DNA from: Ilex aquifolium
Lineage: Eukaryota; Streptophyta; Magnoliopsida; Aquifoliales; Aquifoliaceae
Direction of reading: 5' to 3'
Length of the DNA: 64,000 nt
Assembly: GCA_951799425.1 (NCBI GenBank)
Contig: OX637399.1
Span: 36,491,701-36,555,700, forward strand
Part shown: positions 1 through 64,000 of the stretch, piece by piece
Layout: each line of letters begins with the position of its first letter
How positions within the stretch are numbered: position 1 is the stretch's first letter
The notes under the pieces: generated by a model
Database searches by the model: none
What the model saw: only the letters and a program-made list of their open reading frames with translations
Told to the model about the DNA's origin: nothing
Translations under genes and position numbers: made by a program

Positions 1-363
1 TATACCAAACTTCCATCACAATTTCGAACTTGTTAGAAGATGAATCACCAATTTTGATCTCAATATATTGGTTTGGGTTTCAAGTTCTCTTTGCAATGCC
101 GCAAGAATTAGCTCAATCCGAGTTCGGGAGAAAGAGTTATGTCGGATATAATATTTCATTTTAAAGGAGGACTACTTATTACACAAAACTTGCGTTACAA
201 TAGAGCCCATGCTAGAGGATTTTTCATGACTTTTGATGTGAATAAAATGGTTAGGGATTGAAGAATTCTTTACAATGCCGCAAGAATCATCTTAATCAGA
301 GACCGGAGCAAAAAGTTATGTCAGAAATACTAAAGATTGGGAAATTAGTTTTTTTTTTTCCTT
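1..363 (+). repeat. Partial type A monomer at the window edge
   Basis: The window opens inside a class A monomer; about 18 bp of its start are missing. GGTTTGGG, TCCGAG, AGCCCAT and GATGTGAATAAAATGG identify it. The junction into the next monomer reads TTGAGGAGGGG rather than the usual TTGTGGAGGGG, a private change. Confidence 0.93.
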
Positions 364-1118
364 GAGGAGGGGAATGGCCAACTATACCAAACTTCCATCT
401 TCGAACTTGTTAGAAGATGAATCACCAATTTTGATCTCAATATATTGGTTAGGGTTTCAAGTTCTCATTGCAATGCCGCAAGAATTAGCTCAATCAGAGT
501 TCGGGAGAAAAAGTTATGTCCGATATAATATTTCATTTTAAAGGAGGACTACTTATTACACAAAACTTGCATTACAATAGAGCCCATGCTAGAGGATTTT
601 TCATGACTTTTGACGTGAATGAAATGGTTAGGGATTGAAGAATTCTTTACAATGCCGCAAGAATCATCTTAATCAGAGACCGGAGCAAAAAGTTATGTCA
701 GAAATACTAAAGAATGGGAAATTACTTTTTTTTTCCTTGTGGAGGGGAATGGCCAACTTTACCAAACTTCCATCACAATTTCGAACTTGTTAGAAGATGA
801 ATCACCAATTTTGATCTCAATATATTTGTTAGGGTTTCAAGTTCTCTTTGCAATGCCGTAAGTATTAGCTCAATCCGAGTTCGGGAGAAAGAGTTATGTC
901 GGATATAATATTTCATTTTAAAGGAGGACTACTTATTACACAAAACTTGCGTTACAATAGAGTCCATGCTAGAGGATTTTTCTTGACTTTTGATGTGAAT
1001 GAAATGGTTAGGGATTGAAGAATTCTTTACAATTCCGCAAGAATCATCTTAATCAGAGACCGGAGCAAAAAGTTATGTCAGAAATACTGAAGATTGGGAA
1101 ATTACTTTTTTTTGCCTT

Positions 1119-1300
1119 GTGGAGGGGAATGTCCAACTATACCAAACTTCCATCACAATTTCGAACTTGTTAGAAGATGAATCACCAATTTTGATCTCAA
1201 TATATTGGTTTGGGTTTCAAGTTCTCTTTGCAATGCCGCAAGAATTAGCTCAATCCGAGTTCGGGAGAAAGAGTTATGTCGGATATAATATTTCATTTTA
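1119..1300 (+). repeat. First half-unit of the monomer (about 182 bp)
   Basis: The left half of the monomer aligns to the right half. The GGAGG at 1121 corresponds to the GGAGG at 1303, and the core AATGCCGCAAGAAT appears in both, about 179 bp apart. A hand alignment from TTTTGAT through GTTATGTC to ATA gives about 23 mismatches in about 100 columns without gaps. The monomer is therefore an old tandem dimer of a roughly 180-200 bp ancestor. Confidence 0.88.
1255..1264. repeat. Short dyad CCGA-GT-TCGG
   Basis: A 4-bp inverted repeat with a 2-bp centre lies in the first half-unit of A and C monomers. In B it is broken (CAGAGTTCGG), as in the second half-unit (AGAGACCGG). No known binding site is recognised. 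Confidence 0.5.
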
Positions 1301-1397
1301 AAGGAGGACTACTTATTACACAAAACTTGCGTTACAATAGAGCCCATGCTAGAGGATTTTTCATGACTTTTGATGTGAATAAAATGGTTAGGGATTG

Positions 1398-1407
1398 AAG
1401 AATTCTT
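1398..1407. repeat. 10-bp palindrome with EcoRI site, one per monomer
   Basis: AAGAATTCTT is a perfect 10-bp palindrome in the second half-unit, with GAATTC at 1400-1405. It is present once in nearly every monomer; exceptions I found are at about 51030 (GAATTA), 53301 and 56332 (GAATTT). The equivalent place in the first half reads AGTTCT and has no site. It should give a roughly 379-bp EcoRI ladder. Confidence 0.93.
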
Positions 1408-1485
1408 TACAATGCCGCAAGAATCATCTTAATCAGAGACCGGAGCAAAAAGTTATGTCAGAAATACTAAAGATTGGGAAATTAG

Positions 1486-1495
1486 TTTTTTTTTT
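1486..1495 (+). repeat. T run at the A-to-B monomer junction
   Basis: Every monomer ends with a T run just before (G)CCTTGTGGAGGGG. Its length depends on the junction type: T10-T11 after A, T9 after B (1862-1870) and T8 followed by GCC after C (2242-2249). Together with ATTAG or ATTAC before it, the run serves as a class marker. Confidence 0.9.
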
Positions 1496-2636
1496 CCTTG
1501 TGGAGGGGAATGGCCAACTATACCAAACTTCCATCTTCGAACTTGTTAGAAGATGAATCACCAATTTTGATCTCCATATATTGGTTAGGGTTTCAAGTTC
1601 TCATTGCAATGCCGCAAGAATTAGCTCAATCAGAGTTCGGGAGAAAAAGTTATGTCCGATATAATATTTCATTTTAAATGAGGACTACTTATTACACAAA
1701 ACTTGCATTACAATAGAGCCCATGCTAGAGGATTTTTCATGACTTTTGATGTGAATAAAATGGTTAGGGATTGAAGAATTCTTTACAATGCCGCAAGAAT
1801 CATCTTAATCAGAGACCGGAGCAAAAAGTTATGTCAGAAATACTAAAGAATGGGAAATTACTTTTTTTTTCCTTGTGGAGGGGAATAACCAACTATACCA
1901 AACTTCCATCACAATTTCGAACTTGTTAGAAGATGAATCACCAATTTTGATCTCAATATATTTGTTAGGGTTTCAAGTTCTCTTTGCAATGCCGTAAGTA
2001 TTAGCTCAATCCGAGTTCGGGAGAAAGAGTTATGTCGGATATAATATTTCATTTTAAAGGAGGATTACTTATTACACAAAACTTGCGTTACAATAGAGTC
2101 AATGCTAGAGGATTTTTCGTGACTTTTGATGTGAATGAAATGGTTAGGGATTGAAGAATTCTTTACAATGCCGCAAGAATCATCTTAATCAGAGACCGGA
2201 GCAAAAAGTTATGTCAGAAATACTGAAGATTGGGAAATTACTTTTTTTTGCCTTGTGGAGGGGAATGTCCAACTATACCAAACTTCCATCACAATTTCGA
2301 ACTTGTTAGAAGATGAATCACCAATTTTGATCTCAATATATTGGTTTGGGTTTCAAGTTCTCTTTGCAATGCCGCAAGAATTAGCTCAATCCGAGTTCGG
2401 GAGAAAGAGTTATGTCGGATATAATATTTCATTTTAAAGGAGGACTACTTATTACACAAAACTTGCGTTACAATAGAGCCCATGCTAGAGGATTTTTCAT
2501 GACTTTTGATGTGAATAAAATGGTTAGGGATTGAAGAATTCTTTACAATGCCGCAAGAATCATCTTAATCAGAGACCGGAGCAAAAAGTTATGTCAGAAA
2601 TACTAAAGATTGGGAAATTAGTTTTTTTTTTTCCTT

Positions 2637-3011
2637 GTGGAGGGGAATGGCCAACTATACCAAACTTCCATCTTCGAACTTGTTAGAAGATGAATCACCA
2701 ATTTTGATCTCAATATATTGGTTAGGGTTTCAAGTTCTCATTGCAATGCCGCAAGAATTAGCTCAATCAGAGTTCGGGAGAAAAAGTTATGTCCGATATA
2801 ATATTTCATTTTAAAGGAGGACTACTTATTACACAAAACTTGCATTACAATAGAGCCCATGCTAGAGGATTTTTCATGACTTTTGACGTGAATGAAATGG
2901 TTAGGGATTGAAGAATTCTTTACAATGCCGCAAGAATCATCTTAATCAGAGACCGGAGCAAAAAGTTATGTCAGAAATACTAAAGAATGGGAAATTACTT
3001 TTTTTTTCCTT
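2637..3011 (+). repeat. Type B1 monomer (reference copy)
   Basis: Reference copy of class B, 375 bp. It is 5 bp shorter than A because ACAAT is missing (CCATCTTCGAAC instead of CCATCACAATTTCGAAC). Other class B marks are GGTTAGGGTTTC, TTCTCATTGC, TCAGAGTTCGGG, GTCCGAT and TTGCATTAC. Subtype B1 has CTCAATATA and GACGTGAATGAAATGG. Subtype B2 (for example 1500-1874) has CTCCATATA and GATGTGAATAAAATGG. B2' adds TTTCTCATG, B' has CTTCGATCTTCG, and B3 marks the right end. The tail is ACTAAAGAATGGG before a T9 run. Confidence 0.95.
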
Positions 3012-3391
3012 GTGGAGGGGAATGGCCAACTTTACCAAACTTCCATCACAATTTCGAACTTGTTAGAAGATGAATCACCAATTTTGATCTCAATATATTT
3101 GTTAGGGTTTCAAGTTCTCTTTGCAATGCCGTAAGTATTAGCTCAATCCGAGTTCGGGAGAAAGAGTTATGTCGGATATAATATTTCATTTTAAAGGAGG
3201 ACTACTTATTACACAAAACTTGCGTTACAATAGAGTCCATGCTAGAGGATTTTTCATGACTTTTGATGTGAATGAAATGGTTAGGGATTGAAGAATTCTT
3301 TACAATTCCGCAAGAATCATCTTAATCAGAGACCGGAGCAAAAAGTTATGTCAGAAATACTGAAGATTGGGAAATTACTTTTTTTTGCCTT
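3012..3391 (+). repeat. Type C1 monomer (reference copy)
   Basis: Reference copy of class C, 380 bp. Diagnostic bases: TATTTGTTAGGG, GCCGTAAGTATTAG (the C-to-T change makes TAA in the frame that is open in A), GAGTCCAT, GATGTGAATGAAATGG, and the tail ACTGAAGATTGGG with a T8 run followed by GCC. C1 begins GAATGGCCAACTTT and carries AATTCCGC. C2 (for example 1875-2254) begins GAATAACC and has GAGGATTAC and TTTCGTGAC. C3 (for example 15515-15894) begins GAATGACC. These linked marks let every monomer be classified by eye. Confidence 0.95.
3102..3110 (+). repeat. Single telomere-like motif in the monomer core
   Basis: TTAGGGTTT matches 1.3 units of the plant-type telomere repeat. It occurs once in the first half of B and C monomers. 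Class A has TTTGGGTTT instead, and the second half-unit has only TTAGGGATT. It is never tandem here, so it is not an interstitial telomere array and may be coincidental. Confidence 0.6.
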
Positions 3392-6300
3392 GTGGAGGGG
3401 AATGTCCAACTATACCAAACTTCCATCACAATTTCGAACTTGTTAGAAGATGAATCACCAATTTTGATCTCAATATATTGGTTTGGGTTTCAAGTTCTCT
3501 TTGCAATGCCGCAAGAATTAGCTCAATCCGAGTTCGGGAGAAAGAGTTATGTCGGATATAATATTTCATTTTAAAGGAGGACTACTTATTACACAAAACT
3601 TGCGTTACAATAGAGCCCATGCTAGAGGATTTTTCATGACTTTTGATGTGAATAAAATGGTTAGGGATTGAAGAATTCTTTACAATGCCGCAAGAATCAT
3701 CTTAATCAGAGACCGGAGCAAAAAGTTATGTCAGAAATACTAAAGATTGGGAAATTAGTTTTTTTTTTCCTTGTGGAGGGGAATGGCCAACTATACCAAA
3801 CTTCCATCTTCGAACTTGTTAGAAGATGAATCACCAATTTTGATCTCCATATATTGGTTAGGGTTTCAAGTTCTCATTGCAATGCCGCAAGAATTAGCTC
3901 AATCAGAGTTCGGGAGAAAAAGTTATGTCCGATATAATATTTCATTTTAAAGGAGGACTACTTATTACACAAAACTTGCATTACAATAGAGCCCATGCTA
4001 GAGGATTTTTCATGACTTTTGATGTGAATAAAATGGTTAGGGATTGAAGAATTCTTTACAATGCCGCAAGAATCATCTTAATCAGAGACCGGAGCAAAAA
4101 GTTATGTCAGAAATACTAAAGAATGGGAAATTACTTTTTTTTTCCTTGTGGAGGGGAATAACCAACTATACCAAACTTCCATCACAATTTCGAACTTGTT
4201 AGAAGATGAATCACCAATTTTGATCTCAATATATTTGTTAGGGTTTCAAGTTCTCTTTGCAATGCCGTAAGTATTAGCTCAATCCGAGTTCGGGAGAAAG
4301 AGTTATGTCGGATATAATATTTCATTTTAAAGGAGGATTACTTATTACACAAAACTTGCGTTACAATAGAGTCCATGCTAGAGGATTTTTCGTGACTTTT
4401 GATGTGAATGAAATGGTTAGGGATTGAAGAATTCTTTACAATGCCGCAAGAATCATCTTAATCAGAGACCGGAGCAAAAAGTTATGTCAGAAATACTGAA
4501 GATTGGGAAATTACTTTTTTTTGCCTTGTGGAGGGGAATGTCCAACTATACCAAACTTCCATCACAATTTCGAACTTGTTAGAAGATGAATCACCAATTT
4601 TGATCTCAATATATTGGTTTGGGTTTCAAGTTCTCTTTGCAATGCCGCAAGAATTAGCTCAATCCGAGTTCGGGAGAAAGAGTTATGTCGGATATAATAT
4701 TTCATTTTAAAGGAGGACTACTTATTACACAAAACTTGCGTTACAATAGAGCCCATGCTAGAGGATTTTTCATGACTTTTGATGTGAATAAAATGGTTAG
4801 GGATTGAAGAATTCTTTACAATGCCGCAAGAATCATCTTAATCAGAGACCGGAGCAAAAAGTTATGTCAGAAATACTAAAGATTGGGAAATTAGTTTTTT
4901 TTTTTCCTTGTGGAGGGGAATGGCCAACTATACCAAACTTCCATCTTCGAACTTGTTAGAAGATGAATCACCAATTTTGATCTCAATATATTGGTTAGGG
5001 TTTCAAGTTCTCATTGCAATGCCGCAAGAATTAGCTCAATCAGAGTTCGGGAGAAAAAGTTATGTCCGATATAATATTTCATTTTAAAGGAGGACTACTT
5101 ATTACACAAAACTTGCATTACAATAGAGCCCATGCTAGAGGATTTTTCATGACTTTTGACGTGAATGAAATGGTTAGGGATTGAAGAATTCTTTACAATG
5201 CCGCAAGAATCATCTTAATCAGAGACCGGAGCAAAAAGTTATGTCAGAAATACTAAAGAATGGGAAATTACTTTTTTTTTCCTTGTGGAGGGGAATGGCC
5301 AACTTTACCAAACTTCCATCACAATTTCGAACTTGTTAGAAGATGAATCACCAATTTTGATCTCAATATATTTGTTAGGGTTTCAAGTTCTCTTTGCAAT
5401 GCCGTAAGGATTAGCTCAATCCGAGTTCGGGAGAAAGAGTTATGTCGGATATAATATTTCATTTTAAAGGAGGACTACTTATTACACAAAACTTGCGTTA
5501 CATAAGAGGCCATGCTAGAGGATTTTTCATGACTTTTGATGTGAATGAAATGGTTAGGGATTGAAGAATTCTTTACAATTCCGCAAGAATCATCTTAATC
5601 AGAGACCGGAGCAAAAAGTTATGTCAGAAATACTGAAGATTGGGAAATTACTTTTTTTTGCCTTGTGGAGGGGAATGTCCAACTATACCAAACTTCCAAC
5701 ACAATTTCGAACTTGTTAGATGATGAATCACCAATTTTGATCTCAATATATTGGTTTGGGTTTCAAGTTCTCTTTGCAATGCCGCAAGAATTAGCTCAAT
5801 CCGAGTTCGGGAGAAAGAGTTATGTCGGATATAATATTTCATTTTAAAGGAGGACTACTTATTACACAAAACTTGCGTTACAATAGAGCCCATGCTAGAG
5901 GATTTTTCATGACTTTTGATGTGAATAAAATGGTTAGGGATTGAAGAATTCTTTACAATGCCGCAAGAATCATCTTAATCAGAGACCGGAGCAAAAAGTT
6001 ATGTCAGAAATACTAAAGATTGGGAAATTAGTTTTTTTTTTCCTTGTGGAGGGGAATGGCCAACTATACCAAACTTCCATCTTCGAACTTGTTAGAAGAT
6101 GAATCACCAATTTTGATCTCCATATATTGGTTAGGGTTTCAAGTTCTCATTGCAATGCCGCAAGAATTAGCTCAATCAGAGTTCGGGAGAAAAAGTTATG
6201 TCCGATATAATATTTCATTTTAAAGGAGGACTACTTATTACACAAAACTTGCATTACAATAGAGCCCATGCTAGAGGATTTTTCATGACTTTTGATGTGA

Positions 6301-6800
6301 ATAAAATGGTTAGGGATTGAAGAATTCTTTACAATGCCGCAAGAATCATCTTAATCAGAGACCGGAGCAAAAAGTTATGTCAGAAATACTAAAGAATGGG
6401 AAATTACTTTTTTTTTCCTTGTGGAGGGGAATAACCAACTATACCAAACTTCCATCACAATTTCGAACTTGTTAGAAGATGAATCACCAATTTTGATCTC
6501 AATATATTTGTTAGGGTTTCAAGTTCTCTTTGCAATGCCGTAAGTATTAGCTCAATCCGAGTTCGGGAGAAAGAGTTATGTCGGATATAATATTTCATTT
6601 TAAAGGAGGATTACTTATTACACAAAACTTGCGTTACAATAGAGTCCATGCTAGAGGATTTTTCGTGACTTTTGATGTGAATGAAATGGTTAGGGATTGA
6701 AGAATTCTTTACAATGCCGCAAGAATCATCTTAATCAGAGACCGGAGCAAAAAGTTATGTCAGAAATACTGAAGATTGGGAAATTACTTTTTTTTGCCTT

Positions 6801-9800
6801 GTGGAGGGGAATGTCCAACTATACCAAACTTCCATCACAATTTCGAACTTGTTAGAAGATGAATCACCAATTTTGATCTCAATATATTGGTTTGGGTTTC
6901 AAGTTCTCTTTGCAATGCCGCAAGAATTAGCTCAATCCGAGTTCGGGAGAAAGAGTTATGTCGGATATAATATTTCATTTTAAAGGAGGACTACTTATTA
7001 CACAAAACTTGCGTTACAATAGAGCCCATGCTAGAGGATTTTTCATGACTTTTGATGTGAATAAAATGGTTAGGGATTGAAGAATTCTTTACAATGCCGC
7101 AAGAATCATCTTAATCAGAGACCGGAGCAAAAAGTTATGTCAGAAATACTAAAGATTGGGAAATTAGTTTTTTTTTTTCCTTGTGGAGGGGAATGGCCAA
7201 CTATACCAAACTTCCATCTTCGAACTTGTTAGAAGATGAATCACCAATTTTGATCTCAATATATTGGTTAGGGTTTCAAGTTCTCATTGCAATGCCGCAA
7301 GAATTAGCTCAATCAGAGTTCGGGAGAAAAAGTTATGTCCGATATAATATTTCATTTTAAAGGAGGACTACTTATTACACAAAACTTGCATTACAATAGA
7401 GCCCATGCTAGAGGATTTTTCATGACTTTTGACGTGAATGAAATGGTTAGGGATTGAAGAATTCTTTACAATGCCGCAAGAATCATCTTAATCAGAGACC
7501 GGAGCAAAAAGTTATGTCAGAAATACTAAAGAATGGGAAATTACTTTTTTTTTCCTTGTGGAGGGGAATAACCAACTATACCAAACTTCCATCACAATTT
7601 CGAACTTGTTAGAAGATGAATCACCAATTTTGATCTCAATATATTTGTTAGGGTTTCAAGTTCTCTTTGCAATGCCGTAAGTATTAGCTCAATCCGAGTT
7701 CGGGAGAAAGAGTTATGTCGGATATAATATTTCATTTTAAAGGAGGATTACTTATTACACAAAACTTGCGTTACAATAGAGTCCATGCTAGAGGATTTTT
7801 CGTGACATTTGATGTGAATGAAATGGTTAGGGATTGAAGAATTCTTTACAATGCCGCAAGAATCATCTTAATCAGAGACCGGAGCAAAAAGTTATGTCAG
7901 AAATACTGAAGATTGGGAAATTACTTTTTTTTGCCTTGTGGAGGGGAATGTCCAACTATACCAAACTTCCATCACAATTTCGAACTTGTTAGAAGATGAA
8001 TCACCAATTTTGATCTCAATATATTGGTTTGGGTTTCAAGTTCTCTTTGCAATGCCGCAAGAATTAGCTCAATCCGAGTTCGGGAGAAAGAGTTATGTCG
8101 GATATAATATTTCATTTTAAAGGAGGACTACTTATTACACAAAACTTGCGTTACAATAGAGCCCATGCTAGAGGATTTTTCATGACTTTTGATGTGAATA
8201 AAATGGTTAGGGATTGAAGAATTCTTTACAATGCCGCAAGAATCATCTTAATCAGAGACCGGAGCAAAAAGTTATGTCAGAAATACTAAAGATTGGGAAA
8301 TTAGTTTTTTTTTTTCCTTGTGGAGGGGAATGGCCAACTATACCAAACTTCCATCTTCGAACTTGTTAGAAGATGAATCACCAATTTTGATCTCAATATA
8401 TTGGTTAGGGTTTCAAGTTCTCATTGCAATGCCGCAAGAATTAGCTCAATCAGAGTTCGGGAGAAAAAGTTATGTCCGATATAATATTTCATTTTAAAGG
8501 AGGACTACTTATTACACAAAACTTGCATTACAATAGAGCCCATGCTAGAGGATTTTTCATGACTTTTGATGTGAATAAAATGGTTAGGGATTGAAGAATT
8601 CTTTACAATGCCGCAAGAATCATCTTAATCAGAGACCGGAGCAAAAAGTTATGTCAGAAATACTAAAGAATGGGAAATTACTTTTTTTTTCCTTGTGGAG
8701 GGGAATAACCAACTATACCAAACTTCCATCACAATTTCGAACTTGTTAGAAGATGAATCACCAATTTTGATCTCAATATATTTGTTAGGGTTTCAAGTTC
8801 TCTTTGCAATGCCGTAAGTATTAGCTCAATCCGAGTTCGGGAGAAAGAGTTATGTCGGATATAATATTTCATTTTAAAGGAGGATTACTTATTACACAAA
8901 ACTTGCGTTACAATAGAGTCCATGCTAGAGGATTTTTCGTGACTTTTGATGTGAATGAAATGGTTAGGGATTGAAGAATTCTTTACAATGCCGCAAGAAT
9001 CATCTTAATCAGAGACCGGAGCAAAAAGTTATGTCAGAAATACTGAAGATTGGGAAATTACTTTTTTTTGCCTTGTGGAGGGGAATGTCCAACTATACCA
9101 AACTTCCATCACAATTTCGAACTTGTTAGAAGATGAATCACCAATTTTGATCTCAATATATTGGTTTGGGTTTCAAGTTCTCTTTGCAATGCCGCAAGAA
9201 TTAGCTCAATCCGAGTTCGGGAGAAAGAGTTATGTCGGATATAATATTTCATTTTAAAGGAGGACTACTTATTACACAAAACTTGCGTTACAATAGAGCC
9301 CATGCTAGAGGATTTTTCATGACTTTTGATGTGAATAAAATGGTTAGGGATTGAAGAATTCTTTACAATGCCGCAAGAATCATCTTAATCAGAGACCGGA
9401 GCAAAAAGTTATGTCAGAAATACTAAAGATTGGGAAATTAGTTTTTTTTTTTCCTTGTGGAGGGGAATGGCCAACTATACCAAACTTCCATCTTCGAACT
9501 TGTTAGAAGATGAATCACCAATTTTGATCTCAATATATTGGTTAGGGTTTCAAGTTCTCATTGCAATGCCGCAAGAATTAGCTCAATCAGAGTTCGGGAG
9601 AAAAAGTTATGTCCGATATAATATTTCATTTTAAAGGAGGACTACTTATTACACAAAACTTGCATTACAATAGAGCCCATGCTAGAGGATTTTTCATGAC
9701 TTTTGACGTGAATGAAATGGTTAGGGATTGAAGAATTCTTTACAATGCCGCAAGAATCATCTTAATCAGAGACCGGAGCAAAAAGTTATGTCAGAAATAC

Positions 9801-11348
9801 TAAAGAATGGGAAATTACTTTTTTTTTCCTTGTGGAGGGGAATAACCAACTATACCAAACTTCCATCACAATTTCGAACTTGTTAGAAGATGAATCACCA
9901 ATTTTGATCTCAATATATTTGTTAGGGTTTCAAGTTCTCTTTGCAATGCCGTAAGTATTAGCTCAATCCGAGTTCGGGAGAAAGAGTTATGTCGGATATA
10001 ATATTTCATTTTAAAGGAGGATTACTTATTACACAAAACTTGCGTTACAATAGAGTCCATGCTAGAGGATTTTTCGTGACTTTTGATGTGAATGAAATGG
10101 TTAGGGATTGAAGAATTCTTTACAATGCCGCAAGAATCATCTTAATCAGAGACCGGAGCAAAAAGTTATGTCAGAAATACTGAAGATTGGGAAATTACTT
10201 TTTTTTGCCTTGTGGAGGGGAATGTCCAACTATACCAAACTTCCATCACAATTTCGAACTTGTTAGAAGATGAATCACCAATTTTGATCTCAATATATTG
10301 GTTTGGGTTTCAAGTTCTCTTTGCAATGCCGCAAGAATTAGCTCAATCCGAGTTCGGGAGAAAGAGTTATGTCGGATATAATATTTCATTTTAAAGGAGG
10401 ACTACTTATTACACAAAACTTGCGTTACAATAGAGCCCATGCTAGAGGATTTTTCATGACTTTTGATGTGAATAAAATGGTTAGGGATTGAAGAATTCTT
10501 TACAATGCCGCAAGAATCATCTTAATCAGAGACCGGAGCAAAAAGTTATGTCAGAAATACTAAAGATTGGGAAATTAGTTTTTTTTTTTCCTTGTGGAGG
10601 GGAATGGCCAACTATACCAAACTTCCATCTTCGAACTTGTTAGAAGATGAATCACCAATTTTGATCTCAATATATTGGTTAGGGTTTCAAGTTCTCATTG
10701 CAATGCCGCAAGAATTAGCTCAATCAGAGTTCGGGAGAAAAAGTTATGTCCGATATAATATTTCATTTTAAAGGAGGACTACTTATTACACAAAACTTGC
10801 ATTACAATAGAGCCCATGCTAGAGGATTTTTCATGACTTTTGATGTGAATAAAATGGTTAGGGATTGAAGAATTCTTTACAATGCCGCAAGAATCATCTT
10901 AATCAGAGACCGGAGCAAAAAGTTATGTCAGAAATACTAAAGAATGGGAAATTACTTTTTTTTTCCTTGTGGAGGGGAATAACCAACTATACCAAACTTC
11001 CATCACAATTTCGAACTTGTTAGAAGATGAATCACCAATTTTGATCTCAATATATTTGTTAGGGTTTCAAGTTCTCTTTGCAATGCCGTAAGTATTAGCT
11101 CAATCCGAGTTCGGGAGAAAGAGTTATGTCGGATATAATATTTCATTTTAAAGTAGGATTACTTATTACACAAAACTTGCGTTACAATAGAGGCCATGCT
11201 AGAGGATTTTTCGTGACTTTTGATGTGAATGAAATGGTTAGGGATTGAAGAATTCTTTACAATGCCGCAAGAATCATCTTAATCAGAGACCGGAGCAAAA
11301 AGTTATGTCAGAAATACTGAAGATTGGGAAATTACTTTTTTTTGCCTT
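6801..11348 (+). repeat. Hexamer HOR block, C2-homogenised (2274-bp period)
   Basis: Twelve monomers: A 6801, B1 7183, C2 7558, A 7938, Bh 8320, C2 8695, A 9075, B1 9457, C2 9832, A 10212, Bh 10594, C2 10969. Both C positions are C2 (GAATAACC, TTTCGTGAC), so C1 has been replaced. Bh is a hybrid with the B1 front (CTCAATATA) and B2 rear (GATGTGAATAAAATGG). The period from A 6801 to A 9075 to A 11349 is 2274 bp. Private changes include GACATTT near 7806, and AAGTAGG and GAGGCC in the last C2. Confidence 0.93.
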
Positions 11349-14300
11349 GTGGAGGGGAATGTCCAACTATACCAAACTTCCATCACAATTTCGAACTTGT
11401 TAGAAGATGAATCACCAATTTTGATCTCAATATATTGGTTTGGGTTTCAAGTTCTCTTTGCAATGCCGCAAGAATTAGCTCAATCCGAGTTCGGGAGAAA
11501 GAGTTATGTCGGATATAATATTTCATTTTAAAGGAGGACTACTTATTACACAAAACTTGCGTTACAATAGAGCCCATGCTAGAGGATTTTTCATGACTTT
11601 TGATGTGAATAAAATGGTTAGGGATTGAAGAATTCTTTACAATGCCGCAAGAATCATCTTAATCAGAGACCGGAGCAAAAAGTTATGTCAGAAATACTAA
11701 AGATTGGGAAATTAGTTTTTTTTTTTCCTTGTGGAGGGGAATGGCCAACTATACCAAACTTCCATCTTCGAACTTGTTAGAAGATGAATCACCAATTTTG
11801 ATCTCAATATATTGGTTAGGGTTTCAAGTTCTCATTGCAATGCCGCAAGAATTAGCTCAATCAGAGTTCGGGAGAAAAAGTTATGTCCGATATAATATTT
11901 CATTTTAAAGGAGGACTACTTATTACACAAAACTTGCATTACAATAGAGCCCATGCTAGAGGATTTTTCATGACTTTTGACGTGAATGAAATGGTTAGGG
12001 ATTGAAGAATTCTTTACAATGCCGCAAGAATCATCTTAATCAGAGACCGGAGCAAAAAGTTATGTCAGAAATACTAAAGAATGGGAAATTACTTTTTTTT
12101 TCCTTGTGGAGGGGAATGGCCAACTTTACCAAACTTCCATCACAATTTCGAACTTGTTAGAAGATGAATCACCAATTTTGATCTCAATATATTTGTTAGG
12201 GTTTCAAGTTCTCTTTGCAATGCCGTAAGTATTAGCTCAATCCGAGTTCGGGAGAAAGAGTTATGTCGGATATAATATTTCATTTTAAAGGAGGACTACT
12301 TATTACACAAAACTTGCGTTACAATAGAGTCCATGCTAGAGGATTTTTCATGACTTTTGATGTGAATGAAATGGTTAGGGATTGAAGAATTCTTTACAAT
12401 GCCGCAAGAATCATCTTAATCAGAGACCGGAGCAAAAAGTTATGTCAGAAATACTGAAGATTGGGAAATTACTTTTTTTTGCCTTGTGGAGGGGAATGTC
12501 CAACTATACCAAACTTCCATCACAATTTCGAACTTGTTAGAAGATGAATCACCAATTTTGATCTCAATATATTGGTTTGGGTTTCAAGTTCTCTTTGCAA
12601 TGCCGCAAGAATTAGCTCAATCCGAGTTCGGGAGAAAGAGTTATGTCGGATATAATATTTCATTTTAAAGGAGGACTACTTATTACACAAAACTTGCGTT
12701 ACAATAGAGCCCATGCTAGAGGATTTTTCATGACTTTTGATGTGAATAAAATGGTTAGGGATTGAAGAATTCTTTACAATGCCGCAAGAATCATCTTAAT
12801 CAGAGACCGGAGCAAAAAGTTATGTCAGAAATACTAAAGATTGGGAAATTAGTTTTTTTTTTTCCTTGTGGAGGGGAATGGCCAACTATACCAAACTTCC
12901 ATCTTCGAACTTGTTAGAAGATGAATCACCAATTTTGATCTCCATATATTGGTTAGGGTTTCAAGTTCTCATTGCAATGCCGCAAGAATTAGCTCAATCA
13001 GAGTTCGGGAGAAAAAGTTATGTCCGATATAATATTTCATTTTAAAGGAGGACTACTTATTACACAAAACTTGCATTACAATAGAGCCCATGCTAGAGGA
13101 TTTTTCATGACTTTTGACGTGAATGAAATGGTTAGGGATTGAAGAATTCTTTACAATGCCGCAAGAATCATCTTAATCAGAGACCGGAGCAAAAAGTTAT
13201 GTCAGAAATACTAAAGAATGGGAAATTACTTTTTTTTCCTTGTGGAGGGGAATGACCAACTATACCAAACTTCCATCACAATTTCGAACTTGTTAGAAGA
13301 TGAATCAACAATTTTGATCTCAATATATTTGTTAGGGTTTCAAGTTCTCTTTGCAATGTCGTAAGTATTAGCTCAATCCGAGTTCGGGAGAAAGAGTTAT
13401 GTCGGATATAATATTTCATTTTAAAGGAGGATTACTTATTACACAAAACTTGCGTTACAATAGAGTCCATGCTAGAGGATTTTTCATGACTTTTGATGTG
13501 AATGAAATGGTTAGGGATTGAAGAATTCTTTACAATGCCGCAAGAATCATCTTAATCAGAGACCGGAGCAAAAAGTTATGTCAGAAATACTGAAGATTGG
13601 GAAATTACTTTTTTTTGCCTTGTGGAGGGGAATGTCCAACTATACCAAACTTCCATCACAATTTCGAACTTGTTAGAAGATGAATCACCAATTTTGATCT
13701 CAATATATTGGTTTGGGTTTCAAGTTCTCTTTGCAATGCCGCAAGAATTAGCTCAATCCGAGTTCGGGAGAAAGAGTTATGTCGGATATAATATTTCATT
13801 TTAAAGGAGGACTACTTATTACACAAAACTTGCGTTACAATAGAGCCCATGCTAGAGGATTTTTCATGACTTTTGATGTGAATAAAATGGTTAGGGATTG
13901 AAGAATTCTTTACAATGCCGCAAGAATCATCTTAATCAGAGACCGGAGCAAAAAGTTATGTCAGAAATACTAAAGATTGGGAAATTAGTTTTTTTTTTTC
14001 CTTGTGGAGGGGAATGGCCAACTATACCAAACTTCCATCTTCGAACTTGTTAGAAGATGAATCACCAATTTTGATCTCAATATATTGGTTAGGGTTTCAA
14101 GTTCTCATTGCAATGCCGCAAGAATTAGCTCAATCAGAGTTCGGGAGAAAAAGTTATGTCCGATATAATATTTCATTTTAAAGGAGGACTACTTATTACA
14201 CAAAACTTGCATTACAATAGAGCCCATGCTAGAGGATTTTTCATGACTTTTGACGTGAATGAAATGGTTAGGGATTGAAGAATTCTTTACAATGCCGCAA

Positions 14301-17031
14301 GAATCATCTTAATCAGAGACCGGAGCAAAAAGTTATGTCAGAAATACTAAAGAATGGGAAATTACTTTTTTTTTCCTTGTGGAGGGGAATGGCCAACTTT
14401 ACCAAACTTCCATCACAATTTCGAACTTGTTAGAAGATGAATCACCAATTTTGATCTCAATATATTTGTTAGGGTTTCAAGTTCTCTTTGCAATGCCGTA
14501 AGTATTAGCTCAATCCGAGTTCGGGAGAAAGAGTTATGTCGGATATAATATTTCATTTTAAAGGAGGACTACTTATTACACAAAACTTGCGTTACAATAG
14601 AGTCCATGCTAGAGGATTTTTCATGACTTTTGATGTGAATGAAATGGTTAGGGATTGAAGAATTCTTTACAATTCCGCAAGAATCATCTTAATCAGAGAC
14701 CGGAGCAAAAAGTTATGTCAGAAATACTGAAGATTGGGAAATTACTTTTTTTTGCCTTGTGGAGGGGAATGTCCAACTATACCAAACTTCCATCACAATT
14801 TCGAACTTGTTAGAAGATGAATCACCAATTTTGATCTCAATATATTGGTTTGGGTTTCAAGTTCTCTTTGCAATGCCGCAAGAATTAGCTCAATCCGAGT
14901 TCGGGAGAAAGAGTTATGTCGGATATAATATTTCATTTTAAAGGAGGACTACTTATTACACAAAACTTGCGTTACAATAGAGCCCATGCTAGAGGATTTT
15001 TCATGACTTTTGATGTGAATAAAATGGTTAGGGATTGAAGAATTCTTTACAATGCCGCAAGAATCATCTTAATCAGAGACCGGAGCAAAAAGTTATGTCA
15101 GAAATACTAAAGATTGGGAAATTAGTTTTTTTTTTCCTTGTGGAGGGGAATGGCCAACTATACCAAACTTCCATCTTCGAACTTGTTAGAAGATGAATCA
15201 CCAATTTTGATCTCCATATATTGGTTAGGGTTTCAAGTTCTCATTGCAATGCCGCAAGAATTAGCTCAATCAGAGTTCGGGAGAAAAAGTTATGTCCGAT
15301 ATAATATTTCATTTTAAAGGAGGACTACTTATTACACAAAACTTGCATTACAATAGAGCCCATGCTAGAGGATTTCTCATGACTTTTGATGTGAATAAAA
15401 TGGTTAGGGATTGAAGAATTCTTTACAATGCCGCAAGAATCATCTTAATCAGAGACCGGAGCAAAAAGTTATGTCAGAAATACTAAAGAATGGGAAATTA
15501 CTTTTTTTTTCCTTGTGGAGGGGAATGACCAACTATACCAAACTTCCATCACAATTTCGAACTTGTTAGAAGATGAATCACCAATTTTGATCTCAATATA
15601 TTTGTTAGGGTTTCAAGTTCTCTTTGCAATGTCGTAAGTATTAGCTCAATCCGAGTTCGGGAGAAAGAGTTATGTCGGATATAATATTTCATTTTAAAGG
15701 AGGATTACTTATTACACAAAACTTGTGTTACAATAGAGTCCATGCTAGAGGATTTTTCATGACTTTTGATGTGAATGAAATGGTTAGGGATTGAAGAATT
15801 CTTTACAATGCCGCAAGAATCATCTTAATCAGAGACCGGAGCAAAAAGTTATGTCAGAAATACTGAAGATTGGGAAATTACTTTTTTTTGCCTTGTGGAG
15901 GGGAATGTCCAACTATACCAAACTTCCATCACAATTTCGAACTTGTTAGAAGATGAATCACCAATTTTGATCTCAATATATTGGTTTGGGTTTCAAGTTC
16001 TCTTTGCAATGCCGCAAGAATTAGCTCAATCCGAGTTCGGGAGAAAGAGTTATGTCGGATATAATATTTCATTTTAAAGGAGGACTACTTATTACACAAA
16101 ACTTGCGTTACAATAGAGCCCATGCTAGAGGATTTTTCATGACTTTTGATGTGAATAAAATGGTTAGGGATTGAAGAATTCTTTACAATGCCGCAAGAAT
16201 CATCTTAATCAGAGACCGGAGCAAAAAGTTATGTCAGAAATACTAAAGATTGGGAAATTAGTTTTTTTTTTTCCTTGTGGAGGGGAATGGCCAACTATAC
16301 CAAACTTCCATCTTCGAACTTGTTAGAAGATGAATCACCAATTTTGATCTCAATATATTGGTTAGGGTTTCAAGTTCTCATTGCAATGCCGCAAGAATTA
16401 GCTCAATCAGAGTTCGGGAGAAAAAGTTATGTCCGATATAATATTTCATTTTAAAGGAGGACTACTTATTACACAAAACTTGCATTACAATAGAGCCCAT
16501 GCTAGAGGATTTTTCATGACTTTTGACGTGAATGAAATGGTTAGGGATTGAAGAATTCTTTACAATGCCGCAAGAATCATCTTAATCAGAGACCGGAGCA
16601 AAAAGTTATGTCAGAAATACTAAAGAATGGGAAATTACTTTTTTTTTCCTTGTGGAGGGGAATGGCCAACTTTACCAAACTTCCATCACAATTTCGAACT
16701 TGTTAGAAGATGAATCACCAATTTTGATCTCAATATATTTGTTAGGGTTTCAAGTTCTCTTTGCAATGCCGTAAGTATTAGCTCAATCCGAGTTCGGGAG
16801 AAAGAGTTATGTCGGATATAATATTTCATTTTAAAGGAGGACTACTTATTACACAAAACTTGCGTTACAATAGAGTCCATGCTAGAGGATTTTTCATGAC
16901 TTTTGATGTGAATGAAATGGTTAGGGATTGAAGAATTCTTTACAATTCCGCAAGAATCATCTTAATCAGAGACCGGAGCAAAAAGTTATGTCAGAAATAC
17001 TGAAGATTGGGAAATTACTTTTTTTTGCCTT
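11349..17031 (+). repeat. Hexamer HOR block with C1/C3 alternation
   Basis: Fifteen monomers: A 11349, B1 11731, C1 12106, A 12486, B 12868, C3 13242, A 13622, B1 14004, C1 14379, A 14759, B2' 15140, C3 15515, A 15895, B1 16277, C1 16652. The monomer at 12868 combines the B2 mark CTCCATATA with the B1 mark GACGTG. The C3 copies begin GAATGACC and both have AATGTCGTAAG. B2' at 15140 introduces TTTCTCATG, which returns in many copies downstream. The period is about 2273 bp (A 12486 to A 14759). Confidence 0.93.
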
Positions 17032-17412
17032 GTGGAGGGGAATGTCCAACTATACCAAACTTCCATCACAATTTCGAACTTGTTAGAAGATGAATCACCA
17101 ATTTTGATCTCAATATATTTGTTAGGGTTTCAAGTTCTCTTTGCAATGCCGTAAGTATTAGCTCAATCCGAGTTCGGGAGAAAGAGTTATGTCGGATATA
17201 ATATTTCATTTTAAAGGAGGACTACTTATTACACAAAACTTGCGTTACAATAGAGTCCATGCTAGAGGATTTTTCATGACTTTTGATGTGAATGAAATGG
17301 TTAGGGATTGAAGAATTCTTTACAATTCCGCAAGAATCATCTTAATCAGAGACCGGAGCAAAAAGTTATGTCAGAAATACTAAAGATTGGGAAATTAGTT
17401 TTTTTTTTCCTT
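17032..17412 (+). repeat. A/C/A mosaic monomer
   Basis: This monomer occupies an A position and starts (GTCC near 17044) and ends (ACTAAAGATTGGG with ATTAG) as class A. Its middle is class C: TATTTG at 17120, GCCGTAAG, GTCCAT, GAATGAAATGG and AATTCCGC at 17337. The donor matches C1. A double exchange or gene-conversion tract of at least about 218 bp explains it. It is why A-specific bases are missing between the A copies at 15895 and 18168. Confidence 0.9.
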
Positions 17413-18167
17413 GTGGAGGGGAATGGCCAACTATACCAAACTTCCATCTTCGAACTTGTTAGAAGATGAATCACCAATTTTGATCTCCATATATTGGTTA
17501 GGGTTTCAAGTTATCATTGCAATGCCGCAAGAATTAGCTCAATCAGAGTTCGGGAGAAAAAGTTATGTCCGATATAATATTTCATTTTAAAGGAGGACTA
17601 CTTATTACACAAAACTTGCATTACAATAGAGCCCATGCTAGAGGATTTTTCATGACTTTTGATGTGAATAAAATGGTTAGGGATTGAAGAATTCTTTACA
17701 ATGCCGCAAGAATCATCTTAATCAGAGACCGGAGCAAAAAGTTATGTCAGAAATACTAAAGAATGGGAAATTACTTTTTTTTTCCTTGTGGAGGGGAATA
17801 ACCAACTATACCAAACTTCCATCACAATTTCGAACTTGTTAGAAGATGAATCACCAATTTTGATCTCAATATATTTGTTAGGGTTTCAAGTTCTCTTTGC
17901 AATGCCGTAAGTATTAGCTCAATCCGAGTTCGGGAGAAAGAGTTATGTCGGATATAATATTTCATTTTAAAGGAGGATTACTTATTACACAAAACTTGCG
18001 TTACAATAGAGTCCATGCTAGAGGATTTTTCGTGACTTTTGATGTGAATGAAATGGTTAGGGATTGAAGAATTCTTTACAATGCCGCAAGAATCATCTTA
18101 ATCAGAGACCGGAGCAAAAAGTTATGTCAGAAATACTGAAGATTGGGAAATTACTTTTTTTTGCCTT
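17413..18167 (+). repeat. B2-C2 pair completing the last regular hexamer
   Basis: B2 at 17413 (CTCCATATA, with a private TTATCATTGC) and C2 at 17788 (GAATAACC, TTTCGTGAC). With the mosaic monomer at 17032 they complete the final standard trimer before the heptamer region. Confidence 0.93.
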
Positions 18168-20824
18168 GTGGAGGGGAATGTCCAACTATACCAAACTTCC
18201 ATCACAATTTCGAACTTGTTAGAAGATGAATCACCAATTTTGATCTCAATATATTGGTTTGGGTTTCAAGTTCTCTTTGCAATGCCGCAAGAATTAGCTC
18301 AATCCGAGTTCGGGAGAAAGAGTTATGTCGGATATAATATTTCATTTTAAAGGAGGACTACTTATTACACAAAACTTGCGTTACAATAGAGCCCATGCTA
18401 GAGGATTTTTCATGACTTTTGATGTGAATAAAATGGTTAGGGATTGAAGAATTCTTTACAATGCCGCAAGAATCATCTTAATCAGAGACCGGAGCAAAAA
18501 GTTATGTCAGAAATACTAAAGATTGGGAAATTAGTTTTTTTTTTTCCTTGTGGAGGGGAATGGCCAACTATACCAAACTTCCATCTTCGAACTTGTTAGA
18601 AGATGAATCACCAATTTTGATCTCAATATATTGGTTAGGGTTTCAAGTTCTCATTGCAATGCCGCAAGAATTAGCTCAATCAGAGTTCGGGAGAAAAAGT
18701 TATGTCCGATATAATATTTCATTTTAAAGGAGGACTACTTATTACACAAAACTTGCATTACAATAGAGCCCATGCTAGAGGATTTTTCATGACTTTTGAC
18801 GTGAATGAAATGGTTAGGGATTGAAGAATTCTTTACAATGCCGCAAGAATCATCTTAATCAGAGACCGGAGCAAAAAGTTATGTCAGAAATACTAAAGAA
18901 TGGGAAATTACTTTTTTTTTCCTTGTGGAGGGGAATGGCCAACTTTACCAAACTTCCATCACAATTTCGAACTTGTTAGAAGATGAATCACCAATTTTGA
19001 TCTCAATATATTTGTTAGGGTTTCAAGTTCTCTTTGCAATGCCGTAAGTATTAGCTCAATCAGAGTTCGGGAGAAAAAGTTATGTCCGATATAATATTTC
19101 ATTTTAAAGGAGGACTACTTATTACACAAAACTTGCATTACAATAGAACCCATGCTAGAGGATTTTTCATGACTTTTGATGTGAATAAAATGGTTAGGGA
19201 TTGAAGAATTCTTTACAATGCCGCAAGAATCATCTTAATCAGAGACCGGAGCAAAAAGTTATGTCAGAAATACTAAAGAATGGGAAATTACTTTTTTTTT
19301 CCTTGTGGAGGGGAATAACCAACTATACCAAACTTCCATCACAATTTCGAACTTGTTAGAAGATGAATCACCAATTTTGATCTCAATATATTTGTTAGGG
19401 TTTCAAGTTCTCTTTGCAATGCCGTAAGTATTAGCTCAATCCGAGTTCGGGAGAAAGAGTTATGTCGGATATAATATTTCATTTTAAAGGAGGATTACTT
19501 ATTACACAAAACTTGCGTTACAATAGAGTCCATGCTAGAGGATTTTTCGTGACTTTTGATGTGAATGAAATGGTTAGGGATTGAAGAATTCTTTACAATG
19601 CCGCAAGAATCATCTTAATCAGAGACCGGAACAAAAAGTTATGTCAGAAATACTGAAGATTGGGAAATTACTTTTTTTTGCCTTGTGGAGGGGAATGTCC
19701 AACTATACCAAACTTCCATCACAATTTCGAACTTGTTAGAAGATGAATCACCAATTTTGATCTCAATATATTGGTTTGGGTTTCAAGTTCTCTTTGCAAT
19801 GCCGCAAGAATTAGCTCAATCCGAGTTCGGGAGAAAGAGTTATGTCGGATATAATATTTCATTTTAAAGGAGGACTACTTATTACACAAAACTTGCGTTA
19901 CAATAGAGCCCATGCTAGAGGATTTTTCATGACTTTTGATGTGAATAAAATGGTTAGGGATTGAAGAATTCTTTACAATGCCGCAAGAATCATGTTAATC
20001 AGAGACCGGAGCAAAAAGTTATGTCAGAAATACTAAAGAATGGGAAATTACTTTTTTTTTCCTTGTGGAGGGGAATGGCCAACTTTACCAAACTTCCATC
20101 ACAATTTCGAACTTGTTAGAAGATGAATCACCAATTTTGATCTCAATATATTTGTTAGGGTTTCAAGTTCTCTTTGCAATGCCGTAAGTATTAGCTCAAT
20201 CAGAGTTCGGGAGAAAAAGTTATGTCCGATATAATATTTCATTTTAAAGGAGGACTACTTATTACACAAAACTTGCATTACAATAGAACCCATGCTAGAG
20301 GATTTTTCATGACTTTTGATGTGAATAAAATGGTTAGGGATTGAAGAATTCTTTACAATGCCGCAAGAATCATCTTAATCAGAGACCGGAGCAAAAAGTT
20401 ATGTCAGAAATACTAAAGAATGGGAAATTACTTTTTTTTTCCTTGTGGAGGGGAATAACCAACTATACCAAACTTCCATCACAATTTCGAACTTGTTAGA
20501 AGATGAATCACCAATTTTGATCTCAATATATTTGTTAGGGTTTCAAGTTCTCTTTGCAATGCCGTAAGTATTAGCTCAATCCGAGTTCGGGAGAAAGAGT
20601 TATGTCGGATATAATATTTCATTTTAAAGGAGGATTACTTATTACACAAAACTTGCGTTACAATAGAGTCCATGCTAGAGGATTTTTCGTGACTTTTGAT
20701 GTGAATGAAATGGTTAGGGATTGAAGAATTCTTTACAATGCCGCAAGAATCATCTTAATCAGAGACCGGAGCAAAAAGTTATGTCAGAAATACTGAAGAT
20801 TGGGAAATTACTTTTTTTTGCCTT
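18168..20824 (+). repeat. Heptamer HOR, copy 1 (2657 bp)
   Basis: Order: A 18168, B1 18550, C1/B2 hybrid 18925, C2 19305, A' 19685, C1/B2 hybrid 20065, C2 20445. A' ends with the B1-type tail (AAAGAATGGG, ATTAC) and carries the private base in CATGTTAATC at 19994. The first C2 has the private GGAACAAAAAG. The order fits loss of DNA by crossing-over between C1 and B2 (making the hybrid) and between A and B1 (making A'), starting from the A-B1-C1-A-B2-C2 hexamer. Confidence 0.92.
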
Positions 20825-23481
20825 GTGGAGGGGAATGTCCAACTATACCAAACTTCCATCACAATTTCGAACTTGTTAGAAGATGAATCACCAATTTTGA
20901 TCTCAATATATTGGTTTGGGTTTCAAGTTCTCTTTGCAATGCCGCAAGAATTAGCTCAATCCGAGTTCGGGAGAAAGAGTTATGTCGGATATAATATTTC
21001 ATTTTAAAGGAGGACTACTTATTACACAAAACTTGCGTTACAATAGAGCCCATGCTAGAGGATTTTTCATGACTTTTGATGTGAATAAAATGGTTAGGGA
21101 TTGAAGAATTCTTTACAATGCCGCAAGAATCATCTTAATCAGAGACCGGAGCAAAAAGTTATGTCAGAAATACTAAAGATTGGGAAATTAGTTTTTTTTT
21201 TTCCTTGTGGAGGGGAATGGCCAACTATACCAAACTTCCATCTTCGAACTTGTTAGAAGATGAATCACCAATTTTGATCTCAATATATTGGTTAGGGTTT
21301 CAAGTTCTCATTGCAATGCCGCAAGAATTAGCTCAATCAGAGTTCGGGAGAAAAAGTTATGTCCGATATAATATTTCATTTTAAAGGAGGACTACTTATT
21401 ACACAAAACTTGCATTACAATAGAGCCCATGCTAGAGGATTTTTCATGACTTTTGACGTGAATGAAATGGTTAGGGATTGAAGAATTCTTTACAATGCCG
21501 CAAGAATCATCTTAATCAGAGACCGGAGCAAAAAGTTATGTCAGAAATACTAAAGAATGGGAAATTACTTTTTTTTTCCTTGTGGAGGGGAATGGCCAAC
21601 TTTACCAAACTTCCATCACAATTTCGAACTTGTTAGAAGATGAATCACCAATTTTGATCTCAATATATTTGTTAGGGTTTCAAGTTCTCTTTGCAATGCC
21701 GTAAGTATTAGCTCAATCAGAGTTCGGGAGAAAAAGTTATGTCCGATATAATATTTCATTTTAAAGGAGGACTACTTATTACACAAAACTTGCATTACAA
21801 TAGAACCCATGCTAGAGGATTTTTCATGACTTTTGATGTGAATAAAATGGTTAGGGATTGAAGAATTCTTTACAATGCCGCAAGAATCATCTTAATCAGA
21901 GACCGGAGCAAAAAGTTATGTCAGAAATACTAAAGAATGGGAAATTACTTTTTTTTTCCTTGTGGAGGGGAATAACCAACTATACCAAACTTCCATCACA
22001 ATTTCGAACTTGTTAGAAGATGAATCACCAATTTTGATCTCAATATATTTGTTAGGGTTTCAAGTTCTCTTTGCAATGCCGTAAGTATTAGCTCAATCCG
22101 AGTTCGGGAGAAAGAGTTATGTCGGATATAATATTTCATTTTAAAGGAGGATTACTTATTACACAAAACTTGCGTTACAATAGAGTCCATGCTAGAGGAT
22201 TTTTCGTGACTTTTGATGTGAATGAAATGGTTAGGGATTGAAGAATTCTTTACAATGCCGCAAGAATCATCTTAATCAGAGACCGGAACAAAAAGTTATG
22301 TCAGAAATACTGAAGATTGGGAAATTACTTTTTTTTGCCTTGTGGAGGGGAATGTCCAACTATACCAAACTTCCATCACAATTTCGAACTTGTTAGAAGA
22401 TGAATCACCAATTTTGATCTCAATATATTGGTTTGGGTTTCAAGTTCTCTTTGCAATGCCGCAAGAATTAGCTCAATCCGAGTTCGGGAGAAAGAGTTAT
22501 GTCGGATATAATATTTCATTTTAAAGGAGGACTACTTATTACACAAAACTTGCGTTACAATAGAGCCCATGCTAGAGGATTTTTCATGACTTTTGATGTG
22601 AATAAAATGGTTAGGGATTGAAGAATTCTTTACAATGCCGCAAGAATCATGTTAATCAGAGACCGGAGCAAAAAGTTATGTCAGAAATACTAAAGAATGG
22701 GAAATTACTTTTTTTTTCCTTGTGGAGGGGAATGGCCAACTTTACCAAACTTCCATCACAATTTCGAACTTGTTAGAAGATGAATCACCAATTTTGATCT
22801 CAATATATTTGTTAGGGTTTCAAGTTCTCTTTGCAATGCCGTAAGTATTAGCTCAATCAGAGTTCGGGAGAAAAAGTTATGTCCGATATAATATTTCATT
22901 TTAAAGGAGGACTACTTATTACACAAAACTTGCATTACAATAGAACCCATGCTAGAGGATTTTTCATGACTTTTGATGTGAATAAAATGGTTAGGGATTG
23001 AAGAATTCTTTACAATGCCGCAAGAATCATCTTAATCAGAGACCGGAGCAAAAAGTTATGTCAGAAATACTAAAGAATGGGAAATTACTTTTTTTTTCCT
23101 TGTGGAGGGGAATAACCAACTATACCAAACTTCCATCACAATTTCGAACTTGTTAGAAGATGAATCACCAATTTTGATCTCAATATATTTGTTAGGGTTT
23201 CAAGTTCTCTTTGCAATGCCGTAAGTATTAGCTCAATCCGAGTTCGGGAGAAAGAGTTATGTCGGATATAATATTTCATTTTAAAGGAGGATTACTTATT
23301 ACACAAAACTTGCGTTACAATAGAGTCCATGCTAGAGGATTTTTCGTGACTTTTGATGTGAATGAAATGGTTAGGGATTGAAGAATTCTTTACAATGCCG
23401 CAAGAATCATCTTAATCAGAGACCGGAGCAAAAAGTTATGTCAGAAATACTGAAGATTGGGAAATTACTTTTTTTTGCCTT
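20825..23481 (+). repeat. Heptamer HOR, copy 2 (2657 bp)
   Basis: Same order as copy 1: A 20825, B1 21207, C1/B2 21582, C2 21962, A' 22342, C1/B2 22722, C2 23102. The private marks recur in phase: CATGTTAATC at 22651 is exactly 2657 bp from its partner, and GGAACAAAAAG recurs in the first C2 only. I saw no difference from copy 1 by eye, which implies a very recent duplication. Confidence 0.92.
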
Positions 23482-24998
23482 GTGGAGGGGAATGTCCAAC
23501 TATACCAAACTTCCATCACAATTTCGAACTTGTTAGAAGATGAATCACCAATTTTGATCTCAATATATTGGTTTGGGTTTCAAGTTCTCTTTGCAATGCC
23601 GCAAGAATTAGCTCAATCCGAGTTCGGGAGAAAGAGTTATGTCGGATATAATATTTCATTTTAAAGGAGGACTACTTATTACACAAAACTTGCGTTACAA
23701 TAGAGCCCATGCTAGAGGATTTTTCATGACTTTTGATGTGAATAAAATGGTTAGGGATTGAAGAATTCTTTACAATGCCGCAAGAATCATCTTAATCAGA
23801 GACCGGAGCAAAAAGTTATGTCAGAAATACTAAAGATTGGGAAATTAGTTTTTTTTTTTCCTTGTGGAGGGGAATGGCCAACTATACCAAACTTCCATCT
23901 TCGAACTTGTTAGAAGATGAATCACCAATTTTGATCTCAATATATTGGTTAGGGTTTCAAGTTCTCATTGCAATGCCGCAAGAATTAGCTCAATCAGAGT
24001 TCGGGAGAAAAAGTTATGTCCGATATAATATTTCATTTTAAAGGAGGACTACTTATTACACAAAACTTGCATTACAATAGAGCCCATGCTAGAGGATTTT
24101 TCATGACTTTTGACGTGAATGAAATGGTTAGGGATTGAAGAATTCTTTACAATGCCGCAAGAATCATCTTAATCAGAGACCGGAGCAAAAAGTTATGTCA
24201 GAAATACTAAAGAATGGGAAATTACTTTTTTTTTCCTTGTGGAGGGGAATGGCCAACTTTACCAAACTTCCATCACAATTTCGAACTTGTTAGAAGATGA
24301 ATCACCAATTTTGATCTCAATATATTTGTTAGGGTTTCAAGTTCTCTTTGCAATGCCGTAAGTATTAGCTCAATCAGAGTTCGGGAGAAAAAGTTATGTC
24401 CGATATAATATTTCATTTTAAAGGAGGACTACTTATTACACAAAACTTGCATTACAATAGAACCCATGCTAGAGGATTTTTCATGACTTTTGATGTGAAT
24501 AAAATGGTTAGGGATTGAAGAATTCTTTACAATGCCGCAAGAATCATCTTAATCAGAGACCGGAGCAAAAAGTTATGTCAGAAATACTAAAGAATGGGAA
24601 ATTACTTTTTTTTTCCTTGTGGAGGGGAATAACCAACTATACCAAACTTCCATCACAATTTCGAACTTGTTAGAAGATGAATCACCAATTTTGATCTCAA
24701 TATATTTGTTAGGGTTTCAAGTTCTCTTTGCAATGCCGTAAGTATTAGCTCAATCCGAGTTCGGGAGAAAGAGTTATGTCGGATATAATATTTCATTTTA
24801 AAGGAGGATTACTTATTACACAAAACTTGCGTTACAATAGAGTCCATGCTAGAGGATTTTTCGTGACTTTTGATGTGAATGAAATGGTTAGGGATTGAAG
24901 AATTCTTTACAATGCCGCAAGAATCATCTTAATCAGAGACCGGAGCAAAAAGTTATGTCAGAAATACTGAAGATTGGGAAATTACTTTTTTTTGCCTT
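23482..24998 (+). repeat. Tetramer HOR (1517 bp), start of a third heptamer
   Basis: A 23482, B1 23864, C1/B2 24239, C2 24619. It matches the first four monomers of the heptamer, but its C2 has GGAGCAAAAAG, not the private GGAACAAAAAG, so it lies closer to the ancestral tetramer than the two copies before it. Confidence 0.9.
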
Positions 24999-27900
24999 GT
25001 GGAGGGGAATGTCCAACTATACCAAACTTCCATCACAATTTCGAACTTGTTAGAAGATGAATCACCAATTTTGATCTCAATATATTGGTTTGGGTTTCAA
25101 GTTCTCTTTGCAATGCCGCAAGAATTAGCTCAATCCGAGTTCGGGAGAAAGAGTTATGTCGGATATAATATTTCATTTTAAAGGAGGACTACTTATTACA
25201 CAAAACTTGCGTTACAATAGAGCCCATGCTAGAGGATTTTTCATGACTTTTGATGTGAATAAAATGGTTAGGGATTGAAGAATTCTTTACAATGCCGCTA
25301 GAATCATCTTAATCAGAGACCGGAGCAAAAAGTTATGTCAGAAATACTAAAGATTGGGAAATTAGTTTTTTTTTTTCCTTGTGGAGGGGAATGGCCAACT
25401 ATACCAAACTTCCATCTTCGAACTTGTTAGAAGATGAATCACCAATTTTGATCTCAATATATTGGTTAGGGTTTCAAGTTCTCATTGCAATGCCGCAAGA
25501 ATTAGCTCAATCAGAGTTCGGGAGAAAAAGTTATGTCCGATATAATATTTCATTTTAAAGGAGGACTACTTATTACACAAAACTTGCATTACAATAGAGC
25601 CCATGCTAGAGGATTTTTCATGACTTTTGACGTGAATGAAATGGTTAGGGATTGAAGAATTCTTTACAATGCCGCAAGAATCATCTTAATCAGAGACCGG
25701 AGCAAAAAGTTATGTCAGAAATACTAAAGAATGGGAAATTACTTTTTTTTTCCTTGTGGAGGGGAATGGCCAACTTTACCAAACTTCCATCACAATTTCG
25801 AACTTGTTAGAAGATGAATCACCAATTTTGATCTCAATATATTTGTTAGGGTTTCAAGTTCTCTTTGCAATGCCGTAAGTATTAGCTCAATCCGAGTTCG
25901 GGAGAAAGAGTTATGTCGGATATAATATTTCATTTTAAAGGAGGATTACTTATTACACAAAACTTGCGTTACAATAGAGTCCATGCTAGAGGATTTTTCG
26001 TGACTTTTGATGTGAATGAAATGGTTAGGGATTGAAGAATTCTTTACAATGCCGCAAGAATCATCTTAATCAGAGACCGGAGCAAAAAGTTATGTCAGAA
26101 ATACTGAAGATTGGGAAATTACTTTTTTTTGCCTTGTGGAGGGGAATGTCCAACTATACCAAACTTCCATCACAATTTCGAACTTGTTAGAAGATGAATC
26201 ACCAATTTTGATCTCAATATATTGGTTTGGGTTTCAAGTTCTCTTTGCAATGCCGCAAGAATTAGCTCAATCCGAGTTCGGGAGAAAGAGTTATGTCGGA
26301 TATAATATTTCATTTTAAAGGAGGACTACTTATTACACAAAACTTGCGTTACAATAGAGCCCATGCTAGAGGATTTTTCATGACTTTTGATGTGAATAAA
26401 ATGGTTAGGGATTGAAGAATTCTTTACAATGCCGCAAGAATCATCTTAATCAGAGACCGGAGCAAAAAGTTATGTCAGAAATACTAAAGATTGGGAAATT
26501 AGTTTTTTTTTTTCCTTGTGGAGGGGAATGGCCAACTATACCAAACTTCCATCTTCGAACTTGTTAGAAGATGAATCACCAATTTTGATCTCAATATATT
26601 GGTTAGGGTTTCAAGTTCTCATTGCAATGCCGCAAGAATTAGCTCAATCAGAGTTCGGGAGAAAAAGTTATGTCCGATATAATATTTCATTTTAAAGGAG
26701 GACTACTTATTACACAAAACTTGCATTACAATAGAGCCCATGCTAGAGGATTTTTCATGACTTTTGACGTGAATGAAATGGTTAGGGATTGAAGAATTCT
26801 TTACAATGCCGCAAGAATCATCTTAATCAGAGACCGGAGCAAAAAGTTATGTCAGAAATACTAAAGAATGGGAAATTACTTTTTTTTTCCTTGTGGAGGG
26901 GAATGGCCAACTTTACCAAACTTCCATCACAATTTCGAACTTGTTAGAAGATGAATCACCAATTTTGATCTCAATATATTTGTTAGGGTTTCAAGTTCTC
27001 TTTGCAATGCCGTAAGTATTAGCTCAATCAGAGTTCGGGAGAAAAAGTTATGTCCGATATAATATTTCATTTTAAAGGAGGACTACTTATTACACAAAAC
27101 TTGCATTACAATAGAACCCATGCTAGAGGATTTTTCATGACTTTTGATGTGAATAAAATGGTTAGGGATTGAAGAATTCTTTACAATGCCGCAAGAATCA
27201 TCTTAATCAGAGACCGGAGCAAAAAGTTATGTCAGAAATACTAAAGAATGGGAAATTACTTTTTTTTTCCTTGTGGAGGGGAATAACCAACTATACCAAA
27301 CTTCCATCACAATTTCGAACTTGTTAGAAGATGAATCACCAATTTTGATCTCAATATATTTGTTAGGGTTTCAAGTTCTCTTTGCAATGCCGTAAGTATT
27401 AGCTCAATCCGAGTTCGGGAGAAAGAGTTATGTCGGATATAATATTTCATTTTAAAGGAGGATTACTTATTACACAAAACTTGCGTTACAATAGAGTCCA
27501 TGCTAGAGGATTTTTCGTGACTTTTGATGTGAATGAAATGGTTAGGGATTGAAGAATTCTTTACAATGCCGCAAGAATCATCTTAATCAGAGACCGGAGC
27601 AAAAAGTTATGTCAGAAATACTGAAGATTGGGAAATTACTTTTTTTTGCCTTGTGGAGGGGAATGTCCAACTATACCAAACTTCCATCACAATTTCGAAC
27701 TTGTTAGAAGATGAATCACCAATTTTGATCTCAATATATTGGTTTGGGTTTCAAGTTCTCTTTGCAATGCCGCAAGAATTAGCTCAATCCGAGTTCGGGA
27801 GAAAGAGTTATGTCGGATATAATATTTCATTTTAAAGGAGGACTACTTATTACACAAAACTTGCGTTACAATAGAGCCCATGCTAGAGGATTTTTCATGA

Positions 27901-28789
27901 CTTTTGATGTGAATAAAATGGTTAGGGATTGAAGAATTCTTTACAATGCCGCTAGAATCATCTTAATCAGAGACCGGAGCAAAAAGTTATGTCAGAAATA
28001 CTAAAGATTGGGAAATTAGTTTTTTTTTTTCCTTGTGGAGGGGAATGGCCAACTATACCAAACTTCCATCTTCGAACTTGTTAGAAGATGAATCACCAAT
28101 TTTGATCTCAATATATTGGTTAGGGTTTCAAGTTCTCATTGCAATGCCGCAAGAATTAGCTCAATCAGAGTTCGGGAGAAAAAGTTATGTCCGATATAAT
28201 ATTTCATTTTAAAGGAGGACTACTTATTACACAAAACTTGCATTACAATAGAGCCCATGCTAGAGGATTTTTCATGACTTTTGACGTGAATGAAATGGTT
28301 AGGGATTGAAGAATTCTTTACAATGCCGCAAGAATCATCTTAATCAGAGACCGGAGCAAAAAGTTATGTCAGAAATACTAAAGAATGGGAAATTACTTTT
28401 TTTTTCCTTGTGGAGGGGAATGGCCAACTTTACCAAACTTCCATCACAATTTCGAACTTGTTAGAAGATGAATCACCAATTTTGATCTCAATATATTTGT
28501 TAGGGTTTCAAGTTCTCTTTGCAATGCCGTAAGTATTAGCTCAATCCGAGTTCGGGAGAAAGAGTTATGTCGGATATAATATTTCATTTTAAAGGAGGAC
28601 TACTTATTACACAAAACTTGCGTTACAATAGAGTCCATGCTAGAGGATTTTTCATGACTTTTGATGTGAATGAAATGGTTAGGGATTGAAGAATTCTTTA
28701 CAATTCCGCAAGAATCATCTTAATCAGAGACCGGAGCAAAAAGTTATGTCAGAAATACTGAAGATTGGGAAATTACTTTTTTTTGCCTT
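24999..28789 (+). repeat. Mixed trimer/tetramer HOR block
   Basis: Ten monomers: A 24999, B1 25381, C1/C2 hybrid 25756, A 26136, B1 26518, C1/B2 26893, C2 27273, A 27653, B1 28035, C1 28410. The A copies at 24999 and 27653 share the private CCGCTAGAATC and are 2654 bp apart, marking a 7-mer duplication with a different composition from the upstream heptamer. The C at 25756 starts as C1 (AACTTT) and ends as C2 (GAGGATTAC, TTTCGTGAC). Confidence 0.9.
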
Positions 28790-29925
28790 GTGGAGGGGAA
28801 TGTCCAACTATACCAAACTTCCATCACAATTTCGAACTTGTTAGAAGATGAATCACCAATTTTGATCTCAATATATTGGTTTGGGTTTCAAGTTCTCTTT
28901 GCAATGCCGCAAGAATTAGCTCAATCCGAGTTCGGGAGAAAGAGTTATGTCGGATATAATATTTCATTTTAAAGGAGGACTACTTATTACACAAAACTTG
29001 CGTTACAATAGAGCCCATGCTAGAGGATTTTTCATGACTTTTGATGTGAATAAAATGGTTAGGGATTGAAGAATTCTTTACAATGCCGCAAGAATCACCT
29101 TAATCAGAGACCGGAGCAAAAAGTTATGTCAGAAATACTAAAGATTGGGAAATTAGTTTTTTTTTTCCTTGTGGAGGGGAATGGCCAACTATACCAAACT
29201 TCCATCTTCGAACTTGTTAGAAGATGAATCACCAATTTTGATCTCCATATATTGGTTAGGGTTTCAAGTTCTCATTGCAATGCCGCAAGAATTAGCTCAA
29301 TCAGAGTTCGGGAGAAAAAGTTATGTCCGATATAATATTTCATTTTAAAGGAGGACTACTTATTACACAAAACTTGCATTACAATAGAGCCCATGCTAGA
29401 GGATTTCTCATGACTTTTGATGTGAATAAAATGGTTAGGGATTGAAGAATTCTTTACAATGCCGCAAGAATCATCTTAATCAGAGACCGGAGCAAAAAGT
29501 TATGTCAGAAATACTAAAGAATGGGAAATTACTTTTTTTTTCCTTGTGGAGGGGAATGACCAACTATACCAAACTTCCATCACAATTTCGAACTTGTTAG
29601 AAGATGAATCACCAATTTTGATCTCAATATATTTGTTAGGGTTTCAAGTTCTCTTTGCAATGCCGTAAGTATTAGCTCAATCCGAGTTCGGGAGAAAGAG
29701 TTATGTCGGATATAATATTTCATTTTAAAGGAGGATTACTTATTACACAAAACTTGCGTTACAATAGAGTCCATGCTAGAGGATTTTTCATGACTTTTGA
29801 TGTGAATGAAATGGTTAGGGATTGAAGAATTCTTTACAATGCCGCAAGAATCATCTTAATCAGAGACCGGAGCAAAAAGTTATGTCAGAAATACTGAAGA
29901 TTGGGAAATTACTTTTTTTTGCCTT
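28790..29925 (+). repeat. Transitional trimer A-B2'-C3
   Basis: A 28790 (private AATCACCTT), B2' 29171 (CTCCATATA and TTTCTCATG) and C3 29546 (GAATGACC). This is the last trimer with an ordinary A before the A2 subfamily begins. Its composition repeats the trimer at 14759-15894. Confidence 0.92.
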
Positions 29926-32900
29926 GTGGAGGGGAATGTCCAACTATACCAAACTTCCATCACAATTTCGAACTTGTTAGAAGATGAATCACCAATTTTG
30001 ATCTGAATATATTGGTTTGGGTTTCAAGTTCCCTTTGCAATGCCGCAAGAATTAGCTCAATCCGAGTTCGGGAGAAAGAGTTATGTCGGATATAATATTT
30101 CATTTTAAAGGAGGACTACTTATTAAACAAAACTTGCGTTACAATAGAGCCCATGCTAGAGGATTTTTCATGACTTTTGATGTGAATAAAATGGTTAGGG
30201 ATTGAAGAATTCTTTACAATGCCGCAAGAATCATCTTAATCAGAGACCGGAGCAAAAAGTTATGTCAGAAATACTAAAGATTGGGAAATTACTTTTTTTT
30301 TTTCCTTGTGGAGGGGAATGGCCAACTATACCAAACTTCCATCTTCGAACTTGTTAGAAGATGAATCACCAATTTTGATCTCAATATATTGGTTAGGGTT
30401 TCAAGTTCTCATTGCAATGCCGCAAGAATTAGCTCAATCAGAGTTCGGGAGAAAAAGTTATGTCCGATATAATATTTCATTTTAAAGGAGGACTACTTAT
30501 TACACAAAACTTGCATTACAATAGAGCCCATGCTAGAGGATTTTTCATGACTTTTGACGTGAATGAAATGGTTAGGGATTGAAGAATTCTTTACAATGCC
30601 GCAAGAATCATCTTAATCAGAGACCGGAGCAAAAAGTTATGTCAGAAATACTAAAGAATGGGAAATTACTTTTTTTTTCCTTGTGGAGGGGAATGGCCAA
30701 CTATACCAAACTTCCATCACAATTTCGAACTTGTTAGAAGATGAATCACCAATTTTGATCTCAATATATTTGTTAGGGTTTCAAGTTCTCTTTGCAATGC
30801 CGTAAGTATTAGCTCAATCCGAGTTCGGGAGAAAGAGTTATGTCGGATATAATATTTCATTTTAAAGGAGGACTACTTATTACACAAAACTTGCGTTACA
30901 ATAGAGCCCATGCTAGAGGATTTTTCATGACTTTTGATGTGAATAAAATGGTTAGGGATTGAAGAATTCTTTACAATGCCGCAAGAATCATCTTAATCAG
31001 AGACCGGAGCAAAAAGTTATGTCAGAAATACTAAAGATTGGGAAATTACTTTTTTTTTTTCCTTGTGGAGGGGAATGGCCAACTATACCAAACTTCGATC
31101 TTCGAACTTGTTAGAAGATGAATCACCAATTTTGATCTCAATATATTGGTTAGGGTTTCAAGTTCTCATTGCAATGCCGCAAGAATTAGCTCAATCAGAG
31201 TTCGGGAGAAAAAGTTATGTCCGATATAATATTTCATTTTAAAGGAGGACTACTTATTACACAAAACTTGCATTACAATAGAGCCCATGCTAGAGGATTT
31301 TTCATGACTTTTGACGTGAATGAAATGGTTAGGGATTGAAGAATTCTTTACAATGCCGCAAGAATCATCTTAATCAGAGACCGGAGCAAAAAGTTATGTC
31401 AGAAATACTAAAGAATGGGAAATTACTTTTTTTTTCCTTGTGGAGGGGAATGGCCAACTTTACCAAACTTCCATCACAATTTCGAACTTGTTAGAAGATG
31501 AATCACCAATTTTGATCTCAATATATTTGTTAGGGTTTCAAGTTCTCTTTGCAATGCCGTAAGTATTAGCTCAATCCGAGTTCGGGAGAAAGAGTTATGT
31601 CGGATATAATATTTCATTTTAAAGGAGGACTACTTATTACACAAAACTTGCGTTACAATAGAGCCCATGCTAGAGGATTTTTCATGACTTTTGATGTGAA
31701 TAAAATGGTTAGGGATTGAAGAATTCTTTACAATGCCGCAAGAATCATCTTAATCAGAGACCGGAGCAAAAAGTTATGTCAGAAATACTAAAGAATGGGA
31801 AATTACTTTTTTTTTCCTTGTGGAGGGGAATGACCAACTATACCAAACTTCCATCACAATTTCGAACTTGTTAGAAGATGAATCACCAATTTTGATCTCA
31901 ATATATTTGTTAGGGTTTCAAGTTCTCTTTGCAATGCCGTAAGTATTAGCTCAATCCGAGTTCGGGAGAAAGAGTTATGTCGGATATAATATTTCATTTT
32001 AAAGGAGGATTACTTATTACACAAAACTTGCGTTACAATAGAGTCCATGCTAGAGGATTTTTCATGACTTTTGATGTGAATGAAATGGTTAGGGATTGAA
32101 GAATTCTTTACAATGCCGCAAGAATCATCTTAATCAGAGACCGGAGCAAAAAGTTATGTCAGAAATACTGAAGATTGGGAAATTACTTTTTTTTGCCTTG
32201 TGGAGGGGAATGTCCAACTATACCAAACTTCCATCACAATTTCGAACTTGTTAGAAGATGAATCACCAATTTTGATCTCAATATATTGGTTTGGGTTTCA
32301 AGTTCCCTTTGCAATGCCGCAAGAATTAGCTCAATCCGAGTTCGGGAGAAAGAGTTATGTCGGATATAATATTTCATTTTAAAGGAGGACTACTTATTAA
32401 ACAAAACTTGCGTTACAATAGAGCCCATGCTAGAGGATTTTTCATGACTTTTGATGTGAATAAAATGGTTAGGGATTGAAGAATTCTTTACAATGCCGCA
32501 AGAATCATCTTAATCAGAGACCGGAGCAAAAAGTTATGTCAGAAATACTAAAGATTGGGAAATTAGTTTTTTTTTTTCCTTGTGGAGGGGAATGGCCAAC
32601 TATACCAAACTTCCATCTTCGAACTTGTTAGAAGATGAATCACCAATTTTGATCTCAATATATTGGTTAGGGTTTCAAGTTCTCATTGCAATGCCGCAAG
32701 AATTAGCTCAATCAGAGTTCGGGAGAAAAAGTTATGTCCGATATAATATTTCATTTTAAAGGAGGACTACTTATTACACAAAACTTGCATTACAATAGAG
32801 CCCATGCTAGAGGATTTTTCATGACTTTTGACGTGAATGAAATGGTTAGGGATTGAAGAATTCTTTACAATGCCGCAAGAATCATCTTAATCAGAGACCG

Positions 32901-35900
32901 GAGCAAAAAGTTATGTCAGAAATACTAAAGAATGGGAAATTACTTTTTTTTTCCTTGTGGAGGGGAATGGCCAACTTTACCAAACTTCCATCACAATTTC
33001 GAACTTGTTAGAAGATGAATCACCAATTTTGATCTCAATATATTTGTTAGGGTTTCAAGTTCTCTTTGCAATGCCGTAAGTATTAGCTCAATCCGAGTTC
33101 GGGAGAAAGAGTTATGTCGGATATAATATTTCATTTTAAAGGAGGACTACTTATTACACAAAACTTGCGTTACAATAGAGCCCATGCTAGAGGATTTTTC
33201 ATGACTTTTGATGTGAATAAAATGGTTAGGGATTGAAGAATTCTTTACAATGCCGCAAGAATCATCTTAATCAGAGACCGGAGCAAAAAGTTATGTCAGA
33301 AATACTAAAGAATGGGAAATTACTTTTTTTTTCCTTGTGGAGGGGAATGACCAACTATACCAAACTTCCATCACAATTTCGAACTTGTTAGAAGATGAAT
33401 CACCAATTTTGATCTCAATATATTTGTTAGGGTTTCAAGTTCTCTTTGCAATGCCGTAAGTATTAGCTCAATCCGAGTTCGGGAGAAAGAGTTATGTCGG
33501 ATATAATATTTCATTTTAAAGGAGGATTACTTATTACACAAAACTTGCGTTACAATAGAGTCCATGCTAGAGGATTTTTCATGACTTTTGATGTGAATGA
33601 AATGGTTAGGGATTGAAGAATTCTTTACAATGCCGCAAGAATCATCTTAATCAGAGACCGGAGCAAAAAGTTATGTCAGAAATACTGAAGATTGGGAAAT
33701 TACTTTTTTTTGCCTTGTGGAGGGGAATGTCCAACTATACCAAACTTCCATCACAATTTCGAACTTGTTAGAAGATGAATCACCAATTTTGATCTCAATA
33801 TATTGGTTTGGGTTTCAAGTTCCCTTTGCAATGCCGCAAGAATTAGCTCAATCCGAGTTCGGGAGAAAGAGTTATGTCGGATATAATATTTCATTTTAAA
33901 GGAGGACTACTTATTAAACAAAACTTGCGTTACAATAGAGCCCATGCTAGAGGATTTTTCATGACTTTTGATGTGAATAAAATGGTTAGGGATTGAAGAA
34001 TTCTTTACAATGCCGCAAGAATCATCTTAATCAGAGACCGGAGCAAAAAGTTATGTCAGAAATACTAAAGATTGGGAAATTAGTTTTTTTTTTTCCTTGT
34101 GGAGGGGAATGGCCAACTATACCAAACTTCCATCTTCGAACTTGTTAGAAGATGAATCACCAATTTTGATCTCAATATATTGGTTAGGGTTTCAAGTTCT
34201 CATTGCAATGCCGCAAGAATTAGCTCAATCAGAGTTCGGGAGAAAAAGTTATGTCCGATATAATATTTCATTTTAAAGGAGGACTACTTATTACACAAAA
34301 CTTGCATTACAATAGAGCCCATGCTAGAGGATTTTTCATGACTTTTGACGTGAATGAAATGGTTAGGGATTGAAGAATTCTTTACAATGCCGCAAGAATC
34401 ATCTTAATCAGAGACCGGAGCAAAAAGTTATGTCAGAAATACTAAAGAATGGGAAATTACTTTTTTTTTCCTTGTGGAGGGGAATGGCCAACTATACCAA
34501 ACTTCCATCACAATTTCGAACTTGTTAGAAGATGAATCACCAATTTTGATCTCAATATATTTGTTAGGGTTTCAAGTTCTCTTTGCAATGCCGTAAGTAT
34601 TAGCTCAATCCGAGTTCGGGAGAAAGAGTTATGTCGGATATAATATTTCATTTTAAAGGAGGATTACTTATTACACAAAACTTGCGTTACAATAGAGTCC
34701 ATGCTAGAGGATTTTTCATGACTTTTGATGTGAATGAAATGGTTAGGGATTGAAGAATTCTTTACAATGCCGCAAGAATCATCTTAATCAGAGACCGGAA
34801 CAAAAAGTTATGTCAGAAATACTGAAGATTGGGAAATTACTTTTTTTTGCCTTGTGGAGGGGAATATCCAACTATACCAAACTTCCATCACAATTTCGAA
34901 CTTGTTAGAAGATGAATCACCAATTTTGATCTCAATATATTGGTTTGGGTTTCAAGTTCCCTTTGCAATGCCGCAAGAATTAGCTCAATCCGAGTTCGGG
35001 AGAAAGAGTTATGTCGGATATAATATTTCATTTTAAAGGAGGACTACTTATTAAACAAAACTTGCGTTACAATAGAGCCCATGCTAGAGGATTTTTCATG
35101 ACTTTTGATGTGAATAAAATGGTTAGGGATTGAAGAATTCTTTACAATGCCGCAAGAATCATCTTAATCAGAGACCGGAGCAAAAAGTTATGTCAGAAAT
35201 ACTAAAGATTGGGAAATTAGTTTTTTTTTTTCCTTGTGGAGGGGAATGGCCAACTATACCAAACTTCCATCTTCGAACTTGTTAGAAGATGAATCACCAA
35301 TTTTGATCTCAATATATTGGTTAGGGTTTCAAGTTCTCATTGCAATGCCGCAAGAATTAGCTCAATCAGAGTTCGGGAGAAAAAGTTATGTCCGATATAA
35401 TATTTCATTTTAAAGGAGGACTACTTATTACACAAAACTTGCATTACAATAGAGCCCATGCTAGAGGATTTTTCATGACTTTTGACGTGAATGAAATGGT
35501 TAGGGATTGAAGAATTCTTTACAATGCCGCAAGAATCATCTTAATCAGAGACCGGAGCAAAAAGTTATGTCAGAAATACTAAAGAATGGGAAATTACTTT
35601 TTTTTTCCTTGTGGAGGGGAATGGCCAACTATACCAAACTTCCATCACAATTTCGAACTTGTTAGAAGATGAATCACCAATTTTGATCTCAATATATTTG
35701 TTAGGGTTTCAAGTTCTCTTTGCAATGCCGTAAGTATTAGCTCAATCCGAGTTCGGGAGAAAGAGTTATGTCGGATATAATATTTCATTTTAAAGGAGGA
35801 TTACTTATTACACAAAACTTGCGTTACAATAGAGTCCATGCTAGAGGATTTTTCATGACTTTTGATGTGAATGAAATGGTTAGGGATTGAAGAATTCTTT

Positions 35901-35990
35901 ACAATGCCGCAAGAATCATCTTAATCAGAGACCGGAACAAAAAGTTATGTCAGAAATACTGAAGATTGGGAAATTACTTTTTTTTGCCTT
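29926..35990 (+). repeat. A2-subfamily block with hexamer, tetramer and trimers
   Basis: Sixteen monomers: A2 29926, B1 30308, C/A 30683, B' 31065, C/A 31440, C3 31820; A2 32200, B1 32582, C/A 32957, C3 33337; A2 33717, B1 34099, C 34474; A3 34854, B1 35236, C 35611. A2 is marked by GTTCCCTTTGC and TTATTAAAC. C/A monomers start as C (TATTTG, GCCGTAAG) and end as A (GCCCAT, GAATAAAATGG). The A2 at 29926 has ATCTGAATA instead of ATCTCAATA, giving a stop in the frame that is open elsewhere. Confidence 0.9.
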
Positions 35991-38900
35991 GTGGAGGGGA
36001 ATATCCAACTATACCAAACTTCCATCACAATTTCGAACTTGTTAGAAGATGAATCACCAATTTTGATCTCAATATATTGGTTTGGGTTTCAAGTTCCCTT
36101 TGCAATGCCGCAAGAATTAGCTCAATCCGAGTTCGGGAGAAAGAGTTATGTCGGATATAATATTTCATTTTAAAGGAGGACTACTTATTAAACAAAACTT
36201 GCGTTACAATAGAGCCCATGCTAGAGGATTTTTCATGACTTTTGATCTGAATAAAATGGTTAGGGATTGAAGAATTCTTTACAATGCCGCAAGAATCATC
36301 TTAATCAGAGACCGGAGCAAAAAGTTATGTCAGAAATACTAAAGATTGGGAAATTACTTTTTTTTTTTCCTTGTGGAGGGGAATGGCCAACTATACCAAA
36401 CTTCCATCTTCGAACTTGTTAGAAGATGAATCACCAATTTTGATCTCAATATATTGGTTAGGGTTTCAAGTTCTCATTGCAATGCCGCAAGAATTAGCTC
36501 AATCAGAGTTCGGGAGAAAAAGTTATGTCCGATATAATATTTCATTTTAAAGGAGGACTACTTATTACACAAAACTTGCGTTACAATAGAGCCCATGCTA
36601 GAGGATTTTTCATGACTTTTGATGTGAATAAAATGGTTAGGGATTGAAGAATTCTTTACAATGCCGCAAGAATCATCTTAATCAGAGACCGGAGCAAAAA
36701 GTTATGTCAGAAATACTAAAGATTGGGAAATTAGTTTTTTTTTTCCTTGTGGAGGGGAATGGCCAACTATACCAAACTTCCATCTTCGAACTTGTTAGAA
36801 GATGAATCACCAATTTTGATCTCCATATATTGGTTAGGGTTTCAAGTTCTCATTGCAATGCCGCAAGAATTAGCTCAATCAGAGTTCGGGAGAAAAAGTT
36901 ATGTCCGATATAATATTTCATTTTAAAGGAGGACTACTTATTACACAAAACTTGCATTACAATAGAGCCCATGCTAGAGGATTTCTCATGACTTTTGATG
37001 TGAATAAAATGGTTAGGGATTGAAGAATTCTTTACAATGCCGCAAGAATCATCTTAATCAGAGACCGGAGCAAAAAGTTATGTCAGAAATACTAAAGAAT
37101 GGGAAATTACTTTTTTTTTCCTTGTGGAGGGGAATGACCAACTATACCAAACTTCCATCACAATTTCGAACTTGTTAGAAGATGAATCACCAATTTTGAT
37201 CTCAATATATTTGTTAGGGTTTCAAGTTCTCTTTGCAATGCCGTAAGTATTAGCTCAATCCGAGTTCGGGAGAAAGAGTTATGTCGGATATAATATTTCA
37301 TTTTAAAGGAGGATTACTTATTACACAAAACTTGCGTTACAATAGAGTCCATGCTAGAGGATTTTTCATGACTTTTGATGTGAATGAAATGGTTAGGGAT
37401 TGAAGAATTCTTTACAATGCCGCAAGAATCATCTTAATCAGAGACCGGAGCAAAAAGTTATGTCAGAAATACTGAAGATTGGGAAATTACTTTTTTTTGC
37501 CTTGTGGAGGGGAATGTCCAACTATACCAAACTTCCATCACAATTTCGAACTTGTTAGAAGATGAATCACCAATTTTGATCTCAATATATTGGTTTGGGT
37601 TTCAAGTTCCCTTTGCAATGCCGCAAGAATTAGCTCAATCCGAGTTCGGGAGAAAGAGTTATGTCGGATATAATATTTCATTTTAAAGGAGGACTACTTA
37701 TTAAACAAAACTTGCGTTACAATAGAGCCCATGCTAGAGGATTTTTCATGACTTTTGATGTGAATAAAATGGTTAGGGATTGAAGAATTCTTTACAATGC
37801 CGCAAGAATCATCTTAATCAGAGACCGGAGCAAAAAGTTATGTCAGAAATACTAAAGATTGGGAAATTACTTTTTTTTTTTCCTTGTGGAGGGGAATGGC
37901 CAACTATACCAAACTTCCATCTTCGAACTTGTTAGAAGATGAATCACCAATTTTGATCTCAATATATTGGTTAGGGTTTCAAGTTCTCATTGCAATGCCG
38001 CAAGAATTAGCTCAATCAGAGTTCGGGAGAAAAAGTTATGTCCGATATAATATTTCATTTTAAAGGAGGACTACTTATTACACAAAACTTGCATTACAAT
38101 AGAGCCCATGCTAGAGGATTTTTCATGACTTTTGACGTGAATGAAATGGTTAGGGATTGAAGAATTCTTTACAATGCCGCAAGAATCATCTTAATCAGAG
38201 ACCGGAGCAAAAAGTTATGTCAGAAATACTAAAGAATGGGAAATTACTTTTTTTTTCCTTGTGGAGGGGAATGGCCAACTATACCAAACTTCCATCACAA
38301 TTTCGAACTTGTTAGAAGATGAATCACCAATTTTGATCTCAATATATTTGTTAGGGTTTCAAGTTCTCTTTGCAATGCCGTAAGTATTAGCTCAATCCGA
38401 GTTCGGGAGAAAGAGTTATGTCGGATATAATATTTCATTTTAAAGGAGGACTACTTATTACACAAAACTTGCGTTACAATAGAGCCCATGCTAGAGGATT
38501 TTTCATGACTTTTGATGTGAATAAAATGGTTAGGGATTGAAGAATTCTTTACAATGCCGCTAGAATCATCTTAATCAGAGACCGGAGCAAAAAGTTATGT
38601 CAGAAATACTAAAGATTGGGAAATTAGTTTTTTTTTTTCCTTGTGGAGGGGAATGGCCAACTATACCAAACTTCGATCTTCGAACTTGTTAGAAGATGAA
38701 TCACCAATTTTGATCTCAATATATTGGTTAGGGTTTCAAGTTCTCATTGCAATGCCGCAAGAATTAGCTCAATCAGAGTTCGGGAGAAAAAGTTATGTCC
38801 GATATAATATTTCATTTTAAAGGAGGACTACTTATTACACAAAACTTGCATTACAATAGAGCCCATGCTAGAGGATTTTTCATGACTTTTGACGTGAATG

Positions 38901-40912
38901 AAATGGTTAGGGATTGAAGAATTCTTTACAATGCCGCAAGAATCATCTTAATCAGAGACCGGAGCAAAAAGTTATGTCAGAAATACTAAAGATTGGGAAA
39001 TTAGTTTTTTTTTTCCTTGTGGAGGGGAATGGCCAACTATACCAAACTTCCATCTTCGAACTTGTTAGAAGATGAATCACCAATTTTGATCTCCATATAT
39101 TGGTTAGGGTTTCAAGTTCTCATTGCAATGCCGCAAGAATTAGCTCAATCAGAGTTCGGGAGAAAAAGTTATGTCCGATATAATATTTCATTTTAAAGGA
39201 GGACTACTTATTACACAAAACTTGCATTACAATAGAGCCCATGCTAGAGGATTTCTCATGACTTTTGATGTGAATAAAATGGTTAGGGATTGAAGAATTC
39301 TTTACAATGCCGCAAGAATCATCTTAATCAGAGACCGGAGCAAAAAGTTATGTCAGAAATACTAAAGAATGGGAAATTACTTTTTTTTTCCTTGTGGAGG
39401 GGAATGACCAACTATACCAAACTTCCATCACAATTTCGAACTTGTTAGAAGATGAATCACCAATTTTGATCTCAATATATTTGTTAGGGTTTCAAGTTCT
39501 CTTTGCAATGCCGTAAGTATTAGCTCAATCCGAGTTCGGGAGAAAGAGTTATGTCGGATATAATATTTCATTTTAAAGGAGGATTACTTATTACACAAAA
39601 CTTGCGTTACAATAGAGTCCATGCTAGAGGATTTTTCATGACTTTTGATGTGAATGAAATGGTTAGGGATTGAAGAATTCTTTACAATGCCGCAAGAATC
39701 ATCTTAATCAGAGACCGGAGCAAAAAGTTATGTCAGAAATACTGAAGATTGGGAAATTACTTTTTTTTGCCTTGTGGAGGGGAATGTCCAACTATACCAA
39801 ACTTCCATCACAATTTCGAACTTGTTAGAAGATGAATCACCAATTTTGATCTCAATATATTGGTTTGGGTTTCAAGTTCCCTTTGCAATGCCGCAAGAAT
39901 TAGCTCAATCCGAGTTCGGGAGAAAGAGTTATGTCGGATATAATATTTCATTTTAAAGGAGGACTACTTATTAAACAAAACTTGCGTTATAATAGAGCCC
40001 ATGCTAGAGGATTTTTCATGACTTTTGATGTGAATAAAATGGTTAGGGATTGAAGAATTCTTTACAATGCCGCAAGAATCATCTTAATCAGAGACCGGAG
40101 CAAAAAGTTATGTCAGAAATACTAAAGATTGGGAAATTACTTTTTTTTTTTCCTTGTGGAGGGGAATGGCCAACTATACCAAACTTCCATCTTCGAACTT
40201 GTTAGAAGATGAATCACCAATTTTGATCTCAATATATTGGTTAGGGTTTCAAGTTCTCATTGCAATGCCGCAAGAATTAGCTCAATCAGAGTTCGGGAGA
40301 AACAGTTATGTCCGATATAATATTTCATTTTAAAGGAGGACTACTTATTACACAAAACTTGCATTACAATAGAGCCCATGCTAGAGGATTTTTCATGACT
40401 TTTGACGTGAATGAAATGGTTAGGGATTGAAGAATTCTTTACAATGCCGCAAGAATCATCTTAATCAGAGACCGGAGCAAAAAGTTATGTCAGAAATACT
40501 AAAGAATGGGAAATTACTTTTTTTTTCCTTGTGGAGGGGAATGGCCAACTATACCAAACTTCCATCACAATTTCGAACTTGTTAGAAGATGAATCACCAA
40601 TTTTGATCTCAATATATTTGTTAGGGTTTCAAGTTCTCTTTGCAATGCCGTAAGTATTAGCTCAATCCGAGTTCGGGAGAAAGAGTTATGTCGGATATAA
40701 TATTTCATTTTAAAGGAGGACTACTTATTACACAAAACTTGCGTTACAATAGAGCCCATGCTAGAGGATTTTTCATGACTTTTGATGTGAATAAAATGGT
40801 TAGGGATTGAAGAATTCTTTACAATGCCGCAAGAATCATCTTAATCAGAGACCGGAGCAAAAAGTTATGTCAGAAATACTAAAGATTGGGAAATTAGTTT
40901 TTTTTTTTCCTT
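35991..40912 (+). repeat. 13-mer segment, copy 1 (about 4.92 kb)
   Basis: Order: A3 35991, B/A 36373, B2' 36749, C3 37124, A2 37504, B1 37886, C/A 38261, B' 38643, B2' 39019, C3 39394, A2 39774, B1 40156, C/A 40531. Marks used to match copy 2 are GATCTGAATA at 36247, the unusual B/A hybrid (B front, TTGCGTTAC and A rear) and GAGAAACAG at 40303. Private to this copy are CCGCTAGAATC near 38570 and GTTATAATAG near 39989. Confidence 0.9.
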
Positions 40913-41289
40913 GTGGAGGGGAATGGCCAACTATACCAAACTTCGATCTTCGAACTTGTTAGAAGATGAATCACCAATTTTGATCTCAATATATTGGTTT
41001 GGGTTTCAAGTTCCCTTTGCAATGCCGCAAGAATTAGCTCAATCCGAGTTCGGGAGAAAGAGTTATGTCGGATATAATATTTCATTTTAAAGGAGGACTA
41101 CTTATTAAACAAAACTTGCGTTACAATAGAGCCCATGCTAGAGGATTTTTCATGACTTTTGATCTGAATAAAATGGTTAGGGATTGAAGAATTCTTTACA
41201 ATGCCGCAAGAATCATCTTAATCAGAGACCGGAGCAAAAAGTTATGTCAGAAATACTAAAGATTGGGAAATTACTTTTTTTTTTTCCTT
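40913..41289 (+). repeat. B'/A2 junction monomer of the 13-mer duplication
   Basis: The first part is B' (CTTCGATCTTCGAAC with the 5-bp deletion). From GGTTTGGG onward it is A2 (GTTCCC, TCCGAG, TTATTAAAC), and it shares the rare GATCTGAATA with the A3 monomer at 35991. It is what a crossover between a B' monomer at the right end of the segment and the A3 monomer at the left end would produce, so the exchange point lies within roughly 40945-40999. Confidence 0.88.
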
Positions 41290-44200
41290 GTGGAGGGGAA
41301 TGGCCAACTATACCAAACTTCCATCTTCGAACTTGTTAGAAGATGAATCACCAATTTTGATCTCAATATATTGGTTAGGGTTTCAAGTTCTCATTGCAAT
41401 GCCGCAAGAATTAGCTCAATCAGAGTTCGGGAGAAAAAGTTATGTCCGATATAATATTTCATTTTAAAGGAGGACTACTTATTACACAAAACTTGCGTTA
41501 CAATAGAGCCCATGCTAGAGGATTTTTCATGACTTTTGATGTGAATAAAATGGTTAGGGATTGAAGAATTCTTTACAATGCCGCAAGAATCATCTTAATC
41601 AGAGACCGGAGCAAAAAGTTATGTCAGAAATACTAAAGATTGGGAAATTAGTTTTTTTTTTCCTTGTGGAGGGGAATGGCCAACTATACCAAACTTCCAT
41701 CTTCGAACTTGTTAGAAGATGAATCACCAATTTTGATCTCCATATATTGGTTAGGGTTTCAAGTTCTCATTGCAATGCCGCAAGAATTAGCTCAATCAGA
41801 GTTCGGGAGAAAAAGTTATGTCCGATATAATATTTCATTTTAAAGGAGGACTACTTATTACACAAAACTTGCATTACAATAGAGCCCATGCTAGAGGATT
41901 TCTCATGACTTTTGATGTGAATAAAATGGTTAGGGATTGAAGAATTCTTTACAATGCCGCAAGAATCATCTTAATCAGAGACCGGAGCAAAAAGTTATGT
42001 CAGAAATACTAAAGAATGGGAAATTACTTTTTTTTTCCTTGTGGAGGGGAATGACCAACTATACCAAACTTCCATCACAATTTCGAACTTGTTAGAAGAT
42101 GAATCACCAATTTTGATCTCAATATATTTGTTAGGGTTTCAAGTTCTCTTTGCAATGCCGTAAGTATTAGCTCAATCCGAGTTCGGGAGAAAGAGTTATG
42201 TCGGATATAATATTTCATTTTAAAGGAGGATTACTTATTACACAAAACTTGCGTTACAATAGAGTCCATGCTAGAGGATTTTTCATGACTTTTGATGTGA
42301 ATGAAATGGTTAGGGATTGAAGAATTCTTTACAATGCCGCAAGAATCATCTTAATCAGAGACCGGAGCAAAAAGTTATGTCAGAAATACTGAAGATTGGG
42401 AAATTACTTTTTTTTGCCTTGTGGAGGGGAATGTCCAACTATACCAAACTTCCATCACAATTTCGAACTTGTTAGAAGATGAATCACCAATTTTGATCTC
42501 AATATATTGGTTTGGGTTTCAAGTTCCCTTTGCAATGCCGCAAGAATTAGCTCAATCCGAGTTCGGGAGAAAGAGTTATGTCGGATATAATATTTCATTT
42601 TAAAGGAGGACTACTTATTAAACAAAACTTGCGTTACAATAGAGCCCATGCTAGAGGATTTTTCATGACTTTTGATGTGAATAAAATGGTTAGGGATTGA
42701 AGAATTCTTTACAATGCCGCAAGAATCATCTTAATCAGAGACCGGAGCAAAAAGTTATGTCAGAAATACTAAAGATTGGGAAATTACTTTTTTTTTTTCC
42801 TTGTGGAGGGGAATGGCCAACTATACCAAACTTCCATCTTCGAACTTGTTAGAAGATGAATCACCAATTTTGATCTCAATATATTGGTTAGGGTTTCAAG
42901 TTCTCATTGCAATGCCGCAAGAATTAGCTCAATCAGAGTTCGGGAGAAAAAGTTATGTCCGATATAATATTTCATTTTAAAGGAGGACTACTTATTACAC
43001 AAAACTTGCATTACAATAGAGCCCATGCTAGAGGATTTTTCATGACTTTTGACGTGAATGAAATGGTTAGGGATTGAAGAATTCTTTACAATGCCGCAAG
43101 AATCATCTTAATCAGAGACCGGAGCAAAAAGTTATGTCAGAAATACTAAAGAATGGGAAATTACTTTTTTTTTTCTTGTGGAGGGGAATGGCCAACTATA
43201 CCAAACTTCCATCACAATTTCGAACTTGTTAGAAGATGAATCACCAATTTTGATCTCAATATATTTGTTAGGGTTTCAAGTTCTCTTTGCAATGCCGTAA
43301 GTATTAGCTCAATCCGAGTTCGGGAGAAAGAGTTATGTCGGATATAATATTTCATTTTAAAGGAGGACTACTTATTACACAAAACTTGCGTTACAATAGA
43401 GCCCATGCTAGAGGATTTTTCATGACTTTTGATGTGAATAAAATGGTTAGGGATTGAAGAATTCTTTACAATGCCGCAAGAATCATCTTAATCAGAGACC
43501 GGAGCAAAAAGTTATGTCAGAAATACTAAAGATTGGGAAATTAGTTTTTTTTTTCCTTGTGGAGGGGAATGGCCAACTATACCAAACTTCGATCTTCGAA
43601 CTTGTTAGAAGATGAATCACCAATTTTGATCTCAATATATTGGTTAGGGTTTCAAGTTCTCATTGCAATGCCGCAAGAATTAGCTCAATCAGAGTTCGGG
43701 AGAAAAAGTTATGTCCAATATAATATTTCATTTTAAAGGAGGACTACTTATTACACAAAACTTGCATTACAATAGAGCCCATGCTAGAGGATTTTTCATG
43801 ACTTTTGACGTGAATGAAATGGTTAGGGATTGAAGAATTCTTTACAATGCCGCAAGAATCATCTTAATCAGAGACCGGAGCAAAAAGTTATGTCAGAAAT
43901 ACTAAAGATTGGGAAATTAGTTTTTTTTTTCCTTGTGGAGGGGAATGGCCAACTATACCAAACTTCCATCTTCGAACTTGTTAGAAGATGAATCACCAAT
44001 TTTGATCTCCATATATTGGTTAGGGTTTCAAGTTCTCATTGCAATGCCGCAAGAATTAGCTCAATCAGATTCGGGAGAAAAAGTTATGTCCGATATAATA
44101 TTTCATTTTAAAGGAGGACTACTTATTACACAAAACTTGCATTACAATAGAGCCCATGCTAGAGGATTTCTCATGACTTTTGATGTGAATAAAATGGTTA

Positions 44201-45827
44201 GGGATTGAAGAATTCTTTACAATGCCGCAAGAATCATCTTAATCAGAGACCGGAGCAAAAAGTTATGTCAGAAATACTAAAGAATGGGAAATTACTTTTT
44301 TTTTCCTTGTGGAGGGGAATGACCAACTATACCAAACTTCCATCACAATTTCGAACTTGTTAGAAGATGAATCACCAATTTTGATCTCAATATATTTGTT
44401 AGGGTTTCAAGTTCTCTTTGCAATGCCGTAAGTATTAGCTCAATCCGAGTTCGGGAGAAAGAGTTATGTCGGATATAATATTTCATTTTAAAGGAGGATT
44501 ACTTATTACACAAAACTTGCGTTACAATAGAGTCCATGCTAGAGGATTTTTCATGACTTTTGATGTGAATGAAATGGTTAGGGATTGAAGAATTCTTTAC
44601 AATGCCGCAAGAATCATCTTAATCAGAGACCGGAGCAAAAAGTTATGTCAGAAATACTGAAGATTGGGAAATTACTTTTTTTTGCCTTGTGGAGGGGAAT
44701 GTCCAACTATACCAAACTTCCATCACAATTTCGAACTTGTTAGAAGATGAATCACCAATTTTGATCTCAATATATTGGTTTGGGTTTCAAGTTCCCTTTG
44801 CAATGCCGCAAGAATTAGCTCAATCCGAGTTCGGGAGAAAGAGTTATGTCGGATATAATATTTCATTTTAAAGGAGGACTACTTATTAAACAAAACTTGC
44901 GTTACAATAGAGCCCATGCTAGAGGATTTTTCATGACTTTTGATGTGAATAAAATGGTTAGGGATTGAAGAATTCTTTACAATGCCGCAAGAATCATCTT
45001 AATCAGAGACCGGAGCAAAAAGTTATGTCAGAAATACTAAAGATTGGGAAATTACTTTTTTTTTTTCCTTGTGGAGGGGAATGGCCAACTATACCAAACT
45101 TCCATCTTCGAACTTGTTAGAAGATGAATCACCAATTTTGATCTCAATATATTGGTTAGGGTTTCAAGTTCTCATTGCAATGCCGCAAGAATTAGCTCAA
45201 TCAGAGTTCGGGAGAAACAGTTATGTCCGATATAATATTTCATTTTAAAGGAGGACTACTTATTACACAAAACTTGCATTACAATAGAGCCCATGCTAGA
45301 GGATTTTTCATGACTTTTGACGTGAATGAAATGGTTAGGGATTGAAGAATTCTTTACAATGCCGCAAGAATCATCTTAATCAGAGACCGGAGCAAAAAGT
45401 TATGTCAGAAATACTAAAGAATGGGAAATTACTTTTTTTTTCCTTGTGGAGGGGAATGGCCAACTATACCAAACTTCCATCACAATTTCGAACTTGTTAG
45501 AAGATGAATCACCAATTTTGATCTCAATATATTTGTTAGGGTTTCAAGTTCTCTTTGCAATGCCGTAAGTATTAGCTCAATCCGAGTTCGGGAGAAAGAG
45601 TTATGTCGGATATAATATTTCATTTTAAAGGAGGACTACTTATTACACAAAACTTGCGTTACAATAGAGCCCATGCTAGAGGATTTTTCATGACTTTTGA
45701 TGTGAATAAAATGGTTAGGGATTGAAGAATTCTTTACAATGCCGCAAGAATCATCTTAATCAGAGACCGGAGCAAAAAGTTATGTCAGAAATACTAAAGA
45801 TTGGGAAATTACTTTTTTTTTTTCCTT
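40913..45827 (+). repeat. 13-mer segment, copy 2 (about 4.92 kb)
   Basis: Order: B'/A2 hybrid 40913, B/A 41290, B2' 41666, C3 42041, A2 42421, B1 42803, C/A 43178, B' 43559, B2' 43935, C3 44309, A2 44689, B1 45071, C/A 45446. Monomer starts lie 4917 bp, later 4915 bp, from copy 1; the drift comes from small indels such as a one-base loss at about 44070 and T-run changes. Shared marks GATCTGAATA (41164) and GAGAAACAG (45218) confirm the register. Confidence 0.9.
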
Positions 45828-48475
45828 GTGGAGGGGAATGGCCAACTATACCAAACTTCGATCTTCGAACTTGTTAGAAGATGAATCACCAATTTTGATC
45901 TCAATATATTGGTTAGGGTTTCAAGTTCTCATTGCAATGCCGCAAGAATTAGCTCAATCAGAGTTCGGGAGAAAAAGTTATGTCCGATATAATATTTCAT
46001 TTTAAAGGAGGACTACTTATTACACAAAACTTGCATTACAATAGAGCCCATGCTAGAGGATTTTTCATGACTTTTGACGTGAATGAAATGGTTAGGGATT
46101 GAAGAATTCTTTACAATGCCGCAAGAATCATCTTAATCAGAGACCGGAGCAAAAAGTTATGTCAGAAATACTAAAGAATGGGAAATTACTTTTTTTTTCC
46201 TTGTGGAGGGGAATGGCCAACTTTACCAAACTTCCATCACAATTTCGAACTTGTTAGAAGATGAATCACCAATTTTGATCTCAATATATTTGTTAGGGTT
46301 TCAAGTTCTCTTTGCAATGCCGTAAGTATTAGCTCAATCCGAGTTCGGGAGAAAGAGTTATGTCGGATATAATATTTCATTTTAAAGGAGGACTACTTAT
46401 TACACAAAACTTGCGTTACAATAGAGTCCATGCTAGAGGATTTTTCATGACTTTTGATGTGAATGAAATGGTTAGGGATTGAAGAATTCTTTACAATTCC
46501 GCAAGAATCATCTTAATCAGAGACCGGAGCAAAAAGTTATGTCAGAAATACTGAAGATTGGGAAATTACTTTTTTTTGCCTTGTGGAGGGGAATGTCCAA
46601 CTATACCAAACTTCCATCACAATTTCGAACTTGTTAGAAGATGAATCACCAATTTTGATCTCAATATATTGGTTTGGGTTTCAAGTTCTCTTTGCAATGC
46701 CGCAAGAATTAGCTCAATCCGAGTTCGGGAGAAAGAGTTATGTCGGATATAATATTTCATTTTAAAGGAGGACTACTTATTACACAAAACTTGCGTTACA
46801 ATAGAGCCCATGCTAGAGGATTTTTCATGACTTTTGATGTGAATAAAATGGTTAGGGATTGAAGAATTCTTTACAATGCCGCAAGAATCATCTTAATCAG
46901 AGACCGGAGCAAAAAGTTATGTCAGAAATACTAAAGAATGGGAAATTACTTTTTTTTTCCTTGTGGAGGGGAATGACCAACTATACCAAACTTCCATCAC
47001 AATTTCGAACTTGTTAGAAGATGAATCACCAATTTTGATCTCAATATATTGGTTTGGGTTTCAAGTTCTCTTTGCAATGCCGCAAGAATTAGCTCAATCC
47101 GAGTTCGGGAGAAAGAGTTATGTCGGATATAATATTTCATTTTAAAGGAGGACTACTTATTACACAAAACTTGCGTTACAATAGAGCCCATGCTAGAGGA
47201 TTTTTCATGACTTTTGATGTGAATAAAATGGTTAGGGATTGAAGAATTCTTTACAATGCCGCAAGAATCATCTTAATCAGAGACCGGAGCAAAAAGTTAT
47301 GTCAGAAATACTAAAGATTGGGAAATTAGTTTTTTTTTTTCCTTGTGGAGGGGAATGGCCAACTATACCAAACTTCGATCTTCGAACTTGTTAGAAGATG
47401 AATCACCAATTTTGATCTCAATATATTGGTTAGGGTTTCAAGTTCTCATTGCAATGCCGCAAGAATTAGCTCAATCAGAGTTCGGGAGAAAAAGTTATGT
47501 CCGATATAATATTTCATTTTAAAGGAGGACTACTTATTACACAAAACTTGCATTACAATAGAGCCCATGCTAGAGGATTTTTCATGACTTTTGACGTGAA
47601 TGAAATGGTTAGGGATTGAAGAATTCTTTACAATGCCGCAAGAATCATCTTAATCAGAGACCGGAGCAAAAAGTTATGTCAGAAATACTAAAGATTGAGA
47701 AATTAGTTTTTTTTTTCCTTGTGGAGGGGAATGGCCAACTATACCAAGCTTCCATCTTCGAACTTGTTAGAAGATGAATCACCAATTTTGATCTCCATAT
47801 ATTGGTTAGGGTTTCAAGTTCTCATTGCAATGCCGCAAGAATTAGCTCAATCAGAGTTCGGGAGAAAAAGTTATGTCCGATATAATATTTCATTTTAAAG
47901 GAGGACTACTTATTACACAAAACTTGCATTACAATAGAGCCCATGCTAGAGGATTTCTCATGACTTTTGATGTGAATAAAATGGTTAGGGATTGAAGAAT
48001 TCTTTACAATGCCGCAAGAATCATCTTAATCAGAGACCGGAGCAAAAAGTTATGTCAGAAATACTAAAGAATGGGAAATTACTTTTTTTTTCCTTGTGGA
48101 GGGGAATGACCAACTATACCAAACTTCCATCACAATTTCGAACTTGTTAGAAGATGAATCACCAATTTTGATCTCAATATATTTGTTAGGGTTTCAAGTT
48201 CTCTTTGCAATGCCGTAAGTATTAGCTCAATCCGAGTTCGGGAGAAAGAGTTATGTCGGATATAATATTTCATTTTAAAGGAGGATTACTTATTACACAA
48301 AACTTGCGTTACAATAGAGTCCATGCTAGAGGATTTTTCATGACTTTTGATGTGAATGAAATGGTTAGGGATTGAAGAATTCTTTACAATGCCGCAAGAA
48401 TCATCTTAATCAGAGACCGGAGCAAAAAGTTATGTCAGAAATACTGAAGATTGGGAAATTACTTTTTTTTGCCTT
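45828..48475 (+). repeat. Irregular block with two adjacent A-like monomers
   Basis: Seven monomers: B' 45828, C1 46203, A/B1 46583, C3/A 46963, B' 47345, B2' 47721, C3 48096. The monomer at 46583 is A with a B-type tail (AAAGAATGGG). The next starts GAATGACC like C3 and then becomes A, so two A bodies stand side by side 380 bp apart. B2' at 47721 contains a private HindIII site (AAGCTT, 47746-47751), the only one I noticed. Confidence 0.88.
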
Positions 48476-51400
48476 GTGGAGGGGAATGTCCAACTATACC
48501 AAACTTCCATCACAATTTCGAACTTGTTAGAAGATGAATCACCAATTTTGATCTCAATATATTGGTTTGGGTTTCAAGTTCCCTTTGCAATGCCGCAAGA
48601 ATTAGCTCAATCCGAGTTCGGGAGAAAGAGTTATGTCAGATATAATATTTCATTTTAAAGGAGGACTACTTATTAAACAAAACTTGCGTTACAATAGAGC
48701 CCATGCTAGAGGATTTTTCATGACATTTGATGTGAATAAAATGGTTAGGGATTGAAGAATTCTTTACAATGCCGCAAGAATCATCTTAATCAGAGACCGG
48801 AGCAAAAAGTTATGTCAGAAATACTAAAGATTGGGAAATTACTTTTTTTTTTTCCTTGTGGAGGGGAATGGCCAACTATACCAAACTTCCATCTTCGAAC
48901 TTGTTAGAAGATGAATCACCAATTTTGATCTCAATATATTGGTTAGGGTTTCAAGTTCTCATTGCAATGCCGCAAGAATTAGCTCAATCAGAGTTCGGGA
49001 GAAAAAGTTATGTCCGATATAATATTTCATTTTAAAGGAGGACTACTTATTACACAAAACTTGCATTACAATAGAGCCCATGCTAGAGGATTTTTCATGA
49101 CTTTTGACGTGAATGAAATGGTTAGGGATTGAAGAATTCTTTACAATGCCGCAAGAATCATCTTAATCAGAGACCGGAGCAAAAAGTTATGTCAGAAATA
49201 CTAAAGAATGGGAAATTACTTTTTCTTTCCTTGTGGAGGGGAATGGCCAACTATACCAAACTTCCATCACAATTTCGAACTTGTTAGAAGATGAATCACC
49301 AATTTTGATCTCAATATATTTGTTAGGGTTTCAAGTTCTCTTTGCAATGCCGTAAGTATTAGCTCAATCCGAGTTCGGGAGAAAGAGTTATGTCGGATAT
49401 AATATTTCATTTTAAAGGAGGACTACTTATTACACAAAACTTGCGTTACAATAGAGTCCATGCTAGAGGATTTTTCATGACTTTTGATGTGAATGAAATG
49501 GTTAGGGATTGAAGAATTCTTTACAATGCCGCAAGAATCATCTTAATCAGAGATCGGAGCAAAAAGTTATGTCAGAAATACTGAAGATTGGGAAATTACT
49601 TTTTTTTGCCTTGTGGAGGGGAATGTCCAACTATACCAAACTTCCATCACAATTTCGAACTTGTTAGAAGATGAATCACCAATTTTGATCTCAATATATT
49701 GGTTTGGGTTTCAAGTTCTCTTTGTAATGCCGCAAGAATTAGCTCAATCCGAGTTCGGGAGAAAGAGTTATGTCGGATATAATATTTCATTTTAAAGGAG
49801 GACTACTTATTATACAAAACTTGCGTTACAATAGAGCCCATGCTAGAGGATTTTTCATGACTTTTGAAGTGAATAAAATGGTTAGGAATTGAAGAATTCT
49901 TTACAATGCCGCAAGAATCATCTTAATCAGAGACCGGAGCAAAAAGTTATGTCAGAAATACTAAAGATTGGGAAATTAGTTTTTTTTTTTCCTTGTGGAG
50001 GGGAATGGCCAACTATACCAAACTTCCATCTTCGAACTTGTTAGAAGATGAATCACCAATTTTGATCTCAATATATTGGTTAGGGTTTCAAGTTCTCATT
50101 GCAATGCCGCAAGAATTAGCTCAATCAGAGTTCGGGAGAAAAAGTTATGTCCGATATAATATTTCATTTTAAAGGAGGACTACTTATTACACAAAACTTG
50201 CATTACAATAGAGCCCATGCTAGAGGATTTTTCATGACTTTTGACGTGAATGAAATGGTTAGGGATTGAAGAATTCTTTACAATGCCGCAAGAATCATCT
50301 TAATCAGAGACCGGAGCAAAAAGTTATGTCAGAAAAACTAAAGAATGGGAAATTACTTTTTTTTTCCTTGTGGAGGGGAATGGCCAACTATACCAAACTT
50401 CCATCACAATTTCGAACTTGTTAGAAGATGAATCACCAATTTTGATCTGAATATATTTGTTAGGGTTTCAAGTTCTCTTTGCAATGCCGTAAGTATTAGC
50501 TCAATCCGAGTTCGGGAGAAAGAGTTATGTCGGATATAATATTTCATTTTAAAGGAGGACTACTTATTACACAAAACTTGCGTTACAATAGAGTCCATGC
50601 TAGAGGATTTTTCATGACTTTTGATGTGAATGAAACGGTTAGGGATTGAAGAATTCTTTACAATGCCGCAAGAATCATCTTAATCAGAGACCGGAGCAAA
50701 AAGTTATGTCAGAAATACTGAAGATTGGGAAATTACTTTTTTTTGCCTTGTGGAGGGAATGTCCAACTATACCAAACTTCCATCACAATTTCGAACTTGT
50801 TAGAAGATGAATCACCAATTTTGATCTGAATATATTGGTTTGGGTTTCAAGTTCTCTTTGCAATGCCGCAAGAATTAGCTCAATCCGAGTTCGGGAGAAA
50901 GAGTTATGTCGGATATAATATTTCATTTTAAAGGAGGACTACTTATTACACAAAACTTGCGTTACAATAGAGCCCATGCTAGAGGATTTTTCATGACTTT
51001 TGAAGTGAATAAAATGGTTAGGAATTGAAGAATTATTTACAATGCCGCAAGAATCATCTTAATCAGAGACCGGCGCAAAAAGTTATGTCAGAAATACTAA
51101 AGATTGGGAAATTAGTTTTTTTTTTTCCTTGTGGAGGGGAATGGCCAACTATACCAAACTTCCATCTTCGAACTTGTTAGAAGATGAATCACCAATTTTG
51201 ATCTCAATATATTGGTTAGGGTTTCAAGTTCTCATTGCAATGCCGCAAGAATTAGCTCAATCAGAGTTCGGGAGAAAAAGTTATGTCCGATATAATATTT
51301 CATTTTAAAGGAGGACTACTTATTACACAAAACTTGCATTACAATAGAGCCCATGCTAGAGGATTTTTCATGACTTTTGACGTGAATGAAATGGTTAGGG

Positions 51401-51885
51401 ATTGAAGAATTCTTTACAATGCCGCAAGAATCATCTTAATCAGAGACCGGAGCAAAAAGTTATGTCAGAAAAACTAAAGAATGGGAAATTACTTTTTTTT
51501 TCCTTGTGGAGGGGAATGGCCAACTATACCAAACTTCCATCACAATTTCGAACTTGTTAGAAGATGAATCACCAATTTTGATCTCAATATATTTGTTAGG
51601 GTTTCAAGTTCTCTTTGCAATGCCGTAAGTATTAGCTCAATCCGAGTTCGGGAGAAAGAGTTATGTCGGATATAATATTTCATTTTAAAGGAGGACTACT
51701 TATTACACAAAACTTGCGTTACAATAGAGTCCATGCTAGAGGATTTTTCATGACTTTTGATGTGAATGAAATGGTTAGGGATTGAAGAATTCTTTACAAT
51801 GCCGCAAGAATCATCTTAATCAGAGACCGGAGCAAAAAGTTATGTCAGAAATACTGAAGATTGGGAAATTACTTTTTTTTGCCTT
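48476..51885 (+). repeat. Three trimers, transition from A2 to A5
   Basis: A2 48476, B1 48858, C 49233, A5 49613, B1 49995, C 50370, A5 50750, B1 51131, C 51506. The monomer at 48476 is the last A2. A5 (GAAGTGAATAAAATGG with GGAATTG) begins at 49613. The copy at 50750 has one G fewer in its opening GTGGAGGG and an ATCTGAATA change that is also present in the preceding C (50370). That shared base suggests local conversion between neighbours of different class. Confidence 0.9.
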
Positions 51886-54800
51886 GTGGAGGGGAATGTC
51901 CAACTATACCAAACTTCCATCACAATTTCGAACTTGTTAGAAGATGAATCACCAATTTTGATCTCAATATATTGGTTTGGGTTTCAAGTTCTCTTTGCAA
52001 TGCCGCAAGAATTAGCTCAATCCGAGTTCGGGAGAAAGAGTTATGTCGGATATAATATTTCATTTTAAAGGAGGACTACTTATTACACAAAACTTGCGTT
52101 ACAATAGAGCCCATGCTAGAGGATTTTTCATGACTTTTGAAGTGAATGAAATGGTTAGGAATTGAAGAATTCTTTACAATGCCGCAAGAATCATCTTAAT
52201 CAGAGACCGGAGCAAAAAGTTATGTCAGAAATACTAAAGATTGGGAAATTAGTTTTTTTTTTTCCTTGTGGAGGGGAATGGCCAACTATACCAAACTTCC
52301 ATCTTCGAACTTGTTAGAAGATGAATCACCAATTTTGATCTCAATATATTGGTTAGGGTTTCAAGTTCTCATTGCAATGCCGCAAGAATTAGCTCAATCA
52401 GAGTTCGGGAGAAAAAGTTATGTCCGATATAATATTTCATTTTAAAGGAGGACTACTTATTACACAAAACTTGCATTATAATAGAGCCCATGCTAGAGGA
52501 TTTTTCATGACTTTTGATGTGAATAAAATGGTTAGGGATTGAAGAATTCTTTACAATGCCGCAAGAATCATCTTAATCAGAGACCGGAGCAAAAAGTTAT
52601 GTCAGAAATACTGAAGATTGGGAAATTATTTTTTTTTTCCTTGTGGAGGGGAATGGCCAACTATACCAAACTTCCATCATAATTTCGAACTTGTTAGAAG
52701 ATGAATCACCAATTTTGATCTCAATATATTGGTTTGGGTTTCAAGTTCTCTTTGCAATGCCGCAAGAATTAGCTCAATCCGAGTTCGGGAGAAAGAGTTA
52801 TGTCGGATATAATATTTCATTTTAAAGGAGGACTACTTATTACACAAAACTTGCGTTACAATAGAGCCCATGCTAGAGGATTTTTCATGACTTTTGAAGT
52901 GAATAAAATGGTTAGGAATTGAAGAATTCTTTACAATGCCGCAAGAATCATCTTAATCAGAGACCGGAGCAAAAAGTTATGTCAGAAATACTAAAGATTG
53001 GGAAATTAGTTTTTTTTTTTCCTTGTGGAGGGGAATGGCCAACTATACCAAACTTCCATCTTCGAACTTGTTAGAAGATGAATCACCAATTTTGATCTCA
53101 ATATATTGGTTAGGGTTTCAAGTTCTCATTGCAATGCCGCAAGAATTAGCTCAATCAGAGTTCGGGAGAAAAAGTTATGTCCGATATAATATTTCATTTT
53201 AAAGGAGGACTACTTATTACACAAAACTTGCATTACAATAGAGCCCATGCTAGAGGATTTTTCATGACTTTTGACGTGAATGAAATGGTTAGGGATTGAA
53301 GAATTTTTTACAATGCCGCAAGAATCATCTTAATCAGAGACCGGAGCAAAAAGTTATGTCAGAAATACTAAAGAATGGGAAATTACTTTTTTTTTCCTTG
53401 TGGAGGGGAATGGCCAACTATACCAAACTTCCATCACAATTTCGAACTTGTTAGAAGATGAATCACCAATTTTGATCTCAATATATTTGTTAGGGTTTCA
53501 AGTTCTCTTTGCAATGCCGTAAGTATTAGCTCAATCCGAGTTCGGGAGAAAGAGTTATGTCGGATATAATATTTCATTTTAAAGGAGGACTACTTATTAC
53601 ACAAAACTTGCGTTACAATAGAGCCCATGCTAGAGGATTTTTCATGACTTTTGATGTGAATAAAATGGTTAGGGATTGGAGAATTCTTTACAATGCCGCA
53701 AGAATCATCTTAATCAGAGACCGGAGCAAAAAGTTATGTCAGAAATACTAAAGATTGGGAAATTACTTTTTTTTTTCCTTGTGGAGGGGAATGGCCAACT
53801 ATACCAAACTTCCATCATAATTTCGAACTTGTTAGAAGATGAATCACCAATTTTGATCTCAATATATTGGTTTGGGTTTCAAGTTCTCTTTGCAATGCCG
53901 CAAGAATTAGCTCAATCCGAGTTCGGGAGAAAGAGTTATGTCGGATATAATATTTCATTTTAAAGGAGGACTACTTATTACACAAAACTTGCGTTACAAT
54001 AGAGCCCATGCTAGAGGATTTTTCATGACTTTTGAAGTGAATAAAATGGTTAGGAATTGAAGAATTCTTTACAATGCCGCAAGAATCATCTTAATCAGAG
54101 ACCGGAGCAAAAAGTTATGTCAGAAATACTAAAGATTGGGAAATTAGTTTTTTTTTTTCCTTGTGGAGGGGAATGGCCAACTATACCAAACTTCCATCTT
54201 CGAACTTGTTAGAAGATGAATCACCAATTTTGATCTCAATATATTGGTTAGGGTTTCAAGTTCTCATTGCAATGCCGCAAGAATTAGCTCAATCAGAGTT
54301 CGGGAGAAAAAGTTATGTCCGATATAATATTTCATTTTAAAGGAGGACTACTTATTACACAAAACTTGCATTACAATAGAGCCCATGCTAGAGGATTTTT
54401 CATGACTTTTGACGTGAATGAAATGGTTAGGGATTGAAGAATTCTTTACAATGCCGCAAGAATCATCTTAATCAGAGACCGGAGCAAAAAGTTATGTCAG
54501 AAATACTGAAGATTGGGAAATTATTTTTTTTTGCCTTGTGGAGGGGAATGGCCAACTATACCAAACTTCCATCACAATTTCGAACTTGTTAGAAGATGAA
54601 TCACCAATTTTGATTTCAATATATTTGTTAGGGTTTCAAGTTCTCTTTGCAATGCCGTAAGTATTAGCTCAATCCGAGTTCGGGAGAAAGAGTTATGTCG
54701 GATATAATATTTCATTTTAAAGGAGGACTACTTATTACACAAAACTTGCGTTACAATAGAGTCCATGCTAGAGGATTTTTCATGACTTTTGATGTGAATG

Positions 54801-57800
54801 AAATGGTTAGGGATTGAAGAATTCTTTACAATGCCGCAAGAATCATCTTAATCAGAGACCGGAGCAAAAAGTTATGTCAGAAATACTGAAGATTGGGAAA
54901 TTACTTTTTTTTGCCTTGTGGAGGGGAATGTCCAACTATACCAAACTTCCATCACAATTTCGAACTTGTTAGAAGATGAATCACCAATTTTGATCTCAAT
55001 ATATTGGTTTGGGTTTCAAGTTCTCTTTGCAATGCCGCAAGAATTAGCTCAATCCGAGTTCGGGAGAAAGAGTTATGTCGGATATAATATTTCATTTTAA
55101 AGGAGGACTACTTATTACACAAAACTTGCGTTACAATAGAGCCCATGCTAGAGGATTTTTCATGACTTTTGATGTGAATAAAATGGTTAGGGATTGAAGA
55201 ATTCTTTACAATGCCGCAAGAATCATCTTAATCAGAGACCGGAGCAAAAAGTTATGTCCGAAATACTAAAGATTGGGAAATTACTTTTTTTTTTCCTTGT
55301 GGAGGGGAATGGCCAACTATACCAAACTTCCATCTTCGAACTTGTTAGAAGATGAATCACCAATTTTGATCTCAATATATTGGTTAGGGTTTCAAGTTCT
55401 CATTGCAATGCCGCAAGAATTAGCTCAATCAGAGTTCGGGAGAAAAAGTTATGTCCGATATAATATTTCATTTTAAAGGAGGACTACTTATTACACAAAA
55501 CTTGCATTACAATAGAGCCCATGCTAGAGGATTTTTCATGACTTTTGATGTGAATAAAATGGTTAGGGATTGAAGAATTCTTTACAATGCCGCAAGAATC
55601 ATCTTAATCAGAGACCGGAGCAAAAAGTTATGTCAGAAATACTGAAGATTGGGAAATTATTTTTTTTTTCCTTGTGGAGGGGAATGGCCAACTATACCAA
55701 ACTTCCATCACAATTTCGAACTTGTTAGAAGATGAATCACCAATTTTGATCTCAATATATTGGTTTGGGTTTCAAGTTCTCTTTGCAATGCCGCAAGAAT
55801 TAGCTCAATCCGAGTTCGGGAGAAAGAGTTATGTCGGATATAATATTTCATTTTAAAGGAGGACTACTTATTACACAAAACTTGCGTTACAATAGAGCCC
55901 ATGCTAGAGGATTTTTCATGACTTTTGAAGTGAATAAAATGGTTAGGAATTGAAGAATTCTTTACAATGCCGCAAGAATCATCTTAATCAGAGACCGGAG
56001 CAAAAAGTTATGTCAGAAATACTAAAGATTGGGAAATTAGTTTTTTTTTTTCCTTGTGGAGGGGAATGGCCAACTATACCAAACTTCCATCTTCGAACTT
56101 GTTAGAAGATGAATCACCAATTTTGATCTCAATATATTGGTTAGGGTTTCAAGTTCTCATTGCAATGCCGCAAGAATTAGCTCAATCAGAGTTCGGGAGA
56201 AAAAGTTATGTCCGATATAATATTTCATTTTAAAGGAGGACTACTTATTACACAAAACTTGCATTATAATAGAGCCCATGCTAGAGGATTTTTCATGACT
56301 TTTGACGTGAATGAAATGGTTAGGGATTGAAGAATTTTTTACAATGCCGCAAGAATCATCTTAATCAGAGACCGGAGCAAAAAGTTATGTCAGAAATACT
56401 AAAGAATGGGAAATTACTTTTTTTTTCCTTGTGGAGGGGAATGGCCAACTATACCAAACTTCCATCACAATTTCGAACTTGTTAGAAGATGAATCACCAA
56501 TTTTGATCTCAATATATTTGTTAGGGTTTCTAGTTCTCTTTGCAATGCCGTAAGTATTAGCTCAATCCGAGTTCGGGAGAAAGAGTTATGTCGGATATAA
56601 TATTTCATTTTAAAGGAGGACTACTTATTACACAAAACTTGCGTTACAATAGAGCCCATGCTAGAGGATTTTTCATGACTTTTGATGTGAATAAAATGGT
56701 TAGGGATTGGAGAATTCTTTACAATGCCGCAAGAATCATCTTAATCAGAGACCGGAGCAAAAAGTTATGTCAGAAATACTAAAGATTGGGAAATTACTTT
56801 TTTTTTTCCTTGTGGAGGGGAATGGCCAACTATACCAAACTTCCATCTTCGAACTTGTTAGAAGATGAATCACCAATTTTGATCTGAATATATTGGTTAG
56901 GGTTTCAAGTTCTCATTGCAATGCTGCAAGAATTAGCTCAATCAGAGTTCGGGAGAAAAAGTTATGTCCGATATAATATTTCATTTTAAAGGAGGACTAC
57001 TTATTACACAAAACTTGCATTACAATAGAGCCCATGCTAGAGGATTTTCATGACTTTTGATGTGAATAAAATGGTTAGGGATTGAAGAATTCTTTACAAT
57101 GCCGCAAGAATCATCTTAATCAGAGACCGGAGCAAAAAGTTATGTCAGAAATACTGAAGATTGGGAAATTATTTTTTTTTGCCTTGTGGAGGGGAATGGC
57201 CAACTATACCAAACTTCCATCACAATTTCGAACTTGTTAGAAGATGAATCACCAATTTTGATTTCAATATATTTGTTAGGGTTTCAAGTTCTCTTTGCAA
57301 TGCCGTAAGTATTAGCTCAATCCGAGTTCGGGAGAAAGAGTTATGTCGGATATAATATTTCATTTTAAAGGAGGACTACTTATTACACAAAACTTGCGTT
57401 ACAATAGAGTCCATGCTAGAGGATTTTTCATGACTTTTGATGTGAATGAAATGGTTAGGGATTGAAGAATTCTTTACAATGCCGCAAGAATCATCTTAAT
57501 CAGAGACCGGAGCAAAAAGTTATGTCAGAAATACTGAAGATTGGGAAATTACTTTTTTTTGCCTTGTGGAGGGGAATGTCCAACTATACCAAACTTCCAT
57601 CACAATTTCGAACTTGTTAGAAGATGAATCACCAATTTTGATCTCAATATATTGGTTTGGGTTTCAAGTTCTCTTTGCAATGCCGCAAGAATTAGCTCAA
57701 TCCGAGTTCGGGAGAAAGAGTTATGTCGGATATAATATTTCATTTTAAAGGAGGACTACTTATTACACAAAACTTGCGTTACAATAGAGCCCATGCTAGA

Positions 57801-58703
57801 GGATTTTTCATGACTTTTGATGTGAATAAAATGGTTAGGGATTGAAGAATTCTTTACAATGCCGCAAGAATCATCTTAATCAGAGACCGGAGCAAAAAGT
57901 TATGTCAGAAATACTAAAGATTGGGAAATTACTTTTTTTTTTCCTTGTGGAGGGGAATGGCCAACTATACCAAACTTCCATCTTCGAACTTGTTAGAAGA
58001 TGAATCACCAATTTTGATCTCAATATATTGGTTAGGGTTTCAAGTTCTCATTGCAATGCCGCAAGAATTAGCTCAATCAGAGTTCGGGAGAAAAAGTTAT
58101 GTCCGATATAATATTTCATTTTAAAGGAGGACTACTTATTACACAAAACTTGCATTACAATAGAGCCCATGCTAGAGGATTTTTCATGACTTTTGATGTG
58201 AATAAAATGGTTAGGGATTGAAGAATTCTTTACAATGCCGCAAGAATCATCTTAATCAGAGACCGGAGCAAAAAGTTATGTCAGAAATACTGAAGATTGG
58301 GAAATTATTTTTTTTTTCCTTGTGGAGGGGAATGGCCAACTATACCAAACTTCCATCACAATTTCGAACTTGTTAGAAGATGAATCACCAATTTTGATCT
58401 CAATATATTGGTTTGGGTTTCAAGTTCTCTTTGCAATGCCGCAAGAATTAGCTCAATCCGAGTTCGGGAGAAAGAGTTATGTCGGATATAATATTTCATT
58501 TTAAAGGAGGACTACTTATTACACAAAACTTGCGTTACAATAGAGCCCATGCTAGAGGATTTTTCATGACTTTTGAAGTGAATGAAATGGTTAGGAATTG
58601 AAGAATTCTTTACAATGCCGCAAGAATCATCTTAATCAGAGACCGGAGCAAAAAGTTATGTCAGAAATACTAAAGATTGGGAAATTAGTTTTTTTTTTTC
58701 CTT
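51886..58703 (+). repeat. Patchwork block of dimers, trimers and a pentamer
   Basis: Eighteen monomers: A5 51886, B 52268, A4 52643, B1 53025, C/A 53400, A4 53781, B1 54163, C 54538, A 54918, B3 55299, A4 55674, B1 56056, C/A 56431, B3 56812, C 57186, A 57566, B3 57947, A4 58322. A4 starts GAATGGCC and has an A body with the A5 rear (GAAGTG). Two duplications overlap here: 52643-53780 matches 55674-56811 (offset 3031), and 54918-56430 matches 57566-59078 (offset 2648). Confidence 0.88.
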
Positions 58704-60593
58704 GTGGAGGGGAATGGCCAACTATACCAAACTTCCATCTTCGAACTTGTTAGAAGATGAATCACCAATTTTGATCTCAATATATTGGTTAGGGTTTCAA
58801 GTTCTCATTGCAATGCCGCAAGAATTAGCTCAATCAGAGTTCGGGAGAAAAAGTTATGTCCGATATAATATTTCATTTTAAAGGAGGACTACTTATTACA
58901 CAAAACTTGCATTACAATAGAGCCCATGCTAGAGGATTTTCCATGACTTTTGACGTGAATGAAATGGTTAGGGATTGAAGAATTCTTTACAATGCCGCAA
59001 GAATCATCTTAATCAGAGACCGGAGCAAAAAGTTATGTCAGAAATACTAAAGAATGGGAAATTACTTTTTTTTTCCTTGTGGAGGGGAATGGCCAACTAT
59101 ACCAAACTTCCATCACAATTTCGAACTTGTTAGAAGATGAATCACCAATTTTGATCTCAATATATTTGTTAGGGTTTCAAGTTCTCTTTGCAATGCCGTA
59201 AGTATTAGCTCAATCCGAGTTCGGGAGAAAGAGTTATGTCGGATATAATATTTCATTTTAAAGGAGGACTACTTATTACACAAAACTTGCGTTACAATAG
59301 AGTCCATGCTAGAGGATTTTTCATGACTTTTGATGTGAATGAAATGGTTAGGGATTGAAGAATTCTTTACAATTCCGCAAGAATCATCTTAATCAGAGAC
59401 CGGAGCAAAAAGTTATGTCAGAAATACTGAAGATTGGGAAATTACTTTTTTTTGCCTTGTGGAGGGGAATGTCCAACTATACCAAACTTCCATCACAATT
59501 TCGAACTTGTTAGAAGATGAATCACCAATTTTGATCTCAATATATTGGTTTGGGTTTCAAGTTCTCTTTGCAATGCCGCAAGAATTAGCTCAATCCGAGT
59601 TCGGGAGAAAGAGTTATGTCGGATATAATATTTCATTTTAAAGGAGGACTACTTATTACACAAAACTTGCGTTACAATAGAGCCCATGCTAGAGGATTTT
59701 TCATGACTTTTGATGTGAATAAAATGGTTAGGGATTGAAGAATTCTTTACAATGCCGCAAGAATCATCTTAATCAGAGACCGGAGCAAAAAGTTATGTCA
59801 GAAATACTAAAGATTGGGAAATTACTTTTTTTTTTCCTTGTGGAGGGGAATGGCCAACTATACCAAACTTCCATCTTCGAACTTGTTAGAAGATGAATCA
59901 CCAATTTTGATCTCAATATATTGGTTAGGGTTTCAAGTTCTCATTGCAATGCTGCAAGAATTAGCTCAATCAGAGTTCGGGAGAAAAAGTTATGTCAGAT
60001 ATAATATTTCATTTTAAAGGAGGACTACTTATTACACAAAACTTGCATTACAATAGAGCCCATGCTAGAGGATTTTCATGACTTTTGATGTGAATAAAAT
60101 GGTTAGGGATTGAAGAATTCTTTACAATGCCGCAAGAATCATCTTAATCAGAGACCGGAGCAAAAAGTTATGTCAGAAATACTGAAGATTGGGAAATTAT
60201 TTTTTTTTGCCTTGTGGAGGGGAATGGCCAACTATACCAAACTTCCATCACAATTTCGAACTTGTTAGAAGATGAATCACCAATTTTGATCTGAATATAT
60301 TTGTTAGGGTTTCAAGTTCTCTTTGCAATGTCGTAAGTATTAGCTCAATCCGAGTTCGGGAGAAAGAGTTATGTCGGATATAATATTTCATTTTAAAGGA
60401 GGACTACTTATTACACAAAACTTGCGTTACAATAGAGTCCATGCTAGAGGATTTTTCATGACTTTTGATGTGAATGAAATGGTTAGGGATTGAAGAATTC
60501 TTTACAATGCCGCAAGAATCATCTTAATCAGAGACCGGAGCAAAACGTTATGTCAGAAATACTGAAGATTGGGAAATTACTTTTTTTTGCCTT
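58704..60593 (+). repeat. Five-monomer segment, copy 1 of a 1890-bp repeat
   Basis: B1 58704, C 59079, A 59459, B3 59840, C 60214. Linked marks are TTTTCCATG in the B, AATTCCGC in the first C, AATGCTGCAAG and a short GGATTTTCATG in B3, and ATCTGAATA with AATGTCGTAAG in the second C. All recur 3406 bp downstream in the same order. Differences seen are GTCAGAT at about 59997 and AAAACGTTA at about 60546. Confidence 0.92.
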
Positions 60594-62109
60594 GTGGAGG
60601 GGAATGTCCAACTATACCAAACTTCCATCACAATTTCGAACTTGTTAGAAGATAAATCACCAATTTTGATCTCGATATATTGGTTTGGGTTTCAAGTTTT
60701 CTTTGCAATGCCGCAAGAATTAGCTCAATCCGAGTTCGGGAGAAAGAGTTATGTCGGATATAATATTTCATTTTAAAGGAGGACTACTTATTACACAAAA
60801 CTTGCGTTACAATAGAGCCCATGCTAGAGGATTTTTCATGACTTTTGATGTGAATCAAATGGTTAGGGATTGAAGAATTCTTTACAATGCCGCAAGAATC
60901 ATCTTAATCAGAGACCGGAGCAAAAAGTTATGTCAGAAATACTAAAGATTGGGAAATTACTTTTTTTTTTCCTTGTGGAGGGGAATGGCCAACTATACCA
61001 AACTTCCATCTTCGAACTTGTTAGAAGATGAATCACCAATTTTGATCTCTATATATTGGTTAGGGTTTCAAGTTCTCATTGCAATGCCGCAAGAATTAGC
61101 TCAATCAGAGTTCGGGAGAAAAAGTTATGTCCGATATAATATTTCATTTTAAAGGAGGACTACTTATTACACAAAACTTGCATTACAATAGAGCCCATGC
61201 TAGAGGATTTTTCATGACTTTTGATGTGAATAAAATGGTTAGGGATTGAAGAATTCTTTACAATGCCGCAAGAATCATCTTAATCAGAGACCGGAGCAAA
61301 AAGTTATGTCAGAAATACTGAAGATTGGGAAATTATTTTTTTTTTCCTTGTGGAGGGGAATGACCAACTATACCAAACTTCCATCACAATTTCGAACTTG
61401 TTAGAAGATGAATCACCAATTTTGATCTCAATATATTTGTTAGGGTTTCAAGTTCTCTTTGCAATGCCGTAAGTATTAGCTCAATCCGAGTTCGGGAGAA
61501 AGAGTTATGTCGGATATAATATTTCATTTTAAAGGAGGATTACTTATTACACAAAACTTGCGTTACAATAGAGTCCATGCTAGAGGATTTTTCATGACTT
61601 TTGATGTGAATGAAATGGTTAGGGATTGAAGAATTCTTTACAATGCCGCAAGAATCATCTTAATCAGAGACCGGAGCAAAAAGTTATGTCAGAAATACTG
61701 AAGATTGGGAAATTACTTTTTTTTGCCTTGTGGAGGGGAATGTCCAACTATACCAAACTTCCATCACAATTTCGAACTTGTTAGAAGATGAATCACCAAT
61801 TTTGATCTCAATATATTGGTTTGGGTTTCAAGTTCTCTTTGCAATGCCGCAAGAATTAGCTCAATCCGAGTTCGGGAGAAAGAGTTATGTCGGATATAAT
61901 ATTTCATTTTAAAGGAGGACTACTTATTACACAAAACTTGCGTTACAATAGAGCCCATGCTAGAGGATTTTTCATGACTTTTGATGTGAATAAAATGGTT
62001 AGGGATTGAAGAATTCTTTACAATGCCGCAAGAATCATCTTAATCAGAGACCGGAGCAAAAAGTTATGTCAGAACTACTAAAGATTGGAAATTACTTTTT
62101 TTTTTCCTT
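60594..62109 (+). repeat. A-B3-C3-A spacer between the two 1890-bp copies
   Basis: A 60594, B3 60975, C3 61350, A 61730. The A at 60594 carries several private changes (GATAAATCA, CTCGATATA, AAGTTTTC, GAATCAAATGG), more than most A copies. B3 has CTCTATATA. The A at 61730 ends with GATTGGAAATT, one G fewer than normal, and ACTACTAAAG. Confidence 0.9.
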
Positions 62110-63999
62110 GTGGAGGGGAATGGCCAACTATACCAAACTTCCATCTTCGAACTTGTTAGAAGATGAATCACCAATTTTGATCTCAATATATTGGTTAGGG
62201 TTTCAAGTTCTCATTGCAATGCCGCAAGAATTAGCTCAATCAGAGTTCGGGAGAAAAAGTTATGTCCGATATAATATTTCATTTTAAAGGAGGACTACTT
62301 ATTACACAAAACTTGCATTACAATAGAGCCCATGCTAGAGGATTTTCCATGACTTTTGACGTGAATGAAATGGTTAGGGATTGAAGAATTCTTTACAATG
62401 CCGCAAGAATCATCTTAATCAGAGACCGGAGCAAAAAGTTATGTCAGAAATACTAAAGAATGGGAAATTACTTTTTTTTTCCTTGTGGAGGGGAATGGCC
62501 AACTATACCAAACTTCCATCACAATTTCGAACTTGTTAGAAGATGAATCACCAATTTTGATCTCAATATATTTGTTAGGGTTTCAAGTTCTCTTTGCAAT
62601 GCCGTAAGTATTAGCTCAATCCGAGTTCGGGAGAAAGAGTTATGTCGGATATAATATTTCATTTTAAAGGAGGACTACTTATTACACAAAACTTGCGTTA
62701 CAATAGAGTCCATGCTAGAGGATTTTTCATGACTTTTGATGTGAATGAAATGGTTAGGGATTGAAGAATTCTTTACAATTCCGCAAGAATCATCTTAATC
62801 AGAGACCGGAGCAAAAAGTTATGTCAGAAATACTGAAGATTGGGAAATTACTTTTTTTTGCCTTGTGGAGGGGAATGTCCAACTATACCAAACTTCCATC
62901 ACAATTTCGAACTTGTTAGAAGATGAATCACCAATTTTGATCTCAATATATTGGTTTGGGTTTCAAGTTCTCTTTGCAATGCCGCAAGAATTAGCTCAAT
63001 CCGAGTTCGGGAGAAAGAGTTATGTCGGATATAATATTTCATTTTAAAGGAGGACTACTTATTACACAAAACTTGCGTTACAATAGAGCCCATGCTAGAG
63101 GATTTTTCATGACTTTTGATGTGAATAAAATGGTTAGGGATTGAAGAATTCTTTACAATGCCGCAAGAATCATCTTAATCAGAGACCGGAGCAAAAAGTT
63201 ATGTCAGAAATACTAAAGATTGGGAAATTACTTTTTTTTTTCCTTGTGGAGGGGAATGGCCAACTATACCAAACTTCCATCTTCGAACTTGTTAGAAGAT
63301 GAATCACCAATTTTGATCTCAATATATTGGTTAGGGTTTCAAGTTCTCATTGCAATGCTGCAAGAATTAGCTCAATCAGAGTTCGGGAGAAAAAGTTATG
63401 TCCGATATAATATTTCATTTTAAAGGAGGACTACTTATTACACAAAACTTGCATTACAATAGAGCCCATGCTAGAGGATTTTCATGACTTTTGATGTGAA
63501 TAAAATGGTTAGGGATTGAAGAATTCTTTACAATGCCGCAAGAATCATCTTAATCAGAGACCGGAGCAAAAAGTTATGTCAGAAATACTGAAGATTGGGA
63601 AATTATTTTTTTTTGCCTTGTGGAGGGGAATGGCCAACTATACCAAACTTCCATCACAATTTCGAACTTGTTAGAAGATGAATCACCAATTTTGATCTGA
63701 ATATATTTGTTAGGGTTTCAAGTTCTCTTTGCAATGTCGTAAGTATTAGCTCAATCCGAGTTCGGGAGAAAGAGTTATGTCGGATATAATATTTCATTTT
63801 AAAGGAGGACTACTTATTACACAAAACTTGCGTTACAATAGAGTCCATGCTAGAGGATTTTTCATGACTTTTGATGTGAATGAAATGGTTAGGGATTGAA
63901 GAATTCTTTACAATGCCGCAAGAATCATCTTAATCAGAGACCGGAGCAAAAAGTTATGTCAGAAATACTGAAGATTGGGAAATTACTTTTTTTTGCCTT
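62110..63999 (+). repeat. Five-monomer segment, copy 2 of the 1890-bp repeat
   Basis: B3 62110, C 62485, A 62865, B3 63246, C 63620, the same length and order as 58704-60593. All linked marks recur at an offset of 3406 bp (nine monomer lengths). Base 64000 is the first G of the next monomer, which by context should be class A. Confidence 0.92.
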
Positions 64000-64000
64000 G

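Follow-up and report, generated by a model that had tools for sequence, protein, structure and literature searches.

What kind of repeat occupies this stretch of the Ilex aquifolium assembly, and how might its layered organization have arisen? The window, by which we mean the whole 64,000-bp stretch analyzed, is one continuous tandem array (positions 1 to 64000, forward strand; period 380 and 169 copies by TRF) without a single N, and it forms part of a larger subtelomeric block on chromosome 9 (C9). This array is very probably a noncoding subtelomeric satellite of holly in which blocks are homogenized by unequal crossing-over and monomer types are spread between chromosome ends.

Monomers, half-units, and a telobox-like motif

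The initial annotation counted 168 complete monomers filling the window, and our recount agrees (375 to 381 bp, with one 755-bp unit divided by hand). Most are 380 bp long (102 monomers), followed by 377 bp (40), 376 bp (18), and 379 bp (6), with one each of 381 and 375 bp, and the 167 monomer intervals comprise 77 distinct sequences. Each monomer consists of two diverged halves, so that half-units of 178 to 179 bp and 196 to 202 bp alternate along the array. For example, the 377-bp monomer at positions 106 to 482 (+) divides into half-units of 179 bp (106 to 284, +) and 198 bp (285 to 482, +). The consensus halves are identical at 125 of 179 aligned positions, whereas 30 shuffles gave 69 on average and never more than 90, which bears out the half-unit level of the proposed hierarchy. 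No open reading frame of at least 80 amino acids was found in bases 1 to 3000, and no Rfam match in bases 1 to 6000. A long tandem array of a noncoding monomer is the form expected of a plant subtelomeric satellite.

The window contains 119 copies of TTAGGGTTT, all on the same strand (for example, at positions 449 to 457, +), a motif that we take to be telobox-like. These copies raise the possibility that the satellite acts on chromosome ends in an active, sequence-dependent way, for instance with TTAGGGTTT as a binding site for telomere-repeat proteins. Such a role is improbable, as the motif is no better conserved than other parts of the monomer (36th percentile of its 9-base windows) and has been lost from the trimer's type-1 monomer. 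The same percentile gives no support for selection on TTAGGGTTT. We instead infer a heterochromatic and mostly passive role for the satellite at chromosome ends.

Higher-order blocks

Higher-order lags were tested against 300 permutations of monomer order per block, and the trimer, hexamer, heptamer, and 13-mer described initially are all real, each exceeding the permutations in its block. The first block (positions 106 to 18291, +; monomers 0 to 47) is built of trimers such as the 1,137-bp unit at 106 to 1242 (+), with 99.1% identity at lag 3 and 99.6% at lag 6 (permuted maximum, 97.9%), compared with 95.2% at lags 1 and 2. The heptamer block follows at 18292 to 25122 (+; monomers 48 to 65), where lag 7 identity reaches 99.98% against a permuted maximum of 98.7%, and the 13-mer block lies at 34218 to 44053 (+; monomers 90 to 115), with 99.4% at lag 13 against 98.2%. 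In these three blocks, copies of the unit are more alike than monomers are; homogenization is local, and elsewhere the picture is unclear. Monomers 66 to 99 pass marginally at lag 16 (98.2% versus 98.0%), and the irregular part at 44054 to 63743 (+) has no single higher-order period clearly above the permutations: monomers 116 to 139 show no lag above them (best 97.3% versus 98.0%, 300 permutations), and monomers 134 to 167 pass marginally at lag 15 (97.64% versus 97.60%). Clear order is confined to three blocks, with weak or marginal order in the other segments and an irregular last third. Likewise, the description of the higher-order repeats as nested holds for the hexamer over the trimer, but the other blocks are mostly successive. 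The depth singled out as noteworthy is in fact shallow, since monomers within one trimer are approximately 95% alike.

Copy number and chromosomal location

Using a 50-mer with up to 3 mismatches (reversed-pattern control, 0), we counted at least 72,938 copies genome-wide, which amounts to approximately 27.6 Mb (3.5% of the assembly). The block containing the window begins at C9:35,697,676, and every point sampled between that position and the end of the scaffold (37,412,598) contained the satellite. At the left end of C9, it also occupies each point sampled between 0 and 2.75 Mb, with 0 of 20 points positive between 3.0 and 35.69 Mb. When each arm was sampled at its end and 100 kb in (8 of the 20 chromosome starts are N in their first 1,200 bases, and seven of these, all except C2, were scored from the 100-kb sample alone), the satellite was found on 16 of 40 arms. 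Because there was none at the sampled points on the other 24, the satellite may be dispensable at some chromosome ends. On C2 and C20, it is joined directly to telomere repeats that face the chromosome end, and this position beside telomeres on several chromosomes marks it as subtelomeric and not centromeric.

Most outer edges are unseen because 8 of the 16 satellite arms, including both ends of C9, stop in satellite without a telomere and 3 begin with N. Uniform orientation toward the telomere was considered and dropped, as full sampling gave 11 co-oriented arms, 4 opposite, and 1 mixed between sample points; the right arm of C9, scored as opposite, is co-oriented along its inner 1.46 Mb. A 355-bp relative of the satellite was at first placed on C18 and C20 as well, where better scoring gave the main satellite family, and the C6 inner flank, considered as a unique site, is mostly dispersed repeat.

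The initial annotation named an assembly artefact as what would refute it. The telomere-less ends of C9, an inverted junction in its array at about 37,156,630, and trimer copies on the unplaced scaffolds C28 and C41 could each be read as signs that assembly or scaffolding produced the array's size or its higher-order pattern. However, neither the window nor the inverted junction contains N, copies differ in a graded way, the monomer intervals comprise the 77 distinct sequences noted above, the family recurs on 16 arms, and the genome note reports a consensus quality of QV 64.2 from HiFi reads (PMC11109700), so an artefact is very unlikely. That the array serves as the functional satellite of a centromere (the location implied by an earlier proposal to map CENH3), organized in higher-order repeats like primate alpha satellite, would agree with the higher-order structure and with a monomer that may span about two nucleosomes but is extremely unlikely, because the array sits at a chromosome end, telomere repeats directly adjoin the satellite on C2 and C20, and C9 carries it at both ends with none at the 20 interior points, whereas a centromeric satellite would be expected in one block per chromosome at the primary constriction.

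Trimer make-up and a proposed origin

Trimers were compared monomer by monomer on two chromosomes (4 trimers from C6 and 5 of 22 from C9), and their make-up differs between them. C6 trimers differ among themselves at 1 to 5 of 1,144 columns and C9 trimers at 0 to 33, compared with 32 to 41 between the chromosomes. The difference in make-up suggests that the trimers were probably assembled separately from a common monomer pool. Monomer types are shared between chromosomes: type 1, tried as a chromosome-specific form, was rejected as such and occurs on C6, C7, and C9. Among the matches listed, the window shares no long barcode of type-1 spacings with either C6 or C7; the longest common run was 4 intervals for C6, which is simply the spacing of the trimer, and 1 for C7.

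We infer that recombination underlies both the blocks and the spread of the family. Unequal crossing-over within arrays would amplify and homogenize local multi-monomer blocks, and such local homogenization would yield trimers, hexamers, heptamers, and 13-mers. Monomer types would be spread by exchange from one chromosome end to another, so that different ends could hold related monomers yet build their own higher-order units.

Telomere tracts and LINEs at inner array edges

At its inner edge, outside the window, the C9 array meets a short tract of telomere repeats, which lies behind a LINE that appears intact and is itself preceded by telomere repeats. The end of C13 shows a similar LINE-telomere pattern. 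Telomere tracts were found at two inner array edges, those of C9 and C6. The C9-edge element has the reverse transcriptase (Pfam RVT_1, 1.6e-36; zf-RVT, 7.5e-21) and endonuclease domains of a LINE, the endonuclease match (5.8e-05, 23.4 bits) falling slightly below the Pfam cutoff of 24.5, and its first open frame contains DUF4283. Copies of this LINE are inserted in telomere repeats: TTTAGGG repeats abut three LINE 3' ends, of which C9 has two and C13 one, and two LINE 5' ends, one from each chromosome, a count that is not unbiased, as the joints were noticed through the telomere repeats themselves. Among the candidates that were scored, approximately 30 interior positions carry relatives of its last 200 bp. 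The idea that C13 shows the C9 inner edge in a satellite-free state was dropped because the query lay wholly inside the LINE; the match thus reflects the same LINE family and not a common insertion. A second, poly-A-ended C13 piece was also rejected as LINE-like, having no clear similarity to the C9-edge LINE beyond poly-A.

The C9 inner edge may rest on the remains of an older chromosome end bearing a mobile element, with this array perhaps having been added distal to the older telomere. More tentatively, L1-type LINEs might insert into TTTAGGG telomeres, and megabase arrays might later be added distally by telomere-repeat-mediated exchange, leaving a new telomere outside; we regard this scenario as possible rather than probable. 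If this is true, a flowering plant would harbor LINEs that insert into telomeres, and subtelomeric satellites would have a direct way to colonize new chromosome ends. The tracts at two inner edges make the arrival of satellites at new ends testable.

Comparison with known systems

SART is among the telomere-specific LINEs of insects. TRAS1 is another (PMC6410037). The C9-edge LINE resembles TRAS1-like elements as a non-LTR retrotransposon flanked on either side by telomere repeats and differs in its flowering-plant host, its TTTAGGG repeats, and the DUF4283 of its first frame. If such elements were to prove telomere-specific, they would be a flowering-plant case of a behavior known from insects. 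The available portions of the plant telomere-LINE literature searched describe no LINEs inserted in plant telomere repeats. A wheat subtelomeric clone contains LINEs, and no TTTAGGG repeats were reported in the wheat clones; the same source cites rye pSc250 as lying within 4 kb of the telomere, and closeness of satellite and telomere is therefore already known (PMC2756281).

The initial annotation did not recognize the family, and this stands: we found no published description in the accessible parts of the literature on Ilex satellites, tandem repeats, genomes, and centromeres, including those of the Ilex aquifolium genome note (PMC11109700) and PMC11874746. The satellite appears to be undescribed yet of an ordinary kind. 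Primate alpha satellite was the comparison first offered. Its human form is alike in that multi-monomer blocks are amplified together and block copies are far more alike than monomers, but its block monomers are approximately 70% alike and lie at centromeres, compared with approximately 95% at chromosome ends in holly (PMC8122249). Rye pSc200 is closer, being a subtelomeric plant satellite with a 379-bp monomer that makes up several percent of the genome and forms multimers of 2 to 8 monomers, whose size depends on the array; the monomers of one sequenced array fall into two groups, with identities of 96% and 89% to its first monomer (PMC4857426). On organization alone, the two satellites agree in monomer size, subtelomeric position, genome share, and multimers, and they differ in the grass host of pSc200 and in the one 13-mer block of holly, compared with 2 to 8 monomers in rye (PMC4857426). 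Beside these systems, holly offers a sequence-resolved, multi-megabase plant example of subtelomeric higher-order repeats that would have formed by local homogenization of a common monomer pool.

Location and organization of the satellite

The ~379-bp satellite that fills the window is subtelomeric, not centromeric. All 40 arms of the holly chromosomes (C1 to C20) were sampled twice, once at the scaffold end and once 100 kb further inward; the C2 start was sampled at 4,800-8,600, since its first bases are N. Satellite was present on 16 of the 40 arms. On C9, where the window occupies 36,491,701-36,555,700, satellite was found at the left end at 1-5,000 and at 0.1, 0.2, 0.5, 1.0, 2.0, 2.25, 2.5, and 2.75 Mb and at the right end at all points sampled from 35.70 Mb to the scaffold end. 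A motif search at 20 interior points (3.0, 4.0, 5, 20, 30, 34, 34.5, 35.0, 35.25, 35.5, 35.6, and 35.61-35.69 Mb) detected none. The outer ends of the 16 satellite arms stop in satellite without telomere (eight arms), carry telomere repeats (five), or start with N (three). At 8 of the 20 chromosome starts (C2, C5, C10, C11, C12, C13, C17, and C19), the first 1,200 bases consist entirely of N, perhaps because the scaffold was padded or sequence was masked. The N run of C2 stops at 5,000 and is followed by telomere repeats.

A monomer 50-mer, allowed up to 3 mismatches, matched the assembly (800,232,872 bases in 103 contigs) 27,722 times in forward and 45,216 times in reverse orientation; the reversed-pattern control gave 0. 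At ~379 bp per match, the satellite amounts to 27.6 Mb, or 3.5% of the assembly, a lower bound because diverged copies escape the search.

The window is a single tandem array with no break and no N, and a recount bore out the 168 complete monomers of the initial annotation, with lengths of 375 to 381 bp. Each monomer consists of two alternating halves of 178-179 and 196-202 bp, whose consensus sequences are identical at 125 of 179 aligned positions (30 shuffles averaged 69 and reached 90 at most). Monomer-to-monomer identity averages 96.5%, and 77 distinct sequences occur among the 167 monomer intervals. The motif TTAGGGTTT is present in 119 copies, all on a single strand, and its conservation within the monomer is not unusual. 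No open reading frame of at least 80 amino acids was found in bases 1-3000 of the window, and no Rfam match in bases 1-6000. Most likely the satellite serves a passive or structural function in the subtelomere. At C7:26,000-27,296 lies a relative, a tandem repeat with a 355-bp unit and ~76% identity to the 379-bp monomer, which runs in the opposite orientation and joins the main satellite directly at ~27,300.

Higher-order blocks and the origin of trimers

We compared each monomer (numbered 0 to 167) with its n-th next neighbor (lag n) and, for each stretch, set the best lag against 300 permutations of monomer order. Lags 1 and 2 both give 95.2% identity across monomers 0-47, where lag 3 gives 99.1% and lag 6 gives 99.6%; identity reaches 99.98% at lag 7 in monomers 48-65 and 99.4% at lag 13 in monomers 90-115. 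Lags 6, 7, and 13 in these three stretches exceeded all 300 permutations, whose maxima were 97.9%, 98.7%, and 98.2%, respectively. Monomers 66-99 (98.2% versus 98.0%) and 134-167 (97.64% versus 97.60%) passed marginally, and no lag rose above the 300 permutations in monomers 116-139. Different blocks therefore follow one another along the window, together with less regular parts, and the largest less regular part lies at the end.

The tag recognizing the type-1 monomer, one monomer type of the window trimer, has 1,925 copies genome-wide (958 forward, 967 reverse), 37 of them in the window; the first 100 matches listed lie on C6 and C7. At the C6 start, four trimers share the 1137-bp spacing of the window. 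Per 1,144 columns, trimers differ at 1 to 5 positions within C6, 0 to 33 within C9, and 32 to 41 between C6 and C9 (4 C6 and 22 C9 trimers). Compared monomer by monomer (the 4 C6 trimers and 5 of the 22 from C9; a sixth, not cut into three, was left out), C6 position 1 is nearest to C9 position 1 (8.4 differences). C9 position 3 is the nearest match for C6 position 2 (8.1) as well as for C6 position 3 (8.3), and no C6 monomer comes close to C9 position 2 (nearest, 14.7). The C6 and C9 trimers are thus alike in length and unlike in composition, and the simplest reading of these distances is that they were assembled separately from a common monomer pool. Unequal crossing-over inside arrays would build the higher-order units, complemented by exchange between chromosome ends, and the trimer pattern fits this combination.

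Satellite-telomere joints and array orientation

Relative to the telomere, 11 of the 16 arms are co-oriented, 4 are opposite, and 1 is mixed, as scored at two points each. The C9 right arm scored as opposite, yet co-orientation holds over its inner 1.46 Mb, in which the window lies: at ~37,156,630, with no N at the junction, orientation flips within the satellite block from forward monomers on the left to reverse on the right.

Joints were searched for with co-oriented patterns only, in three phase windows each and with an exact 12-base motif required, so that others may be missed. This search recovered telomere-to-satellite joints only on C9 and at C6:1,524,881-1,524,929 (seven telomere repeats); those running from satellite to telomere were confined to C2 and C20. 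At C2 ~5,622 satellite directly joins end-facing telomere repeats, with the N run outside these, and at C20 ~27,412,325 end-facing telomere repeats directly join satellite. Other satellite arrays may lack telomere tracts at their edges. At the C9 and C6 inner edges, each tract is oriented as the native telomere of that arm; judging from these two cases, an older chromosome end may have gained satellite on its distal side. Most of the C6 inner flank is a dispersed repeat. Inside the array edge, the repeat at C6:1,524,931-1,526,394 has many copies, mostly 91 to 95% identical, both at other C6 positions and on further chromosomes.

LINEs embedded in telomere repeats

The satellite block containing the window starts at ~C9:35,697,676, and just inside this edge a 22-base poly-A is followed by 4.6 units of AGGGTTT and then the first monomer. 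This poly-A terminates a 7.1-kb LINE that is surrounded by TTTAGGG repeats close to the chromosome end (C9:35,690,340-35,697,676). Both of its frames are uninterrupted: the first (584 amino acids, stop to stop) matches DUF4283 (7.4e-25), and the second (1,318 amino acids) matches RVT_1 (1.6e-36), zf-RVT (7.5e-21), and RVT_3 (1.1e-11); an endonuclease match (5.8e-05) falls slightly below the Pfam cutoff. A stretch containing 18 TTTAGGG units immediately precedes the sequence leading into the LINE. Before that stretch comes an 11-base poly-A, with a 3' end that shares 82% identity over 45 bp with that of the C9 LINE. A further relative (56% identical) lies at C9:35,680,000.

The pattern recurs on C13, where a LINE of the same family (86 to 97% identical) lies in TTTAGGG repeats ~25.6 kb from the telomeric end (C13:33,139,098-33,142,683) and ends in poly-A and telomere repeats. 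A second piece of ~0.6 kb, with no clear similarity to the C9 LINE, also ends in poly-A and telomere repeats, after which a relative of the first open frame of the C9 LINE starts (48% identical). LINE coding relatives follow at C13:33,145,500, 33,150,000, and 33,155,000 (68%, 56%, and 39% identical) and telomere repeats at 33,160,500; no satellite was found in these four samples. Across the sequence that we read, telomere repeats border three LINE 3' ends and two 5' ends, together with one further poly-A end, a count biased by their having been spotted via those repeats; the poly-A side faces the chromosome end.

Among the scored candidates, relatives of the last 200 bp of the C9 LINE also occur at ~30 interior sites, which would argue against strict telomere specificity unless these also lie within telomere repeats. 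Elsewhere, telomere tracts near the C1 end (C1:62,166,696-62,197,019) are separated by gaps of ~14 and 12 kb, possibly further LINE insertions. A 70 to 83% relative of the C9 LINE region lies ~14-15 kb from the C6 telomeric end (C6:42,823,897-42,824,925), and the C8 scaffold start (C8:1-1200) holds a relative of the LINE first open frame (35% identity) and two TTTAGGG units.

Comparison with known satellites

Our searches of the Ilex satellite, tandem-repeat, centromere, and genome-assembly literature turned up no description of this holly satellite. The kind of satellite is already known, and its telomere-LINE context is more surprising than the satellite itself. Likened by organization only, rye pSc200 bears a striking resemblance to it in unit length, location, and multimers, and unequal crossing-over with end-to-end exchange is offered there as the explanation (PMC4857426).
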